From Microbacterium sp. AB (GTDB lineage: Bacteria > Actinomycetota > Actinomycetes > Actinomycetales > Microbacteriaceae), in the NCBI RefSeq assembly GCF_032878875.1, contig NZ_CP118157.1:1488001-1552000 (forward strand): 64,000 nt of DNA. Direction: 5' to 3'. Position 1 is the stretch's first letter, and each line of letters opens with the position of its first letter. Shown here one piece after another: positions 1 to 64,000 of the stretch. A model generated the notes under the pieces. That model had not been told where the DNA came from. It was given only the letters and a program-made list of their open reading frames with translations, and made no database searches. The position numbers and the translations under genes were made by a program.

Positions 1-441
1 CGCGCGAGGGCCGAACTCCCTCTGCACCTCGATCCGGTCATCCGCCGTCAGCTCGGGGACGAACGTCGACGGCCCCCACTCCACCTCCCACCGCTCCTCG
101 CCCTCGACGAGGTGCGCGGTCGTGTCGTACGTCCACTCGTCGCCCTCCACCGTCCAGGTCCAGTGCAGGACGACGGTTCCCGTGTCGCCGTCCCGCTCGA
201 CGTCGTCCGCGGCGACCTCGACGTCATAGCCGGTCAACGGCGCGATCTGCTCCTCGAACGCGGCAGCGGCCGTGGGCTCTGTGAGGGCGGCGCCGTCGAG
301 CGTGTGCTGCGACAGTGCTGCGGTCAGGTCGTCAGCGGTCTCGCGGGCGGCGTCGTCGTCGGCGTTCGTGCATGCGGCCAGCGGGAGAAGGAGGAGCACC
401 AGGCTGACGGCGCCGGCACGGCGCGGTGAGGAGACGGGCAT
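1..441 (-). CDS. Penicillin-binding lipoprotein, N-terminal part (runs off the window)
   Basis: The 147 visible residues start at the ATG at 441-439. Residues 1-25 are a lipoprotein signal: a short basic start, a leucine-rich core and the lipobox LAAC, so Cys25 would be lipidated after export. The rest (threonine/aspartate-rich, with a GDEWTY..HLVEG.ERWEVEW pattern) looks like the NTF2-like N-terminal domain that precedes the transpeptidase domain in actinobacterial class B penicillin-binding proteins. The sequence stops at VQREFGPR, just where the pedestal/transpeptidase region should begin, so no catalytic SxxK is visible. Its likely role is peptidoglycan cross-linking outside the membrane. 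It is transcribed away from the frd cluster. The lipoprotein call is strong; the PBP call rests on domain resemblance. Confidence 0.7.
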   Translation of the reverse strand, partial: MPVSSPRRAGAVSLVLLLLPLAACTNADDDAARETADDLTAALSQHTLDGAALTEPTAAAAFEEQIAPLTGYDVEVAADDVERDGDTGTVVLHWTWTVEGDEWTYDTTAHLVEGEERWEVEWGPSTFVPELTADDRIEVQREFGPRA

Positions 442-612
442 GTGAGCGGATGTCCTTCCGGGGGCCGTGGGTGCTCCGCTTATCCTGCCAGGACGACGTC
501 GCGTCGGGTGGATTCGGGACGTCGACGGCCGGGTGATCTCGCGGAACGCAGACGGAGCCTCCGGTTCACCGTCCGAACCGCGGAGAGGGGGAGGACGCGG
601 GGGCGAGAGCGC
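442..612. other. Intergenic region between frdD and the PBP gene
   Basis: 171 bases between two minus-strand genes. It should hold the promoter of the penicillin-binding lipoprotein and the end of the frd transcript. I see a GGAAGG stretch about 12 nt before the PBP start that may serve as ribosome binding site, but no clear terminator hairpin and no convincing -10/-35 pair. Confidence 0.4.
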
Positions 613-975
613 TCAGGCGATGAGGCAGAGCGCGAGGGCGACGACCGGGACCGCGACCGCGAACGCGTAGATCGCCGCCTCGACGATCTTGGGCGGATGC
701 ACCTTGAGGTCGTGCAGGCCGTGCACGATGCGGTGGCAGCAGTGCCAGAGCACGACCGCCAGCCCCGCGCACACGACCAGGACGACGAACGGATGCGTGA
801 GGAGCCCGCCGACCTTCGCGAGCACGCCGTCGCTGCCTCCGAACGCGCCGAGCGGCATGAGGATGCCCAGCACGAGCAGCAGGACCGGCATCGCGAACAC
901 CGACACCATGCCGCCCGCGCCGAACAGCGCCCAGCGCACCGGCTCCGCCGTGCGCCCCTTCCACTGGCGCATCAT
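613..975 (-). CDS. frdD: Fumarate reductase membrane anchor subunit D
   Basis: A 120-aa protein with three hydrophobic helices. It carries the FrdD hallmarks LFGAGGM near the N-terminus (residues ~15-21) and CHRIVHGLHDLKVHPP around residue 80-95, closely matching E. coli FrdD. With FrdC it anchors the catalytic FrdAB dimer to the cytoplasmic membrane and binds the menaquinol that supplies electrons for fumarate reduction. The start ATG (975) overlaps the frdC stop by 4 nt (ATGA), so translation is coupled. It is the last gene of the six-gene operon starting with the DASS transporter. A second ATG follows immediately (972). Confidence 0.9.
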   Translation of the reverse strand: MMRQWKGRTAEPVRWALFGAGGMVSVFAMPVLLLVLGILMPLGAFGGSDGVLAKVGGLLTHPFVVLVVCAGLAVVLWHCCHRIVHGLHDLKVHPPKIVEAAIYAFAVAVPVVALALCLIA

Positions 976-1400
976 GCCACCGCCAGCCAGAGCACGGCCG
1001 CCGCCGTCACGACCGCCAGCACGACGTACTCGGCCAGGACCACCCAGCGATCGGCGATGTAGCGGCGTCCCCGGCGGATCCGGACGAACTTCGGCATGGC
1101 CTGGAACCACGTCGCCGTCTGCACGAGGCTCATCGCCAAGGCCACGACGGTGAGGACCAGCCCGAGCGGATGTGCGTGCAGCCCCGACCACCACGCGAAC
1201 GCCTCGCGACCGTGCTGCAGCGCGATGAGGCCGACGAGGAGGTCGACGACCGCGAGCGCGACGACGACGCTCGAGATCTCGCGCAGGGCGTACACGCGGT
1301 ACTCGCCGGTTCGGAGGAACCACGTGCGCGGCACGGGCTTGCGATACGGACGTCGTGCGCTGGACGGCGTCCGGGCGCCGGGCGCCTGCGCGGCGCTCAC
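972..1400 (-). CDS. frdC: Fumarate reductase membrane anchor subunit C
   Basis: 142 aa, three predicted membrane helices, with the FrdC patterns YALRE (~residue 33) and TWFQAMPK (~residue 97) seen in E. coli FrdC (YMLRE, TWFELAPK). This identifies a type D (haem-free) quinol:fumarate reductase and not a haem-containing SdhC. I start it at the GTG at 1400-1398, whose GTGA overlaps the frdB stop; a longer frame upstream would run into frdB and has no ribosome binding site of its own. It anchors FrdAB to the membrane together with FrdD and forms part of the quinol site. Confidence 0.9.
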   Translation of the reverse strand: MSAAQAPGARTPSSARRPYRKPVPRTWFLRTGEYRVYALREISSVVVALAVVDLLVGLIALQHGREAFAWWSGLHAHPLGLVLTVVALAMSLVQTATWFQAMPKFVRIRRGRRYIADRWVVLAEYVVLAVVTAAAVLWLAVA

Positions 1401-2326
1401 CGGACGCCTCCGCGCCGCGGCAGCACGAACTCCGCCGCCCACGAGGCCGCTGCGGCGATCTTGGCCTGCTGGATCGCGGCCGCGGGGTCAACGCCCTTGG
1501 GGCACGCCGTGGAGCAGGCTCCGACGAAGGTGCACGACCAGAGGCCCTCCTCCCGGTCGAGCACCGGAAGCCGCTGCGCGGCGCCGTGGTCGCGAGAGTC
1601 CTTGTTGTAGCGCACGGCGGCGGTCACGGCCGCGGGACCCAGGAACGCGGAGGCGAGCGACACCTGCGGGCAGGCGGCGTAGCAGAGCATGCAGTTGATG
1701 CACATCGCATAGTCGTGGTACGCGAGCATCTGCTTCGGGGTCTGTCGGTTGGCCGGCTCCTCGAGCGGCTTCTCGGGGTCCTCCACGAGCCAGGGCCGCA
1801 CCTCCGTGAGCGCCGACATGAAGGGCTCGAGGTCGACGACGAGGTCGCGCTCGACGGCCATGTTCTCGAGAGGCTCCACGCGGAGCGGTCCGGGCGCGTA
1901 GTCGCGCACGAACTGCTCGCAGCCGAGCCGGGGCACGCCGTTGAGCATGAACCCGCAGGAGCCGCAGATCGCCATCCGGCACGACCAGCGGAACGCGAGC
2001 GAGGGGTCCGCGTTGTCCTTGATCCACTGCAGGGCGTCGAGCACGGAGGTGTCCGCACCCCAGGGCACCTCGTACTCGACCAGGTGCGGCTCCTCGTCGG
2101 TGTCGGGGCGGTAGCGCTGCACCTGGACGCGGATGGTGCCGAGCACGGTGCTCGCGTCCTGCCGGCTCGGCGACGCCCCGTGGCCGCCGCAGGCGCATCC
2201 GCCCTCGCCGCCGCATCCGCTCTCGCCAGCGCCGTCGCAGCTGCCGGAGCCGCAGCCGCCGTGTCCGTCGCAGCCCGGCTTCTCGTCGCGGGCCTCCGGT
2301 GAGCCGGGGGTGTGCTGGATGCTCAT
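1397..2326 (-). CDS. frdB: Fumarate reductase iron-sulfur subunit with Cys-rich N-terminal extension
   Basis: 309 aa, longer than the usual ~245. From residue ~63 it is a canonical FrdB: the [2Fe-2S] ligands lie in WSCRMAICGSCG with a later GCEQF, and the other two clusters in CINCMLCYAACP and CTFVGACSTACPKGVDP. It carries electrons from the membrane anchor to the FrdA flavin. The first ~60 residues are unusual: Gly-rich with six cysteines (positions 19, 25, 30, 38, 44, 46) and two histidines (22 and 49), resembling no FrdB domain I know. The ATG at 2326 overlaps the frdA stop by 4 nt, which supports this start, so the extension is probably translated. Confidence 0.93.
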   Translation of the reverse strand: MSIQHTPGSPEARDEKPGCDGHGGCGSGSCDGAGESGCGGEGGCACGGHGASPSRQDASTVLGTIRVQVQRYRPDTDEEPHLVEYEVPWGADTSVLDALQWIKDNADPSLAFRWSCRMAICGSCGFMLNGVPRLGCEQFVRDYAPGPLRVEPLENMAVERDLVVDLEPFMSALTEVRPWLVEDPEKPLEEPANRQTPKQMLAYHDYAMCINCMLCYAACPQVSLASAFLGPAAVTAAVRYNKDSRDHGAAQRLPVLDREEGLWSCTFVGACSTACPKGVDPAAAIQQAKIAAAASWAAEFVLPRRGGVR

Positions 2327-4116
2327 CGCACCGCTCCTTTCGCGCTTGCGGGGGCCTTCTCCGCGGCTCCGGCGTCGCCGTAGGCGCGCCGTCCGGGAGG
2401 CGAGGTGGTGATCGTCACGGGCGTGTAGTCGATGCTCGGCGGGCCGCCCGGCGTGAAGCGGGCGACGCTGTGGGCGAGGAAGGCCTCGTCGTCGCGCTCG
2501 CCGAAGCCGTCCAGGCGCTGGTGCGATCCCCGGGACTCCTCGCGGCGCAGCGCGGAGTGCACCATCGTCTCGGCCACGTCGAGCATCGCGCCGAGCTCGA
2601 TCGCCGAGGCCCAGTCCGTGTTGTAGACCGGGCAGGTGTCCACGACGCGCACGTCGGCGTAGCGCTCCTTGAGCCGGGCGATCGTCGCCGCGGTCTCCGC
2701 CATGCCCTGGGCGGTGCGGAAGATGCCCACGCCGTCCTCCATCGTCCGGCCGAGCTCGGCCCGGATCTCGGCCTGGCTCTCGCTGCCGCGGCCCATGAGA
2801 TCGAGGTGGCGCGATGCCGCGTCGGCCGCCTCGCGGCGCACGGCCGGCTGGATGGCGACGGGATGCCGCCGCGCGAAGGCCGCAGCGCGCTCGCCGGCGA
2901 CCCGGCCGAGCACGACGAGCTCGGCGAGCGAGTTGGAGCCGAGCCGATTGGCGCCGTGCAGGCCGGAGGAGGCGCACTCGCCGACCGCGTACAGCCCGCC
3001 GATGGAGGACTCGACGAGGTCGCTCGTCTCGATGCCGCCCATCGTGTAGTGCGCGGTCGGCCGGACCGGGATCGGCTCCGCGGCGGGGTCGATGCCGAGG
3101 TACTGCTCGGCGAGCTCGCAGATGAGCGGCAGGCGCTCGTGCATATAGGCCCGGCCCAGGTGGCGCAGGTCGAGGTGCACCGCGTCGCCGCGCGGGGTCG
3201 GGATCGTGCGCCCCGCCTGCTGCTCGTGCCAGAAGGCCTGGGAGAGACGGTCGCGTGGGCCGAGCTCCATGTACTTGTTCTTCGGCTGCCCGATCGGCGT
3301 CTCCGGGCCGAGGCCGTAGTCCTGCAGGTAACGGCGCCCGTCGGCGTTCAGCAGCACGCCGCCCTCGCCGCGGCAGCCCTCGGTGATGAGGATGCCGGAT
3401 CCCGGCAGCCCCGTCGGATGGTACTGCACGAACTCCATGTCGCGAAGCCCGGCCCCGGCGCGATAGGCCATCGCCATGCCGTCGCCCGTGACGATCGCGC
3501 CGTTGGTGTTCTGCGCGTAGACGCGGCCGGCACCGCCGGTGGCGACGATGACGGCGGCCGCCTCGACGAGCACGGGGTAGCCGTTGCGCTGGTCGTAGGC
3601 GAGGACGCCCGCGACCTGGCCGTCGCGCACGAGGAGCTCGAGCGCGAGGCACTCGTCGAGACGGGTCACGCCGGTGTGCTGCAGCGAGGTCTGGAAGAGG
3701 GTGTGCAGCATGTGGAAGCCGGTCTTGTCGGCGGCGAACCAGGTGCGCGGCCGGCTCATCCCGCCGAAGCGGCGCACGTTCACGCGGCCGTCGTCGGTGC
3801 GGCTCCAGGGGCAGCCCCATCGTTCGAGCTGCTGCATCTCCTCGGCGGCGTGCTCGACGAAGTACTGCACGACGTCCTGGTCGCAGAGCCAGTCGCCGCC
3901 GGAGACGGTGTCGCCGAAGTGGAGGTCGAGCGAGTCGTCGTCGCCGATGACCCCCGCGGCGCCGCCCTCGGCGGCGACCGTGTGCGAGCGCATCGGGTAG
4001 ACCTTCGACAGGAGGCTCACCCGCAGGTCGGGGTCCGAGCTCGCGGCGGCGATCGCGGCGCGCAGACCGGCGCCGCCGCCGCCGACGATCGCCACATCCG
4101 TTCGGATCGTGTGCAT
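2323..4116 (-). CDS. frdA: Fumarate reductase flavoprotein subunit
   Basis: 597 aa, about the length of E. coli FrdA (602). The N-terminus AIVGGGGAGLRAAIAAA is the FAD Rossmann motif; SKVYPMRSHTVAAEGG carries His45, the expected covalent 8-alpha FAD attachment site. EFVQYHPTG, TEGCRGEGG and GGIETS are dicarboxylate-site signatures. It reduces fumarate to succinate at the cytoplasmic face; the reverse reaction is possible. It closely resembles E. coli FrdA over the first 50 residues, and the neighbouring C and D subunits are also Frd type. The ATG at 4116 overlaps the last base of the fumC stop (TGATG), giving tight coupling to fumarase, which makes its substrate. Confidence 0.95.
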   Translation of the reverse strand: MHTIRTDVAIVGGGGAGLRAAIAAASSDPDLRVSLLSKVYPMRSHTVAAEGGAAGVIGDDDSLDLHFGDTVSGGDWLCDQDVVQYFVEHAAEEMQQLERWGCPWSRTDDGRVNVRRFGGMSRPRTWFAADKTGFHMLHTLFQTSLQHTGVTRLDECLALELLVRDGQVAGVLAYDQRNGYPVLVEAAAVIVATGGAGRVYAQNTNGAIVTGDGMAMAYRAGAGLRDMEFVQYHPTGLPGSGILITEGCRGEGGVLLNADGRRYLQDYGLGPETPIGQPKNKYMELGPRDRLSQAFWHEQQAGRTIPTPRGDAVHLDLRHLGRAYMHERLPLICELAEQYLGIDPAAEPIPVRPTAHYTMGGIETSDLVESSIGGLYAVGECASSGLHGANRLGSNSLAELVVLGRVAGERAAAFARRHPVAIQPAVRREAADAASRHLDLMGRGSESQAEIRAELGRTMEDGVGIFRTAQGMAETAATIARLKERYADVRVVDTCPVYNTDWASAIELGAMLDVAETMVHSALRREESRGSHQRLDGFGERDDEAFLAHSVARFTPGGPPSIDYTPVTITTSPPGRRAYGDAGAAEKAPASAKGAVR

Positions 4117-5555
4117 CAGCGCACCGTGCCCGCAGGGGCGGGCGCCACGGTCATCGCGAGCACGTCGAGCGCGTCGTCGAGCTGCTCCTGGGTGAGGGCG
4201 CCGCTGTCGAGGTGGCCGAGGGCCCGCACCGCATCGCGGATGGTGAGGTCGTGCGCGACGGCGTGCTTCACGACGGCGGCCGCGGCCTCGTAGCCGATCA
4301 GCCGGTTGAGCGGCGTGACGACCGAGGGCGACGACTCCGCGAGCTGGCGGCAGCGGTCGCGATGGGCGACGATGCCGGTCACGCACTTGTCGGCCAGGTG
4401 GCGCGAGGCGTTGGACAGAAGCGCGATGGACTCGAGGAGGTTGCGCGCCATCACCGGGAGCATCACGTTGAGCTCGAAGGCCCCGGAGGCGCCCGCGAAG
4501 GCGACGGTCGTGTCGTTGCCGATGATCTGCGCCGCGACCATCAGCGTCGCCTCGGGGATGACGGGGTTGACCTTGCCGGGCATGATCGAGGAGCCGGGCT
4601 GGAGATCCGGCAGGGCGATCTCGCCGAGTCCGGTGCGAGGGCCCGAGCCCATCCACCGCAGGTCGTTGCAGATCTTGACGAGCGAGACGGCGACCGTGCG
4701 CAGCGCCGCAGAGGTCTCCACGAGCGCGTCCTGCGCGCCCTGCGCCTCGAAGTGGTTGCGGGCTTCGACGAGGGGCAGCCCGGTGTGCTCCGCGATGAGG
4801 GCGATGACGCGCTGTGGGAAGCCGGCGGGGGTGTTGACGCCCGTCCCGACCGCCGTCCCCCCGAGGGGGAGCTCGACGAGCCGGGGCAGCGCGGCCTGCA
4901 CGCGTTCGACGCCGAGCCGGATCTGGGCCGCGTATCCGCCGAACTCCTGCCCGAGCGTCACGGGCGTCGCGTCCATGAGGTGCGTCCGGCCGGACTTCAC
5001 GACGTCGGCGAACTCCTCGGCCTTGGCCTCGAGCGCGGTGGCGAGATGATCGAGTGCGGGAACCAGCTCCTCCACGACCGCGCGTGTGGCGGCGATGTGG
5101 ATGGAGGCGGGGAAGACGTCGTTCGACGACTGCGAGGCGTTGACGTGGTCGTTCGGGTGCACGGGCGCGCCCGCCCGCTTCGAGGCGAGCGTGGCGAGGA
5201 CCTCGTTGGCGTTCATGTTCGAGGAGGTCCCCGAGCCCGTCTGGAAGGCGTCGACGGGGAAGTGGTCGTCCCAGCGTCCCTCGATCACCTCGTCGGCGGC
5301 GGAGACAACGGCCTCGGCGAGGGCGGGATCGACGATGCCGAGCTCCCGGTTCGCGATGGCGGCCGCGCGCTTGACCTCCGCGAGCGCCGCGATGTGATGG
5401 CGTGAGAGCCCGGAGCCGGAGATGGCGAAGTTCTCCACAGCGCGCTGGGTCTGCGCCCGGTAGAGCGCGTCCTCCGGGACCAGCACGTCCCCCATGGTGT
5501 CGTGCTCGACGCGGTAGCCGGCGGGAGCGCCGTCCGTGGCGGGTGCGATGGTCAT
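4116..5555 (-). CDS. fumC: Class II fumarate hydratase
   Basis: 479 aa, homotetrameric cytosolic fumarase interconverting malate and fumarate without an iron-sulfur cluster. Visible signatures are [16 protein letters not shown] (~residues 108-123), [17 protein letters not shown], and the family loop [11 protein letters not shown] (~residues 313-323), which contains the catalytic serine. Aspartate ammonia-lyase shares this fold, but the HLMDATP motif and the coupling to frdA favour fumarase. Start ATG at 5555 with a good GAAAGGA ribosome binding site about 7 nt upstream. It lies 34 nt downstream of the DASS transporter and would feed FrdA directly from malate. Confidence 0.92.
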
Positions 5556-5589
5556 GATGTCCGTCCTTTCCGAGGGGCGATGCTCCGCA

Positions 5590-7059
5590 TCACCAGAGAC
5601 CGAGGATGCGCGTCCACACGCCGCCGATTCCCATCCAGATGGCGATGTTGACGAGCGAGATGAGGAAGCCGGTGCGCCACCACGCTCCGACGGGCACGTA
5701 GCCGGCGCCGAAGAGCACGGGGGCCGGTCCCGAGGAGTAGTGCGTCACGGACGCGAACAGGCTCGAGATGAAGCCGAGCACGAGGGCGGCGAGCACGGGC
5801 GGGGCGCCGGCGAGGATGGCGGTCGCCAGGAACGCGGCGTACATCGCGGAGATGTGGGCGGTGTTCGAGGCGAAGAGGTAGTGGCTGAAGAAGTAGACGA
5901 GCGAGAGCAGGATGAACGCCGTGGTCCAGCCCATCCCGCCGACGATGACCGACATCTGGCCGCTCAGCCACGGGATGAGTCCGAGGGCGTTGAGCTGGGT
6001 CGCCATCATCACGAGCACGGCGAACCACACCAGGGTGTCCCAGGCCTGGGTCTCGGCCTTGATGTCGTCCCACGTGAGCACGCCGGTGACGAGCAGCACC
6101 ACGAGCCCGATGAGCGCGGTCGTGGTCGCGGTGATGCCGAGGAACGCGTCGCCGAGGGTCCAGAGCGCCAGGAGGCCGACGATGGTGCCGGTCATCACGA
6201 TCTCGCCCGGCGAGAGCCGGCCGAGGCTCCCGAGGTCGCGTCGGGCGGAGGCGGCCGCCTCCGGCGTGCGCGTGAGCTCGGGCGGGTAGACGAGGCGGAC
6301 GGCCAGCGGCACGACGATGAGGGAGACGAGGCCGGGCACCAGCGCGGCGAGCGCCCAGAGCCCCCAGGTGAGCTCGACGCCCTGGTCGCCGGCGAGCTGC
6401 GCGGCGAGGGGGTTCCCCGCCATCGCGGTGAGGAACATCGCCGAGGTCACCGCGTTCACGTGGAAGGCGCTCGTGGTGAGGAACGCCCCGACCCGTCGCG
6501 AGCTGGGCCCGGGCTCGCTGCCGTAGGCGGACGAGATCGAGCGGACGATGGGCTGGATGATGCCGCCGGCCCGGGCGGTGTTCGAGGGGGTGGCCGGGGC
6601 GAGCACGAGATCGGTGGCGGCGAGGCCGTACGCGACGCCCAGCGGGCTGCGTCCGAGCTTGGCGACGAAGAAGAGCGCGAGGCGGCTTCCGAGGCCGGTC
6701 TTGATGACGCCGCGCGAGATGAAGAAGGCGACGACGATGAGCCAGATGGTCGTGTTGGAGAAGCCCGACAGCGCCTCCTCCGGCTCGAGCACGCCCGTCG
6801 CGAGCGTGGCGACGAGGCCGAGGATGGTGACGGCGCCCATGGGGAGCGGCTTGGCGATGACACCGACGATGGTGGCGGCGAAGATCGCGAAGAGATGCCA
6901 CGCGTCGGGCGACACGCCGGCAGGCGCGGGCACGAGCCAGATGGCGGCACCGACGACGAGCGGGATCGCGAGCCGCAGGGGCTTGACGGGACGGAGGGGC
7001 GTATGCGGAGATCGGGTGCCGACGTCGGCGCGGAGGGCAGGTGACTGCGCTGAGGGCAA
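5590..7059 (-). CDS. DASS-family dicarboxylate transporter (CitT/TtdT-like)
   Basis: 489 aa with about 12-14 hydrophobic segments. The motifs [12 protein letters not shown] (~residue 153) and [16 protein letters not shown] (~residue 447) are typical of the divalent anion:sodium symporter superfamily, especially the CitT/TtdT/SodiT1 branch that exchanges dicarboxylates such as malate, fumarate, tartrate and succinate. It heads the operon with fumC and frdABCD, so succinate/fumarate/malate exchange across the membrane is the likely job. The frame needs a TTG start at 7059; a GAAGGA lies 11 nt before it, so the exact start is uncertain. An ATG at 7071 is in another frame. Confidence 0.85.
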
Positions 7060-7129
7060 TGCCGTCTCATTCCTTCGGAGGGGCGGGGCTTCTCCGATGG
7101 AACACCGCCCGGCACGCAGGATGCAGGGC

Positions 7130-7142
7130 CGAAGGTCCTTCG
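7130..7142. repeat. Short inverted repeat in the DASS upstream region
   Basis: CGAAGG-T-CCTTCG is a perfect 6-bp dyad, 11 nt past the stop of the DUF1877 gene and about 70 nt upstream of the transporter start. It could be a weak terminator hairpin or an operator for the dicarboxylate operon; no T-run follows. It is short, so chance is possible. Confidence 0.3.
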
Positions 7143-7152
7143 ACGAGATCGG

Positions 7153-7626
7153 TCATCCGATCAGATACACGAGGCCCCATCCGGCGCGCTGCTGACGGAT
7201 GAGGAACGCCCGCGCAGCGGCGAGGTGGTGCATGACGTACGCCTTGTCCCCGGAGAAGGGCTGCCCGGCGATGACGTCCCACGCGTCGTCGACGTCGTCC
7301 TCGTCGATCAGGACGAGGTCGCGGGCGATGTCGTCGACCTCGTCCGGGTCGAGGACGCGCGTCCACGGGATCCATCCGGTCGGCGTGTGAGTGACGCGCC
7401 CCTCGAAGAGCCGATAGGCGGGCCGTGGCCGACGCGTGCGATCCGGCCAGGTGAGGCTCTGGAGCTCGTGCCAGCACGTGTCGAGGTAGAGCATCTCGGG
7501 ACGTTCGTCGTCGGAGAGGAACCAGGCGTCGGCGAGAGGGTCGGCGGCGAGGAACGCGAGGGGCTCCTCGTAGGCGCGTTCGACGAACTCCGGTGCGAGC
7601 GGATAGGCGTAGTAGCGGATTCCCAT
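7153..7626 (-). CDS. DUF1877 (YfbM-like) family protein
   Basis: 157 aa, soluble, acidic. The start MGIRYYAYPL, the LYLDTCWHELQSL segment and the end SGDKAYVMHHLAAARAFLIRQQ resemble the DUF1877/YfbM family, whose function is unknown. The ATG at 7626 gives a natural start and no better upstream start exists; it is divergent from the YdcF-like gene at 7778. No signal peptide or membrane helix is visible. It could be an immunity-type protein, as some members of this family are, but there is no toxin gene beside it. Confidence 0.65.
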   Translation of the reverse strand: MGIRYYAYPLAPEFVERAYEEPLAFLAADPLADAWFLSDDERPEMLYLDTCWHELQSLTWPDRTRRPRPAYRLFEGRVTHTPTGWIPWTRVLDPDEVDDIARDLVLIDEDDVDDAWDVIAGQPFSGDKAYVMHHLAAARAFLIRQQRAGWGLVYLIG

Positions 7627-7777
7627 ACGGACGATGCTCGTGCCGGAACGGCGCCGATCGCCGGCGAGTTCGGAACTGTGGAGAGATCTCTCCACAGGCC
7701 GCCGGGTAATCTGTGGCCATGCCCGCGCTCGTCCGACCCGACGCCCGGCCTCGCGCCTGCTCCGGGATCGCGCACGC

Positions 7778-8374
7778 GTGAGGGCGATCCGGCGGGCGGC
7801 GTTGGGCGGCGTCGCCGTGGCGGCGGCCCTCGTCGCGTGGGGCGAGGGCGTCAACCGTCTCGCCGCGCGCCGCGACCTCGGCGACGAGGCCGCGGCGGGG
7901 CGCACGGTCGTCGTCGTCCTCGGCTTCCGGAACCCCGGCCGGGTCATCAACGGCGTGAACCGCTGGCGCGTCCGCGCGGGGATCGCGACGGCGCGTCGGC
8001 TGGACGCCGAGGCGATCGTCTTCTCAGGAGGCAGTCCCGCCGGCCGGTGCGAGGCCGATCTCATGGCCGACCATGCGCACGTGCTCGGCTACCGGGGCGC
8101 GGTCGTCCGCGAGCGCGCGTCGCGGACGACGCAGGAGAACATCGCGTTCTCGCTTCCTCACCTCGAGGGCGCCACGCGGATCGTGCTCGTCTCGAATCCT
8201 CCTCACGCGCAGCGAGCGCGCCGAGACCTGCGGGACCGGCGGCCGGATCTCGCCGCGCGTCTCGCGCCCGCCGTCGACGCGCGGCCGGGCGCCTGGATCG
8301 TGCTGCTCCCTCTTGCGGCCCTGTACGAGCTCGCCGTCCGGCTCTGGCTGCGCGCATCGCGACCGCGCGGCTGA
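7778..8374 (+). CDS. YdcF/DUF218-family membrane-anchored protein
   Basis: 198 aa. A hydrophobic N-terminal helix (residues ~5-20) is followed by a DUF218-type domain: VVVLGFRN (~residue 48), VFSGGSPAGRCEADLM (~residue 85-100), SRTTQENIAFS and a late IVLVSNPPHAQRARR. This is the SanA/ElyC/YdcF fold linked in other bacteria to envelope or undecaprenyl-phosphate functions; the reaction is not established. A C-terminal hydrophobic stretch (~residues 170-185) could be a second membrane contact. I start at the GTG at 7778 because it leads directly into the transmembrane helix; the upstream part of the frame is arginine-rich and implausible. Confidence 0.7.
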   Translation: MRAIRRAALGGVAVAAALVAWGEGVNRLAARRDLGDEAAAGRTVVVVLGFRNPGRVINGVNRWRVRAGIATARRLDAEAIVFSGGSPAGRCEADLMADHAHVLGYRGAVVRERASRTTQENIAFSLPHLEGATRIVLVSNPPHAQRARRDLRDRRPDLAARLAPAVDARPGAWIVLLPLAALYELAVRLWLRASRPRG

Positions 8375-8427
8375 GAAGCGGGAGAGAACCCTCCCGACGG
8401 GTCGATCACGGGCGTAGCATGGTCCGC

Positions 8428-8586
8428 ATGTCGACCTCCGCCGAGAGTTCCGCACGCCCGCAGGCGAGGCCCCTGACGCCGCCGCCGGGGCTGCTCCCGA
8501 TCGGAACGACCGACGCCCCCACGTGCGCAGACGGCGTATGCGTCTGGCAGGAGGAGCCGGCGTCCCCGGACGAGACGGCGTCCTGA
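8428..8586 (+). CDS. Small 52-aa hypothetical protein with a CADGVCVW motif
   Basis: 52 residues, Pro/Ala-rich, with a central PTCADGVCVWQEEP segment (two cysteines four residues apart). No transmembrane helix. A TAGCAT hexamer at 8415-8420 lies 7 nt before the ATG, as at many other genes here, which supports expression as a leaderless message. It ends 6 nt before the stop of the convergent efflux pump. I do not recognise the family; the Cys pair could bind a metal or be redox active, which is speculation. Confidence 0.5.
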   Translation: MSTSAESSARPQARPLTPPPGLLPIGTTDAPTCADGVCVWQEEPASPDETAS

Positions 8587-8592
8587 CCCGGC

Positions 8593-10089
8593 CTAGTGAC
8601 CGTGCCCGACGGGCGCGTCCTCCTGGTCCGCGGGCTTCCGGATGAAGAACGACAGGGCGACGGCCGCCACCGAGATGATCGCGGCGACGAGGAAGGCCAT
8701 GCGCGCCCCCGGCGCTCCCGCGGTGGCGGCGCTGAGGCCGGCGCTCTCCCCGTCGCGCAGGATGGACGAGTAGAGCGCGATGAGGATCGCGACGCCCGCG
8801 GCGCCCGCCACCTGCTGCAGCGTGTTGAGCACGGCGGAGCCGTGCGAGTACAGGTGACGTTCGAGCGAGCCGAGCGAGGCGGAGAAGAGCGGCGTGAACG
8901 ACATCGCCATGCCCACGGACATGACCGTCTGCACGGTCATGAGGACCCACCACGGCGTGTGCTCGGTCACGGTCGCGTAGAAGAACAGGGCGGCCGCCAC
9001 GATGATCGTCCCGGGCACGAGCAGCGTCCTCGGTCCCTTCGCGTCGTAGACGCGCCCCATGACGGGACCGAGGACGCCCATGAGGACGGACCCCGGGAGG
9101 AGGAGGAGCCCCGACTGCAGCGGGTCGAGCAGCACGACGTTCTGCAGGTACTGCGGCAGCAGCGTCAGCGTGCCGAACATCGACAGCGCCACGATCGACA
9201 TGATGACGACAGCGACCGTGAAGTTCCCCGACCGGAAGACGCGCAGGTCGAGCAGAGCGTCGTCCTTCCGCTGCAGGAGGAGCTGGCGCCAGACGAAGAG
9301 CACGAGGACCACGAGGCCGACGCCGAGCGCGATCGACCCCGTCACGGCGGGATCGACGCCCGGGTCGTCCGTCGTCTCGGTTCCGTGGCCGCCGCCGAAC
9401 TGGCTCAGTCCGTAGACGATCCCGCCGAACGCGAGAGCGGAGAGGATGATCGACGGCACGTCGATGGGCGCCTTCGTCGTCACGCCGAGGTTCGTCATCC
9501 ACTTCGCGCCGATCACGAGCGCGATGAGGGCGATGGGGAGGACGATGCCGAAGATCCACCGCCATCCGAGCGTGTCCAGGATGGCGCCCGACAGCGTGGG
9601 GCCGATCGCGGGTGCGAGGGAGATGACGAGGCCGACGCGGCCCATCATGCGGCCGCGCGAGTGCGGCGGGACCACGTTCATCATGGTCGTCATGAGCAGC
9701 GGCATCATGACGCCCGTGCCGGCCGCCTGGATGACGCGGCCCGCCAGGAGGGTCACGAATCCGGGGGCGAGGAGGCACACGAGCGTGCCGAGCGAGAACG
9801 CCGTCATCGCCGCGAGGAAGATCTGGCGCGTCGTGAAGCGCTGGAGGAGGAACCCGGTGGTCGGGATGACGACGGCCATCGTGAGCATGAAGGCGCTCGT
9901 GAGCCACTGGCCGAGCTCGGGGGCGAGCCCGAGGTCGGCGTTGAGGTGCGGGATCGCGATCCCCATCGTCGTCTCGTTCAGGATGGCGACGAAGGCGGCG
10001 ACGAGCAGGAGCCAGATGACCCGCATGCCCTTCGGATCGATCTCCTGCTGCTGATGCGCGCCGACGGCGCCGGTGTCGGTGGACGTCAT
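8593..10089 (-). CDS. DHA2-family multidrug efflux MFS transporter
   Basis: 498 aa with about 14 membrane helices, the size and layout of EmrB/QacA-type drug:H+ antiporters. Residues 1-25 are a soluble tail, helix 1 begins at MRVIWLLLVAAFVAILNETTM, and helices 4-5 carry GRVIQAAGTGVMMPLL and GPTLSGAILDTLGWRWIF, the DHA2 motif C region. The C-terminus is His/Gly-rich. An AGGAG stands upstream of the ATG. It is divergent from an ABC exporter gene (10220) with a shared 130-bp control region, suggesting both export related toxic compounds. Confidence 0.85.
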   Translation of the reverse strand: MTSTDTGAVGAHQQQEIDPKGMRVIWLLLVAAFVAILNETTMGIAIPHLNADLGLAPELGQWLTSAFMLTMAVVIPTTGFLLQRFTTRQIFLAAMTAFSLGTLVCLLAPGFVTLLAGRVIQAAGTGVMMPLLMTTMMNVVPPHSRGRMMGRVGLVISLAPAIGPTLSGAILDTLGWRWIFGIVLPIALIALVIGAKWMTNLGVTTKAPIDVPSIILSALAFGGIVYGLSQFGGGHGTETTDDPGVDPAVTGSIALGVGLVVLVLFVWRQLLLQRKDDALLDLRVFRSGNFTVAVVIMSIVALSMFGTLTLLPQYLQNVVLLDPLQSGLLLLPGSVLMGVLGPVMGRVYDAKGPRTLLVPGTIIVAAALFFYATVTEHTPWWVLMTVQTVMSVGMAMSFTPLFSASLGSLERHLYSHGSAVLNTLQQVAGAAGVAILIALYSSILRDGESAGLSAATAGAPGARMAFLVAAIISVAAVALSFFIRKPADQEDAPVGHGH

Positions 10090-10191
10090 GAGGCTCCTGG
10101 AGAGAGGGGAGAGGGCGTCGCTCCGTGAGTGACGGCGGGAGGAGAGTGCTCAGGGCAGACGTTCCAGCCTAACCGCCGCGCCCCCGGAGGC

Positions 10192-10207
10192 ATTCCCGAT
10201 CGGGGAT
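10192..10207. promoter_or_regulatory. Palindrome between divergent efflux genes
   Basis: ATTCCCGATCGGGGAT is a 16-bp palindrome with one mismatched pair, centred on CCCGATCGGG. It lies in the shared upstream region of the MFS pump and the ABC exporter, 13 nt before the first possible exporter start. It could be the operator of a dimeric regulator encoded elsewhere. GC-rich palindromes of this size can occur by chance. Confidence 0.35.
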
Positions 10208-10219
10208 GCGCGAATACGT

Positions 10220-12106
10220 ATGCTCTTTGACATGAGTATGGGTCAGGGGATGGGCGGTCGTCGTCGTCCGGTCGACGAGACGGCGCAGCGGCGGATCAAC
10301 GCCGAGGCGCCCGTGGTGCCCCGGCTCGGACGCCGCGTCGCCGCACTGTTCCGGCCCTACCGCGGGCGGATCGCCGTCACCGCCGTGCTCGTGATCGCGG
10401 GCGCGTCGCTCGGGGTGGTGCCGCCGCTCGTCGTCCAGCGCGTGTTCGACGACGCGCTCTTCCCGGTCGACGGCGGCGCGGTCGACATCCCCCTGCTCGT
10501 CCGCCTCGTCGTTCTCATGATCGCCCTGTACCTCGCCGGCGCGCTGGTCGGCGTGCTGCAGACCTGGTACACCTCCCGCATCGGCAATCGCGTGACGGGG
10601 GATCTGCGCGTTCGGATGTTCGATCACCTGCAGCGGATGGAGCTCGGCTTCTTCACGCGCACGAGGACGGGCGTCATCCAGTCCCGGCTGCAGAACGACG
10701 TCGGCGGCGTCTCCGGGGTGCTGACGAACACCGTCACGAGCATCCTCGGCAACACGGTGACCGTCGTCGCGTCGCTCGTCGCGATGATCCTCATCGACGG
10801 GCGGCTCACCCTCATCGCCCTCGTCATCATGCCGTTCCTCGTCGTCGTGCAGCGGCGGGTCGGGCAGGTGCGTGCGCGCATCGCCGCGCAGACGCAGCAG
10901 TCGCTCTCGGAGCTGACCGCCATCACGCAGGAGACGCTGAGCGTGTCGGGGATCCTCCTGTCGAAGTCGTTCAACCGGCAGCGGGCGGAGTCGGCGCGCT
11001 ACGCGGAGGAGAACGCGAACCAGATCAGCCTCCAGGTGAGGCAGGCGATGAGCGGCCAGGGCTTCTTCGCCGTCGTGCAGGTGCTCATGGCGTCCGTCCC
11101 CGCCGTCATCTACCTCGTCGCCGGCCTCCTCCTCGCCGGCGACGCGGGCCAGCTCACGGCGGGGACGATCGTCGCGTTCACGACGGTGCAGGCACGGCTG
11201 CTGCAGCCGCTCACGAGCCTGATGCGCGTCGCGCTCGACGTCCAGACCTCGTCGGCGCTGTTCGCGCGCATCTTCGAGTACCTCGACATGAGGCCGGCGA
11301 TCGCCGACGCCCCCGACGCGATCGACGTGGAGGACGCCCCCGGACCGATCGGGCGCGTGGAGTTCCGCGACGTGGTCTTCCGCTACCCGGATGCGGCGTC
11401 GGACGCCGTGCCCATCCTGCGGGGCGTGTCGTTCGTGGCCGAGCCGGGAGCGCACGTCGCGATCGTCGGGCCGTCCGGAGCCGGAAAGACGACCATGCTG
11501 TACCTGGCCCCGCGCCTGTACGAGGCGTCGGACGGCGAGGTGCTGTTCGGCGGGGAGGACGTGCGCCGTCTCACGCAGGAGTCGATCGTCGACCACATCG
11601 GCATCGTGTCGCAGGAGACCTACCTCTTCCACGCGACCGTGCGCGACAACCTCCGCTACGCCAAGCCCGACGCCTCGGACGAGGAGCTCGAGGAGGCATG
11701 CCGTCAGGCGAACATCCACCACATCGTCGAGGGGTTCGCGGACGGGTACGACACCGTGGTCGGCGAGCGCGGATACCGTCTGTCGGGCGGCGAGAAGCAG
11801 CGCATCGCCATCGCGCGGGTGCTGCTGAAGGACCCGCCCGTGCTGCTGCTCGACGAGGCCACGAGCGCGCTCGACACCGTCTCGGAGCGCATCGTGCAGG
11901 AGGCCATCGAGAACGCGGCCCGCGGGCGGACGACCATCTCGATCGCGCACCGGCTCTCCACGGTCGTCGACGCGGACGTCATCCACGTCGTCGACGCCGG
12001 CCGCATCGTCGAGTCGGGCACGCACGCCGCCCTCCTCGCGTCGGGCGGCCTGTACGCGGCGCTCGCCGCCGAGCAGCTCGCGGCGAGCCGCGACCTCGAG
12101 GACTGA
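10220..12106 (+). CDS. ABC exporter half-transporter (fused membrane and ATPase domains)
   Basis: 628 aa, the usual size for an MsbA/LmrA-type half exporter working as a dimer. Residues ~35-335 hold six helices of the type I exporter domain; the nucleotide-binding domain follows (~355-620) with Walker A GPSGAGKTT, Q-loop IVSQETYLFHATV, signature LSGGEKQRIA and Walker B VLLLDEATSA, and the H-loop IAHRLST. All ATPase motifs are intact. Substrate unknown; drugs or lipids are likely. ATG codons at 10220 and 10232 both fit and neither has a strong ribosome binding site. It diverges from the DHA2 pump. Confidence 0.88.
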   Translation: MLFDMSMGQGMGGRRRPVDETAQRRINAEAPVVPRLGRRVAALFRPYRGRIAVTAVLVIAGASLGVVPPLVVQRVFDDALFPVDGGAVDIPLLVRLVVLMIALYLAGALVGVLQTWYTSRIGNRVTGDLRVRMFDHLQRMELGFFTRTRTGVIQSRLQNDVGGVSGVLTNTVTSILGNTVTVVASLVAMILIDGRLTLIALVIMPFLVVVQRRVGQVRARIAAQTQQSLSELTAITQETLSVSGILLSKSFNRQRAESARYAEENANQISLQVRQAMSGQGFFAVVQVLMASVPAVIYLVAGLLLAGDAGQLTAGTIVAFTTVQARLLQPLTSLMRVALDVQTSSALFARIFEYLDMRPAIADAPDAIDVEDAPGPIGRVEFRDVVFRYPDAASDAVPILRGVSFVAEPGAHVAIVGPSGAGKTTMLYLAPRLYEASDGEVLFGGEDVRRLTQESIVDHIGIVSQETYLFHATVRDNLRYAKPDASDEELEEACRQANIHHIVEGFADGYDTVVGERGYRLSGGEKQRIAIARVLLKDPPVLLLDEATSALDTVSERIVQEAIENAARGRTTISIAHRLSTVVDADVIHVVDAGRIVESGTHAALLASGGLYAALAAEQLAASRDLED

Positions 12107-12121
12107 GCGCGAGAGGCGTCC

Positions 12122-12136
12122 CGCCGGCTTCCGGCG
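12122..12136. terminator. Hairpin between convergent ABC exporter and glycosyltransferase genes
   Basis: CGCCGG-CTT-CCGGCG forms a 6-bp GC-only stem with a 3-nt loop in the 49-bp gap between two convergent genes. No T-run follows, so it is at best a weak terminator. Confidence 0.35.
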
Positions 12137-12155
12137 AAGGTCGTCGCTCGGCCGG

Positions 12156-13058
12156 TCAGACGGGGGAGGCGAGCGCCTGGACCTCGTGCGCGAACGCGGC
12201 CAGGCGCGATCGCAGGGACGCGTCGGGATGGGCGTCTGCGATCGTCTGCAGCCGCGGGACGTCCATGCGGAGGATCTGTCCCGCTCGCGCCCGTCGCGCG
12301 GGATCGTGCGCGGCGAGGACGGCGAGGCCGTCGCGCATGGCCTCGAGGCACGCGAGGAACACGTCGCCGTCCGCCTCGCGTTGCGTGATCGACGTGCCGT
12401 CCGCCCGGACGCGCCACTGCACGACGACGTCGGGGAGCACGTCGAAGGCCCGGGCCAGCGTGTACATCCGCTGGGCGACGGCCTGATCCTCGTACAGCAC
12501 GCCCTCCGGGAAGCGCAGACCGTGCGCGCGCCAGAACGCCGTGCGCGAGACCTTCGACCAGGCGACGACGTTGCCGGTCGCCTCGGGATGCCCGTCGAGC
12601 GTCACGCCCGTGCGGCGGGGGCTCGTCGCCTCGGCGACCCAGGGCTGCACGGGGCCGGGAAGGTAGCCGTCCCCGTCGGGACGCAGGCGCACGTACGCGC
12701 CGACGGCGAGGTCGCTGCCGCTCTCCTCGAGCGAGCCCACGAGCAGCTCGAGGGCGCGAGGGGTCATGACGTCGTCGGCGTCGAGGAACCCCAGGTACGG
12801 GGTCTCGACGAGATCGAGCGCCGTGTTGCGGGCGGCTCCGAGCCCGCGCCGGCGTCCGTGCGGCACGAGGCGGAAGCGATCGTCGAGGTCGGCGTAGCGG
12901 GCGAAGACCGCGCCCGTGCCGTCCCCGGACCCGTCGTCGACGAGGAGGGCGCGCCAGGCGACGAGGGTCTGCGCCCGCAGCGAGTCCAGGGCCGCCGGCG
13001 CGAACTCGGCGATGTTCCACCCCGGGACGATGACGGTCACGAGCGGCGGACGGATCAC
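12156..13058 (-). CDS. Family 2 glycosyltransferase
   Basis: 300 aa, GT-A fold. The N-terminus VTVIVPGWNIAEF, then LLVDDGSGDGT (~residues 39-49, nucleotide-binding Asp pair) and LGFLDADDVMTPRALELL (~residues 88-105, DxD metal motif) are standard GT2 signatures. A later GVLYEDQAVAQRMY contains the likely catalytic ED. No transmembrane helix is seen, so it probably acts at the cytoplasmic face on a cell-wall polymer or glycolipid. The start is the GTG at 13058; a TAGCCT hexamer 6 nt upstream suggests a leaderless transcript. Confidence 0.85.
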   Translation of the reverse strand: MIRPPLVTVIVPGWNIAEFAPAALDSLRAQTLVAWRALLVDDGSGDGTGAVFARYADLDDRFRLVPHGRRRGLGAARNTALDLVETPYLGFLDADDVMTPRALELLVGSLEESGSDLAVGAYVRLRPDGDGYLPGPVQPWVAEATSPRRTGVTLDGHPEATGNVVAWSKVSRTAFWRAHGLRFPEGVLYEDQAVAQRMYTLARAFDVLPDVVVQWRVRADGTSITQREADGDVFLACLEAMRDGLAVLAAHDPARRARAGQILRMDVPRLQTIADAHPDASLRSRLAAFAHEVQALASPV

Positions 13059-13103
13059 GGGTCGAGGCTAGCGCCCGACGGGAGCACAGGGCCCCTCGTG
13101 GCG

Positions 13104-14234
13104 TCATCGGACGGCTGCGACCGCGTCGGCCACGGCGTCGGCGACCGCGTCGAGGGAGCCTCGGTGCGTGTGGGGGAGCGTGAAGCGCACCGACGTCTGG
13201 GCGAGCTCCGGAGGGATGCCGAGCGCGACGAGCACATGCGACGGCTCGTCGCTCCCGGCGGCGCACGCCGAGCCGCTGGACGACACGACGCCCCGGCGTT
13301 CCAGCTCCAGCAGCACGGCCTCGCCGCTCGTCCCGGCGAACGTGAAGCTCGCGGTGCCCGGGAGGCGCGCGGTCGGATGGCCGGTGAGGCGCGCGGAGGG
13401 CACGCGGGCCAGGACGCGGTCGACGAACCCGTCGCGGACGGCGGCCACGTGCTCCGCGCGCCCGGCGCGCTCGGACTCGGCCAGCTCGAGCGCGACGGCG
13501 AAGCCCACGGCGTCGGCGACGGGCTCCGTGCCGCTGCGCCGGCCGCGCTGCTGCCCGCCGCCGTGCAGCAGAGGCTCGAGCGGGATGCGCCCGCGCACCG
13601 CGAGCACGCCCGTCCCCTTCGGCGCGCCCAGCTTGTGCCCGGCGAGCGCGATGGCGTCGGCGCCCGTGTCGCGCAGCGGCAGCCATCCCGCCGCCTGCAC
13701 CGCGTCGAGGTGGAACGGCACGCGACGCTCGTGCGCGACGGCTGCGAGGGCCGGGGCGTCCTGCACCGTTCCGATCTCGTTGTTGGCCAGGCCGACGGAG
13801 ACGACCGCCGTGTCGTCGCGGACGGCTTCCGCGAGGCCGCCGGGATCGACCCGGCCCGTCCCGTCGACGGGGACGAGCGTGACGTCGAACCCGTGGAACC
13901 GCTCCAGATACGCGGCGGACGCGAGGATCGACTCGTGCTCGATCGGCGTCGCGACGACGTGCCGGGCGCCGCGGGACTCCAGGGCGGCGAGCGAGACGCC
14001 CTTGACGGCCAGGTTGTTCGCCTCGGTGCCGCCCGAGGTGAAGACGACGTCGCCGCGACGCATCCCCAGCACGGCCGCCACGCGCCCCCGTGCGTCTTCA
14101 AGCGCCGTCGCCGCACGCTCGCCGACCGTGTGACGGCTCGACGGGTTCCCGAACTCGTCCGTGAGGTACGGCGTCATCGCCTCGAGCACCTCGGCGCGGA
14201 CGGGCGTCGTGGCGGCGTTGTCCAGGTAGAGCAT
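13104..14234 (-). CDS. NifS/IscS-type cysteine desulfurase of the NAD operon
   Basis: 376 aa PLP enzyme removing sulfur from cysteine. YLDNAATTPVR starts the protein; SGGTEANNLAVKG, the His motif PIEHESI, the PLP lysine in LAGHKLGAPKGTG (~residue 203) and the sulfur-accepting cysteine in SSSGSACAAGSDEPSHVL (~residue 328) are all present. It is the last gene of nrtR-nadA-nadB-nadC, 10 nt after nadC. By context it probably builds the [4Fe-4S] cluster of NadA; it may also serve tRNA thiolation. NifS-like proteins in nad operons are known from other bacteria. Confidence 0.9.
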   Translation of the reverse strand: MLYLDNAATTPVRAEVLEAMTPYLTDEFGNPSSRHTVGERAATALEDARGRVAAVLGMRRGDVVFTSGGTEANNLAVKGVSLAALESRGARHVVATPIEHESILASAAYLERFHGFDVTLVPVDGTGRVDPGGLAEAVRDDTAVVSVGLANNEIGTVQDAPALAAVAHERRVPFHLDAVQAAGWLPLRDTGADAIALAGHKLGAPKGTGVLAVRGRIPLEPLLHGGGQQRGRRSGTEPVADAVGFAVALELAESERAGRAEHVAAVRDGFVDRVLARVPSARLTGHPTARLPGTASFTFAGTSGEAVLLELERRGVVSSSGSACAAGSDEPSHVLVALGIPPELAQTSVRFTLPHTHRGSLDAVADAVADAVAAVR

Positions 14235-14244
14235 CGTGCGCGGC

Positions 14245-15096
14245 TCAGCCGACGCGGACGTCGAGGCCGAGGTCGATCGCGGGCGCCGAGTGGGTGAGCG
14301 CGCCCACGGAGACGACGTCGACGCCGGTCCCGGCGACGGCGCGCACGGTCTCGAGGTCGACGCCGCCCGACGCCTCCACCACGGCTCGGCCCGCGACGAC
14401 GGCGACGCCGCGCCGCAGGTCGCCGAGGGCGAAGTTGTCGAGCATGATCGTGTGGACGCCGGCCGCGATCACGGGCTCGATCTGGTCGAGGCCGTCGACC
14501 TCGACCTCGACGTGCGTCGTGTGCGGCAGCCGCGCGATGGCCTCGCGCAGCGCCGTCGTCAGGTCGCGGCCTCCTGCGGTGAGCACGGCGAGGTGGTTGT
14601 CCTTGGCCATGACCGCGTCCGACAGCGAGTGGCGGTGATTGAAGCCGCCGCCGGATCGCACGGCGTGACGCTCGAACGCGCGCAGGCCCGGCGTCGTCTT
14701 CCTCGTGTCGACGATGCGCGCATGGGTGCCGGCCGTCTCCGCGACGAACCGGGCGGTGAGCGTCGCGACGCCGCTCATCCGCTGCGCGAAGTTCAGCCCG
14801 ATCCGCTCGGCGGTGAGGATGCCGATGGCAGGCCCCGCGACCGTCGCGAGGACGGATCCGGTGGCGAACCGCGTGCCGTCGTCGACGAGCGCGTCGACCG
14901 AGATGCGCGGATCGGTCAGCCGGAACGCCGCCGCGAACACGTCGCCGCCGCTGAACACCCCGGGCTCGCGGGCGACCAGAGACGCCGTCGCGGTCGCGTC
15001 CGCGGGGATGAGCGCGGCGCTCGTGACGTCGCCCCAGGGCGCGTCCTCGGCGAGGGCGGCGCGCACCGCGGCGTCGACGACGGCCCGGGTCAGCAC
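14245..15096 (-). CDS. nadC: Nicotinate-nucleotide diphosphorylase (quinolinate phosphoribosyltransferase)
   Basis: 283 aa. It converts quinolinate and PRPP to nicotinate mononucleotide, CO2 and PPi. Visible family motifs are EDAPWGDVTSAAL (~residues 17-29), NFAQRMSGVAT (~residue 105), DTRKTTPGLRAFERHAVRSGGGFNHRHSL (positions ~130-158, substrate-binding Arg, Lys and His), and MLDNF then EASGG near the C-terminus. The start is taken as the GTG at 15096, giving the usual length. A 142-nt gap separates it from nadB, unlike the overlapping nadA-nadB junction. Confidence 0.93.
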   Translation of the reverse strand: MLTRAVVDAAVRAALAEDAPWGDVTSAALIPADATATASLVAREPGVFSGGDVFAAAFRLTDPRISVDALVDDGTRFATGSVLATVAGPAIGILTAERIGLNFAQRMSGVATLTARFVAETAGTHARIVDTRKTTPGLRAFERHAVRSGGGFNHRHSLSDAVMAKDNHLAVLTAGGRDLTTALREAIARLPHTTHVEVEVDGLDQIEPVIAAGVHTIMLDNFALGDLRRGVAVVAGRAVVEASGGVDLETVRAVAGTGVDVVSVGALTHSAPAIDLGLDVRVG

Positions 15097-15238
15097 GACG
15101 CCGCCCGCGGGGGATCGGCACGACGCAGGAGCTCCGCCGCCCGGCGTCGGATCACGGCGCGGGATTCCGCGCGCGGCATCGATCCGGGCGCGGACGTCTC
15201 CTGCGTTGTGCGGCGGCGACGCCGCCGAGACCGGGGCG
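15097..15238. other. Gap between nadB and nadC
   Basis: 142 nt inside an otherwise tightly packed minus-strand operon. On the minus strand an ATG near 15176 opens a short arginine-rich frame of 29 codons that ends at 15090, overlapping the nadC start. It looks like chance coding, though it could be a translational leader. No terminator is evident. Confidence 0.3.
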
Positions 15239-16795
15239 TCATCGTGTCCCGGCCGCGGCGAGCTCGGCGGCCGCCGCGCGAAGAGGGCGGGCGTCGGCGC
15301 GGAAGTGCGCGCCGACGGACGTCGTGCGGGCGAGTGCGGCCCGTGTCGTCTCGTGCGCCACCGTGAGGAGGCTCACGTCCTCGTGCGCGCGGACGCTCCG
15401 GGGAGCGGGAGCCCGGGACAGCCATCCTGCGATCACGGACGCGGCGTGCGCGAGGCCCGCGTCGTCGCGCACGAGCCCGACGTGCTCCCACATGAGCCGC
15501 TGCAGCGCCTGGCGGGAGAACCTCGGCCCGGCCGATGCGGACGTCCCGCCGATGCGCGTGGCGGGCCCGGATCCGGCCGCTGCTGCGCCGGTCCTCCCGC
15601 CCCGCGCTGCGGTGCGCGATGCTCCGCGCACCCCCGAGGCGATCGCGGCGGCGGCGCGCGCGCCGAACACGGCGCCTTCGAGCAGGGAGTTCGAGGCGAG
15701 GCGGTTGGCGCCGTGCACCCCCGTGCGCGCGCACTCGCCGACCGCGTACAGACCGGGGAGGGTCGTGCGTCCGTCGACGTCGGTCGCGACCCCGCCCATG
15801 AGGTAGTGCGCGGCCGGCGCGACGGGGACGGGGTCCCGCGCCCAGTCGATGCCGCGCTCGCGCATCGCCGCGGAGACGGTCGGGAAGCGCTCCTCGAGCA
15901 GGTCTCTCCCGAGCGCGGTGGCGTCGAGGTGCACGGGACGTCCTCCCTGCGACGCCATCCGCCGCGCGATGCTCCGCGCGACGACGTCGCGCGGAGCGAG
16001 CTCGCCGTCGGGATGCTCGTCGAAGGCGAACCGGCGGCCGTCGTCGTCGATGAGGACCGCGCCCTCTCCGCGGACGGCCTCCGACACGAGGAACGGCGCG
16101 CCGGCCGCGAGCACGGTCGGATGGAACTGCACGAACTCGAGGTCGGACACCGCGGCGCCCGCCCGCAGCGCCGCCGCGATGCCATCGGCGGTGGCGACGA
16201 GGGGGTTCGTCGTCCGCGCGTAGAGCTGGCCCGCGCCGCCCGTGGCCAGCACCACGGCATCCGCGCTGAGCGTCCGGACCCCGCCGTCGACGAGCACGCG
16301 AGCGCCTCCGATCCCGTCGTCCTCGCCCACGAGGTCGACGAGGAACGCGTGCTCGACGATCCGGACCCCCGCCGCCCGCACGGCCGAGACGAGCGCGTCC
16401 TCGATCGCGCGGCCCGTCGCATCCCCTCCCGCGTGCAGGATGCGCGGCGACGAGTGCGCTGCCTCGAGGCCGCGGCGCAGCCGGCCGTCGCCGTCCCGGT
16501 CGAAGGCGACGCCGAGCGCGATGAGGTCGCGCACCCTCTGCGGCCCCTCCGTGACGAGCACCTCCGCGGCCGGGCCGTCGCCCAGTCCCGCTCCCGCCGA
16601 CAGGGTGTCGGCGAGGTGGTCCTCGACGCGGTCGTCGTCGAAGAGCGCGGCGGCGATCCCGCCCTGCGCGCAGCGTGTGGTGGAGTCGGAGACGGCGCCC
16701 TTCGTGACGAGCGCGACGTCGACCCCCGCGCGGGCGGCGTGCAGGGCGGTCGTGAGGCCCGCGACGCCGCTGCCCGCGACGATCGCGGTCGTCAT
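15239..16795 (-). CDS. nadB: L-aspartate oxidase
   Basis: 518 aa flavoprotein oxidising L-aspartate to iminoaspartate, the first step of bacterial de novo NAD synthesis. The FAD motif VAGSGVAGLTTALHAARAG opens the protein, followed by TTRCAQGGIAAAL (~residue 41), LEFVQFHPTVL (~residue 215), EAVRGEGAVL and the tail motif GLYAVGECARTGVHGANRL (~residue 345-363). It belongs to the same superfamily as FrdA but lacks the covalent-FAD SHT motif. The ATG at 16795 overlaps the nadA stop (ATGA). The linker at residues ~390-425 is Ala/Gly-rich and unusual but in frame. Confidence 0.93.
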   Translation of the reverse strand: MTTAIVAGSGVAGLTTALHAARAGVDVALVTKGAVSDSTTRCAQGGIAAALFDDDRVEDHLADTLSAGAGLGDGPAAEVLVTEGPQRVRDLIALGVAFDRDGDGRLRRGLEAAHSSPRILHAGGDATGRAIEDALVSAVRAAGVRIVEHAFLVDLVGEDDGIGGARVLVDGGVRTLSADAVVLATGGAGQLYARTTNPLVATADGIAAALRAGAAVSDLEFVQFHPTVLAAGAPFLVSEAVRGEGAVLIDDDGRRFAFDEHPDGELAPRDVVARSIARRMASQGGRPVHLDATALGRDLLEERFPTVSAAMRERGIDWARDPVPVAPAAHYLMGGVATDVDGRTTLPGLYAVGECARTGVHGANRLASNSLLEGAVFGARAAAAIASGVRGASRTAARGGRTGAAAAGSGPATRIGGTSASAGPRFSRQALQRLMWEHVGLVRDDAGLAHAASVIAGWLSRAPAPRSVRAHEDVSLLTVAHETTRAALARTTSVGAHFRADARPLRAAAAELAAAGTR

Positions 16796-18165
16796 GCCCG
16801 CACGTCCTCGCGCACGTCCTCCCGCACGGTGCCGCCCGGCTTCGCCGCGAGCATCCGCTCGAGGGCGATGCGCGCAGGGGCGGCCACGTCGGCGTCGACG
16901 GCGATGCGGTTCACGACCCGGCCCGCGACGAGCTCCTCGAGCACCCAGGCGAGATAGCCGGGGTGGATCCGGTACATCGTCGAGCACGGGCACACGACCG
17001 GGTCGAGGCAGAAGATCGTGTGCTGCGGGTGCAGGGCGGCGAGGCGTCGGACGAGGTTGACCTCGGTGCCGATCGCGAACGTCGTCGGCTCCGTCGCGGC
17101 CTCGATCGCCCTGCGGATGTGGTCGGTCGAGCCCGCCTCGTCGGCCGCGTCGACGACCTCCGTCGGGCATTCGGGATGCACGACCACGCGGACGCCCGGG
17201 TGCTCGGCGCGGGCCCGGTCGATCTGGCCGACCGTGAACCGCCGGTGCACGGAGCAGAACCCGTGCCACAGGACGACCTGTGCATCGCGCAGGTCGTCGG
17301 CGGTCGAACCGCCCAGCGCCTTGCGGGGGTTCCACATCGGCATCCGGTCGAGCGGCACGCCCATGGCCTTCGCCGTGTTGCGCCCGAGGTGCTGGTCGGG
17401 GAAGAACAGCACGCGCCGGCCGCGGGCGAACGCCCGCTCCAGGACCGTGCGGGCGTTCGACGACGTGCACACGATGCCGCCGTGCCGGCCGACGAAGCCC
17501 TTGATCGCCGCGGAGGAGTTCATGTAGGTCACGGGCACGACCGGGACCCGTCCGTCGGCGTCGGCGTCGTCGAGCGGCCCGAGGACGTCCTCCAGCTGCT
17601 CCCAGCACTCCTCGACCTGATCGATGTCCGCCATGTCGGCCATGGAGCAGCCCGCGGCGAGGTTCGGGAGGATCACGGCCTGTTCCGGCCCGGAGAGCAG
17701 GTCGGCGGTCTCAGCCATGAAGTGCACGCCGCAGAAGACGATCGCCTCGGCCTCGGGATGCGCCTTCGCGGCGTTCGCGAGCTGGAAGGAGTCGCCCACA
17801 TGGTCGGCGTGCTGGACGACCTCGTCTCGCTGGTAGAAGTGGCCGAGCACGACGACGCGGTCGCCGAGCGCGCTCTTCGCCGCGCGGATGCGGTCGTGCA
17901 GCTCCGCCTCCGGCGCCTCGCGATACGCGCGGGGGAGGTCTCCCTGACGCGGCGCGCCGGCCGGGATGACGTCGCCCATCGAGGCGCCGGGGCCGTAGCC
18001 GGGGGCGTCGTCGAAGCTCCACGGGCCCGCGGCGAGCTCGGTCGAGCATGTCGAGCCGCTCGCGGCGCCGGCGGCGATCGCCTGGATCTCGTGATCGACG
18101 CTGGGGTCGACGGGGTGGGGACGGAGGACGAGCGCTGTCGCGGTCAAGGCGGGACCCCTGTTCAT
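16792..18165 (-). CDS. nadA: Quinolinate synthase
   Basis: 457 aa, the long actinobacterial form. It condenses iminoaspartate with dihydroxyacetone phosphate to quinolinate on a [4Fe-4S] cluster. Seen are VVVLGHFYQRDEVVQHADHVGDS (~residues 98-120), the ligand Cys in IVFCGVHFMAETADLLS (~143), VCTSSNA, VVVHPECPTEVVDAAD and the C-terminal FCLDPVVCPCSTMYRIHPGYL. The first ~75 residues are a variable extension. ATG at 18165. It is probably controlled from an NrtR-type palindrome at 18200-18220; the promoter spacing suggests direct repression of nadA, nadB, nadC and the desulfurase. Confidence 0.93.
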   Translation of the reverse strand: MNRGPALTATALVLRPHPVDPSVDHEIQAIAAGAASGSTCSTELAAGPWSFDDAPGYGPGASMGDVIPAGAPRQGDLPRAYREAPEAELHDRIRAAKSALGDRVVVLGHFYQRDEVVQHADHVGDSFQLANAAKAHPEAEAIVFCGVHFMAETADLLSGPEQAVILPNLAAGCSMADMADIDQVEECWEQLEDVLGPLDDADADGRVPVVPVTYMNSSAAIKGFVGRHGGIVCTSSNARTVLERAFARGRRVLFFPDQHLGRNTAKAMGVPLDRMPMWNPRKALGGSTADDLRDAQVVLWHGFCSVHRRFTVGQIDRARAEHPGVRVVVHPECPTEVVDAADEAGSTDHIRRAIEAATEPTTFAIGTEVNLVRRLAALHPQHTIFCLDPVVCPCSTMYRIHPGYLAWVLEELVAGRVVNRIAVDADVAAPARIALERMLAAKPGGTVREDVREDVRA

Positions 18166-18172
18166 GTCGATT

Positions 18173-18186
18173 CGACTCTCGAGTCG
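18173..18186. repeat. CGACTC inverted repeat just upstream of nadA
   Basis: CGACTC-TC-GAGTCG is a perfect 6-bp dyad 7 nt upstream of the nadA start, in the untranslated leader and close to where a ribosome binding site should be. It could be a second operator half-site, a leader hairpin limiting translation, or chance. Confidence 0.35.
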
Positions 18187-18199
18187 CTTCGAGCACTAC

Positions 18200-18220
18200 T
18201 TTAGGTCTAATCGACCTTAA
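18200..18220 (-). promoter_or_regulatory. Probable NrtR operator overlapping the nadA promoter
   Basis: On the plus strand TTTAGGTC-TAATC-GACCTTAA is a near-perfect inverted repeat (8-bp arms, one mismatch). It contains GT-N7-AC, the core I recall for NrtR sites. Read on the minus strand, TTGTTT and TAAAGT with 16 nt between them form a plausible -35/-10 pair that flanks and overlaps the palindrome, so binding would block the nadA promoter. It lies 35 nt before the nadA start and 31 nt past the nrtR stop. AT-rich sequence here stands out in this GC-rich DNA. Confidence 0.7.
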
Positions 18221-18251
18221 AACAAAGGGGCGCTTCGCGGGGCGGACGACG

Positions 18252-18953
18252 TCAGCCGGGGAAGCCGGGGCCGCGGTCGGCGAGCTCGACCTCGGAGTTG
18301 TACCGGAAGAGGCGCGCGGGGCGATGCTTTCCCGTCCGGAACGACTCCGTGGGGATGAGCGCCTCCGACCCCTCGAGCAGGCGGCGGAAGTTCGACGGAT
18401 CGAGGCGTCGCCCGAGCACGGCCTCGTACACCTCCCGCAGTTCCGAGAGGGTGAACTCGTCCGGCAGCAGGCCGTGCGCGATGCGGCTGTAGCCGACCTT
18501 GTTCCGCAGCCGCCACACCGCGTAGTCGACGATGCGGTTGTGGTCGAAGGCGAGCGCGGGCAGGTCGTCGACGTCGAACCACTCGACGTTCTCGGGGGCG
18601 TCGTCGGCCGCGCGCTGCGCGTCGACGAGATCGGAGCGCAGAAGTGCCCAGTACACGACCGACACGACGCGGGCCGGGGAGCGGTCGACGTCCCCGAACG
18701 CGTAGAGCTGCTCGAGATAGCTGGGGCTCAGCGCGGTCGTCTCCGCGAGCGTGCGCGCCGCGGCGTCGTCGAGCCCCTCCGCCTCGTCGAGCCATCCGCC
18801 CGGGAGCGCCCACGACCCGTCGAACGGATCGCGTGTGCGCCGGACGAGGGGGATCATGAGCGCGTCGGCGCCGGGCCGCGACCGCAGCGAGAAGATCACG
18901 GTCGAGACGGCGACACGGATGGCGGAGCTGTCGGATGGCGGGACGGACGTCAC
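18252..18953 (-). CDS. nrtR: NrtR: Nudix-related transcriptional regulator of NAD synthesis
   Basis: 233 aa. Residues ~10-145 form a Nudix-like domain (AVSTVIFSLR, WALPGGWLDEAEGLDDAAARTL, but with the catalytic REUxEE replaced by RTLAETTAL, so hydrolase activity is doubtful). Residues ~155-225 form a winged helix with the NrtR pattern NKVGYSRIAHGLLPDEFTL and LREVYEAVLGRRLDPSNFRR. This pairing is the NrtR family, in which ADP-ribose relieves DNA binding. It lies just upstream of nadABC with a matching palindrome between them. The GTG at 18953 has TACCCT 6 nt upstream, suggesting leaderless transcription. Confidence 0.88.
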   Translation of the reverse strand: MTSVPPSDSSAIRVAVSTVIFSLRSRPGADALMIPLVRRTRDPFDGSWALPGGWLDEAEGLDDAAARTLAETTALSPSYLEQLYAFGDVDRSPARVVSVVYWALLRSDLVDAQRAADDAPENVEWFDVDDLPALAFDHNRIVDYAVWRLRNKVGYSRIAHGLLPDEFTLSELREVYEAVLGRRLDPSNFRRLLEGSEALIPTESFRTGKHRPARLFRYNSEVELADRGPGFPG

Positions 18954-19010
18954 CCTTCGAGGGTAGGCGGATGCCGCGTCGGACACGTGACCGGAGCGGC
19001 TGCGACACGC

Positions 19011-19016
19011 TATGCT
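19011..19016 (+). promoter_or_regulatory. Promoter -10 of the thiamine operon
   Basis: TATGCT at 19011-19016, with a weak TGACCG -35 at 18988-18993 and 17 nt between them. The predicted start of transcription falls at about 19022, immediately before the TPP riboswitch, as expected. Confidence 0.5.
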
Positions 19017-19023
19017 CGCTTCC

Positions 19024-19098
19024 CAGTGGCACGGGGTGTCCCATCCGGGACTGAGAGCACACCCGTAACGACCTGATCTCGTTAGGACGAGCGGAGGG
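19024..19098 (+). promoter_or_regulatory. TPP riboswitch (THI element) of the thiM operon
   Basis: All conserved blocks are visible in order: GGGGTG (19034), CTGAGAGCA (19051), ACACCC, ACCTGATCTCGTTAGGA (19070) and a closing GCGGAGGGA. The aptamer would bind thiamine pyrophosphate in the nascent mRNA. The closing GGAGGG is also the ribosome binding site for the ATG at 19108 (9 nt spacing), so ligand binding probably hides the site and stops translation. No intrinsic terminator is seen after it. Confidence 0.9.
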
Positions 19099-19107
19099 AT
19101 GTCGCTG

Positions 19108-19980
19108 ATGGATGACGCACGCCTGTCGGAGTCCGGCCCGCCGGAGGGCACCGACTCCGAGCCGGGAGCCGTGATCGAGCTGCTGCGCGAGACCGCGCCG
19201 CTCGTGCAATGCGTGACCAATGCGGTGGTGGTCAACTTCACGGCGAACGCCCTGCTCGCCGTCGGGGCCTCGCCGGTGATGGCGGACGTCCCCGGCGAGG
19301 CGGGCGAGTGCGTGGGGGCCGCATCGGCACTGCTCGTGAACCTCGGCACGCCGTCCGGCGAGCAGCGGGAGGCGATGCTCGAGGCCGCGGAGGCGGCCGA
19401 CGCATCCGGCACGCCCTGGGTGCTCGACCCCGTCGGCGTCGGCGCGCTCGGGCTGCGGACGGCGTTCGCGCAGCGGCTCATCGCGCTGCGGCCGACCGTC
19501 GTCCGCGGCAACGCATCGGAGATCCTCGCGCTGACGGGATCGGGCGCCGGAGGGCGAGGCGTCGACGCCGCCGACACGGTCGACGCCGCCATCGACGCCG
19601 CCGTCGCGCTCTCGGCCCGCACCGGATCGGTCGTCGCGGTCTCGGGAGAGGTCGACGCCGTCGTCGACGGGGACCGCGTCGTGCGGGTGGCCGGGGGCAG
19701 CGCGCTCCTCACGAGGGTCACCGGGGGCGGATGCTCCCTCGGCGCCGTCGTCGCGGCCGCTGTCGCCGCCGCGGGCTCCGGGCGGGCGGGGTCCGTCACC
19801 GCCCACGCGCTCTACGCCGTCGCCTCCGAGCGTGCGGCGGCCCGCGCCGAGGGCCCGGGGAGCTTCGCCGTCGCGTTCCTCGACGCGCTCGCCGCGGCGA
19901 CCCCGGACGACCTGTCCGCTCACGCGCCGCGCATCGCCGCCGCCCCTCCCGGCGACGAGGCGAGGGGCGGCGGCGCATGA
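19108..19980 (+). CDS. thiM: Hydroxyethylthiazole kinase
   Basis: 290 aa, cytosolic salvage enzyme phosphorylating the thiazole moiety of thiamine. Signature segments are [28 protein letters not shown] (residues ~36-63), [22 protein letters not shown] and the catalytic [14 protein letters not shown] (~residue 208) with the conserved Cys. I choose the ATG at 19108 rather than 19099: GGAGGG is 9 nt before the former and touches the latter. It overlaps thiE by 4 nt and is governed by the TPP riboswitch. Confidence 0.92.
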
Positions 19981-20639
19981 CCCGGCCTCCCGTCGACCTG
20001 TCCGTCTACCTCGTCGCGGACGCCGCGACGATCTCCGGCCGATCGGTGGCCGACGTCGTCGCCGCGGCGGTGGACGGCGGCGCCTCGGCCGTGCAGGTGC
20101 GCGGCAAGGACCTCTCCGCGTCCGAGCTGCTCGCCGTCGTCGAGGCCTGTTCGGCGCACACCGCGGGGCGCGCCGCGCTGCTCGTCAACGACCGGGTGGA
20201 CGTCTACCTCGCCGCGCGCGCCGCGGGGACGCCGGTCGACGGCGTGCACATCGGCCAGGACGACGTCCCCGCCGACGAGGCACGGGACGCCGTCGGGGAC
20301 GAGGCGATCATCGGGCTCAGCGCGAGCCTTCCGGAGCACCTCGAAGCACTGCGCGCCGGCCCGTCGGGCGCGGTCGACTATCTGGGCGTCGGAGCCGTCC
20401 GGCCGACGCCGACGAAGAGGGACCATCCGGCTCCGCTCGGCTGGGAGGGGTTCTCCGCCTTCGCGAGGCGGGCGGACGGGATCCCGTGCGTGGCGATCGG
20501 CGGCGTCGGCCCGGGAGACGCCGTCCCTGCGCGCCGCGCGGGCGCCGCGGGGATCGCCGTGGTCCGCGCCATCTGCTCCGCCGATGACCCGGCGGCTGCG
20601 GCGGCGGCACTGCGCGCCGAATGGGAGCACGCGCGATGA
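19977..20639 (+). CDS. thiE: Thiamine-phosphate synthase
   Basis: 220 aa TIM-barrel enzyme joining HMP-PP and thiazole phosphate to thiamine phosphate. Motifs: [11 protein letters not shown] near the start, [15 protein letters not shown] (~residues 38-52, phosphate-binding Arg and Lys), [39 protein letters not shown] (~residue 140-155) and [12 protein letters not shown]. The ATG overlaps the thiM stop (ATGA) and its own stop overlaps the thiD-tenA start. Confidence 0.93.
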
Positions 20640-22129
20640 CGCACGTGCCGAACGTGCTCTCGATCGCCGGATCCGACCCGTCGGGAGGCGCCGGCATCCA
20701 GGCCGACCTCAAATCGATCATGGCCTGCGGCGGCTACGGGATGGCGGCGATCACGTCGCTCACGGCACAGAACACGCACGGCGTGTCCGGGGTGCACGTG
20801 CCTCCCGCGGCGTTCCTGCGCGAGCAGCTCGATGCCGTGGCCGCCGACGTGCGCATCGACGCGGTCAAGATCGGGATGCTCGGCACGGCCGAGGTCGTCG
20901 AGACGGTGACGGCGTGGCTGCGATCGCTCGGGACCCGTCCGGTCGTCGTGCTCGATCCCGTCATGGCCGCCACGAGCGGCGACAGTCTCCTCGAGGCGGG
21001 GGCGGGACGCGCGCTCCTCGGCCTCCTCCCTCTCGTCGACGTCGTGACGCCCAACGTGCCCGAGCTGGCGGCGCTGGGAGGGGAGCCCGTCGCGCACACC
21101 TGGCCGGACGTGCTCGACCGGGCACGGGCGCTCGCCGCGGCTCAGGGCGTGCTCGTGCTCGCGAAGGGCGGTCACCTCGACGGTCCGGAGTGCCCCGACG
21201 CCCTCGTGGGCGTGTCGGGCGTCGTCGCGGAGTTCGGGGGCCGGCGCATCGACACCGCGGACACGCACGGCACGGGATGCTCGCTCTCGGCCGCTCTCGC
21301 GACGCTGCGTGCGCGCACGGACGACTGGGGCTGGGCGACGCGTCTCGCCCGCGACTGGGTGCGCGGCGCGATCGACGCCGCGGCGTCCCTCGACGTGGGG
21401 CAGCCGGGCGGGCACGGCCCGCTGCATCACGGCTCTGCGCTCTGGGCGGGGGCCGGCGTTCCGCGTCGCGAGGCGGAGCTCGACGCCTGGTGGGAGGACA
21501 TCTCCGACCTCCGCGAGAGCATCGACGACGTGTGGTTCGTCCGGGCGCTCGCCGACGGCACGCTCTCGCAGGAGGACTTCGCGCACTATCTCGCCCAGGA
21601 CTCCCTGTACCTGCGCGCCTACTCCCGCGTGCTGAACGGGGCGGGCGAGCTCGCCCCGACGCTCGACGAGCAGGTGTTCTGGACGCGGTCGGCCCACACG
21701 TGTCTTGCGACCGAGCTCTCGCTGCACCGGTCGCGGCTCGCCGGCGACGAGCCGACCCCCTCCCGGGAGACGACGGCGTACCTGGACCATCTGCGCTCCG
21801 CGGCGGGCTCGGGCGAGTACCGGACGCTCGTCGCCGCGGTGCTTCCCTGCTTCTGGCTGTACCAGGACATCGGCGCACGGCTCGCCGCGGCGAGCCGTCC
21901 CGGCCATCCCTACGACGACTGGCTCGCGACGTACTCGTCCGACGCGTTCGAGCTCTCCGTGCGCGAGGCGATCCGGTGGGCGCAGCGGGCCGCGCGCGCA
22001 GCGGGAGACGACGAGCTGCGGCGCATGCGCGCCGCCTTCGAAGCGTCCGCACGCCACGAGCTGGCCTTCTTCGCGCAGAATGGCGCATCGGCGACAGGCC
22101 ATCCCGGCTATCATCGAGACCACAACTGA
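20636..22129 (+). CDS. thiD-tenA: Bifunctional HMP/HMP-phosphate kinase and TenA (aminopyrimidine hydrolase) fusion
   Basis: 497 aa, two domains. Residues 1-260 are ThiD (LSIAGSDPSGGAGIQADLK at the start; LDPVMAATSGDSLL; DTHGTGCSLSAALA with the catalytic Cys), phosphorylating hydroxymethylpyrimidine. Residues ~275-490 are TenA: FVRALADGTLSQEDFAHYLAQDSLYL, the nucleophile Cys in VAAVLPCFWLYQDIG (~residue 407) and a C-terminal ARHELAFFAQ with the catalytic Glu. TenA recovers the pyrimidine from damaged thiamine. Domains in this order are known in other bacteria. Last gene of the riboswitch-controlled operon; ATGA overlap with thiE. Confidence 0.92.
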   Translation: MTHVPNVLSIAGSDPSGGAGIQADLKSIMACGGYGMAAITSLTAQNTHGVSGVHVPPAAFLREQLDAVAADVRIDAVKIGMLGTAEVVETVTAWLRSLGTRPVVVLDPVMAATSGDSLLEAGAGRALLGLLPLVDVVTPNVPELAALGGEPVAHTWPDVLDRARALAAAQGVLVLAKGGHLDGPECPDALVGVSGVVAEFGGRRIDTADTHGTGCSLSAALATLRARTDDWGWATRLARDWVRGAIDAAASLDVGQPGGHGPLHHGSALWAGAGVPRREAELDAWWEDISDLRESIDDVWFVRALADGTLSQEDFAHYLAQDSLYLRAYSRVLNGAGELAPTLDEQVFWTRSAHTCLATELSLHRSRLAGDEPTPSRETTAYLDHLRSAAGSGEYRTLVAAVLPCFWLYQDIGARLAAASRPGHPYDDWLATYSSDAFELSVREAIRWAQRAARAAGDDELRRMRAAFEASARHELAFFAQNGASATGHPGYHRDHN

Positions 22130-22145
22130 ACGACCATCCACCCGT

Positions 22146-22367
22146 CACGGGAGAACGCCGCCCCGCGCGGCTGCCGTAGGAGCAAATCCTCCCGGAATCT
22201 CTCAGGCCCACGTACCGTGGCGGCAGGTCACTCTGGAAAGCGGCGCTCCGAGCGCCCGCCGACGGGGCAAGCGGCGTTGCGGCGCCGCGGAAACTCTCAG
22301 GCCGATGACAGAGCGGGAGGAACTCATCGCTCCCTCACGGCGAGGGCGCAGACGACGGGAGTTCCTC
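22146..22367 (+). promoter_or_regulatory. Tandem glycine riboswitch with switching hairpin upstream of sdaA-gcvTHP
   Basis: Two successive aptamers are recognisable, each with the CTCTCAGGC/ACTCTCAGGCC core (about 22199 and 22293) and partner loops: GGAGCAAATCCTCCCGG then CACTCTGGA in the first, GACGGGGCAAGCGG then GATGACAGAGCGGGAG in the second. The expression platform is readable: GAGGAACTC (22317-22325), at the 3' edge of aptamer 2, is exactly complementary to GAGTTCCTC (22359-22367), which overlaps the GGGAG ribosome binding site of sdaA. Glycine binding would lock the aptamer stem and free the site, an ON switch. The 3' half of this reading is inference. Confidence 0.88.
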
Positions 22368-22368
22368 G

Positions 22369-23805
22369 ATGTCAGACACGGCGGCAGACGACAGTGGGCC
22401 GGGTCGTGGACGGGCGGCGTCCCTCGTGAGCGGACCGTACATCGGCGTCTTCGACCTCTTCACGATCGGGATCGGGCCGTCGAGCTCGCACACGGTCGGG
22501 CCCATGCGCGCGGCCGCCGACTTCGTGTCGCGGCTGGGCGGCGGGCTCTCCGGGGTCGCGGCCCTCGACGTGGAGCTCTTCGGCTCGCTCGCCGCGACGG
22601 GGGCGGGACACGGAACGCCGTCCGCGGTGCTGCTGGGGCTCGAGGGATGTCTTCCCGACACGATCCGGGCGGACGAGGTCGAGGCGCGCGCGGCTCGGAT
22701 CGACCGGGAGCGCACGGTGCGTCTCGGAGGCGCGCTCGACGTCCCCCTCAGCACGCGCGACGTCCGCCTCGCCCCACTCACGGTGCTGTCCCGCCACACG
22801 AACGCCCTGCGGCTCACGGCGCGCCGGGACGACGGGACCGTCGTCGACCGGGCCGTGTACTTCTCTGTGGGCGGCGGGTTCATCGTCCGCGAGGGCGAGG
22901 AGCAGCCGTCCGCGGAGGACGCAGCCGTCCCCCACCCGTTCACGACCGCCGCCGAACTGCTCGCGATCTGCGCGGCGGAGCGCGTGGGCATCGCGGAGAT
23001 CGCGTGGCGCAACGAGACGGCGCTCCGGCCGCCGGCCGACGTCCGTGCGGGCGTGCTGCGCATCCGAGACGCCATGGACGAGTGCGTCGCGGCGGGGACG
23101 AGGACCGGGGGCGAGCTGCCGGGCGGTCTCGGCGTGCGGCGGCGCGCGCCGCAGTGGCACGAGCGACTCCGGCACGACGACCCCGACCGCAGCCCCGCGT
23201 TCGCGCAGGAGTGGGCGAACCTCGTCGCGCTCGCCGTGAACGAGGAGAACGCCGCGGGCGGCCGCGTCGTCACCGCGCCCACGAACGGCGCCGCGGGGAT
23301 CGTCCCCGCCGTGCTCCACCACGCCCGGCGTTACTCGCCTGCCGCGCTGTCGGGGACGACGGACGACGACATCGTCGTCGAGTTCCTCCTGACCGCGGCG
23401 ACCATCGGAGCGATCTACAAGACGCGCGCGTCGATCTCCGGCGCGGAGGTGGGATGCCAGGGCGAGGTCGGCTCCGCGTCGTCGATGGCCGCGGCGGCGC
23501 TCGCCGCCGTGCTCGGGGGAACGCCGGCCCAGGTCGAGAACGCGGCGGAGATCGCCATGGAGCACAATCTCGGGCTCACGTGCGACCCGGTGGGAGGGCT
23601 CGTGCAGATCCCGTGCATCGAGCGGAACGCGATCGCCGCCGGAAAGGCCGTCAATGCGGCCAAGATGGCCATGTGGGGCGACGGCGCGCATCGGGTCTCG
23701 CTCGACACCGTCATCGAGACCATGCGGCAGACCGGCCGCGATATGAGCCACAAGTACAAGGAGACCGCGATGGGCGGACTCGCCGTCAACGTGGTCGAAT
23801 GCTGA
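22369..23805 (+). CDS. sdaA: L-serine ammonia-lyase, single-chain iron-sulfur type
   Basis: 478 aa. It deaminates serine to pyruvate and ammonia. The beta domain opens with [21 protein letters not shown] (~residues 26-46), a phosphate-loop-like segment; the alpha domain carries [35 protein letters not shown] and [16 protein letters not shown], whose three cysteines bind the [4Fe-4S] cluster. The protein is about the size of E. coli SdaA. It is the first gene after the glycine riboswitch, so serine degradation is tied to glycine excess; gcvT follows 10 nt later. Confidence 0.93.
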
Positions 23806-23815
23806 GGAGATCCGC

Positions 23816-24946
23816 GTGAGCACAGAAGAATCGACGTCGACGTCATCGGAGGAGCTGCGCCAGACGCCGTTGCGGGCGGAGCACGAGGCGCTCGGCGCCT
23901 CCTTCACGGACTTCGGCGGCTGGTGGATGCCGGTGCGCTACACGTCGGACCTCGCCGAGCACCACGCCGTGCGCACGGCGGCGGGGCTGTTCGACATCTC
24001 GCACATGGGCGAGCTGTTCGTGCGGGGCAGCGGCGCCGGGACGTTCCTCGACTACGCGCTGGCCGGACGTCTCTCGGCGGTCGCGGTCGGGCGCGCGAAG
24101 TACACGATGATCCTCGCCGAGGACGGCGGCATCGTCGACGACCTCGTCGTCTACCGGCTCGGAGACGAGGAGTTCCTCGTCATCGCGAACGCCGGCAACC
24201 GCGACACCGTCGCGTCCGAGCTCTCGGCCCGGATCGCGGGATTCGACGCCACGTTCGAGGACGCATCCGACCGCTACGCGCTGATCGCCCTGCAGGGTCC
24301 CGAGGCTGCGACCGTTCTCGGCGCGACGGCGGGTGTGACCGACCTGGGCGCCTCGCTGGAGGCGTTGCGCAACTATGCGTGGACCGACGCGCTCTTCGAC
24401 GGCGCCCCGGTGCTCGTGGCCCGGACGGGCTACACGGGGGAGGACGGCTTCGAGCTCTGCATCGCCGCGGACCGCGCGGCGGGCCTGTGGCGGGCGCTTC
24501 TGGAGTCGGGAACGCCGCACGGTCTCGTCCCCGCCGGGCTCGCGGCACGGGACACGCTGCGTCTCGAGGCGGGCATGCCGCTCTACGGGCACGAGCTCGC
24601 CCGCGACATCTTCCCCTCTCAGGCCGGGCTCGGTCGCGTCGTCGCGGCCGACAAGGGCGACTTCATCGGCCGCGGGGCGCTCGACGAGCGCCCCGAGACG
24701 CGCGTGCTCGTCGGCCTCGTGACGGAGGGACGACGCGCGGGCCGCCCCGGCTACGGCGTGTACCGCGGCGACGAGCTCGTCGGAGAGATCACGAGCGGGG
24801 CGCTGAGCCCGACGCTCGGTCATCCCATCGCCCTCGCGTACGTGGACCGCGATGCCGCGGCCGCCGAAGACCTGTCCATCGATGTGCGCGGCACGCGCAT
24901 CGCCGCCCGGCTCACCGCCCTGCCCTTCTACCGGAGGAACACATGA
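23816..24946 (+). CDS. gcvT: Aminomethyltransferase (glycine cleavage T protein)
   Basis: 376 aa. It releases ammonia from the aminomethyl group carried by lipoyl-GcvH and passes the carbon to tetrahydrofolate. Recognised by [10 protein letters not shown] (~residue 36), [15 protein letters not shown] (~60), [13 protein letters not shown] [12 protein letters not shown] (~160), [14 protein letters not shown] (~203-216, folate site) and [17 protein letters not shown] (~243). GTG start at 23816 with AGGAG 7 nt upstream. The stop overlaps gcvH by 4 nt. Regulated by the glycine riboswitch at 22146 through the shared transcript. Confidence 0.94.
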
Positions 24947-25323
24947 CCGACCTCAACGCGCTGCTCTACACGAACGAGCACGAGTGGATCCGCATCGACG
25001 ACGACATCGCGACGATCGGCATCACCGACTACGCGGCCGACCAGCTCGGCGACATCGTCTACGTCGACCTGCCCGCCCAGGGCGGCACGGTGACGTCGGG
25101 GCAGGTGATGGGGGAGATCGAGTCGACCAAGTCCGTCTCCGAGCTCTACGCGCCCGTGGACGGCGTCGTCGTCGAGGTCAACGGCGAGGTCGACGTCAAT
25201 CCCGGCCTCGTGAACGAGTCGCCGTTCGCGCGCGCCTGGCTCGTGAGGGTGCGCCTCTCGGGCGACGTCCCCGCGCTTCTCGACCGTGCGGCCTACGCCG
25301 AGCTCACGGGCGGCGAGGCGTGA
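24943..25323 (+). CDS. gcvH: Glycine cleavage system H protein
   Basis: 126 aa lipoyl carrier. The lipoylated lysine sits in [18 protein letters not shown] (Lys ~64). [11 protein letters not shown] and [16 protein letters not shown] are also family-typical. GGAGGA lies 6 nt before its ATG, which overlaps the gcvT stop; its own TGA overlaps the GTG of gcvP (GTGA). Shuttles the aminomethyl group between GcvP, GcvT and lipoamide dehydrogenase in the cytosol. Confidence 0.95.
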
Positions 25324-28202
25324 GCGCGTTCGGACACGGAGCGTATGCCGCGCGCCACATCGGCACGACACCCGACGACCGGGAGCGGATGCTCGCGGCG
25401 ACCGGCCTCGTGCGCGAGGACGACGACGAGCGCGACGCGGCCGGCGTGCTGATGGACGCGGCGGTGCCCGGCGTCATCCGCGGCCGGGGCGACGCCGGAG
25501 CGCGCGTCCCGGAGGACGGCGTCTCGGAGGCCGAGGCGCTCGCCGAGCTGCGCGCGCTCGCGAGCCGGAACCGGGTGCTCTCGCCCATGATCGGTCTCGG
25601 CTACAGCGACACGCTGACCCCGTCGGTCATCCAGCGGAACGTGCTCGAGAACCCTTCCTGGTACACCGCCTACACGCCGTACCAGCCCGAGATCTCCCAG
25701 GGCAGGCTCGAGGCGCTGCTGAACTTCCAGACGATGGTCGCCGATCTCGCCGGGCTCCCCGTCGCGAACGCGTCGATGCTCGACGAGGCGACGGCCGCCG
25801 TCGAGGGGATGCTCGTCGCCCGGCGGGCCGTGCGCGGAGGATCCGACGTGTTCGTCGTCGACGCCGACGCGCTGCCGCAGACGAAGGCCGTGCTGCGCGT
25901 GCGTGCCGAGGCCGTCGGGATCGAGCTCGTGGAGCTCGACCTCGCGGGCGGCGACGCGCTGCCCGAATCGCTGTTCGGGGCGCTCGTCCAGTACCCCGGA
26001 GCGTCCGGCCGCGTGTGGAACCCGCAGGGCGTCATCGACGCCGTGCACGTCGCGGGCGGCCAGGCGGTGGTCGCCGCCGACCTGCTCGCCCTCACGCTCA
26101 TCGCCTCGCCCGGCTCGCTCGGCGCGGACGTCGTCGTCGGCTCGACGCAGCGTTTCGGCGTGCCGCTCGGCTTCGGCGGTCCGCACGCGGGGTACATGGT
26201 CGTGCGCCCGGGCCTCGAACGGCAGCTGCCCGGCCGCCTCGTGGGCGTCTCGAAGGACGCCGACGGGCAGCTCGCCCACCGCCTCGCGCTGCAGACGCGC
26301 GAGCAGCACATCCGCCGGGAGAAGGCGACGAGCAACATCTGCACGGCGCAGGTGCTCCTCGCCGTCATGGCGGCCATGTACGCGGTCTACCACGGGCCCG
26401 ACGGGCTCCGGGCGATCGCGTCGGGCATCGGCCTGCGCACGGCGCTCCTGCGCGACCAGCTCGCGGAGGGCGGTGCCGAGGTGGTGAACGACGCCGTGTT
26501 CGACACGCTGCAGGTGCGCGTGCCGGGGGAGGCCGCGGATGTCGTGGCGCGTGCGCACGGGGGCGGCGTGCTGCTGCGGCTCGTGGACGACGACACGGTG
26601 GGCATCTCCGTCGGCGAGGCCACGACGGGAGACGACCTCGGCATCGTCCGGGCGGCGTTCGGTCTCCCGGACGTGGGCGGGTTCCGCGCCATGAGTCTCG
26701 CGGATCTCCGCCTCCCGCGAGAGCTCGTTCGTCGCGACGACTACCTCACCCATCCGGTCTTCCACGCGCACCGTTCGGAGACGTCGATGATGCGCTACCT
26801 GAAGCGCCTCGCCGACAAGGACTACGCGCTCGACCGCGGCATGATCCCCCTCGGCTCGTGCACGATGAAGCTCAACGCGGCGACCGCGATGGCCGCGATC
26901 AGCTGGCCGGAGTTCGGCCGCATCCATCCCTTCGCCCCCCGGGAGGACGCGGCCGGCTACCTCGCGCTCATCGACCAGCTCGAGACGTGGCTCGCCGACC
27001 TCACGGGCTACGACGCGGTGTCGCTGCAGCCGAACGCGGGGTCGCAGGGAGAGCTGGCGGGCCTCCTCGCCATCCGCGGCTACCACCGCTCGCGCGGCGA
27101 CGCCGGGCGCGACGTGTGCCTCATCCCGTCGTCCGCCCACGGGACGAACGCGGCGTCCGCGGTCCTCGCGGGCCTCCGCGTCGTCGTCGTGGCCTGCGAC
27201 GAACGCGGAAACGTCGACCTCGGCGACCTGCGCGCGAAGATCGCGGCCCATGCGGACGCGCTCGCCGCGCTCATGATCACGTACCCGTCGACGCACGGCG
27301 TGTACGAGCACGACATCCTCGACATCGCCGCCGCCGTGCACGACGCGGGCGGGCAGGTCTACATCGACGGCGCGAACCTCAACGCGCTCGTCGGTCACGC
27401 GCGCTTCGGCGACCTCGGCGGCGACGTGTCGCACCTCAACCTCCACAAGACGTTCGCCATCCCGCACGGCGGCGGCGGTCCGGGCGTCGGACCCGTCGCG
27501 GCCAAGGCGCATCTGGCGCGGTTCCTGCCCTCGCACCCCTTCGCGCAGGACGAGCGAGACGGCATCGGCCCCGTGTCCGCGGCCCCCTACGGGTCGGCTG
27601 GCATCCTGCCGATCTCGTGGGCGTACGTGCGGATGATGGGGCTGGAGGGGCTCACGCAGGCGACCGACGCCGCGGTGGTCGCGGCGAACTATGTCGCGTC
27701 GCGCCTGGAGGAGCACTACCCGGTGCTCTACGCGGGCGAGGGCGGTCGCGTCGCGCACGAGTGCATCCTCGACCTGCGCCCGCTGAAGGCGGAGACCGGG
27801 ATCAGCGTCGACGACGTCGCGAAGCGCCTCATCGACTACGGCTTCCACGCGCCGACGATGTCGTTCCCCGTGGCGGGCACGCTCATGGTCGAGCCCACCG
27901 AGTCGGAGGACCTCGCCGAGCTCGACCGCTTCGTGGACGCCATGATCGCGATCAGGGCGGAGGCGCAGCGGGTGGGCGCGGGGGAGTGGGCGCTCGACGA
28001 CAATCCGCTCGTGAACGCGCCCCACACCGCGGCGTCCGTCGTCGTGGGCGAGTGGAGCCATCCGTACTCGCGCGAGCTCGCCGTCTACCCGGCGGGCGTG
28101 GGGGCGGCGAAGTACTGGCCGCCCGTGCGCCGCGTCGACCAGGCCTACGGAGACCGCAACCTCGTGTGCGCCTGCCCGCCCGTGGACGCCTTCGCGTCGT
28201 GA
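25320..28202 (+). CDS. gcvP: Glycine dehydrogenase (decarboxylating), P protein
   Basis: 960 aa single-chain GcvP, the usual size for the fused alpha-beta type. The N-terminal half holds [14 protein letters not shown] and [48 protein letters not shown] segments (residues ~85-125); the C-terminal half carries [10 protein letters not shown] and the PLP lysine in [18 protein letters not shown] (~residue 711). It decarboxylates glycine and loads the residue on GcvH. GTG start overlaps the gcvH stop. The stop TGA abuts the first unit of an intergenic repeat array. Confidence 0.95.
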
Positions 28203-28284
28203 GAATCCCACGGATCCGCGAGAATCCATCTGCGCCGTGAGAATTCCGCTGCCGCACGCATTCTCGCTGTCGCGCCGGATTGTC
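28201..28284. repeat. 19-nt periodic intergenic repeat, copy 1 (gcvP / Nudix junction)
   Basis: Three GAGAAT-type units start at 28201, 28220 and 28239, exactly 19 nt apart, followed by inverted units ATTCTC at 28260 and ATTGTC at 28279, again 19 nt apart. The centre is GAGAAT-N15-ATTCTC (28239-28265). The first unit overlaps the gcvP stop codon. The array fills the space between convergent genes and may act as a bidirectional terminator or protein-binding array. Confidence 0.75.
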
Positions 28285-28333
28285 GAGAGGACGGCCGTGG
28301 CCGGCGCGACGCGGACGAGCACGGTGCCTCCGC

Positions 28334-28822
28334 TCAGACCTCGAAGCGCGCGCGAGCCTCTCCGGTGACGGCCGTCCGGATCCGCTCGCGCATGTCCGCG
28401 CCGAGGTCGTCCTGCGCGCCGAGCTCGTCGACGCGGCGCCAGAACACCTCGACGTTCTCGCCGTCGGCAGGTCGGGGCTCCCCCGAGACGTAGCGGCACC
28501 GGAACGTCAGATCGAGGTACTGCGCCTGGTCGCCGTTGCCGTAGACCATCGGCGGCAGGGCGTTCACCCACACGAGCGTCTCGGCCTCCGCGACGACGTC
28601 CGCCTCCTCGAGAACCTCGCGGACGGCCGCGACGGCGGGCTGCTCGCCCGGATCCACGATCCCGGTGACCGGTGTGACCTTGGCGTTGTCGGCGCGACGG
28701 CACAGCAGCACCTCCTGCGTCGCGCCCTCGCCCCGGAGGACGACGGCGGTGACGCCCGTGAGCCAGAGAGGATCCGTCCCGATCTTCTCGCGCAGTCGCA
28801 GGATGAAGTCCGGAGTCGCCAT
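28334..28822 (-). CDS. Nudix hydrolase
   Basis: 162 aa. The Nudix box is readable as GIVDPGEQPAVAAVREVLEEADV (residues ~54-76): the metal-binding REVLEE is intact and the usual Gly after it is Ala. N-terminal TGVTAVVLRGEGATQEVLLCRRAD and a C-terminal YLDLTFRCRYVSGEPRPAD fit a (d)NTP or ADP-ribose pyrophosphatase of the actinobacterial MutT-like type; substrate unknown. TAGGAT stands 6 nt before the ATG, suggesting a leaderless mRNA. Convergent with gcvP across repeat copy 1. Confidence 0.85.
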   Translation of the reverse strand: MATPDFILRLREKIGTDPLWLTGVTAVVLRGEGATQEVLLCRRADNAKVTPVTGIVDPGEQPAVAAVREVLEEADVVAEAETLVWVNALPPMVYGNGDQAQYLDLTFRCRYVSGEPRPADGENVEVFWRRVDELGAQDDLGADMRERIRTAVTGEARARFEV

Positions 28823-28879
28823 GGGGCGATCCTAGGCTGTCTCCTCCGGTCGGCCCGGGACGCGGCGCATACGGGCCCC

Positions 28880-28921
28880 GGCATCGACACGACGGCATCG
28901 ACACGACGGCATCGACACGAC
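28880..28921. repeat. Three tandem copies of a 14-bp repeat
   Basis: GGCATCGACACGAC occurs three times in perfect tandem in the space between the divergent Nudix and acetyltransferase genes. The unit is not a multiple of three and lies outside any plausible frame. It is a simple slippage-prone repeat, or possibly a regulatory array. Confidence 0.8.
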
Positions 28922-29040
28922 GCAGGAGCATCCGCGCCGCTCGGCCTGCCGGACCGCGCGAGGTCGCGGGCGTCCGTCGCGGCCGGGGCCGTTCATCCTG
29001 CATCGTGCATCTCCGGACGGGCGGCCGGTAGCGTGGACGC

Positions 29041-29649
29041 GTGGACATGGCCGCGACACCGATCCTGCAGAACGACATCGTCCGGCTCGAGCCGCTGAGC
29101 GCTGCGCATCACGACGACCTCGCCGCCGCCGTCGAGGTCGGCGACCTCTGGCGCACCTGGTACACGCGCATCCCGTCGACCGAGCGCATGGCGGACGAGA
29201 TCGCGCGGCGGCTCTCCGAACAGGCCGGCGGACGGATGGCGCCGTGGGCCGTGATCGACGCGGCGGCGGCGGGGCGTGCGGTCGGCATGACGACGTTCAT
29301 GGCCATCGACGCGCCCAACCGCCGTCTCGAGATCGGGTCGACGTGGATCGGTCGCGGCGCGCAGGGGAGCGGCATCAACCCCGCGGCCAAGCTGCTTCTG
29401 CTCGCGCGCGCCTTCGACGAGCTGGGCTGCATCGCGGTGGAGCTCCGTACGCACTGGCACAACCATCAGTCGCGCGCGGCGATCGAGCGGCTCGGCGCGA
29501 AGCAGGACGGCGTGCTGCGCAGCCACACGATCCTCCCCGACGGGCACGTCCGCGACACGGTGGTGTTCTCGATCGTCGCGCACGAGTGGGAGGCCGTGCG
29601 GCTCGGCCTCGAGGCGCGGCTCGCCCGGCACCGGACGAGCGTGCGCTGA
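29041..29649 (+). CDS. GNAT acetyltransferase, RimJ/RimL type
   Basis: 202 aa. It shows the RimL-like pattern: VRLEPLSAAHHDDL near the start, WYTRIPS, GMTTFMAIDAPNRRLEIGSTWIGRGAQGSGIN (residues ~79-110, with the Q/RGxGxG-like acetyl-CoA loop degenerate as GAQGSGIN), VELRTHWHNHQSRAAIERLGAKQDGVLR. Probable acceptor is a protein N-terminus or small amine; unknown. TAGCGT lies 6 nt before the GTG at 29041, favouring that start over the ATG at 29047. Confidence 0.82.
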   Translation: MDMAATPILQNDIVRLEPLSAAHHDDLAAAVEVGDLWRTWYTRIPSTERMADEIARRLSEQAGGRMAPWAVIDAAAAGRAVGMTTFMAIDAPNRRLEIGSTWIGRGAQGSGINPAAKLLLLARAFDELGCIAVELRTHWHNHQSRAAIERLGAKQDGVLRSHTILPDGHVRDTVVFSIVAHEWEAVRLGLEARLARHRTSVR

Positions 29650-29993
29650 GCCTCTGCTGCGGCTCATCGGGGCGGAGCGTTGTCCTGAGCGCCGACGACG
29701 GCGCATCCGCGTCGATGGGAAAGGGCGCGCCTCGCACGTCGGAGCGGAGGCATCGTCCTGAATCGAGATGACGGCACATCGACACCGACGGAGGTCTGCG
29801 TATTCTGCGGCGCGAGCGCCTGACGGCGGATGAGCCGGGCGGCGGATGGTCGAGGATGACCGCCGACGATGTCGTCGCGGTGGGGGCGTTTCTCCGGCTC
29901 GTCGATCTGACGACGAGCGGACTCGTCGAGCCGTCCGTCCGCCTCTGGCTGCGGCGCGACGGCGACGGTCCGTCCGCTCGATAGCCTGGCGTC
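29650..29993. other. 344-bp gap between two acetyltransferase genes, with a possible ORF remnant
   Basis: No full gene is evident. The frame ending with TAG at 29984 reads, from 29856, MTADDVVAVGAFLRLVDLT and onward to VRLWLRRDGDG, which looks like real protein sequence but has no conventional start or family. It may be the eroded tail of a former gene. The first 130 bases show nothing I can name. Confidence 0.4.
29856..29984 (+). pseudogene. Possible 42-aa ORF or gene remnant
   Basis: ATG at 29856, stop TAG at 29982-29984. The open frame extends upstream to a TGA at 29769, and a strong GGAGGT (29790-29795) sits 6 nt before an ATT at 29802, which would be a very rare start. The composition (GAFLRLVDLTTSGLVEPSVR) is protein-like and unlike random antisense frames. 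The stop codon is part of the TAGCCT hexamer of the next gene. Function unknown. Confidence 0.3.
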
Positions 29994-30413
29994 GTGAGCA
30001 TCGTCATCCGCCCCCTCGCCGACTCCGACGCCGATGCGGTGGTCGCCCTGTGGCGCGACGCCGGGCTCACGCGGCCGTGGAACGATCCGCATGAGGACAT
30101 CCGCCGGGCGCGGGCCGTCTGGCCCGAGCTGCTGCTGGTCGCCGCGGACGGGGACGAGGTCGTCGGCTCCGTCATGGCGGGGTACGACGGGCACCGCGGA
30201 TGGCTGTACTACCTCGCGTCCTCGCGATCCGGCGAGGGGATCGGCCGGTCGCTCGTCGCGGAGGCCGAGGCGAGGCTCGTCGCGCTCGGATGCCCGAAGG
30301 CGATGCTCATGGTGCGCCCCGACAACGCCGCGGTGCTCGGCTACTACGACGCCATCGGCTATGTGCGTGAAGGCACGGCCGTGACGGGCAAGCGCCTCAT
30401 CCCGGACGGGTGA
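29994..30413 (+). CDS. GNAT acetyltransferase, YpeA-like
   Basis: 139 aa. Strongly resembles the YpeA/RimI-like group: IRPLADSDADAVVALWRDAGLTRPWNDPHEDIRRA at the N-terminus (residues ~5-40), GSVMAGYDGHRGWLYYLAS (~60-78), the acetyl-CoA loop RSGEGIGRSLVAEAE, and MVRPDNAAVLGYYDAIGY (~105-122). The acceptor substrate is unknown. GTG start with TAGCCT 6 nt upstream (29982-29987), so probably leaderless. Convergent with the CPBP gene across repeat copy 2. Confidence 0.87.
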   Translation: MSIVIRPLADSDADAVVALWRDAGLTRPWNDPHEDIRRARAVWPELLLVAADGDEVVGSVMAGYDGHRGWLYYLASSRSGEGIGRSLVAEAEARLVALGCPKAMLMVRPDNAAVLGYYDAIGYVREGTAVTGKRLIPDG

Positions 30414-30445
30414 GGCGGCCTCCCGCGAGGAGGTGGGCGACGGCT

Positions 30446-30493
30446 GGATTCTCGCGGCAGACATGGATCGTCGCCGCGGAGCTGGATCCTCGC
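30446..30493. repeat. 19-nt periodic intergenic repeat, copy 2 (half array)
   Basis: Three units in one orientation, GGATTCTCGC (30446), GGATCGTCGC (30465) and GGATCCTCGC (30484), exactly 19 nt apart. No inverted partner units are visible, so this copy is half of the structure seen at 28201, 46194 and 51098. It ends next to the stop codon of the convergent membrane protease gene. Confidence 0.7.
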
Positions 30494-30494
30494 G

Positions 30495-31259
30495 CTACGG
30501 CAGGTACGGCGCCGCGAGCGGGTAGCCGACGAAGGCGATGACGTCGATGAAGGCGTGCGCGAGCACGAGAGGCATGACGCGTCCCCACCGGCGGTAGCAC
30601 CATCCGAAGACGATGCCCATGGCGAAGTTGCCGATGAGGGGCCCGAAGCCCTGATACGCGTGATAGGTCGCACGGAGCGCCGCCGTCGAGAGGATGATCG
30701 CCCACGCGCCCCACCCGGCGCGCGCGAGCCGGTCGAAGAGGTAGCCGTTGAGGATGACCTCCTCCAGCAGCCCCGCGCGGATGGCCGACAGCACGAGGAG
30801 CGGGACGGTCCACCACGCGGCGTCGAGGGAGGACGCCTCGACCTCGACCGTGACGCCGAGCAGGCGCCCGGCGGCATAGAGCGCGAGCCCGGGGACGCCG
30901 ATGACGACGAGGAGGAGGCCGGCGCCTCCGAGGTCGCGCGGAAGGCGCCGGAAGTCCAGGCCGATGCGCCGGAGCGCGTTGCGTCCCGGCTCCCACAGCA
31001 GATACACGACGAGGGCGACGAGACAGAGGTCGAAGAAGACGTCGAGCACGCGGTAGACGGCATCCCACACGGCCTCCTCGGCCTGTGCGGGGTTGAGCGC
31101 CGTGGACTGGTCCGACAACGCCTCGGTGCGCAGGAGGGCCCGCAGGAGGGAGAGAACCGAGTAGAGCGCCGACTGCCCGAGCGAGAGCGCCAGGACGATG
31201 CCGATCTCCCACCACAGCCGGCGGCGGTCGACGGTGGCGGATGCGGTCGCAGAGGTCAC
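30495..31259 (-). CDS. CPBP-family intramembrane metalloprotease (CAAX-like)
   Basis: 254 aa with 7-8 hydrophobic segments. The CPBP motifs are visible: GLLEEVILNGYLFDRL (~residue 170; motif 1 EExxxR has Asn in place of Arg), then FGPLIGNFAMGIVFGWCY and LVLAHAFIDVIAF, with the expected His and Asp. Such proteins process prenylated or small secreted peptides or act as bacteriocin-immunity proteins; the role here is unknown. I start at the GTG at 31259, giving a normal cytoplasmic head; upstream codons in frame are arginine-rich and unlikely. Confidence 0.8.
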   Translation of the reverse strand: MTSATASATVDRRRLWWEIGIVLALSLGQSALYSVLSLLRALLRTEALSDQSTALNPAQAEEAVWDAVYRVLDVFFDLCLVALVVYLLWEPGRNALRRIGLDFRRLPRDLGGAGLLLVVIGVPGLALYAAGRLLGVTVEVEASSLDAAWWTVPLLVLSAIRAGLLEEVILNGYLFDRLARAGWGAWAIILSTAALRATYHAYQGFGPLIGNFAMGIVFGWCYRRWGRVMPLVLAHAFIDVIAFVGYPLAAPYLP

Positions 31260-31387
31260 GGGACGAGCGTGCCACAAGCTGCGGGCGACCATGCGGGAAC
31301 GGCCCGTCGAGGCGCCGCGGGCGGCCGTGCAGATTGCCACACGGGGACGTCGCGTCGTAAAGGGTCTGTAACGGTTGCGCGGAAGAT

Positions 31388-31416
31388 TTGTCACAGTCCG
31401 CCGAGGAGCTTAGATT
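31388..31416 (+). promoter_or_regulatory. Promoter of the oligopeptide ABC operon
   Basis: TTGTCA (31388-31393) and TAGATT (31411-31416) separated by exactly 17 nt form one of the best sigma-70-type promoters in the window, 73 nt before the binding-protein start. The leader is otherwise featureless apart from GGAGG at 31477. Confidence 0.6.
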
Positions 31417-31489
31417 TCAGCTATCGCTTTCAGGAGACTCTGAGCCTCCTGCGAGCACCCCCATCACCTTCCATCGGAGGAACACCACA

Positions 31490-33280
31490 GTGAAGCGCAA
31501 CAGGATCGCCCTCTCGGGCCTCGCGCTGCTCGGCGTCGGAGGGCTCGCGCTCTCCGGCTGCACGACGGCCGCTGAAGAAGAGACAGACGGCGACACGACC
31601 AGCGACGGTGGCACGATCACGATCGCCACGACCAACGCCCTCACCTCGTTCAACGGCGACACGCCGCAGTCGAACCTCGACACGAACGGCATGATCGGCT
31701 ACCTCACGGGCGTGAGCGGCGGCCTGGGGCTCGGTGGTTTCCTCTACCTCGACAACGAGTTCAACATCGTCCACGACGAGAGCCTGGGCACGTACGAGGC
31801 GGTCAGCGAGGACCCGCTGACGGTCAAGTACACGCTCAACGAGGGTGTCACCTGGTCGGACGGGACCGAGATCACCACCGATGACCTCCTGACGACGTGG
31901 GCGATCAACTCCGGGTACTACGACGACGCGAGCTACGACGAGGCGACCGGTGAGGTCACCTCCGGAACGCAGTACTTCCAGCTCGCCGGCAGCACCGCGG
32001 GCCTCGACACGACGGCGTTCCCGGAGATCGACGAGGACGAGCGGAGCCTCACGATCACCTATGAGACGCCCTTCGTGGACTGGGAGCTCGTGAACCTGCT
32101 CGGCAAGCCCGCGCACGTGCTCGCCGACAAGGCGGGCGTGACCGTCGACGAGCTCGTCAGCACCCTCGAGGAGCTGCCCGAGGGCGACCCCGCCAGCCCG
32201 GCGGAGCCGAACGAGACGCTGCAGGCGGTGGCCGACTTCTGGAACACCGGCTACGACGTCACGGAGTTCCCGAGCGACGAGTCGCTGCTCGTGTCGAGCG
32301 GGCCCTTCATCGTCACCGACTTCGTCCCGGACTCCTCGGTCACCCTCGAGAAGAACCCGGAGTACGCGGGCGAGAACGAGCCGGCCTACGACCAGCTCAT
32401 CATCCGCTTCATCGGCGACGCGAACGCTCAGGTCACCGCGCTCCAGAACGGCGAGGTCAACGCGATCTACCCGCAGGCGTCCGCCGACACGCTGACGGCT
32501 CTGGAGTCGGCCAACGCGAACATCCACGAGGGCGACCAAGTGTCGTACGACCACCTCGACCTGAACTTCGGCTCCGAGGTCTTCAGCGACCCCGACGTGC
32601 GCGAGGCCTTCCTCAAGACGATCCCGCGTCAGCAGATCCTCGAGTCGATCATCACGCCCGTGAACCCCTCGGCCGAGGTGCTGAACTCGCAGATCTATGT
32701 CGGCAGCCAGGCCGAGTACGCGGATGCGATCGCGGAGAACGGGTACGACGAGTTCGCCGAGCCCGACATCGAGGGAGCCCAGCAGCTCCTGAACGGCCAG
32801 ACGCCGACCGTGGGCATCCTCTACAACACCGACAACCCGAACCGCGTCGACGCCTTCGCCCTCGTGAAGGAGTACGCCGAGCAGGCGGGCTTCATCATCG
32901 AGGACCTCGGCTCGCCCGACTGGTCGTCGCTTCTCGCCGGCGGCGAGTACGACGCCTCGATCTTCGGATGGATCTCTCCCGGTGCGGGCAACGCGGCGCT
33001 CCCGCAGATCTTCGCGACCGGCGGCGGTGGCAACTACAACGGCTACAGCAACGCCGAGGTCGACGAGCTTGTGGCGGAGTCGCAGGTCACCCTCGACGCC
33101 GACGCGCTCGAAGACATCAAGATCCAGATCGACGCCAAGACCGCCGAGGACCGCTACGGGCTGCCGCTGTTCCAGCTGCCCGGGCTGTTCGCCGACAACG
33201 GCACGGTGACGGGGATCGAGCACTTCGGCGGCCAGACGGGTATCGTCTGGAACGCCCAAGACTGGACCCTCGCCGACTGA
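31490..33280 (+). CDS. Oligopeptide ABC transporter substrate-binding lipoprotein
   Basis: 596 aa. The signal MKRNRIALSGLALLGVGGLALSGC ends in the lipobox LSGC, so the protein is anchored at the outer membrane face by Cys24. The rest is a family 5 solute-binding protein (DppA/OppA type): NEGVTWSDGTEITTDDLLTTW (~residues 119-139) and FSDPDVREAFLKTIPRQQILESI (~residues 365-387) are hallmark regions. Strongly acidic (Asp/Glu/Thr-rich). GTG start with GGAGG 8 nt upstream. First gene of the operon; a strong hairpin separates it from the permease genes. Confidence 0.92.
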   Translation: MKRNRIALSGLALLGVGGLALSGCTTAAEEETDGDTTSDGGTITIATTNALTSFNGDTPQSNLDTNGMIGYLTGVSGGLGLGGFLYLDNEFNIVHDESLGTYEAVSEDPLTVKYTLNEGVTWSDGTEITTDDLLTTWAINSGYYDDASYDEATGEVTSGTQYFQLAGSTAGLDTTAFPEIDEDERSLTITYETPFVDWELVNLLGKPAHVLADKAGVTVDELVSTLEELPEGDPASPAEPNETLQAVADFWNTGYDVTEFPSDESLLVSSGPFIVTDFVPDSSVTLEKNPEYAGENEPAYDQLIIRFIGDANAQVTALQNGEVNAIYPQASADTLTALESANANIHEGDQVSYDHLDLNFGSEVFSDPDVREAFLKTIPRQQILESIITPVNPSAEVLNSQIYVGSQAEYADAIAENGYDEFAEPDIEGAQQLLNGQTPTVGILYNTDNPNRVDAFALVKEYAEQAGFIIEDLGSPDWSSLLAGGEYDASIFGWISPGAGNAALPQIFATGGGGNYNGYSNAEVDELVAESQVTLDADALEDIKIQIDAKTAEDRYGLPLFQLPGLFADNGTVTGIEHFGGQTGIVWNAQDWTLAD

Positions 33281-33344
33281 CGCGGAGTCCGCGGACATCC
33301 TCGGCGCACATCGGATCCCCCGGAGGAGAGAACCTCTGAGGGAC

Positions 33345-33383
33345 GTGCAGGGCACCGGAGCACATCGCTCCGGTGCCCTGCAC
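33345..33383 (+). terminator. Perfect 17-bp hairpin after the binding-protein gene
   Basis: Arms 33345-33361 and 33367-33383 are exact reverse complements (GTGCAGGGCACCGGAGC) with a 5-nt loop ACATC. No T-run follows. Placed between the binding protein and its permease genes, it likely protects or attenuates the transcript so that the binding protein is made in excess, as in other binding-protein operons. Confidence 0.75.
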
Positions 33384-33467
33384 CGTGCGACGGCTCCGGC
33401 CGCCGGGACCGCGGACGTGTCGCGAACCAGCGTGCTCCACGACAACTCGATCAGTTAGGGGACCCAG

Positions 33468-35003
33468 ATGGCAGGGTTCATCCTCCGGAGGATAGCGGCG
33501 TCGATCCTCGTGCTCCTCGCCGCTTCCTTCCTCATGTACGTCCTCGCGGCGAACTCCGGCGATCCGCTGCAGGACCTCCGCGGGCTCAACACCGCGAACA
33601 AGGACCAGCTCATCGCCGCCCGGGTCGAGGCGCTCGACCTCAACGTCCCGCCTCCGCTGCGGTGGTTCCTCTGGCTCGGGGGCGTCGCCGGCTGCGTCGT
33701 CGGCCGATGCGATCTGGGCCTCAACCTCAACAACGCGCCGGTGACCGACCTGTTGCCGTCGGCGATGCTCTCCACGGTGCAGCTGGTCAGCGTCGCGTTC
33801 GTCCTCGCGCTTCTCCTCGGCGTCACCGTGGGCATCGTGACCGCGCTGCGTCAGTACAGCGGTTTCGATCTCTCGATCACGTTCCTCAGCTTCTTCCTCT
33901 ACTCGCTTCCCTCGTTCCTCGTGGCGGTGCTCTTGAAGGAGTTCCTCGCGATCGGCTTCAACGACTTCCTGCAGGGAGGCGAATCCATCGGCGTCGTGGC
34001 GATCGTCGTCATCTCCCTGGTGGCGGGCCTCGTGTGGCAGGTCCTCGTCGGAGGACCGGCCCGTCGCAGGCTTCTGACCTTCGCCGTGTCGGCCGTCGCG
34101 ACGGGGGCGGTGCTGACGTACATCGACGCGACCGACTGGTTCCGTGAACCGGGGCTCGGGCCGGTGGGCCTGCTCCTGCTCCTCGTGGCGACCGCGCTGC
34201 TGACCACGTTCATCGTGTCGGGTCTCGAGAACCGTCGCGCCCTCATCACGGCCGGGGTCAACGCTCTCATCGCGTACGCGTGCTCTTTCGCCCTGCAGGG
34301 GCTCTTCGACGTCTCGACGATCGGCACGATCCTCATCCTCGCCGTCATCGCGATCGCGGTGGGTGTTCTCAGCGGCTTCCTCGCGGGGGGTCCCGACCGG
34401 GCGCAGTCGATGCGCGTCGGCGGGATCGTCGCCTTCGTCGGCGGCGGACTCGTCGTGCTCGACCGGTTCATGCAGTCCTGGTCGGACTACATGGCCCTCG
34501 GGCGCATCAACGGACGTCCGATCGCGACGGTGGGCGCCTCGACGCCCAACCTGAACGGCGACATGTGGATCCTCGGCATCGACAGCTTCACGCACCTGCT
34601 CCTGCCGACGATCGCGCTCCTGCTCATCTCGTTCGCGTCGTACACGAGGTACGCGCGAGCGGGCCTTCTCGAGGTGCTCGGCCAGGACTACATCCGCACG
34701 GCGCGGGCGAAGGGCCTCTCGGAGCGGACGGTGGTGGTACGCCACGCGTTCCGCAACATGCTCATCCCCATCGCGACGCTCGTGGCCACCGACCTCGGAG
34801 CGCTGCTCGGCGGAGCCGTCATCACCGAGAACGTCTTCGCGATCAGCGGCATGGGAGCGCTGTTCAACCAGTCGCTGAAGCGCGTCGACCTCAACCCGAT
34901 CATGGGCTACTTCCTCGTGATCGCGATCATGGCGATCGTCTTCAACATCCTCGCCGACCTGGCCTACGCCACCCTCGACCCCCGCGTCCGGGTGCGCGCA
35001 TGA
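33468..35003 (+). CDS. Oligopeptide ABC permease (DppB-like) with a large internal insertion
   Basis: 511 aa against ~310-340 for the family. The start FILRRIAASILVLLAASFLMYVLA and the end are standard DppB: YTRYARAGLLEVLGQDYIRTARAKGLSERTVVVRHAFRN (residues ~385-423) carries the EAA coupling loop, then GGAVITENVFAISGMGALF. Between residues ~165 and ~370 lies an extra segment with about five hydrophobic helices and short charged loops, not found in E. coli DppB or OppB. It is inner-membrane and pairs with the DppC-like permease 31 nt downstream. Confidence 0.88.
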   Translation: MAGFILRRIAASILVLLAASFLMYVLAANSGDPLQDLRGLNTANKDQLIAARVEALDLNVPPPLRWFLWLGGVAGCVVGRCDLGLNLNNAPVTDLLPSAMLSTVQLVSVAFVLALLLGVTVGIVTALRQYSGFDLSITFLSFFLYSLPSFLVAVLLKEFLAIGFNDFLQGGESIGVVAIVVISLVAGLVWQVLVGGPARRRLLTFAVSAVATGAVLTYIDATDWFREPGLGPVGLLLLLVATALLTTFIVSGLENRRALITAGVNALIAYACSFALQGLFDVSTIGTILILAVIAIAVGVLSGFLAGGPDRAQSMRVGGIVAFVGGGLVVLDRFMQSWSDYMALGRINGRPIATVGASTPNLNGDMWILGIDSFTHLLLPTIALLLISFASYTRYARAGLLEVLGQDYIRTARAKGLSERTVVVRHAFRNMLIPIATLVATDLGALLGGAVITENVFAISGMGALFNQSLKRVDLNPIMGYFLVIAIMAIVFNILADLAYATLDPRVRVRA

Positions 35004-35034
35004 GCCGGGTTCATCCCATGGAGGGAATGCAACG

Positions 35035-36039
35035 ATGACCCAGATGATGATCGATCCCAGCGGATCCGCGGCGCCGAAGGCGCCGGAGGAGACCGTGGGG
35101 CTGAGCCAGGGGCGCCTGATCCTCAAGCGCTTTCTCGGCAACAGGCTCGCCGTCGTCTCGCTCGTGCTCTACGTGGCTGTGCTGCTCTTCTCCATCTCCG
35201 CGATCGGCCTCGGGCCGATCCCCGGCTGGTGGCACCGCAACTACTCCTCCACGTCGACGCTCGTCGACGGGGGAGCGTCCACGCTCTCGCTCATCCCCCA
35301 GTGGCTCGGCGGGGAGGGCATCCGTCTCGGTGAGCATCCCTTCGGACAGAGCCGCATCGGGGTGGACTACTTCGCGATGACGATGCGCGGCATCCAGAAC
35401 TCCGTGGTCGTGATGATCGTGATCGGCGGACTCGGCACCATCGTGGGGACGGTGATCGGCGCGATCGCCGGCTACTTCCGCGGCTGGGTCGACGCCGTCC
35501 TCATGCGTGTCACGGACGTCTTCATCGTGATCCCCGCGCTCGTGATCGGCGCGGTCGTCGGGCGGAGCGCGGGAGGACTGGGCGTGTGGGTGCTCTCGGT
35601 GACCCTCGCGTTCTTCTCCTGGATGACCATCGCGCGACTCGTGCGGGCGGAGTTCCTCAGCCTGCGCGAGCGCGAGTTCGTCGAGGCGGCGCGGGTGGCC
35701 GGTGCGAGCGATGCGCGCATCATCTTCAAGCACATCCTGCCCAACGCCGTCGGCGTCGTGATCGTGAGCGCGACGCTTCTCGCCGCCAGCGCCATCCTGC
35801 TGGAGACCGCCCTGAGCTACCTGGGATACGGCATCCGACCCCCCGAGGTCTCTCTCGGACGGCTCATCTCCGACAACCAGTCGGCGTTCGCGACACGGCC
35901 GTGGCTCTTCTGGTACCCGGCGACCTTCATCGTGCTGCTGGCCCTGCTCGTCAATTTCGTCGGCGACGGGCTGCGCGACGCGTTCGATCCCCGTCAGAAG
36001 CGCTTCTCGGTGCGCCGGACGAAGGAACGCGACTCGTGA
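35035..36039 (+). CDS. Oligopeptide ABC permease (DppC-like)
   Basis: 334 aa, six predicted helices. An N-terminal OppC-type segment (LILKRFLGNRLAVVSLVLYVAVLL, residues ~26-49), IGVDYFAMTMRGIQNSVVV in the first periplasmic loop and the coupling loop REREFVEAARVAGASDARIIFKHILPNAVG (residues ~213-242) identify the family. Normal length. A GGAGGG about 9 nt before the ATG gives a good start. It precedes, by 3 nt, the stop of an oppositely oriented PH-like membrane protein gene. Confidence 0.9.
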   Translation: MTQMMIDPSGSAAPKAPEETVGLSQGRLILKRFLGNRLAVVSLVLYVAVLLFSISAIGLGPIPGWWHRNYSSTSTLVDGGASTLSLIPQWLGGEGIRLGEHPFGQSRIGVDYFAMTMRGIQNSVVVMIVIGGLGTIVGTVIGAIAGYFRGWVDAVLMRVTDVFIVIPALVIGAVVGRSAGGLGVWVLSVTLAFFSWMTIARLVRAEFLSLREREFVEAARVAGASDARIIFKHILPNAVGVVIVSATLLAASAILLETALSYLGYGIRPPEVSLGRLISDNQSAFATRPWLFWYPATFIVLLALLVNFVGDGLRDAFDPRQKRFSVRRTKERDS

Positions 36040-36041
36040 GG

Positions 36042-36632
36042 TCAGCCCGTCCAGCCGAGCAGCAGAAGGACGACCGCCGCGGCGATCGCCACGACCGCCG
36101 GCACATTCCAGCGCGGACGCACGTCGTACGTCTCGGCGGTCCCGGTCTCGATCGCGCCCGCGTCCAAGAGACGCTGCCACCGCTCGCGCACGAGGGTCGC
36201 CGCCTGGCCCGAGTCCGTTCCCAGCAGGTCGCCGGGGCGCAGCCCGCGGCCGTCGTATCCGCTGCTGCGGCGCTCGGCGCGCCGGGCCGATGCGGCGCCC
36301 ATGCGGCCCGGCGCCGGAGCGGCGGTGGCCGAGAACGCGCGACCGGGCACGTGCAGGGTGAGGGCGTACTTCGTGTCGACGTGCACGAGCGCGGGCCACG
36401 GAACGTCCACGGTGCGCAAGACGTTCACGAGACGCACCTCCTCGTCGTCGAGGCGCACATGGGGCTGCCACAGAACGGCCCACGTCACCGCCGCGAGAGC
36501 GGCCCAGGGCAGGAGAACGGGCAGCGTCTGCGGTCCGCCCCGGACCACGCCGACCACCATGACGGCGCCCGACACCGCCCAGATCAGCACGCTCATGACA
36601 CGGTTCAGGCGGGGACGGAACACGACGGGCAT
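36042..36632 (-). CDS. PH-domain-like membrane protein, antisense inside the ABC operon
   Basis: 196 aa. Two helices near the N-terminus (residues ~12-55) are followed by a bacterial PH-like core: QPHVRLDDEEVRLVNVLRTVDVPWPALVHVDTKYALTLHVPGRAFSA (residues ~60-106), then a soluble linker (~107-165) and a C-terminal helix (VPAVVAIAAAVVLLLLGW). Topology and core resemble actinobacterial DUF2581-type proteins. It lies on the opposite strand between the DppC-like permease and the ABC ATPase, so the operon transcript must run antisense through it. A paralogue is at 38487. Confidence 0.75.
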   Translation of the reverse strand: MPVVFRPRLNRVMSVLIWAVSGAVMVVGVVRGGPQTLPVLLPWAALAAVTWAVLWQPHVRLDDEEVRLVNVLRTVDVPWPALVHVDTKYALTLHVPGRAFSATAAPAPGRMGAASARRAERRSSGYDGRGLRPGDLLGTDSGQAATLVRERWQRLLDAGAIETGTAETYDVRPRWNVPAVVAIAAAVVLLLLGWTG

Positions 36633-36669
36633 GAGCCCATGATCCCAGCACATCGCCCGCACGGACAAA

Positions 36670-36685
36670 GCCGGGCCATCCCGGC
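36670..36685 (+). repeat. Hairpin just upstream of the ABC ATPase gene
   Basis: GCCGGG-CCAT-CCCGGC is a 6-bp stem with a 4-nt loop directly before the GGAGG ribosome binding site of the ATPase gene. It may tune translation of the ATPase or end antisense transcription; short enough to be chance. Confidence 0.3.
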
Positions 36686-36700
36686 CGGAGGACAGCAACG

Positions 36701-38434
36701 ATGACCGACACCACCGCAGCCGTGCCGACGCTGGAGCTGACCGATCTCAGCGTCGACTTCGCCGTCGACGGCTACTGGGTCCCGGCCGCGAAGAAGCTCA
36801 GCTACCGGATCCTCCCCGGCCAGGTCGTGGCCGTGGTGGGGGAGTCGGGCTCGGGCAAGAGCGTCAGCTCGATGGCCGTCCTCGACCTTCTCCCGAAGAA
36901 CAGCCGCGTCACGGGGAGCATCAAGCTCCAGGGGCGCGAGATCAACGGCCTCTCCCCGCGGGAGCTCCGCTCCGTGCGCGGAAAGGAAGCCGCGGCGATC
37001 TTCCAGGAGCCGATGACGGCGCTCAACCCCGTCTTCACGGTCGGCTCGCAGATCATCGAGGCCATCCGGGTGCACCGCACCATCGCACCGTCCGACGCCC
37101 GGGATCGTGCTCTCGAGCTTCTCGGGCTCGTCGGCCTCCCCGATCCGCAGAAGGCCTTCGACTCCTATCCGCACCAGCTCTCGGGCGGTCAGCGTCAGCG
37201 CGCGATGATCGCGCAGGCGCTCTGCAACGATCCCGCTCTCCTCATCGCGGACGAGCCGACGACAGCTCTCGACGTGACGGTTCAGGCGGAGATCCTCGAG
37301 CTCATCCGCGACCTCAAGGACCGCTTCGACTCGGCCATCCTCCTCATCACCCACGACATGGGCGTCGTCGCCGACCTCGCCGACTGGATCGTCGTCATGA
37401 AGCTCGGTGAGATCGTCGAGCAGGGACCGGTCTCGCAGGTGCTGAACGAGCCGCAGCACCCGTACACGAAGGTGCTGCTCGATGCCGTCCCCCGGCTCGG
37501 CGAGGGTGCGGGAACCGATGCGGAGCACATCGACGTCGTCGCCGGTCTGGCGGAGACGGTGGGAACGGAGCCCGCGCCGGACGCCGCCGAGGTCGAGGAG
37601 GTGCGCGATCCCGTCCTCCTGCTGGAGGACGTCGTGATCGAGTACGGCCGGCGAGGGAAGCTCGGGGCGTTCCGCGCCGTCGACGGCGTGTCCCTGCAGA
37701 TCGGCGACGGCGAGGTTCTGGGCCTGGTGGGCGAATCGGGCTCGGGGAAGTCGACGATCGGGCGCGCGGCGATCGGGCTCCAGCAGATCGCTTCCGGCCG
37801 GCTCGTCGTCGCGGGAACGGACATCAGCGCGTACGACCGCGCCTCGATCCGCTCGCTCCGCCGCAAGGTGGGCATCGTCTTCCAGGACCCGTCGTCCTCG
37901 CTCAACCCGCGTCTGCCGATCGGCGAGAGCATCGGCGAGCCGCTTCTGCTGGCGGGCGAGGCGAAGGGCGCCGCGCTCGACCGCAGGGTCGAGGAGCTGC
38001 TCGACTCCGTCCGCCTTCCGCGGTCGTACCGGAACCGTTACCCGCACGAGCTCTCGGGCGGGCAGAAGCAGCGGATCGGCATCGCCCGTGCCCTCTCGCT
38101 GAAGCCCCAGCTGCTCGTGGCGGACGAGCCGACGAGCGCGCTCGACGTGTCGGTGCAGGCGACCGTGCTGGAGCTGCTGAAGGCGTTGCAGGCAGAGCAC
38201 GGCTTCGCCTGCCTCTTCATCAGCCACGACCTCGCCGTCGTCGACATCATGGCGGACCGCATCGCGGTGCTCAACCACGGTGTCATCGCCGAGCAGGGAA
38301 CCCGCGACCGGATCCTTCGCGCTCCGCAGGATCCCTACACCCAGCGCCTCATCGCCGCCATCCCCGTGCCGGACCCGGAGGAGCAGCGGAAGCGCCGTGA
38401 GCTTCGCCGCGCCGTGCAGGAGGACGCCTCATGA
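36701..38434 (+). CDS. Fused double ATPase of the oligopeptide ABC transporter (DppD-DppF-like)
   Basis: 577 aa with two complete ATPase domains. Domain 1: Walker A GESGSGKSVSS (~residue 47), signature LSGGQRQR, Walker B LLIADEPTTALD. Domain 2 (from ~residue 305): GESGSGKSTIG, LSGGQKQRIG, LLVADEPTSALD. Each ends with the HPYTK..AVP / DPYTQRLIAAIP tail typical of dipeptide-type ATPases. It powers the two permeases upstream, from the cytoplasmic side. Strong GGAGG before its ATG. Stop overlaps a tiny ORF (ATGA). Confidence 0.92.
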   Translation: MTDTTAAVPTLELTDLSVDFAVDGYWVPAAKKLSYRILPGQVVAVVGESGSGKSVSSMAVLDLLPKNSRVTGSIKLQGREINGLSPRELRSVRGKEAAAIFQEPMTALNPVFTVGSQIIEAIRVHRTIAPSDARDRALELLGLVGLPDPQKAFDSYPHQLSGGQRQRAMIAQALCNDPALLIADEPTTALDVTVQAEILELIRDLKDRFDSAILLITHDMGVVADLADWIVVMKLGEIVEQGPVSQVLNEPQHPYTKVLLDAVPRLGEGAGTDAEHIDVVAGLAETVGTEPAPDAAEVEEVRDPVLLLEDVVIEYGRRGKLGAFRAVDGVSLQIGDGEVLGLVGESGSGKSTIGRAAIGLQQIASGRLVVAGTDISAYDRASIRSLRRKVGIVFQDPSSSLNPRLPIGESIGEPLLLAGEAKGAALDRRVEELLDSVRLPRSYRNRYPHELSGGQKQRIGIARALSLKPQLLVADEPTSALDVSVQATVLELLKALQAEHGFACLFISHDLAVVDIMADRIAVLNHGVIAEQGTRDRILRAPQDPYTQRLIAAIPVPDPEEQRKRRELRRAVQEDAS

Positions 38435-38487
38435 CACGATGCCCGGGCGACGCCATCCCCGGCCAGACGGTCGAGCTCGCCGACTGA
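38431..38487 (+). CDS. Possible 18-codon coupling ORF
   Basis: MTRCPGDAIPGQTVELAD. Its ATG overlaps the ATPase stop (ATGA) and its TGA overlaps the ATG of the next gene (TGATG), so ribosomes could pass from the ATPase to the PH-like gene through it. It has no known family. It may be a simple translational bridge or chance. Confidence 0.35.
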   Translation: MTRCPGDAIPGQTVELAD

Positions 38488-39017
38488 TGAGTCGCCCGGA
38501 TGCGACGAGCCGGACGATCCGCGGGAACGCGGGGATCGTCTGGCTCGTCCTCACAGCGGCGGTCGTGCTGTTCCTCCTCGGCGACGTCGTGGTCCGGGGC
38601 GGCGCGTACCAGGCGCTGCTCATCGCGCCGTGGCTGCTCCTGCCGGTGTGGTTCGTATGGGTCTTCCTGTACGCCCCCCATGTCACGGCGGATCGCCAGG
38701 GCGTGCGGGTGCGGAACCCGCTGAGGACGACGGAGATCCCCTGGGACGCCGTGAGGGAGATCACGCTGCGGTGGCAGGTGGCGTTCCGTCTCGCCGACGG
38801 TCGCGAGATCCAGGCGTGGGCGGTCGCCGCGAAGCGCCCGAACCGCCGCTCGCACGACCAGCCGGCCGAGCGGGAGACAGAGATCCTGCGGGAGCTCCGG
38901 GAGAACGCGCTGCCGTCCGTCGGGGGAGAGGCGCGGCAGAGCTGGGATGTCCCGGCCCTCGCCTCGCTCCTCGCCCTCCTGGCGTGGGCTGCCGCCGCCG
39001 TCGCGCTCGCCGGCTGA
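38487..39017 (+). CDS. PH-domain-like membrane protein (paralogue of the antisense gene)
   Basis: 176 aa. Two N-terminal helices (residues ~14-60), then YAPHVTADRQGVRVRNPLRTTEIPWDAVREITLRWQVAFRLADGREIQAWAV (residues ~61-113), which matches the antisense-gene protein in layout (PHV-x-D..VRVxN-LRT-x-x-(V/I)PW), and a C-terminal hydrophobic anchor. Function unknown; PH-like domains in such proteins are thought to mediate membrane-protein contacts. It is probably cotranscribed with the ABC ATPase. Confidence 0.75.
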   Translation: MSRPDATSRTIRGNAGIVWLVLTAAVVLFLLGDVVVRGGAYQALLIAPWLLLPVWFVWVFLYAPHVTADRQGVRVRNPLRTTEIPWDAVREITLRWQVAFRLADGREIQAWAVAAKRPNRRSHDQPAERETEILRELRENALPSVGGEARQSWDVPALASLLALLAWAAAAVALAG

Positions 39018-39064
39018 CAATGCGGGCGAAACGGCCCCTGAAGGGCGTGCGCGGCCTCGTCCTG

Positions 39065-39091
39065 TAGAATGGACTGCCCCGGTTCCGGGGC
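39065..39091 (+). promoter_or_regulatory. typA promoter -10 and leader hairpin
   Basis: TAGAAT at 39065-39070 is a good -10 hexamer; no convincing -35 is seen. The hairpin GCCCCGG-TT-CCGGGGC (39076-39091) begins at the expected transcription start and would cap the 5' end of the typA mRNA. Confidence 0.45.
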
Positions 39092-39118
39092 GGCCCCCCA
39101 TCTCAGAAGGATCCCTTC

Positions 39119-41020
<1,902 letters not shown>

Positions 41021-41035
41021 GACGCCGGAGCGCGC

Positions 41036-41584
41036 TCACCTCAGCTCGGACACGAGGACGGCCGAGGTCCCCGGGAGCGCCGCCTCGAACACGTGGGCCT
41101 CGTCTCCCGGGTAGGACAGGTAGTCGCCGGGTGTGAGCCTGACCGGCGCGTCGGCGGGGCCGACGAGCGCCTCGCCGCTGATGAGGACCACGTGCTCCGT
41201 CGTGCCCCGGAGGTGCGGCTCGGAGTCGCGCGGCCGCCCGGGCTCGGCCTGGATGAGGTAGATGTCGCGTCGCGCGTGGGGCGGGCTCGCCGCCAGCAGC
41301 GTCGCGACGTAGGGGGCGGATTCCGACGGGACGCCCGGGATCCCGCTCGCTCTGACGAGGTGCGGCGGGGCCGCCCGCTGGTCGACCAGCACGGCGAAGG
41401 GGACGCCCAACGCGTCGCCGAGCGCCCACAGCGTCTCGACGCTCGGGTTGCCGGAGCCTCCCTCGAGCTGCGACACGGTGGCCTTCGAGATGCCGGCCCG
41501 TCGGGCGAGCTCGGAGACGCTCATCCCCGCCGTCTCTCGTTCCCGGCGCAGGGTTCGTGCGATGCGGGTGCGCAGGTCTTCCAT
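41036..41584 (-). CDS. XRE-family regulator with C-terminal cupin, probable controller of azlCD
   Basis: 182 aa. Residues ~5-60 are an HTH_3 domain (RTLRRERETAGMSVSELARRAGISKATVSQLEGGSGNPSVETLWAL); residues ~100-180 a cupin (HLRGTTEHVVLISGEALVGPADAPVRLTPGDYLSYPGDEAHVFEA). This pairing is common in one-component regulators sensing small metabolites such as amino acids. It lies divergently from azlCD over a 119-bp region containing two identical-type operators. CATACT lies 6 nt before the ATG, consistent with a leaderless transcript and autoregulation. Confidence 0.85.
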   Translation of the reverse strand: MEDLRTRIARTLRRERETAGMSVSELARRAGISKATVSQLEGGSGNPSVETLWALGDALGVPFAVLVDQRAAPPHLVRASGIPGVPSESAPYVATLLAASPPHARRDIYLIQAEPGRPRDSEPHLRGTTEHVVLISGEALVGPADAPVRLTPGDYLSYPGDEAHVFEAALPGTSAVLVSELR

Positions 41585-41606
41585 GTGTTCAGTATGGCAA
41601 ACGACT

Positions 41607-41670
41607 GTTCGCCTTGACGAACCCTTTGTCATGCGTTCAGAATAATGTGCATGTGTTCACCTGAGCGAAC
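41607..41670. promoter_or_regulatory. Two GTTC-N8-GAAC operators between the XRE regulator and azlC
   Basis: GTTCGCCTTGACGAAC (41607-41622) and GTTCACCTGAGCGAAC (41655-41670) share the arms GTTC/GAAC with the same 8-nt spacing and most of the spacer (RCCTkrrC). Their starts are 48 bp apart. The first overlaps a possible -35 (TTGACG) of azlC and lies 23 bp inside the upstream region of the regulator gene, so one protein could repress both. Found by eye; no binding data. Confidence 0.7.
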
Positions 41671-41703
41671 GTGCGATGTCGGCGAATCCACGGGGACGCC
41701 CGG

Positions 41704-42429
41704 GTGACCGCGCACTCCGCAAGCGGTGCATCCGCCGAGGTCCGCCGCGCGTGGCGGCAGGGCGTCGCGGTGGCGTCGGCCACGGGCCTCTACGGCGTCT
41801 CGTTCGGTGCCCTCGCCGTCGCGGCCGGGCTGGACGTGTGGCAGGCCTGCGTCATGAGCCTCCTCATGTTCACGGGCGGATCGCAGTTCGCCTTCGTGGG
41901 CGTGATCGCGTCGGGCGGGCCGGCGGCGGCTCCGTCGGCGATCGCCTTGGCCGCGCTGCTGGGGCTGCGCAACGCCGCCTACGCCGTGCGGATGAGCCCG
42001 ATCGTCGGCGGGCCGTGGTGGCGGCGGATGCTCGCGGCGCCGTTCACGATCGACGAGTCGACGGCGGTCGCTCTCGCCCAGGACGACGAACGGTCGCGAC
42101 GGGTCGGCTTCTGGGTGACGGGCGTGGGGATCTACGTCACGTGGAACCTCACGACGCTCGTGGGCGCACTGCTCGGAGACGTCATGGGGGACGTCCGTGC
42201 GTACGGGCTTGACGCGGCGGCGGCCGCAGCCATGCTCGCGCTCCTCTGGCCGCGACTGCGCAGCCGGCAGGCCGTCGCGGTCGGCGTCGCGGCGGCCGTC
42301 ATCGCGGTGGCGCTCACGCCCGCCCTGCCGCCGGGGCTCCCCGTGCTCGTCGCCGCGCTCGTCGCGGTCGCCGTGGGGTGGACCGACTGGCTCGGGCGGC
42401 GGGAGCACGACGGAGGCGGACGGAGATGA
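41704..42429 (+). CDS. azlC: AzlC-family branched-chain amino acid exporter, large subunit
   Basis: 241 aa with about seven helices. AzlC hallmarks: YGVSFGALAVAAGL (~residue 29-42), SLLMFTGGSQFAFVGVIA (~51-68), GLRNAAYAVRMSP (~residue 90) and FTIDESTAVAL. With AzlD it exports branched-chain amino acids. GTG starts at 41671 and 41704 both lie in frame; I use 41704 because 41671 abuts an operator, but neither has a clear ribosome binding site. Coupled to azlD by ATGA. Confidence 0.85.
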   Translation: MTAHSASGASAEVRRAWRQGVAVASATGLYGVSFGALAVAAGLDVWQACVMSLLMFTGGSQFAFVGVIASGGPAAAPSAIALAALLGLRNAAYAVRMSPIVGGPWWRRMLAAPFTIDESTAVALAQDDERSRRVGFWVTGVGIYVTWNLTTLVGALLGDVMGDVRAYGLDAAAAAAMLALLWPRLRSRQAVAVGVAAAVIAVALTPALPPGLPVLVAALVAVAVGWTDWLGRREHDGGGRR

Positions 42430-42740
42430 CGCTGTGGACCCCGATCCTGCTCGCCGCCGTCCTGTGCGTCCTCCTCAAGACCGTCGGGTACCTCATCCCG
42501 GCGCGGTGGTTCGAGCCGCCGCGCGCCGCGCGCATCGCCGACCTGTTGACCGTCGCGCTGCTCGGCGCGCTCGTCGCGACGCAGACGGCGGCGTCGGGGC
42601 AGGCCGTCCTGATCGACGCGCGTATGCCCGCCGTGGCGGTCGCCGTCGTCCTGCTCCGGTTCCGCGCGTCGTTCCTCGCGGTCGTCGTCGCGGCGGCAGC
42701 CGTCGCGGCGCTGCTCCGCCTCCTCGGCGGGGCCGCATGA
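42426..42740 (+). CDS. azlD: AzlD-family branched-chain amino acid exporter, small subunit
   Basis: 104 aa with three or four hydrophobic segments. KTVGYLIPARWFEP and RIADLLTVALLGALVATQT are family-typical. It pairs with AzlC to form the export complex. The ATG overlaps the azlC stop; GGAGG sits just upstream. Control would follow that of azlC. Confidence 0.85.
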   Translation: MTLWTPILLAAVLCVLLKTVGYLIPARWFEPPRAARIADLLTVALLGALVATQTAASGQAVLIDARMPAVAVAVVLLRFRASFLAVVVAAAAVAALLRLLGGAA

Positions 42741-42780
42741 CGCCGCGTGCGCTCCCAGCCGACGGCGATAGCCTGCGGGG

Positions 42781-43203
42781 ATGAGGAACGCCTGGCTCGC
42801 GCCCCTGCTCACGTGGCTCGTCGCCTTCGTCGCGGGCGGGGTCTTCGGCGTCGCGGGGACCATCGCCCACGCGTTCACGTGGGGAGTGCTCCCCGTCGGC
42901 CTGGTCCTCGCGACGGCGGGGTGCGCGGGCCTGCTCGTGTCCCTCCGCCTCCTGACGGACGACCGGTGGTCGGCGCTCGCGGCGGGCCTCGGGATGCTCG
43001 CCGCCCTCCTCGTCTACTCCGGTCGCGGGCCCGGCGGCTCCGTCGTGGTGCCGGTGCCCGCCGAAGGGGATTTCCCGTTCGGCTACGTCTGGACGTATCT
43101 GCTCGCGGGGCTCGTGCTCGTCGCCGTCGCGTGGCCCGACGTCTCGACGTCGCGCCGTCTGTCCGAGTCCGGCCGGGGCGCGTCCTGGGAGGACGCCCGC
43201 TAA
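42781..43203 (+). CDS. Integral membrane protein, DUF6113-like
   Basis: 140 aa with four predicted helices: residues ~5-25, 32-55, 63-80 and 103-122, separated by short charged loops, and a polar C-terminus. Layout and position before fdxA match a family of actinobacterial membrane proteins I recall as DUF6113; no function is known. ATG at 42781 has TAGCCT 6 nt upstream (42769-42774), so a leaderless transcript is likely. Confidence 0.65.
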   Translation: MRNAWLAPLLTWLVAFVAGGVFGVAGTIAHAFTWGVLPVGLVLATAGCAGLLVSLRLLTDDRWSALAAGLGMLAALLVYSGRGPGGSVVVPVPAEGDFPFGYVWTYLLAGLVLVAVAWPDVSTSRRLSESGRGASWEDAR

Positions 43204-43251
43204 GGCTCGCCTTCGGGGCGCGGGCGGTTCAGCCCACGTAGGATTGCGGAT

Positions 43252-43572
43252 GTGACTTATGTGATCGCCCTTCCCTGCGTGGACGTCAAGGACCGCGCGT
43301 GCATCGATGAGTGTCCTGTCGACTGCATCTACGAGGGCGAGCGCAGCCTGTACATCCACCCGGACGAGTGCGTGGACTGCGGGGCGTGCGAGCCGGTGTG
43401 CCCGGTCGAGGCGATCTACTACGAGGACGACCTGCCCGAGGAGTGGGCGGACTACTACAAGGCCAACGTGGAGTTCTTCGACGACATCGGCTCCCCGGGG
43501 GGAGCCTCCAAGACCGGCGTCATCCCCAAGGACCACCCCCTCATCACCGCCCTCCCACCCCAGGGCGAGTAG
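43252..43572 (+). CDS. fdxA: 7Fe ferredoxin
   Basis: 106 aa, the FdxA/FdxC type. The [3Fe-4S] site uses [21 protein letters not shown] with the Cys spacing of 7Fe ferredoxins; the [4Fe-4S] site is the ordered [13 protein letters not shown] soluble acidic tail follows. It serves as a low-potential electron carrier. The GTG at 43252 has TAGGAT 7 nt upstream (43239-43244), suggesting a leaderless mRNA. It sits directly before dapC, as in mycobacteria. Confidence 0.93.
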
Positions 43573-43575
43573 GCG

Positions 43576-44688
43576 ATGAGCGTCCGCGACCTCGCCGACT
43601 ACCCCTGGGACACCGTCACCCCTTACCGGGAGCGCGCCGCGGCGCACGCGGGGGGCCTCGTCGACCTGTCTATCGGCTCGCCCGTCGACCCGACCCCGGA
43701 GATCGTGCGACGGGCTCTCGCGGAGTCGACGGACGCGCACGCCTATCCGCAGACCGTCGGCACGCCCGCGCTGCGCGAGGCGATCGTGGACTGGTACGCG
43801 CGTCGCCGGGGCGTCGCCGGCCTGAGCGTCGACGAGGTCCTCCCGACGATCGGGTCCAAGGAGCTCGTCGCGCTGCTCCCGACCCTCCTCGGGCTCGGCG
43901 AGGGCGACGTCGTCGTGCACCCCCGTGCCGCGTATCCGACCTACGAGGTGGGGGCCCGGGTCGTGAACGCGACGCCCGTGGCGTCCGACGACCCGTCCGA
44001 GTGGCCCGAGGGTGCCAGGCTCATCTGGATCAACACCCCCGGCAACCCCGACGGACGCACCTGGACCGTCGACGAGCTCGCCGTCGCGGTGAGCCGTGCG
44101 CGGGAGCTCGGCGCCGTGCTCGCGAGCGACGAGTGCTATGCGGAGCTCGGGTGGGACGGCCCGTGGGCGGAGGAGCCGGTGCCCTCCGTGCTCGATCCCC
44201 GCGTCACGGGCGGCAGCCGCGACGGGCTCCTGAGCGTCTACTCGCTGAGCAAGCAGTCCAACCTCGCCGGCTATCGCGCGGCCTTCGTGGCCGGATGCCC
44301 TCGCATCGTGGGCGACCTCCTCGCCGCCCGCAAGCACCTCGGTCTCATGCCCCCGGCGCCCGTGCAGCATGCGATGGCCGTGGCCCTCGGCGACGACGCG
44401 CACGTCGAGGCGCAGAAGGCGCTCTACCGCGCACGACGCGACCGGCTGCGCCCCGCGGTGGAGGCCGCCGGATTCCGCATCGACAGGAGCGAGGCGGGCC
44501 TGTACCTGTGGGCGACGGAGGGACGCGACGCCTGGGAGTCGATGGGCAGGCTCGCCGATCTCGGCATCCTCGCCGGTCCCGGCGTCTTCTACGGTCCGTG
44601 CTTCCCGCAGCACGTGCGGCTGTCGCTCACGGCGAGCGACGAGCGCATCGCCGCCGCGGCCGAACGCCTGAACGGACAGGGCTCGTAG
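43576..44688 (+). CDS. dapC: Succinyldiaminopimelate transaminase (DapC)
   Basis: 370 aa class I/II PLP aminotransferase making N-succinyl-LL-DAP in lysine/peptidoglycan synthesis. SIGSPVDPTPEIV opens the fold, INTPGNPDGRTW is the substrate segment, and the PLP lysine lies in SVYSLSKQSNLAGYRAAFVAG (~residue 225). A branched-chain aminotransferase function is possible, but the fdxA-dapC order and the dapD/dapE genes nearby favour DapC. It starts 3 nt after the fdxA stop and is probably cotranscribed with it. Confidence 0.88.
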   Translation: MSVRDLADYPWDTVTPYRERAAAHAGGLVDLSIGSPVDPTPEIVRRALAESTDAHAYPQTVGTPALREAIVDWYARRRGVAGLSVDEVLPTIGSKELVALLPTLLGLGEGDVVVHPRAAYPTYEVGARVVNATPVASDDPSEWPEGARLIWINTPGNPDGRTWTVDELAVAVSRARELGAVLASDECYAELGWDGPWAEEPVPSVLDPRVTGGSRDGLLSVYSLSKQSNLAGYRAAFVAGCPRIVGDLLAARKHLGLMPPAPVQHAMAVALGDDAHVEAQKALYRARRDRLRPAVEAAGFRIDRSEAGLYLWATEGRDAWESMGRLADLGILAGPGVFYGPCFPQHVRLSLTASDERIAAAAERLNGQGS

Positions 44689-44733
44689 GTTTCCTCCACG
44701 ACTCCTCCCGGCCTTTGGGAGTTTTCACAGGTA

Positions 44734-44762
44734 GGCGACACGACCGTTAGGCTGTAGAGGCA
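44734..44762 (+). promoter_or_regulatory. Possible gltA promoter
   Basis: TTCACA followed about 18 nt later by TAGGCT gives a plausible weak -35/-10 pair about 100 nt before the gltA start; other hexamers (TAGAGG) lie close. The 44689-44865 gap holds no gene and no clear terminator. Confidence 0.4.
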
Positions 44763-44865
44763 CAGCGTTCGCATACTCATCCGATCGTGTGCCGGGCCGC
44801 CGATCGGCGGCCACAAGAGTTCCATGCGACCAAGACGTCGCGAAGACGATCCTCCAGGAGGCGCT

Positions 44866-46161
44866 GTGAGCGACGCGGGAAACCCGGCCGACAAGGCCAC
44901 CCTCACGATCGGTGACAAGACGGCGGAGTTCCCCGTTCTGCAGAGCAGCAGCGGCGTCCCGAGCATCGACATCTCGACGCTCATGCGCGAGACGGGGCAC
45001 ACCACCCTCGACTACGGCTTCGTGAACACGGCGTCGACGACGTCGGCGATCACCTACATCGACGGCGACCAGGGGATCCTGCGCTACCGCGGCTACCCGA
45101 TCGAGCAGCTCGCGAAGAACTCGAGCTTCCTCGAGACGGCGTGGCTGCTCATCTACGGGGAGCTGCCGACGGCGGACGAGCTCGCCGGGTTCGACGACCG
45201 CATCCGCCGTCACACGCTCCTGCACGAGGACCTCAAGCAGTTCTTCACGGCCCTTCCCGACGGCGCCCATCCGATGGCCGTGCTCTCGTCGGCCGTCTCG
45301 GCGCTGTCGACGTACTACGAGCACCAGTCCGACCCGGCGAACCCCGAGCACGTCGAGCTCAACATCATCCGGCTCCTCGCGAAGCTGCCCGTCATCGCGG
45401 CGTACGCCCACAAGAAGTCGATCGGCCAGGCGTTCCTCTACCCCGACAACTCCCTGAGCTTCGTCGACAACTTCCTGCGCCTGAACTTCGGCGTGATGAG
45501 CGAGCCGTACGACGTCGACCCGGTCATGTCGCGCGCCCTCGAGCGCCTCCTCATCCTGCACGAGGACCACGAGCAGAATGCGTCGACCTCCACGGTGCGC
45601 CTGGTCGGCTCGACGGGAGCCGACCAGTTCGCCTCGGTCTCCGCCGGCATCCACGCCCTCTCGGGCCCGCTGCACGGCGGCGCGAACGAGGCCGTCCTCA
45701 AGATGCTCGCCCAGATCCGCGACTCCGGCCAGAGCGTGCAGCGCTTCGTCGAGCGGGTGAAGAACAAGGAGGAGGGCGTGAAGCTCATGGGCTTCGGGCA
45801 CCGGGTGTACAAGAACTACGATCCGCGTGCCAAGCTCGTCAAGGAGTCGGCCGACGAGGTGCTCCGCGAGCTCGGCGTCACCGATCCGCTCCTCGACCTC
45901 GCCAAGGAGCTCGAGGAGATCGCCCTGAGCGACGACTACTTCAAGGAACGTCGTCTCTATCCGAACGTCGACTTCTACACCGGCGTCATCTACAAGGCGA
46001 TGGGCTTCCCGTCGCGGATGTTCACGGTGCTCTTCGCGATCGGGCGCCTGCCCGGATGGCTGGCGCACTGGCGCGAGCTCAACCTCGATCCCCAGACCAA
46101 GATCGGGCGTCCGCAGCAGCTCTTCACCGGCTCGCCGGAGCGGGAGTACCCGACGGCCTGA
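44866..46161 (+). CDS. gltA: Citrate synthase
   Basis: 431 aa, the hexameric bacterial type. It condenses acetyl-CoA and oxaloacetate. Visible catalytic regions: HEDHEQNASTSTVRLVGSTGADQFASVSAGIHALSGPLHGGANE (residues ~235-280; catalytic His in LHGGANE), LMGFGHRVYKNYDPRAK (~306-322) and NVDFYTGVIYKAMGFP (His/Asp/Arg catalytic set conserved). The GTG at 44866 has an AGGAGG 6 nt before it; the longer ATG at 44824 lacks one. Entry enzyme of the TCA cycle; ends before repeat copy 3. Confidence 0.94.
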   Translation: MSDAGNPADKATLTIGDKTAEFPVLQSSSGVPSIDISTLMRETGHTTLDYGFVNTASTTSAITYIDGDQGILRYRGYPIEQLAKNSSFLETAWLLIYGELPTADELAGFDDRIRRHTLLHEDLKQFFTALPDGAHPMAVLSSAVSALSTYYEHQSDPANPEHVELNIIRLLAKLPVIAAYAHKKSIGQAFLYPDNSLSFVDNFLRLNFGVMSEPYDVDPVMSRALERLLILHEDHEQNASTSTVRLVGSTGADQFASVSAGIHALSGPLHGGANEAVLKMLAQIRDSGQSVQRFVERVKNKEEGVKLMGFGHRVYKNYDPRAKLVKESADEVLRELGVTDPLLDLAKELEEIALSDDYFKERRLYPNVDFYTGVIYKAMGFPSRMFTVLFAIGRLPGWLAHWRELNLDPQTKIGRPQQLFTGSPEREYPTA

Positions 46162-46193
46162 GTCGCCTCGCGCCCGCCGCCCGCGCAATCGGC

Positions 46194-46261
46194 GAGGATC
46201 CATCCGGCCGGCGAGAATCCATCCGCCACGCGCATTGTCGCGGTGCGGATGGATTCTCGCC
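46194..46261. repeat. 19-nt periodic intergenic repeat, copy 3 (gltA / dapD junction)
   Basis: Forward units GAGGATCC (46194) and GAGAATCC (46213) and inverted units ATTGTC (46234) and ATTCTC (46253), each pair 19 nt apart with a 21-nt step at the centre. The arms 46210-46226 and 46245-46261 are perfect 17-bp complements (GGCGAGAATCCATCCGC). It lies between convergent genes, so RNA from either side could fold into a stable hairpin. Confidence 0.85.
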
Positions 46262-46283
46262 GCATCGATCGACGAGGCGCGGC

Positions 46284-47231
46284 TCAGGCGTGGAGCGCAG
46301 CGTTGAGCGTCACGCCGACGCCCCTGCGGCGCCGGGCCTGGATGGCGCCCGTCACGGAGTTGCGGATGAACAGCAGACCGCTCGCGCCGTGGAGCGACGC
46401 GGCCTTCACGATCTGCGGCGTTCCGTCCGCCGTCGGGGGCTCGTCGGGGAGGACGACCTTCGTGCCGGCGGTGATGTAGAGACCGGCCTCCACGACGCAG
46501 TCGTCGCCGAGGGAGATCCCGATGCCGGCGTTGGCGCCGAGCAGCGTCCTCTCGCCGATCGACACCCGGTGGGTGCCGCCTCCGGAGAGCGTCCCCATGA
46601 TCGACGCGCCGCCGCCGATGTCGCTGCCGTCTCCGACGACGACGCCCTGCGAGACGCGGCCTTCGACCATCGACGCGCCGAGCGTGCCCGCGTTGAAGTT
46701 GACGAAGCCCTCGTGCATGACGGTCGTCCCGGGGGACAGGTACGCGCCCAGCCGCACGCGCGACGCGTCGGCGACGCGCACGCCGGGGGGGAGGACGTAG
46801 TCCGTGAGGCGCGGGAACTTGTCGAGGGACTGCACCTGGATCCCGGCACGCTGGAGCACGGGGCGCAGCCGGGTGAGGTCGTCCGGATGGACCGGCCCCG
46901 CGTTCGTCCAGGCGACGTTGGGCAGATGGGCGAAGACGCCGTCGAGGTTGAGGTCGTTGGGCTTCACGAGGCGGTGCGAGAGCGCGTGCAGACGCAGATA
47001 GGCGTCCGAGGTCGACGCGGGCGCCGCATCGAGGTCGATCTCGACCTGCACGGCCTCGACCGTGACGTTGCGGCGCTCGTCCGGGCCCGCGGCGCGCTCG
47101 AGCTCCGCCGCCGATGCCTCCGCAACGGCGGGCGAGCCCGTGCCGAGCCTTCCGTACCAGGTGTCCAGTACCGTGCCGTCGCCGGCGATCGTCGCGAGGC
47201 CGACGCCCCAGACCGTTCGTTCATCGCTCAT
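46284..47231 (-). CDS. dapD: Tetrahydrodipicolinate N-succinyltransferase
   Basis: 315 aa, the actinobacterial DapD with an alpha/beta N-terminal domain and a C-terminal left-handed beta-helix of hexapeptide repeats ([47 protein letters not shown], residues ~165-250). It succinylates tetrahydrodipicolinate in lysine and DAP synthesis. It is divergent from dapE. TACCCT (47239-47244) lies 7 nt before the ATG; a GGGAGG also falls inside that spacer. It converges with gltA over repeat copy 3. Confidence 0.93.
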
Positions 47232-47290
47232 GCCTCCCAGGGTATCCGGGAGCGCGGGGCGTCTCCTCCGCGCTCGATAGACTCGAGGCC

Positions 47291-48367
47291 ATGCCGACGC
47301 TCGACCTCACCCTGTCCGCCGCCGATCTGACCCGGGCGATCTGCGACATCCCGAGCGTCTCCGACGACGAGCGCGTCCTCGCGGACGCGATCGACGAGGC
47401 CGTCCGCGCGCTCGCGCACCTCGAGGTGCATCGCGACGGCGACACGATCGTCGCGCGCACGCAGCTCGGGCGTGCGCAGCGGGTCGTCATCGCCGGTCAC
47501 ATCGACACGGTGCCCGTCAACGGCAACGTGCCGACCCGCGACGTCGAGATCGACGGCGAGCCCTTCATCTGGGGGCGCGGCACCGTCGACATGAAGGGCG
47601 GCACGGCCGTGCAGCTCCGGCTCGCGGCCGAGCTCGCCGACCCCGTCGTCGACATCACGTGGATCTGGTACGACCACGAGGAGGTCGAGGCCTCGAAGAG
47701 CGGCCTCACGAGGCTCGCCGCGACGCGTCCCGATCTGTTCGCCGGCGATCTCGCCATCCTGGGAGAGCCCTCGAACGGAGAGGTCGAGGGCGGCTGCAAC
47801 GGCACGCTCCGCGTCGTGGCACGCACCCGGGGCCGTCGGTCCCACTCGGCACGGGCGTGGATGGGCGAGAACGCGATCCACGCCGCGGCGCCGATCCTCG
47901 CGCGGCTCGCCGCGTACGAGCCGCGGGAGATCGTCGTCGACGGTCTCGCCTACCGCGAAGGGCTGAACGCCGTGAGGATCTCGGGCGGCGTCGCGGGGAA
48001 CGTCATCCCCGACCTGTGCGAGGTCGAGGTGAACTTCCGCTTCGCGCCCAGCAGGTCGGGGGAGCAGGCGGTCGCGCACGTCCGCGAGGTGCTCGAGGGC
48101 TTCGACGTCGAGGTGACCGACCTCGCCGAGGGCGCCCGGCCCGGGCTCGATGCGCCGATCGCGCAGGACTTCGTCCGCGCGGTGGGCGCGACGCCCCGGC
48201 CGAAGTACGGGTGGACGGACGTCGCGCGCTTCTCGGCGCTCGGCGTGCCGGCCGTGAACTACGGCCCCGGCGATCCGAGCCTCGCGCACCACGACGAGGA
48301 GCGCGTGTCCGTCGCGCAGATCGAGGACGTCGAGCGGGGTCTGCGGGCATGGCTGACGGCCGGCTGA
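47291..48367 (+). CDS. dapE: Succinyl-diaminopimelate desuccinylase
   Basis: 358 aa M20 metallopeptidase of the actinobacterial DapE type. [14 protein letters not shown] (~residue 75) and [13 protein letters not shown] (~96) supply zinc ligands, WYDHEEVEA (~residue 125) the catalytic Glu, [18 protein letters not shown], and a late [15 protein letters not shown] the last His. It makes LL-DAP from its succinyl form. TAGACT stands 7 nt before the ATG (47278-47283), so the gene is likely leaderless. Its end overlaps the next gene by 19 nt. Confidence 0.93.
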
Positions 48368-49590
48368 CGGCTTCGTCCGCGACGACGGGCTGGCGCGCCC
48401 GGTGGGATGCGCTCCCCCCTGTCGTCCGCATCACGTCGATCTACGTCGCCGCGCGCCTCGTGACGACGGCGCTCATGCTGCTGAGCGCCCAGCTGTCGCC
48501 GGCGTCGTCCCGGTTCGGGCCGGATCCCGGCCTCGTCGACTACATCCTCGGATGGGACGCCCAGTGGTACTGGACGGTCGCCGTCGACGGCTATCCGGCC
48601 GACCTGCCGCTGTCGGAGGGCGGCGACGTCGAGCAGAACGCCTGGGCATTCATGCCGGTGTACGCATACCTCTCGCAGCTCGTCGGAAACGTGCTCGGCG
48701 CGGGGACGTGGTGGATCGGCGCTCTCCTCGTCTCGCTGGTCGCCGGCTGGGCCGCGTGCGTCGTCCTGCACCGCCTGCTGCGCGAGCGCCTCGACGAGGA
48801 CCGGGCGCAGTGGGGCGTCGTGATCTTCGCGAGCGGGCCCCTCGCCGCGCTGTTCCAGGTGGGGTACGCGGAGTCGCTGTTCCTCCTCTTCCTCCTCACG
48901 GCGCTGCTGTGCGTCATGCGCAGACGGTGGCGCGCCCTGTACCTGCTCGTGCCGCTCATGGGCTTCACCCGGCCCGGAGTGCTCGCCTTCGCGCTCTTCC
49001 TCGGCCTCTACGGGATCTGGCGCCTGACGCGGCGGCGGACCGTTCCGCTTCCGCGCATCGAGATCGTGCACATCGTGGCCGTCGCCGCCCTCGCCACGGC
49101 CGTGGGCTTCGCGTGGCAGGCGATCACGGGCGCGGTGACGGGGGATCCCGAGGCGTACCTCGAGACGGAGCTCGCCTGGCGCCGCTCGTGGACGGGCGAC
49201 GGCGGCGGCTTCGTCCCCTTCGAGGGATGGATCCAGGCAGCGGGGGTGTGGGCCGGCGTGTGGGGGATCCCGGCCTGGCTCTGCTACGCCCTTCTGGGCG
49301 TGGGGGTGGCCGGCACGTTCGCGGCGCTCCTCTTCGCCTCCTCCGTGAGACGACTGGGCGGAGAGGTCCGGCTCTGGTCGGCGAGCTACCTCGTCTACCT
49401 GCTGGCGGTGTTCTTCCCGCAGTCGAGCACCTTCCGCCTCCTCGTTCCGCTCGCCCCGCTCGCGGGAGCACTGGCGGTGACGCGCCGGCCCGGTTACCGC
49501 GCCTGCGTCCTCCTGGCCTGCCTCGTCGCGCAGTGGGCGTGGATCTTCGGCATGTACGGGCACGGGAACACGTTCTGGCTCATCCCCTGA
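48349..49590 (+). CDS. PIG-V-like GT-C family integral membrane protein (putative mannosyltransferase)
   Basis: 413 aa with about 9-10 helices. GWDAQWYWTVAVDGYP (~residue 65-80, first-loop acidic motif), QNAWAFMPVYAYL, VGYAESLFLLFLLTALL, GFTRPGVLAFALFLGLYG and FPQSSTFRLLVPLAPLAGAL are typical of PIG-V-like glycosyltransferases that use polyprenyl-linked sugars in the membrane. The acceptor is unknown; lipoglycan mannosylation is plausible in actinobacteria. The ATG at 48349 overlaps dapE by 19 nt, so they are probably cotranscribed. Confidence 0.75.
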   Translation: MADGRLTASSATTGWRARWDALPPVVRITSIYVAARLVTTALMLLSAQLSPASSRFGPDPGLVDYILGWDAQWYWTVAVDGYPADLPLSEGGDVEQNAWAFMPVYAYLSQLVGNVLGAGTWWIGALLVSLVAGWAACVVLHRLLRERLDEDRAQWGVVIFASGPLAALFQVGYAESLFLLFLLTALLCVMRRRWRALYLLVPLMGFTRPGVLAFALFLGLYGIWRLTRRRTVPLPRIEIVHIVAVAALATAVGFAWQAITGAVTGDPEAYLETELAWRRSWTGDGGGFVPFEGWIQAAGVWAGVWGIPAWLCYALLGVGVAGTFAALLFASSVRRLGGEVRLWSASYLVYLLAVFFPQSSTFRLLVPLAPLAGALAVTRRPGYRACVLLACLVAQWAWIFGMYGHGNTFWLIP

Positions 49591-49687
49591 ATCCGGTCAC
49601 GAGGGGAAATCTGACACGCCCGTGCAACAGCGGATGACAACGCGACCGATAAACTAGAGCTCTGACCGCAACGGAAAGGATGCCGCG

Positions 49688-49861
49688 ATGGCAGCGATGA
49701 AGCCGAGAACCGGAGACGGACCTATGGAGGCCGTGAAGGAGGGGCGCCTCATCATCGTGCGCGTCCCGCTCGAAGGTGGCGGGCGACTCGTCGTATCCGT
49801 CAATGACGAAGAGGCCCGGGAGCTGCACGGCGTGCTGGGCAACGTCGTGAGCGCCGCGTAG
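49688..49861 (+). CDS. DUF3117-family small protein
   Basis: 57 aa. MAAMKPRTGDGPMEAVKEGR and the following LIIVRVPLEGGGRLVVSVND match the strongly conserved actinobacterial DUF3117 family, whose function is unknown. GAAAGGA is the ribosome binding site; TAAACT at 49650-49655 is a likely -10. A strong terminator follows at 49881. Very short but certain from conservation of sequence I recognise. Confidence 0.88.
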   Translation: MAAMKPRTGDGPMEAVKEGRLIIVRVPLEGGGRLVVSVNDEEARELHGVLGNVVSAA

Positions 49862-49880
49862 CATTCGCGTTCGTCTCGTG

Positions 49881-49918
49881 GCGGATGGCCGGACCCTCGG
49901 GATCCGGCCATCCGCTTT
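49881..49918. terminator. Strong terminator after the DUF3117 gene
   Basis: GCGGATGGCCGGA (49881-49893) and TCCGGCCATCCGC (49903-49915) form a perfect 13-bp stem with a 9-nt loop, followed by TTTCT. It separates two convergent genes and is the clearest intrinsic terminator in the window. Confidence 0.85.
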
Positions 49919-49919
49919 C

Positions 49920-50555
49920 TCATGCCGTGGGGACGACCGTCAGCTGGAGGAGACCCTCGTTCACCGTCGACAGCGCGGCGATGACGGCGGCGGAGGCCTG
50001 CGTCTCCTGCAAAAGCGTGCGGTAGTTGCGGGTCGTCGCGTCGCGCTGCACCGGGTCGGCGACGCGTCCGCCGTGCAGCACGCGCGGCACGAGGACCGTG
50101 CCGCCGGGGCGCGCCAGACGCAGCCCGTGCTCGACGTAGTCGATGACGTTCGCGGCATCCGCATCGATGAGCACGATGTCGTATGCGCCCTCGTTCATGC
50201 GCGGGAGGACCTCGGCCGCGCGGCCCGTGATGTAGCGGGCGCGCGCAAGGGGGACCCCCGCCGCCTGGAACGCCGAGCGGGCCGCCGAGAGATGCTCCGG
50301 CTCGCTGTCGATCGTCGTGAGCACCGCCTGAGGCGCGCCGTGCAGGAGCCAGAGCCCCGAGACGCCGGCGCCGGTGCCGATCTCGATGATCGTGCGCGCC
50401 GCCGTGGCCGCCGTCACGACGGCGCACTGCGCGCCGATCCCGGGGCTGATCGGCGCGGCGCCGAGCTCGAGCGCGTTCTGACGGGCGCGAGCGATGTGGT
50501 CGGGCTCGACGACCGTCTCGCGGGCGAAGCGGGCGACCGCATCCAGTTCGCTCAT
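49920..50555 (-). CDS. SAM-dependent O-methyltransferase, family 3
   Basis: 211 aa Rossmann methyltransferase of the catechol O-methyltransferase-like group. IIEIGTGAGVSGLWLL (~residues 56-71) is motif I, AYDIVLIDADAANVIDYVEHGLRLARPGGTVLVPRVL (~residues 124-160) motifs II-III. The acceptor is unknown. It corresponds in position to the mycobacterial Rv1220c-like gene (recalled). AGGAGG lies 8 nt before the ATG. It faces away from tatB across an 82-bp region. Confidence 0.85.
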   Translation of the reverse strand: MSELDAVARFARETVVEPDHIARARQNALELGAAPISPGIGAQCAVVTAATAARTIIEIGTGAGVSGLWLLHGAPQAVLTTIDSEPEHLSAARSAFQAAGVPLARARYITGRAAEVLPRMNEGAYDIVLIDADAANVIDYVEHGLRLARPGGTVLVPRVLHGGRVADPVQRDATTRNYRTLLQETQASAAVIAALSTVNEGLLQLTVVPTA

Positions 50556-50637
50556 AGGGCAATCCTCCTGACGATCTCCTCAGCCTACGGTGCCGTCGGC
50601 GCCCTGACCGGGCGGCGCGGCCCGGTACCCTGAGATC

Positions 50638-51018
50638 ATGTTCTCCGGGCTGACGATCGAGAAGATTGCGCTGATCGGCTTCATCGCAGCCCTCATCGTC
50701 GGCCCCGAGCGGCTCCCGCGGTATGCGGAGAACCTCGCCGTGCTCATCCGCCGGGCGCGGGACTGGCTGCAGGGGGCGCGCACGCGCGTCAAGGACGAGA
50801 TGGGCGAGGACTTCGACGACGTCGACTGGCAGAAGCTCGATCCGCGTCAGTACGATCCTCGACGCATCATCCGCGAGGCGCTCCTGGACGACGCGCCGGC
50901 CGCCGCCGCCGCGGGAAGCGCGCCGAAGGCGGCGGTGCGCCAGCCGCGGACGACCCCGCTCACGCGAGAGACCTTCACCGCCGAGGCGCCGCCGCCGTTC
51001 GACTCCGAGGCGACCTGA
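50638..51018 (+). CDS. tatB: Twin-arginine translocase subunit TatB
   Basis: 126 aa. Residues ~8-22 form the single N-terminal membrane helix; VGPERLPRYAENLAVLIRRARDWLQGARTRVKDEMGEDF (residues ~22-60) is the amphipathic helix of TatB and the rest is a disordered Ala/Pro tail. It forms the receptor complex with TatC for folded exports. TACCCT (50626-50631) 6 nt before the ATG suggests a leaderless mRNA. tatA and tatC are not in this window. Confidence 0.87.
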   Translation: MFSGLTIEKIALIGFIAALIVGPERLPRYAENLAVLIRRARDWLQGARTRVKDEMGEDFDDVDWQKLDPRQYDPRRIIREALLDDAPAAAAAGSAPKAAVRQPRTTPLTRETFTAEAPPPFDSEAT

Positions 51019-51097
51019 CCCCGCTGTGCTCCTGCGGCCGACCGCTCGGTGCGCCCTGCGGCCCGGGCGCGGCGTTCGACGCGGTGCTCGTCTCGCC

Positions 51098-51162
51098 GAG
51101 AGTCCACATGGGCCGCGAGAATCCGGGCGCCGGCCGCATTCTCGCGGCGCGGATCGATTCTC
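51098..51162. repeat. 19-nt periodic intergenic repeat, copy 4 (tatB / mrp junction)
   Basis: Forward units GAGAGTCC (51098) and GAGAATCC (51117), inverted units ATTCTC (51138 and 51157): the same 19-21-19 nt layout as copies 1 and 3. The centre GCCGCGAGAAT/ATTCTCGCGGC (51112-51122 and 51138-51148) is an 11-bp stem. It lies between the convergent tatB and mrp genes. Confidence 0.8.
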
Positions 51163-51190
51163 GCGGTGAGCCTCGGGCGTCCCCGCCGGC

Positions 51191-52330
51191 TCAGGACGGG
51201 GAGAGCGGGAGCTTGCGGCCGAGGAGGCGGCGAGGTTCGGCGGCGAGGGCGGCGGCCACCGCGGCGATCGCCTGCGCCGCGGCGTCTTCGGGATGCGCGA
51301 GGACGACGGGCTCGCCGCTGTCCCCTCCCGCGCGCAGGGCGGGACTCAGCGGCACGGACGCCAGCAGCGGCACCGTGACCTCCGCGGTGGACAGCGCCGA
51401 GGCCACGGCGTCGCCGCCTCCCGAGCCGAACAGATCGAGCGTGCTCCCATCGGGCAGCGTGAACGCCGACATGTTCTCCACGACCCCGACGACCCGCTGA
51501 CCGGTCTGCCGGGCGACGAGTCCGCTCCGCACGGCGACGTCGGAGGCGGCCGTCTGCGGTGTCGTGACGACGAGCACGTCGGCGTGGGGCAGCAGCTGCC
51601 CCACGGAGATCGCGATGTCGCCGGTTCCGGGAGGCATGTCGATGAGGAGGAGGTCGAGATCGCCGAAATAGACGTCGGTGAGGAACTGCTGTACCGTGCG
51701 GTGGAGCATCGGCCCCCGCCAGGCCACGACCTCGTTGCCGTTCTGGAGGAACATCCCGATCGAGATCGCCTTCACCCCGTACGCCACGGGCGGCAGGATG
51801 AGGTCTCCGACCTGGGTCGGGGACGGCGCGACGCCGTCGACGGTGAGCCCGAGGAGGGCGGGGATCGAGAAGCCGTGCACGTCGGCGTCGACGAGCCCGA
51901 CCTTCAGGCCCCGCCCGGCGAGCGCGACGGCGAGGTTGGCGGTCACGGTCGACTTCCCGACCCCTCCCTTGCCGCTCGTGACCGCGATGACACGGGTGAG
52001 CGAGTCCTCGCCGAACGGCATGACGCGCTGTGCGCCCCGAAGGCGCTCGGTGAGCGCCTTGCGCTGTGCCGGCGTCATGACGCCGACCGCGACGGAGACG
52101 GGCGTGCCGTCCGCCGCCTGCTCGGCCGCGCGGCGCACGTCCCTCTCGATCCGGTCCGCAGCCGGGCAGCCGACGATCGTGAGCGCGATCTCGACCTCGA
52201 CGCCGTCGCCGCCGCCGCGCACGCCGCGGACCATGTCGAGCTCGGAGAGGGGGCGCCGCAGCTCGGGGTCCGTCACACGGCCGACGGCGTCGCGGATGCG
52301 ATCGAGCAGAGTGCCGGATGCGTCGCTCAT
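51191..52330 (-). CDS. mrp: Mrp/NBP35-family P-loop ATPase (iron-sulfur carrier type)
   Basis: 379 aa. An N-terminal DUF59 (residues ~5-90) precedes the ATPase domain with the deviant Walker A TSGKGGVGKSTVTANLAVALA (~residue 120). The C-terminal region reads ENMSAFTLPDGSTLDLFGSGGG (~residue 283), where Fe-S cluster-carrying ApbC proteins have a CxxC; here it is absent. It is therefore a Mrp homologue of the actinobacterial type. The ATG overlaps the stop of the DUF1003 gene by 4 nt. The operon runs MgtE-like, DUF1003, mrp. Confidence 0.88.
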   Translation of the reverse strand: MSDASGTLLDRIRDAVGRVTDPELRRPLSELDMVRGVRGGGDGVEVEIALTIVGCPAADRIERDVRRAAEQAADGTPVSVAVGVMTPAQRKALTERLRGAQRVMPFGEDSLTRVIAVTSGKGGVGKSTVTANLAVALAGRGLKVGLVDADVHGFSIPALLGLTVDGVAPSPTQVGDLILPPVAYGVKAISIGMFLQNGNEVVAWRGPMLHRTVQQFLTDVYFGDLDLLLIDMPPGTGDIAISVGQLLPHADVLVVTTPQTAASDVAVRSGLVARQTGQRVVGVVENMSAFTLPDGSTLDLFGSGGGDAVASALSTAEVTVPLLASVPLSPALRAGGDSGEPVVLAHPEDAAAQAIAAVAAALAAEPRRLLGRKLPLSPS

Positions 52331-52884
52331 GAGGGCCGGTGCTCCTCTCCGGGAGACGAGGCGTCACCGGGCGCGGGCGGCCGCTGCTCGCGCTCGATGT
52401 GCTCGAGCAGCGTCCTGAGCTCCTCGCGCAGCACGTCCCGCGAGATCGTCCGGTCCTCGAGATCGGTCAGCGCCATCCGCAGCGCCACGATCTCGCGGGC
52501 GAGGTACTCCGTGTCGGCGAGGTTGCGCTCGGCGCGCTGCCGGTCCTGCTCCATCGCGACGCGATCGCGGTCGTCCTGCCGGTTCTGGGCGAGCAGGATC
52601 AGCGGGGCCGCGTACGACGCCTGGAGCGAGAGCACGAGGGTGAGCGCCGTGAAGCCGAGCGCCGCGGAGTCGAAGCGCCACTCGACGGGCACGAGGGAGT
52701 TCCACGCCATCCACAGCATGCAGAAGAGAGTGAGCCCGATGAGGAACCACGGCGTGCCCATCGCGCGGGCGATCCACTCCGTCGCGCGCCCGAAGCGATC
52801 CCTGTCGCGGGCGCGGAAGTCGGCGTCGATCCGCGGGCGGCGCCCGCGGAGGGCGAACGGGCGGGGGTCGGTGCGGGCCATCAT
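52327..52884 (-). CDS. DUF1003 membrane protein
   Basis: 185 aa. Two helices (residues ~45-62 and ~76-102) are separated by a short loop, then a charged coiled-coil-like tail (RQDDRDRVAMEQDRQRAERNLADTEYLAREIVALRMALTDLE; ~105-160). WFLIGLTLFCMLWMAWN and FDSAALGFTALTLVLSLQASYAAPLILLAQNRQ are DUF1003 hallmarks. The family is often next to MgtE-like genes and may act in magnesium homeostasis; the role is inferred from context only. ATGA overlaps on both sides tie it to its neighbours. Confidence 0.85.
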   Translation of the reverse strand: MMARTDPRPFALRGRRPRIDADFRARDRDRFGRATEWIARAMGTPWFLIGLTLFCMLWMAWNSLVPVEWRFDSAALGFTALTLVLSLQASYAAPLILLAQNRQDDRDRVAMEQDRQRAERNLADTEYLAREIVALRMALTDLEDRTISRDVLREELRTLLEHIEREQRPPAPGDASSPGEEHRPS

Positions 52885-54170
52885 CCGCCCACCGTCCCGA
52901 TCGCGCCGGTCGCGGGGGCGCGGGGGATCTCCTCGTCGGGATCCTGCGACCGCCAGTCCTCCGGGAGGAGGTAGTCGAGCACGTCGTCCACGGTCACGGC
53001 GCCGACGAGCCGGTGGGCGGCGTCGACGACCGGCACCGCGACGAGGTCGTAGCTGGCGAGGCGCCGCGCGACCTCCGACGCCGATCCCGTCACGAGCACG
53101 GGCTCGATCGTCTCGTCGACGATCGCGCCGATCCGCTCGTGCGGGGGGTAGCGGAGCATGCGCTGGAAGTGGACGGCGCCGAGGAAGCGTCCTGTCGGCG
53201 TCTCGTAGGGCGGCAGCGTCACGTAGACGCTCGCGGCCAGCGCGGGGTGCAGCTCGTGGCGTCGGATGAGCGCCAGCGCCTCCGCGATCGTCGCGTCGGC
53301 GGGGAGGATGATCGGCTCCGTCGTCATGAGGCCGCCGGCGGTGTCGGGCCCGTAGCGCAGCAGCATGCGCACGTCCTCGGCCTCCTCGGGCTCCATGAGG
53401 TCGAGGAGCTCCTCGCTGCGCTGGGGGGCGAGCTCGGCGAGCAGATCGGCGGCGTCGTCGGGGTCCATGGCGTCGAGCACGTCGGCGGCGCGCTCGTCTC
53501 CGAGCCGCTCGAGGATCTGCACCTGGTCGTCCTCGGGCATCTCCTCGAGGGCGTCGGCGAGGCGCTCGTCCGAGAGCTCGGCGGCGACCTCGATCATCCG
53601 CCTCTCGGGCAGGTCGAGCAGGGTGTTGGCCAGGTCCGCCGCGCGCAGCTCGGCGTAGCTCGCCGCGAGATGCTCCGCCGACTGCGCCTCTCCGGGAGCG
53701 AGCCGCTCGCGGACCTCGCTCCACGCGGCGAACGTCGTCGGCCCCTTCGCGAACGGCGACGCGCTCGTCTTCGGCCTCCGGAGGAAGAGCTGGCTGACGG
53801 CCCATTCCCCGATGCGGTTCGGCTCGATCGCGAGATCCTCGATCACGGCCGATCCGCTGCCGTCGGCGAAGTGGACGCGGCGGCCGACGAGCTCGGCCAT
53901 GACGCGCACCTCGTCGGCGCGCGGCTGGAACCGGCGCACGTTGATGAGGCCGGTGGTGATGACCTGGCCCTGGGCGATCGACGTGATGCGCCCGATCGCG
54001 ACGAACACGTGCCGGCGACCGGGGATCTCGCACACGAGGCCGATGACGCGGGGAGCCGCCGTACTTCGGTACACGACGACGACGTCGCGGACGCGGCCGA
54101 GGCGATCGCCGGTGGGGTCGAAGACGGGACAGCCCGCGAGGCGTGCCACGAAAACCCTCTGTGTACTCAC
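52881..54170 (-). CDS. PRC-barrel, MgtE N-domain and CBS-pair protein lacking a transport domain
   Basis: 429 aa soluble protein. Residues ~1-130 contain PRC-barrel-like beta segments (VFDPTGDRLGRVRDVVV, HFADGSGSAVIEDLAI); residues ~180-285 an MgtE N-terminal superhelix (LANTLLDLPERRMIEVAAELSDERLADALEEMPEDDQVQIL); residues ~290-405 two CBS domains. No transmembrane helix follows, so this is the regulatory half of MgtE without the channel. It may sense magnesium or nucleotides for a transporter elsewhere. The GTG at 54170 has TACGCT 7 nt upstream (leaderless). Coupled to DUF1003. Confidence 0.82.
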   Translation of the reverse strand: MSTQRVFVARLAGCPVFDPTGDRLGRVRDVVVVYRSTAAPRVIGLVCEIPGRRHVFVAIGRITSIAQGQVITTGLINVRRFQPRADEVRVMAELVGRRVHFADGSGSAVIEDLAIEPNRIGEWAVSQLFLRRPKTSASPFAKGPTTFAAWSEVRERLAPGEAQSAEHLAASYAELRAADLANTLLDLPERRMIEVAAELSDERLADALEEMPEDDQVQILERLGDERAADVLDAMDPDDAADLLAELAPQRSEELLDLMEPEEAEDVRMLLRYGPDTAGGLMTTEPIILPADATIAEALALIRRHELHPALAASVYVTLPPYETPTGRFLGAVHFQRMLRYPPHERIGAIVDETIEPVLVTGSASEVARRLASYDLVAVPVVDAAHRLVGAVTVDDVLDYLLPEDWRSQDPDEEIPRAPATGAIGTVGG

Positions 54171-54299
54171 GGGACCCAGCGTAATGCGCCCCTATCCGGC
54201 GACCGGCCGGCCGCCGTCGCCGGGGCGTCCGGCCACGTTCACAGACTCCGCATAGGAGACGCAAAGGAGGGGGCGCGCCGCCCGTGGGACAATGACGCC

Positions 54300-54974
54300 A
54301 TGAGCATGACGAGCGGACTGGGCAAGGCCCCCGAGATCGGCGAGAAGATCGCGAGCTTCCGTGACTACGACGGAGCCCTGAAAGCCGTCTCGAAGCTCAT
54401 CGAGGCGGACGTCCCGGCGCGGGAGATCGCGATCGTGGGCAGCGCGCTGCGTTCCGTCGAGAAGGTCACGGGACGTCTGGGATGGGCGCAGGCCGCCTGG
54501 TCCGGCGCCCTCAACGGAGTGCTGCTGGGCCTGCTGTTCGGCTCGATGGTTCTCATCTGGACGCCCTCGCTGCCGATGGGCGCGTTCGTCGGGATGCTCC
54601 TGCTCGGCGTGGCGATGGGGATGGTGTTCCGTCTCACGAGCTACATGATCGTGCGGCGCCGGCGAGACTTCGCGAGCGTCATGCAGGTCACGGCCGACCA
54701 CTACGAGGTGGCGGTGCAGCCGTCGAGCGTGGGCAAGGCCCGGCAGATCCTGGGCGCGGCGCCCGAGGCGCCCGCTCCCGTCGATCCTCGTACGCTGAGC
54801 GAGCCTCCGCGCTACGGCGTCCGGGTCGATCCGCAGACGGGCGAGCCGCTCGGGTCCCGCCCCGTCGCGGAGACGCCGGGCGCCGACGCCGGCTCGGACC
54901 CCGGTGCGGCCGCGGGGGACGGATCCCCCGAGCCCGGGGAGCCTCGCGCGACGGATCCCGACGCGAGGGACTGA
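54300..54974 (+). CDS. General stress protein with two membrane helices (YflT-like)
   Basis: 224 aa. Residues ~15-60 form an N-terminal YflT-like domain (IASFRDYDGALKAVSKLIEADVPAREIAIVGS), two helices follow at ~70-110, then a soluble core and a Pro/Gly/Asp-rich tail of ~60 residues. It resembles the mycobacterial Rv1234-like protein (recalled). GACAAT lies 6 nt before the ATG at 54300. It diverges from the MgtE-like operon across about 130 bp and converges with the aminopeptidase gene. Confidence 0.78.
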   Translation: MSMTSGLGKAPEIGEKIASFRDYDGALKAVSKLIEADVPAREIAIVGSALRSVEKVTGRLGWAQAAWSGALNGVLLGLLFGSMVLIWTPSLPMGAFVGMLLLGVAMGMVFRLTSYMIVRRRRDFASVMQVTADHYEVAVQPSSVGKARQILGAAPEAPAPVDPRTLSEPPRYGVRVDPQTGEPLGSRPVAETPGADAGSDPGAAAGDGSPEPGEPRATDPDARD

Positions 54975-54985
54975 GCCCGGCTCGG

Positions 54986-55004
54986 CCGGGAGCGGGCCTC
55001 CCGG
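54986..55004. terminator. Hairpin between convergent stress-protein and aminopeptidase genes
   Basis: CCGGGAG (54986-54992) and CTCCCGG (54998-55004) form a 7-bp stem with loop CGGGC. A second small stem (CCCGGC/GCCGGG) lies just before it. No T-run; a weak bidirectional terminator is possible. Confidence 0.4.
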
Positions 55005-55010
55005 ACGGGG

Positions 55011-56417
55011 TCAGGAGCGCAGCCGCGCGATCCACGCCTCGACGCCGTCCGCCATCCGCGGGATGCCGGCGGAGAGGTTCACGGGGCCGTCCTCGGTCAT
55101 GAGGACGTCGTCCTCGATGCGCACGCCGATGCCGCGGTACTCCGCGGGCACCGTGAGGTCGTCGACCTGGAAGTAGAGCCCGGGCTCGATCGTGAAGACC
55201 ATGCCGGGGGCGAGCTCGCCGTCGTAGTACATCTCGCGGCGCGCCTGTGCGCAGTCGTGCACGTCGAGACCGAGGTGATGGCTCGTCCCGTGCACCATGT
55301 AGCGGCGCTGCTGGCCGCCGCGGTCGGCGTCGAGCGCCTCCTCGGCCGTGACGGGCAGGAGCCCCCATTCGGCGGTGCGCCTCGCGATGACCTCCATGGC
55401 CGTCTCGTGCAGGGTGCGGAACCTCACGCCCGGCCGCGCGGCGGCGAAGGCGGCGTCCGCCGCCTCGCGCACGGTCTCGTAGATCCTCCGCTGGATGTCC
55501 GTGAACACGCCGCTCACGGGGAGCGTGCGGGTGATGTCGGCGGTGTAGAGGCTGTCGACCTCGGTGCCGGCGTCGACGAGGATGAGATCGCCGGGGACGA
55601 CCGCGCCGTCGTTGCGCGTCCAGTGCAGGTAGCACGCGTGCGGGCCGGACGCGGCGATCGTGTCGTAGCCCTCCCCGTTCCCGTCGCTGCGCGCGCGCTG
55701 GTGGAAGACCCCCTCGACGACCCGCTCGCCGCGGGGATGCGCGACGATGCGCGGGAGCTCGCGCACGATGTCGTCGAACCCGCGCGCCGTCACGTCGACG
55801 GCGAGCGACATCTGCTCGATCTCGTAGGCGTCCTTGACGAGACGCAGCTCGGAGAGGAAGCCCGTCAGCCGCTCGTCCTCGTCGAGCACGAGGTCGCCGT
55901 CGGCGGCGGAGAACGCGTCCACGTGAGCGGTGGCGATGCCGAGGTCGGCCGCCACCTGCGCCAGGGAGGGCCGGGGGCCGACCCAGAACTCCCCGATCGA
56001 GGCGTCGCGATAGAACTCGGGCGTCTCGCGCGTGGCCCGGTCGCGCAGGAAGAGCGTGACCTCGTGGCCGTCGCCCGCCGGCTCGAACACGAGCAGCGAG
56101 TCGGGCACGGCGTCCGCGCCCCAGCCGGTGAGGTGGGAGAAGGCGGAGTGCGCGCGGAAGGGGTAGTCCGTGTCGTTGCTGCGCTGCTTGTATCCGCCGG
56201 CCGGCACGACGAGGCGCTCGCCGGGGAACGCCGCCGACACCGCGTCGCGGCGCGCGGCCGCGTACGGCGCCTGGGCCCGTGCAGCGGGCAGGGTCTCCGC
56301 CCGTTCGGCCCAGCCGGCGGAGATGGTGTCGAGGAATCCCTGCGGGTACGGCTGGCGGCGGTTCGTGTTCGCGGTCTTCTCGGGGGCGCCCTGGGTGTTC
56401 GTCTCGCCGGTGCTCAT
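55011..56417 (-). CDS. pepP: Xaa-Pro aminopeptidase (aminopeptidase P)
   Basis: 468 aa M24B metallopeptidase. An N-terminal creatinase-like domain (residues ~60-180) precedes the catalytic domain with the dimetal ligands in LVDAGTEVDSLYTADITRT (Asp pair, residues ~290-308), HGTSHHLGLDVHD (His, ~373-385), FTIEPGLYF (Glu) and GIGVRIEDDVL (Glu). It cleaves N-terminal residues before proline in the cytosol. No signal peptide. ATG at 56417 with GAGACT 6 nt upstream. The last gene in a convergent pair with the stress protein. Confidence 0.92.
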   Translation of the reverse strand: MSTGETNTQGAPEKTANTNRRQPYPQGFLDTISAGWAERAETLPAARAQAPYAAARRDAVSAAFPGERLVVPAGGYKQRSNDTDYPFRAHSAFSHLTGWGADAVPDSLLVFEPAGDGHEVTLFLRDRATRETPEFYRDASIGEFWVGPRPSLAQVAADLGIATAHVDAFSAADGDLVLDEDERLTGFLSELRLVKDAYEIEQMSLAVDVTARGFDDIVRELPRIVAHPRGERVVEGVFHQRARSDGNGEGYDTIAASGPHACYLHWTRNDGAVVPGDLILVDAGTEVDSLYTADITRTLPVSGVFTDIQRRIYETVREAADAAFAAARPGVRFRTLHETAMEVIARRTAEWGLLPVTAEEALDADRGGQQRRYMVHGTSHHLGLDVHDCAQARREMYYDGELAPGMVFTIEPGLYFQVDDLTVPAEYRGIGVRIEDDVLMTEDGPVNLSAGIPRMADGVEAWIARLRS

Positions 56418-56460
56418 GACCCCAGTCTCTCACCGCCCGCGACGAGTGCGTCCGGGCGGA

Positions 56461-57489
56461 TCAGCCCGCGGGCTCGAGCTGGACGACGAGCGGCCGGTGG
56501 TCGCTTCCGGCGCCGTCGAGGTTGGTCAGCACGATCGATCCGGTCGCCCGCCACGCCGCGGAGTGCATCACGTGGTCGATGGGCGTCGAGAGCAGGGCCG
56601 GCAGATCGGTGGGCCAGGTGCCGACGGCGCCGTTCCCCGTCGCCGCCGCCGCGTCGTCGCAGTATCCGAGGTCGAATCCGTCGGCCCCGAGGGAGGTCAT
56701 GTGGTCCAGCGTCGCGTTGAAGTCGCCGGCGAGGATCACGTTGCCGTCGACGCACTGGTCCGCGACCCACCGGAGGTCGTCGACCCACTCGCTCATGTAC
56801 TCGGGCTGCGGCGCCACCGCGTGGACGGCCACGACGATCGGCCCCTCGCCGTCCACGGGCATCGCCACGACGCTCGGCACGACCTCCGTGTTGCTCGTGA
56901 GGTCGGACGACGCCTCGATCACGGAGTAGTCCCCGAGGTCGGGGGAGATGAGGAGCGTCGTCTGCCACGCCTGCGGCCCGTCCTGCAGCTCGGGCTGGAG
57001 CGCGACGTGATGGACCCACATGGGTCGGTCGAGGTCGCGCATCGCGACGGCGACGTCCTCGCCGACAGACGCGGCCGTCTCCGGCAGCGCGACGATGTCG
57101 ACGTCCATGGCGACGGCCGTCTGCGCGATCTCGTCGGCGCCCATCGCATTGCCCGCGGTGTTCCACGTCATGACGCGGACGCTCGTCTCGGTCGAGTCGG
57201 GCAGGGACCCCGTGCCGTACCCGCGCGCGCCGAGGATCACGCCGCCGGAGATCGCCCCGATGGCGGACACGAGCGCCATCGAGAGGGCGAATCCGCGGAG
57301 CGGCCGGATGACCGCGAAGAGCAGGAACACGACCGTGACGATCGCGAACGCGACGACGACGACGCCGCGCAGAGCCGCCACCTGCGCGACCGGGAAGACC
57401 TGCTCGAGCCGGAAGAAGCCCGGCCACGTGAGGATCGCCGTCGCGATGGCGAAGGCCACCGTCACGAGGATCCCGAGCAAGCGCAGCAC
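56461..57489 (-). CDS. Membrane-anchored endonuclease/exonuclease/phosphatase-family protein
   Basis: 342 aa. Three N-terminal helices (residues ~5-24, 34-60, 67-88) precede an EEP domain: VRVMTWNTAGN (~104-114), DIVALPETAAS (metal-binding Glu), a central VVAVHAVAPQPE, NVILAGDFNATLDH (~263-276) and the terminal GSDHRPLVVQLE with catalytic Asp and His. The layout resembles the YafD/DNase I-like family with an extracytoplasmic domain; substrate unknown (nucleotide, phospholipid or DNA). The GTG at 57489 has TAGGGT 7 nt upstream, pointing to a leaderless mRNA. Confidence 0.82.
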   Translation of the reverse strand: MLRLLGILVTVAFAIATAILTWPGFFRLEQVFPVAQVAALRGVVVVAFAIVTVVFLLFAVIRPLRGFALSMALVSAIGAISGGVILGARGYGTGSLPDSTETSVRVMTWNTAGNAMGADEIAQTAVAMDVDIVALPETAASVGEDVAVAMRDLDRPMWVHHVALQPELQDGPQAWQTTLLISPDLGDYSVIEASSDLTSNTEVVPSVVAMPVDGEGPIVVAVHAVAPQPEYMSEWVDDLRWVADQCVDGNVILAGDFNATLDHMTSLGADGFDLGYCDDAAAATGNGAVGTWPTDLPALLSTPIDHVMHSAAWRATGSIVLTNLDGAGSDHRPLVVQLEPAG

Positions 57490-57582
57490 GCCTTCGACCC
57501 TAGGCACGCCCGCTGTGAAACCGTCGCGAGCGTTCGCCGCGCACGCCGGGAACGGCCTCCGCGTACGCCCTACGATGGGGGG

Positions 57583-58458
57583 ATGGACGGGGAGAGCGCG
57601 CCGCGCGTCGAGGAGCCCGCCGACCTCCACCTCCACTCGCGCAGATCCGACGGCACGCAGCCCCCCGCGGAGGTCGTGGGCTCCGCGCACGCGCACGGCG
57701 TGCGCACGATCGCGCTGACGGACCACGACACCACGTCGGGATGGGCCGAGGCGGCGGATGCGGCGGTCTCGCTGGGGATGACCTTCCTCCCCGGCGCCGA
57801 GCTGTCGACGCGGCTGGGCTGGCGCAGCGTCCACCTGCTCGCCTATCTCTTCGACCCGGAGGACCGCGCCCTGCGCGCGCAGATGGACGAGGTGCGCGGC
57901 GACCGCCTGGGGCGTGCGGAGCGGATCGTCGCGAGCATCTCCCGCGACTACGACCTGGTCTGGGACGACGTCGTCGCGCAGACGCAGACCGGGGCGACCG
58001 TGGGGCGGCCGCACATCGCGGATGCGCTCGTCGCGCGCGGGATCGTCGCCGACCGCTCAGAGGCCTTCGGCGGCATCCTGCATCCCCGCGAGGGCTACTA
58101 CGTGCCGCACGACGCGCCCGACACCTTCGCGGCGATCGCGCTCGTGCGCGCGGCCGGCGGCGTGCCGGTCATCGCCCACCCCGCGACGACGGCGCGCTCG
58201 GGCATGATCCCGCTGGACACCCTGAACGACCTCGTCGACGCGGGACTCGCGGGCTTCGAGGTCGACCACCGCGAGAACCACCCCGACGGGCGCGCCGTGC
58301 TGCAGCGGCTCGTCGCCGACCGCGACCTCATCGCGACGGGGTCGAGCGACTATCACGGACTCGGCAAGCCGAACCTGCCGGGGGAGAACACGACGCCGGC
58401 CGCGATGGTCGAGCGGATCATCGCGGGCGGATCGGGAACGCCTCCCGTGCGCGCCTGA
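57583..58458 (+). CDS. PHP-domain phosphoesterase (RNase AM/TrpH-like)
   Basis: 291 aa. The metal-binding PHP motifs are complete: DLHLHSRRSDGTQPP (~residues 14-28), IALTDHDTTSGW (~45-56), PGAELSTR, VPVIAHPATTARSG (~190) and ATGSSDYHGLGK (~residue 250-261). The closest known relatives degrade 5'-phosphorylated RNA ends or 3',5'-nucleotide bisphosphates; the precise substrate is inferred. TACGAT lies 6 nt before the ATG. It converges with the DEAD-helicase gene with an 11-bp gap. Confidence 0.88.
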   Translation: MDGESAPRVEEPADLHLHSRRSDGTQPPAEVVGSAHAHGVRTIALTDHDTTSGWAEAADAAVSLGMTFLPGAELSTRLGWRSVHLLAYLFDPEDRALRAQMDEVRGDRLGRAERIVASISRDYDLVWDDVVAQTQTGATVGRPHIADALVARGIVADRSEAFGGILHPREGYYVPHDAPDTFAAIALVRAAGGVPVIAHPATTARSGMIPLDTLNDLVDAGLAGFEVDHRENHPDGRAVLQRLVADRDLIATGSSDYHGLGKPNLPGENTTPAAMVERIIAGGSGTPPVRA

Positions 58459-58468
58459 CGGCGCCGCG

Positions 58469-59890
58469 TCAGGCGCCCTGCGACGCCTGTCCCGAGACGC
58501 GGCGACGGCGCCGGCGACGTGCGGGCGACGGCTTGCCGTCGTGGTGCTCCCTGCCTTCGCCGTCGTGTGTGCCCTGGCCCTCCGGGGCCGCGGCATCACG
58601 GCCGTCGGTCGCCTGCCCGTCCGGGCGGCGCCGGTGCCGGCGCGGCTTCGACTCCCCGCCGCCCGTCTCGCCGGACACGGTCTTGACCGCCGCGGTCGCC
58701 GGGGCCTTCGTGAGCCGCCCCTTGGTGCCCGCGGGGATGGCGAGGTCGGCGTAGAGGTGCGGGCTCGACGAGTACGTCTCGGTCGGCTCGGGCTGTCCGA
58801 AGTCGAGGGCCCTGTTGATGAGCGCCCACTTGTGCAGATCCTCCCAGTCGACGAACGTCACGGCGATGCCCGTGCGTCCGGCGCGCCCCGTGCGTCCCAC
58901 GCGGTGCAGATAGGCCTTCTCGTCGTCCGGGATCGTGTGGTTGACGACGTGGCTCACGTCGTCCACGTCGATCCCGCGCGCGGCGACGTCCGTGGCGATG
59001 AGGACGTCCTTCTTGCCCGCCTTGAACGAGGCCATGGAGCGCTCGCGCTGCTCCTGGCCCATGTCCCCGTGCACCGCAGCGGCGTTGAAGCCGCGGTCGT
59101 TGAGCTCGTCGACGAGCTTCTGCGCCGCGCGCTTGGTGCGCGTGAAGATGACGGTCTTCCCGCGGCCCTCCGCCTGCAGCACGCGCGCGATGATCTCGAT
59201 CTTGTCGAGCGCGTGCGCCCGGTAGACGATGTGGCGGATGTTGGCCTGCGTGAGGCCCTCGTCGGGGTCCGTCGCGCGGATGTGGATGGGGTTCACCATG
59301 AACCGCCGCGCGAGCGCGATGATCGGGCCGGGCATGGTCGCGCTGAACAGCTGGGTGTGGCGCTTCGCGGGAACCTTCTGGAAGATCTTCTCGATGTCCG
59401 CGAGGAAGCCCAGGTCGAGCATCTTGTCGGCCTCGTCGAGCACGACCTCGGCCGCGTTCGACAGGTCGAGCAGGCGCTGGCCGGCGAGGTCGATGAGGCG
59501 CCCCGGCGTGCCGACGACGATCTGGGCGCCGGCCTTGAGCTGCTCGATCTGGCCCTCGTAGGCCTTGCCGCCGTAGATCGCCACGACGCTCGTGGAGCGG
59601 CCCGTGGTGAGCAGGTCGATGTCCTCGTAGACCTGCACGGCGAGCTCCCGCGTGGGCACGACGATGAGGGCCTTCACGCCGGGCTCGGGGTTCGCGCCGA
59701 TGCGCTGGACCACGGGGATCCCGAAGCCGAAGGTCTTGCCCGTCCCGGTCTTGGCCTGGCCGATCACATCCTGTCCGGGGAGGGACAGGGGGATGGTCTG
59801 CTCCTGGATGGGGAAGGTGTCGACGATGCCCTTGGCGGCCAGTGCGTCGACGATGTCCTGGTCGATGCCCAGCTCGGCGAATGACGTCAT
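58469..59890 (-). CDS. DEAD-box RNA helicase (RhlE-like)
   Basis: 473 aa. All helicase motifs are in order: Q-motif FPIQEQTIP (~residue 25), motif I AKTGTGKT, Ia PTREL, II VLDEADKMLDLG (~residue 155), III SAT, V ATDVAARGIDV and VI HRVGRTGRAG. A basic, low-complexity tail (from ~residue 400, rich in Arg, Gly, His) likely binds RNA. ATG at 59890. In mycobacteria an rhlE gene neighbours the ferritin-like and DUF3107 genes (recalled), as here. Confidence 0.93.
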   Translation of the reverse strand: MTSFAELGIDQDIVDALAAKGIVDTFPIQEQTIPLSLPGQDVIGQAKTGTGKTFGFGIPVVQRIGANPEPGVKALIVVPTRELAVQVYEDIDLLTTGRSTSVVAIYGGKAYEGQIEQLKAGAQIVVGTPGRLIDLAGQRLLDLSNAAEVVLDEADKMLDLGFLADIEKIFQKVPAKRHTQLFSATMPGPIIALARRFMVNPIHIRATDPDEGLTQANIRHIVYRAHALDKIEIIARVLQAEGRGKTVIFTRTKRAAQKLVDELNDRGFNAAAVHGDMGQEQRERSMASFKAGKKDVLIATDVAARGIDVDDVSHVVNHTIPDDEKAYLHRVGRTGRAGRTGIAVTFVDWEDLHKWALINRALDFGQPEPTETYSSSPHLYADLAIPAGTKGRLTKAPATAAVKTVSGETGGGESKPRRHRRRPDGQATDGRDAAAPEGQGTHDGEGREHHDGKPSPARRRRRRRVSGQASQGA

Positions 59891-60094
59891 GGAGTTCTCG
59901 TGCCTGTCTCGGCGGGCCGGTTCGCGAAGGGCGGTACGGGCCGCGCCGCTGGATGCGTCCACGCCCTCTCAGCCACAGGCGCGGTGCCCCGATCCGTCGC
60001 CGGGGCCGAGTCCACCCTACCGGAGGGGTCCGGCTCCCGCGGCCCCGACGACCCGGTGCCGATGCCGGGTGACGCAGGACGTAGGCTTTCCCCC

Positions 60095-60829
60095 GTGGTC
60101 AACTGGCAGTTCTGGCGGCGGCCGACGCCCGCGCGCATCCTGCGTCTGCGTCCGCGCGGCGAGCTCACCGGCGCGGTGCGCGTCGAGTTCCAGGAGCTGG
60201 CGCCGGACGTGCGCACGTTCCTCGGTCAGGCGGCCTACCTGCAGCTGGGCTATTTCGAGACCCTCACGCGGCTCATCCGCGCCACGCCCGACCTGGCCGA
60301 GAAGGAGGCACTCTCGCTCGCGGCGGGAGCGGCCCTGCGCAAGCACAGGGGGATCATCGACGTGATCCGAGACGGGGGCGACGACCCGACGGAGCTCATG
60401 CTCCCGTTCCAGGAGCAGCTGGACGCGTTCCGGCGCGAGACGATCGGCGCGCGTCCCCGCGAGACGATGCTCACCGTCCACATCACGGCCGGCATGCTCG
60501 ACGACTTCTATCTCGCGCTCGCGTCGGGATACGGCGAGACCGGGCGACGCGTGGCGAGGGTGCTGCGGTTCGACCACGATCGCCAGCAGATCGCCCAGCT
60601 GCTGGTCGAGACGATCGGCAGCGACGAGGAATGGCGATCGCTGCTGTCGATGTGGGCCCGGCGCCTGGTGGGCGACACCCTGCTCGTCGCGCGCGCCGCG
60701 CTGCGGATGGACGCGGCCGACGAGGGCGCCCGGACCGGCGACGACGTGGAGAAGGTCGTCGAGCCGGTGTTCACCGCGCTCATGGCCGCCCACGCGCGCC
60801 GCATGGACGCGCTCGGCCTGGCCGCATGA
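60095..60829 (+). CDS. Ferritin-like fold protein (MiaE-like type)
   Basis: 244 aa, alpha-helical. It shows carboxylate/His helices typical of the ferritin-like group: VEFQELAPDVRTFLGQAAYLQLGYFETLTRLI (residues ~28-60), AGAALRKHRGIID (E/H motif), AGMLDDFYLALASGYGETG (~134-152). The group includes tRNA hydroxylase MiaE, but not all metal ligands can be assigned by eye. The GTG at 60095 has TAGGCT 7 nt upstream, so it is probably leaderless. It is divergent from the helicase gene. Confidence 0.75.
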   Translation: MVNWQFWRRPTPARILRLRPRGELTGAVRVEFQELAPDVRTFLGQAAYLQLGYFETLTRLIRATPDLAEKEALSLAAGAALRKHRGIIDVIRDGGDDPTELMLPFQEQLDAFRRETIGARPRETMLTVHITAGMLDDFYLALASGYGETGRRVARVLRFDHDRQQIAQLLVETIGSDEEWRSLLSMWARRLVGDTLLVARAALRMDAADEGARTGDDVEKVVEPVFTALMAAHARRMDALGLAA

Positions 60830-60836
60830 GGCCCGC

Positions 60837-61127
60837 TCAGACGAGACCGGCCGCCGCGCGCTCCGCCGCGTCGCGTGCGGCGCGCGTGCGCCCGAGGACG
60901 GCGCCGATCGCAAGGCCGACCACGGCGCTCGCGACGATCGTGAGGACCCACTGCCAGACGTTCGCCTCGCCGAGCCCGGCCCACGTCAGACCCGCGTAGA
61001 GCACGGCTGCCGCCGCCGTCGAGGTCGCCGGGACCACCGCCACACCGCGCAGATCGCGGTGGGGCAGCGCGTAGTGGATCGCGACCCCGCACACCGCCGA
61101 CGCGATGAGCGCGAGCAGGATGTACAC
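60837..61127 (-). CDS. Small integral membrane protein
   Basis: 96 aa with three hydrophobic segments (residues ~1-18, 30-50 and 58-80) and a basic/Ala-rich C-terminal tail. GTG start at 61127. I do not recognise the family. It ends 7 nt from the convergent ferritin-like gene and starts 17 nt downstream of the DUF3107 stop, so it may be cotranscribed with DUF3107. Confidence 0.6.
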   Translation of the reverse strand: MYILLALIASAVCGVAIHYALPHRDLRGVAVVPATSTAAAAVLYAGLTWAGLGEANVWQWVLTIVASAVVGLAIGAVLGRTRAARDAAERAAAGLV

Positions 61128-61144
61128 GGCAGGACCCGCTCTGC

Positions 61145-61369
61145 TCAGGCGACGAAGCCGACGCGGCGCGTCTCCTCGGTGCCGATCTCGACGAAGGCGA
61201 GGTTGGCGGAGGGGACGAAGTAGGCGTTGCCCTTGACGTCGGTGAACGACAGGTGGCTCGCCCCCTCGTCGAGGGCGGCGGCGACGGCGGCCTTCACCTC
61301 GGCCGCGCTGTCGGACGTCTCGAAGGTCAGCTCGCGGCCGGAGTTCGTGATGCCGATTCGGATCTCCAC
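61145..61369 (-). CDS. DUF3107 small protein
   Basis: 74 aa. VEIRIGITNSGRELTFETSDSAAEV and SFTDVKGNAYFVPSANLAFVEIG-type segments with the terminal RRVGFVA identify the conserved actinobacterial DUF3107 family (mycobacterial TB9.4-like), function unknown. I start at the GTG at 61369, which has GAAAGG 8 nt upstream; a longer reading from the ATG at 61402 adds MHEHRRRKAVT and is unlikely. It is divergent from adnA. Confidence 0.88.
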   Translation of the reverse strand: MEIRIGITNSGRELTFETSDSAAEVKAAVAAALDEGASHLSFTDVKGNAYFVPSANLAFVEIGTEETRRVGFVA

Positions 61370-61506
61370 GGTGACTGCCTTTCGTCTGCGGTGTTCGTGC
61401 ATCGAAAGCCTACGGCACGCGATCGGGGAGCGGACGCGCGAACGCTCAGGGCGAACGCGGCGCCGGGAGCGCGTCGATGTCGGACGCGGTCGCTACCGTG
61501 GAGCAC

Positions 61507-64000
61507 ATGCCGAGCTGGGAATGGGACGCCGCGCAGCGCGCCGTCGTCGGGATGCCGCAGGACGCGTCCGCGACCGTGATCGGGGCGCCGGGCACGGGGA
61601 AGACGTCCGTGCTCGTCGAACGCGTCGCCGCGCTCGTCGGCTCGGGAACGAGCGCCGAGGAGGTCCTCGTCGTGACGCCCTCGCGGGCCTCGGCGACCCG
61701 GCTGCGCGACGAGCTCGGACTCCGCGTCGCGGTGGCGAGCCCCGGCCCGCTCGCGCGCTCGATCGGGTCGCTCGCGTTCCAGATCGTGCGCGCCGACGCC
61801 GTGCGGAGGAGGGCGGACGCCCCCCGGCTCCTGACCGGCGCCGATCAGGACAGGATCCTCGCGGAGATCCTCGCCGGCCACGAGGAGGACGAGGCCGCAG
61901 GCGTCGATCGCTGGCCGGCGCACCTGGCGGCGCCCGTGCGCGCGTCGAAGGGGTTCCGGTCGGAGCTGCGCGCCTTCCTCACCGAGCTCGTCGAGCTGGA
62001 CGTCCCGGCGCGCGAGCTGCGCGCGCTGGGGAGGGAGACGTGGACGGCCGTGGCCGATCTCGTCGACGACTACCTCAACGTGCTCGCCGGGATGCGCGCG
62101 ACCCACTACGACACCGCCGAGCTGTACCGCCTCGCGGGCGCCGTGCTGCGGGAGGGCGCCTCGATCCCCGGCCTCGAGCGGCTGAAGACCGTCCTCGTCG
62201 ACGACGCGCAGGAGCTCACCCGGGGCGGCGTCGCGCTCGTCGAGGCGCTCCGCGGCCGCGGCGTCGCGGTCGTCGCCTTCGGCGACCCCGACATCGGCTC
62301 CGGCGCCTTCCGCGGCGCGACGCCCGAGCTGTTCGCCCGCCTCGCGGCGTCGCTGGGCGCCGTGCGCGTCCTCGACGGCGACCACAGGTCGCATCCGGGC
62401 ATCTCCCGTCTCGCGCGCAGCGTGACGCAGGCCATCGGCGCGGGAGGGCGGGTGGACCATCGCCGGGCCCCGGGGCCGGAGGTCGACCTCCGGGGAGCGG
62501 TGGAGACGTTCCGCGCCGGCTCCCCGTACGAGGAGGCCGACCGCATCGCCTGGGGACTGCGGGCGTGGCACCTCGACGAGGGGGTGCCGTGGGACGCGAT
62601 GGCGGTCATCGCCCACGACACCCGTCAGCTGACGAGGCTCGAGGCCGAGCTCGCCGCGCGCGAGGTGCCCACGCGAGCGGCGGGCGTGCAGCGGCCCCTC
62701 GGCGAGCAGCAGGCCGTGCGCGAGATCGTCGAGATCGTCCGTCTCGGCCTGCAGCCGGCCGCCGAACGGGATCCCTCGGCGCTCCTCGACGCGCTGATGT
62801 CGCCGTTCGGCGGCCTCGACGGCGTGGGCGTGCGGCGTCTGCGTGCGCGTCTGCGCCATGCCGAGCTGGCGGAAGGCGGGAACCGGCCGGCGCGCGAGCT
62901 GCTGCGCGAGGCGCTCGCCGAGCCCGCGATCCTGGTGCTGCTCGACACCCCCGAGGCGCGCACGGCCGAGCGCTTCGCCGTCACGCTGGCGCGTCTGCAC
63001 GAGCTCGGCCGCGGCGGCGCGACCGTCCACGAGCTCCTGTGGGAGGCGTGGGACCGTTCGCGCGCGGCCGACGGCCGCCGGCTGCAGGTCGCCTGGCGCG
63101 ACGTCGCGACGTCCACGCAGGCGCTCGCGGCGGAGACCGGGCGGGCCCTCGACGGGCTCGTCGCGCTGTTCGACGCGGCCAAGCGCTTCGTGGAGCGCAG
63201 TCCGCAGGAGGGCCCCCTTCCGTTCATCCGCGAGATCCTCGACAGCGACGTGCCGGAGGACACCCTCTCGTCTCCCGAGCGCCCGGGGCACGTGACGCTG
63301 CTGACGCCCGCCTCCGCGCTCGGCACCGAGTTCGACGCCGTCGTCATCGCGGGCGTGCAGGACGGCGTGTGGCCGAACGTGCGGCTGCGCGGCGGGCTGC
63401 TCGACACCTGGCAGCTGCCGGACGTCGTGTCCGCCGCCCGGGCGGGACGCGAGACCCCCGACGCGGCGGGTGCGCTCGACCGGCGCCGCGCCGCGCTGCA
63501 CGACGAGCTCCGGCTGTTCGTGCGCGCCGTGTCGCGGGCACGGGCGCGTCTGCTCGTGACCGCGGTCGACGACGACGATGCGACGCCGAGCGCCCTCCTG
63601 TCGCTCCTCCCGGCCCCGCCGGAGCACGGCGGACGCACCGAGCATCCCCTGACGCTGCGCGGCCTCGTCGCCCGGCACCGGCGGGTGCTCACCTCCGAGG
63701 CCTCGCCCGACGCGCGCCGCGAGGCCGCGGAGCAGCTGGCCGTCCTCGCGTCGGAGGGCGTGCCGGGCGCCGATCCCGCGCAGTGGTACGGCGTCGAGGG
63801 GCCGAGCACGACGGCTCCGCTCGTCGACGCCGCCGAGCGGCCCGTGCGCGTCTCGCCCTCGCGGATGGAGACGTTCGAGACGTGCGGCCTCGACTGGGCG
63901 GTGCGCGCGCTCGGCGGCGACACGCAGGCCGCGCCGTCGGCGGGGATCGGGACCATCCTGCACGCGGCGCTCGAGGCCTCGCCGGACGGAGAGCTCGACG
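61507..64000 (+). CDS. adnA: AdnA-like UvrD/PD-(D/E)XK helicase-nuclease (C-terminus outside the window)
   Basis: 831 residues visible, open at the window end. Motif I is ATVIGAPGTGKTSVLVERV (~residues 22-40). Motif II reads VLVDDAQELTRGG (~residue 231), Asp in place of the DEAQ glutamate; motif III is GDPDIGSGAFRG (Gln lost), motif VI AVSRARARLLVTAV. The last visible residues, VSPSRMETFETCGLDWAVRALGG, are the start of the C-terminal nuclease domain of the AddB/AdnA type. With AdnB it should resect double-strand breaks. The downstream order and DUF3107 beside it match mycobacteria (recalled). TACCGT lies 7 nt before the ATG. Confidence 0.8.
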   Translation, partial: MPSWEWDAAQRAVVGMPQDASATVIGAPGTGKTSVLVERVAALVGSGTSAEEVLVVTPSRASATRLRDELGLRVAVASPGPLARSIGSLAFQIVRADAVRRRADAPRLLTGADQDRILAEILAGHEEDEAAGVDRWPAHLAAPVRASKGFRSELRAFLTELVELDVPARELRALGRETWTAVADLVDDYLNVLAGMRATHYDTAELYRLAGAVLREGASIPGLERLKTVLVDDAQELTRGGVALVEALRGRGVAVVAFGDPDIGSGAFRGATPELFARLAASLGAVRVLDGDHRSHPGISRLARSVTQAIGAGGRVDHRRAPGPEVDLRGAVETFRAGSPYEEADRIAWGLRAWHLDEGVPWDAMAVIAHDTRQLTRLEAELAAREVPTRAAGVQRPLGEQQAVREIVEIVRLGLQPAAERDPSALLDALMSPFGGLDGVGVRRLRARLRHAELAEGGNRPARELLREALAEPAILVLLDTPEARTAERFAVTLARLHELGRGGATVHELLWEAWDRSRAADGRRLQVAWRDVATSTQALAAETGRALDGLVALFDAAKRFVERSPQEGPLPFIREILDSDVPEDTLSSPERPGHVTLLTPASALGTEFDAVVIAGVQDGVWPNVRLRGGLLDTWQLPDVVSAARAGRETPDAAGALDRRRAALHDELRLFVRAVSRARARLLVTAVDDDDATPSALLSLLPAPPEHGGRTEHPLTLRGLVARHRRVLTSEASPDARREAAEQLAVLASEGVPGADPAQWYGVEGPSTTAPLVDAAERPVRVSPSRMETFETCGLDWAVRALGGDTQAAPSAGIGTILHAALEASPDGELD

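Follow-up and report, generated by a model that had tools for sequence, protein, structure and literature searches.

Short intergenic repeats of bacteria are commonly attributed to a known transposase or to RNA hairpins. MITEs and ERIC-type elements are small, palindromic and non-autonomous repeats of intergenic regions, and bidirectional intrinsic terminators consist of a GC hairpin whose arms pair, in some cases flanked by A/T tracts on the correct sides. Two reports (PMC3116915, PMC3733652) describe REPs and REPINs as short palindromic extragenic repeats with many copies and lineage-specific letters; REPINs have conserved ends and a drifting spacer of fixed length, and lie mostly between convergent or unidirectional genes. 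The stoperators of cluster A mycobacteriophages, as presented in PMC9283540 and PMC6550527, are numerous asymmetric sites of ~13 bp in short intergenic gaps, oriented with transcription and carried on phage genomes having their own repressor; the motif drifts between relatives, and bound sites are proposed to stop elongation.

The window analyzed here, the whole stretch of 64,000 nucleotides from Microbacterium sp. AB, contains four arrays of short units (Table 1). The arrays resemble REPINs in inverted conserved ends, fixed-length spacer, placement and lineage-specific letters, but consist of four units at 19/21/19 bp in place of two REPs, in a genus that nearly lacks the RAYT family. Like stoperators, they are short asymmetric sites present in large number within intergenic gaps; unlike them, they form inverted arrays of fixed layout at the ends of chromosomal genes, and the exact generic array pattern had no match in viral_contigs. 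Array polarity is inverted-symmetric; in tandem arrays of genome G188 the polarity of the center was 12 to 6 (18 scoreable of 22), which is not significant. With MITEs they share small size, palindromy, intergenic position and, in G188, near-identical copies whose flanks are unrelated, but lack target duplications and, in three genomes, a long parent, and their units are conserved in place of uniform ends. They occupy the same junctions as bidirectional intrinsic terminators, but have no U-tract after the stem in the G188 flanks. Here the expected transposase is lacking and the two genomes tested do not preserve hairpin pairing, while the spacing rule is held genus-wide as the letters change.

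Geometry, copy number and spread

The units of the four arrays lie where an earlier note on this DNA had placed them, and its 21-nt step between forward and inverted halves (GAGAAT-N15-ATTCTC) is right for the three complete copies. Array 2, for which one arm only had been claimed, has three inverted units, but GAGGAG at 30427, a weak forward unit 21 nt ahead of the ATTCTC at 30448, is possibly its other arm in eroded form. All ten exact GAGAAT hexamers of the window (both strands) fall inside the four arrays. Gene contexts throughout are those of a purpose-made automatic gene caller, which may miss small genes. Pfam backed the flanking gene pairs previously named (gcvP/NUDIX, GNAT/CPBP, gltA/dapD and Mrp), except that the protein called TatB had no Pfam match at 1e-5.

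Table 1. Arrays and flanking genes in the 64-kb window
Feature	Position	Strand	Remarks
Array 1	28201..28284	.	Five units: forward 28201, 28220, 28239; inverted 28260, 28279; overlaps the TGA stop of gcvP, on the downstream side of the NUDIX gene
Array 2	30446..30491	.	Inverted units 30446, 30465, 30484; between GNAT and CPBP genes
Array 3	46194..46258	.	Forward 46194, 46213; inverted 46234, 46253; between citrate synthase and dapD-like genes
Array 4	51098..51162	.	Forward 51098, 51117; inverted 51138, 51157; between 126-aa ORF and mrp
Glycine dehydrogenase (gcvP)	25320..28202	+	Pfam; stop towards array 1
NUDIX protein	28334..28822	-	Pfam; stop towards array 1
GNAT acetyltransferase	29994..30413	+	Pfam; stop towards array 2
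CPBP/Rce1-like protease	30495..31259	-	Pfam; stop towards array 2
Citrate synthase	44866..46161	+	Pfam; stop towards array 3
Tetrahydrodipicolinate succinyltransferase (dapD-like)	46284..47231	-	Pfam; stop towards array 3
126-aa protein (TatB of the earlier note)	50638..51018	+	Stop towards array 4
Mrp/NUBPL-type P-loop NTPase	51191..52330	-	Pfam; stop towards array 4

The AB genome (3.64 Mb, one contig) contains 32 array sites, the four of the window included, and 21 of them are full four-unit arrays in register (forward, forward, inverted, inverted; 19/21/19 nt). Genome-wide, GAGAATCC-N11-GAGAAT was found 17 times exactly (reversed control, 0) and 75 times at up to 3 mismatches (reversed control, 1). 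Exact GAGAAT pairs with gaps of 0-30 nt had the 13-nt gap, equal to the 19-nt pitch, in 18 of 19 cases. Extra units keep this pitch in three five-unit arrays of the AB genome and in the array of genome G013, which has five forward units (the first shortened) and two inverted ones. A total of 34 array rows of the AB genome were all kept in one arm-covariation test; ten mis-registered or incomplete rows were excluded from the target-duplication, distance, copying and second covariation tests. Locus L197 (781066) was judged no array and was excluded.

The same geometry with other core letters was found in 192 of 295 Microbacterium genomes, with up to 79 copies per genome, while the reversed control of the generic pattern gave 2 matches; the generic pattern found no array in the other 103. 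Chance origin is ruled out by the reversed controls in the AB genome and the genus together with the 18 of 19 pairs at the 19-nt pitch. Core letters are species-specific across the genus. Per-base agreement between outer left and right triplets was 0.88 within an array and 0.38 between arrays (32 arrays from 31 genomes, one array of G011 being counted twice, as L220 and L246). The suggestion that spacing is what matters is thus borne out, since the 19-nt pitch holds genome- and genus-wide while core letters and spacers change. None of 15 genomes from other genera of the order matched an AB-genome-like pattern, used there in place of the generic one, and one 116-bp query matched nothing among plasmids and phages.

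Core/spacer contrast, arm pairing and hairpins

The statistics for G188 cover 50 of its 62 arrays. Core positions outside the search pattern, and likewise flank positions -1 to -3, were 94-100% one base, while the bases at the center of the spacer vary almost freely. In 49 unit pairs of the AB genome cores are likewise kept and spacers drift, partly by construction, as the pairs were picked by their core.

Nested bidirectional terminators, proposed in the earlier note, if of the intrinsic (RNA hairpin) kind, or 3'-end stabilizing hairpins would suit the position of arrays after stop codons. However, arm covariation was absent from the AB genome, both in the 34 rows and in 24 cleaned rows (spacers 0.523 versus 0.552 permuted), and from G188 (0.596 versus 0.607 permuted, p=0.73), which argues against a terminator of the RNA-hairpin type. 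Array 3 has strong hairpin potential (z -3.8 and -5.0 for its two strands) and the center of the G013 array is a strong hairpin in itself, whereas arrays 1 and 2 fold no better than shuffled sequence, unit numbers can be odd, and in G188 a T-rich patch stands before the arms, not after them. Across 30 genomes, with one array each, 0.652 of spacer pairs were palindromic (0.400 permuted), and the mid-spacer was palindromic as well (0.594 versus 0.377 permuted); this consensus-level palindromy speaks for hairpins. On balance an RNA hairpin terminator is improbable. The six arrays of genome G206 showed a slight pairing excess (0.879 versus 0.833, p=0.05), and together with the palindromic arms across families this suggests a possible role for a single-strand hairpin, at the least during the origin of families.

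A scan of array-facing 3' ends for a hairpin with U-tract was positive for 1 of 37 ends in the AB genome and 10 of 70 in G188, where 5 of 24 convergent arrays also lie beside a separate strong hairpin; arrays are therefore not the sole stop signal in G188. No known RNA family was found at the arrays in the window scan, or in 8 loci. A barrier made by protein at the arrays is possible.

Copying and mobility

The best interpretation of the arrays is a new family of miniature mobile repeats. In G188, 28 identical 8-nt spacer pairs were found against 5.8 expected, and the best array pairs were 97% alike over 31 variable positions, while the flanks of similar-spacer pairs were at background identity. 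Near-identical arrays in unrelated flanks indicate that the element was copied, and the mobile palindromic element among the earlier suggestions is supported in this genome; conversion between existing arrays could also produce such copies.

Three sets of arrays (24, 15 and 31; 5 of 36 loci excluded) showed target-site duplications of lengths 2-10 no more often within than between arrays. An autonomous parent was sought in three genomes and a long parent element was not found: in the AB genome 48 of 49 half-arrays (at most 2 mismatches) lie inside arrays, and halves of one core family were paired at 43 nt in 42 of 42 cases in G102 and 26 of 29 in G163.

Selfish repeats of the REPIN type, mobilized by a RAYT-like single-strand transposase, would account for the size of the arrays, their conserved inverted ends, spacers that vary in sequence but not in length, convergent or tandem placement and copying. 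However, the RAYT domain Y1_Tnp (PF01797) is present in just 1 of 295 genus genomes, G041, in which the generic pattern finds no array; it is absent from the AB genome, and the E. coli control was positive. Compensatory hairpin changes, in excess (slightly) only in the six G206 arrays among the three genomes, are missing from the AB genome and G188, and base counts in both genomes revealed neither a GTAG nor a CGTC tag at the consensus ends. A RAYT mobilizer is thus ruled out by its distribution and the REPIN-type explanation is very unlikely; a mobilizer other than RAYT is possible.

Placement at gene ends and the proposed binder

Arrays prefer gene 3' ends and seldom lie between divergent genes. 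All four window sites are at convergent junctions, as first described, but the AB genome has 14 convergent, 13 tandem and 5 divergent sites, so convergent placement is a bias, not a rule. The 50 G188 arrays comprise 24 convergent, 22 tandem and 4 divergent ones; the comparison set, intergenic gaps of at least 65 bp in 64 kb of the AB genome, has 5, 11 and 10, respectively. The median distance to the facing stop is 30 nt in G188 and 40 nt in the AB genome, and to the facing start 95 and 88 nt. An ortholog ending at an array elsewhere was found for 7 of 36 array-bearing stop ends and 2 of 50 array-free ends (p=0.03), and the gcvP orthologs of G188 and G163 likewise end at an array. Among AB-genome genes whose start faces an array, 8 of 23 have an array-adjacent ortholog; recurrence at orthologs is not peculiar to stops.

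Sites of a nucleoid or chromosome-organizing protein, at gene ends merely because they are tolerated there, would agree with dozens of copies round the chromosome and with some clustering in G188 (10 gaps below 4 kb among 50 arrays, 2.9 expected). The closeness of stops relative to starts and the 103 genomes without a detected array make this highly improbable.

Host-owned protein-dependent bidirectional terminators ('chromosomal stoperators'), sharing letters via conversion and not transposition, are possible, if rather unlikely. They would explain 3'-end placement, short distances to stops and the presence of arrays at the same gene ends in species whose cores differ. Of 18 array-free genomes, 13 have a strong hairpin at the gltA/dapD junction; of the 6 genomes with an array or array-like units there (AB, G013, G191, G050, G248 and G164), just 1 has one outside the array; in convergent gaps of 50-300 bp of the AB genome the corresponding counts are 0 of 10 with an array and 3 of 11 without. 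These differences depend on few junctions, however, and the double signals of G188, the array-free genomes of the genus and whole arrays near-identical in unrelated flanks speak against such terminators. At array-free junctions of the AB genome U-tract terminators were too rare for comparison, with 3 at 28 convergent 3' ends and 2 at 40 tandem ones.

With slightly less than even confidence, we favor arrays as copies of a ~67-80 bp miniature mobile repeat nearly restricted to Microbacterium, its sites bound by protein and forming a bidirectional barrier. A full copy would present four near-identical sites of ~10-13 bp, two forward and two inverted, at 19/21/19-bp spacing, to a sequence-specific protein that would read them as double-stranded DNA. 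This protein may be the mobilizer of the element or a domesticated DNA-binding protein, with protomers 19 bp apart that would meet across the 21-bp center; its specificity would shift between lineages, and all four sites would follow. The multi-protein binding array proposed earlier fits best, but its placement on a single face of the DNA does not, as 19 bp make about 1.8 turns of B-DNA. The array probably acts as a two-way transcription barrier. Once bound, commonly 15-60 nt past the stop codon, it might halt RNA polymerase from both sides and so work as a bidirectional terminator or insulator; such a block would explain why several species carry arrays at the ends of the same genes. That a chromosomal, sequence-specific and protein-dependent bidirectional terminator is served by a binder family rapidly re-specifying itself on 19-bp-spaced sites at gene ends, with binder and sites spreading together as a mobile domesticated insulator, is doubtful.

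A common neighbor gene as source of the binder is ruled out as far as the Pfam scan of flanking proteins from other genomes reached (123 of 196): no family recurs more than five times, MarR_2 being found five times. In the AB genome, ten proteins of the 64 flanking genes were scanned. Since the spacing rule is constant while the letters change, the putative binder should be within reach of a pull-down using a single 80-bp fragment; it would reveal either a new route by which repeats spread in bacteria or a protein-based ending of transcripts. A tRNA scan of 9 loci with divergent arrays revealed no adjoining tRNA; tRNAs are located near the arrays of loci L244 and L306.

Arrays in the window and across the genome

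An array is here a four-unit repeat, two forward and two inverted units stepped by 19, 21 and 19 nt, with the core GAGAAT in Microbacterium sp. AB. An earlier note had located four sites of this kind in the window, one of them with a single arm, and had placed each between convergent genes. Their coordinates (Table) were confirmed by site reading and a window scan, and convergent genes were found at every one with our own gene caller; the gene names given to the flanks are backed by Pfam, except TatB, which had no Pfam match at 1e-5. All 10 exact GAGAAT hexamers of the window, on both strands, lie inside the four arrays. Within the window, arrays occupy 4 of the 5 convergent gaps of at least 65 bp and none of the 21 tandem or divergent gaps.

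Table. Positions of arrays and other sequences discussed.
Feature	Position	Context
Array 1	window 28201..28284	gcvP/NUDIX
Array 2	window 30446..30491	GNAT/CPBP
Array 3	window 46194..46258	gltA/dapD
Array 4	window 51098..51162	tatB/mrp
Tandem glycine riboswitch aptamers (RF00504)	window 22138-22318	upstream of glycine cleavage genes
Array L196	genome 754394	glyA/folD
27-mer GAGAATCCGAACCGGCGGTGACAGTCC (L197), not an array	G000:C1:781066-781092	tandem intergenic gap
L253, not an array	G209:C1:1335968	

In the whole genome, GAGAATCC-N11-GAGAAT gave 17 exact matches against 0 for a reversed control, and a longer form of the pattern gave 75 against 1 with up to 3 mismatches. The fixed spacing described earlier is kept genome-wide, with 18 of 19 GAGAAT pairs (free gap 0-30) at the 19-nt pitch. 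The units were assembled into 32 sites: 21 have four units in register (+0, +19, -40, -59), and in three of these a fifth unit is added; 7 reach the scan threshold at three of their four units; and 4 deviate (one one-sided, one composite, two whose second half is displaced by 1-2 nt). The unit motif, derived from pairs picked by their core, approximates CnGCGAGAATCCA, the remaining 11 nt being mostly under weak constraint. The 27-mer at 781066, identical in G059 and G060 and matched by a near-identical 25-mer in G008, was excluded from the array set and is some other conserved element.

Spread and variation of the unit

A generalised pattern of the same geometry, CGAGANNNC, was matched with up to 3 mismatches in 192 of 295 Microbacterium genomes at 1-79 copies each, of which the low per-genome counts may be background; the control gave 2 matches over all 295. 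Locus L253, a 19-nt tandem repeat lacking the inverted half, was rejected as a false positive of this pattern. At family level 17 of 299 genomes had matches, copy numbers of 10 or above being confined to three genomes of Microbacterium and two of a single other genus; related arrays also occur in Cryobacterium and one MAG. The central join varies more than the pitch, measuring 21 nt in our genome and most loci compared, 20 nt in M. paludicola, 22 nt in Cryobacterium and as little as 15 nt in one family of M. luticocti. In M. luticocti G059 (contigs C4, C8 and C15), GAGAGTGCTTCTGACGGACGAGGATGC stands in four exact copies, again at 19-nt pitch.

The letters 3' of GAGA vary by genome, and sometimes by family inside one genome. 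In 32 arrays drawn from 31 genomes, the two outer units of one array agree with each other at 0.88 per base, against 0.38 for arrays of different genomes; outer and inner pairs, agreeing at 0.68, can differ. In the array-rich comparison genome G188 (50 of 62 arrays), core positions beyond the search pattern hold one base at 94-100% and the central spacer bases are nearly unconstrained. If the arms paired as RNA, the spacers should covary within an array. Spacer covariation was absent in G188 (0.596 against 0.607 permuted, p=0.73) and in our genome (0.523 against 0.552 permuted in 24 cleaned arrays, and likewise with all 34 rows), and flank-patch covariation was absent in G188. On the side of pairing, within-array palindromy across genomes reaches mid-spacer (0.594 against 0.377; 30 genomes, each represented by a single array), and the arms are mostly paired in G163 and G206 (spacer pairs 0.83 and 0.88), slightly above permuted arms in G206 (6 arrays, p=0.05). 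We read the families as starting as palindromes, of which later selection would keep the cores alone; a single-strand hairpin may have had a role at family birth. The cores stay constant, the spacers are free in sequence at a fixed length, additional units keep to the pitch, and specificity changes symmetrically; together these traits point to a putative protein that reads the arrays as double-stranded DNA.

Position relative to genes and recurrence at junctions

Arrays lie in 14 convergent, 13 tandem and 5 divergent gaps in our genome (n=32) and in 24, 22 and 4 in G188 (n=50); the window's own gaps number 5, 11 and 10. The median distance from array to facing stop is 40 nt in our genome (30 sides) and 30 nt in G188 (70 sides), and to facing start 88 nt (18 sides) and 95 nt (30 sides), respectively. 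The G188 arrays are bordered on the outside by CCCG, followed on both strands by a patch rich in T and C, with facing stop or start alike. On contig C1 of G188, arrays cluster in adjacent intergenic gaps (10 gaps below 4 kb against 2.9 expected, n=50).

The flanking genes were compared with the array flanks of 33 other genomes (50 arrays in G188, 7 in G163, 6 in G206, mostly one each elsewhere). In gaps of at least 65 bp, 7 of 36 array-bearing stop ends have an ortholog that likewise ends at an array, whereas 2 of 50 array-free ends do (p=0.03); against all 136 non-adjacent genes, a less fair control, the figures are 7 of 39 and 0. Genes with an array-facing start recur in 8 of 23 cases against 3 of 136, which fits a recurrence of whole junctions. 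The glyA/folD junction bears arrays here and in G018 (L229) and G036 (L262), and gcvP adjoins arrays here and in G188 and G163, in both cases with core letters unlike ours; these one-carbon and glycine genes are repeated array neighbours in several species. That arrays lie close to stops and return at shared junctions suggests that they are tolerated, or of use, where transcripts end.

Among 24 genomes with gltA and dapD at most 350 nt apart, a strong hairpin is present in 13 of the 18 without an array; of the six that have an array, or units resembling one, G191 alone has a strong hairpin outside it, and the strong hairpin of G013 is the centre of the array itself. In our genome, 0 of 10 array-bearing and 3 of 11 array-free convergent gaps of 50-300 bp have a strong hairpin, counted outside the array where there is one; in G188, 5 of 24 array-bearing convergent gaps also have one. 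These counts suggest that an array may take the place of a terminator.

Copying and known elements

In G188 there are 28 pairs of identical 8-nt spacers against 5.8 expected (maximum 14 in 300 simulations). The two most alike pairs of arrays agree at 97% over 31 variable positions, and their flanks are unrelated from the array edge outwards. Such copying points to the arrays being a putative mobile element. Target duplication was sought at the arrays and none was seen. Half-arrays lie within arrays in 48 of 49 cases in our genome (up to 2 mismatches) and, for the one core family searched, within full arrays in 42 of 42 cases in G102 and 26 of 29 in G163, so that no long parent element is seen in these three genomes.

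Among the papers listed on Microbacterium palindromic repeats, REP/MITE and bidirectional, roadblock or actinobacterial U-tract-less terminators, in a collection with few of the subscription journals, such arrays are described in no title or abstract opening. In function, the arrays come closest to the stoperators of cluster A mycobacteriophages (PMC9283540, PMC6550527); the closest element type is the REPIN (PMC3116915, PMC3733652), from which the arrays differ in lacking a transposase, a tag and, in our genome and G188, compensatory change. The REPIN mobiliser Y1_Tnp occurs in 1 of 295 genus genomes (L354 of G041), itself devoid of arrays by the generic pattern.
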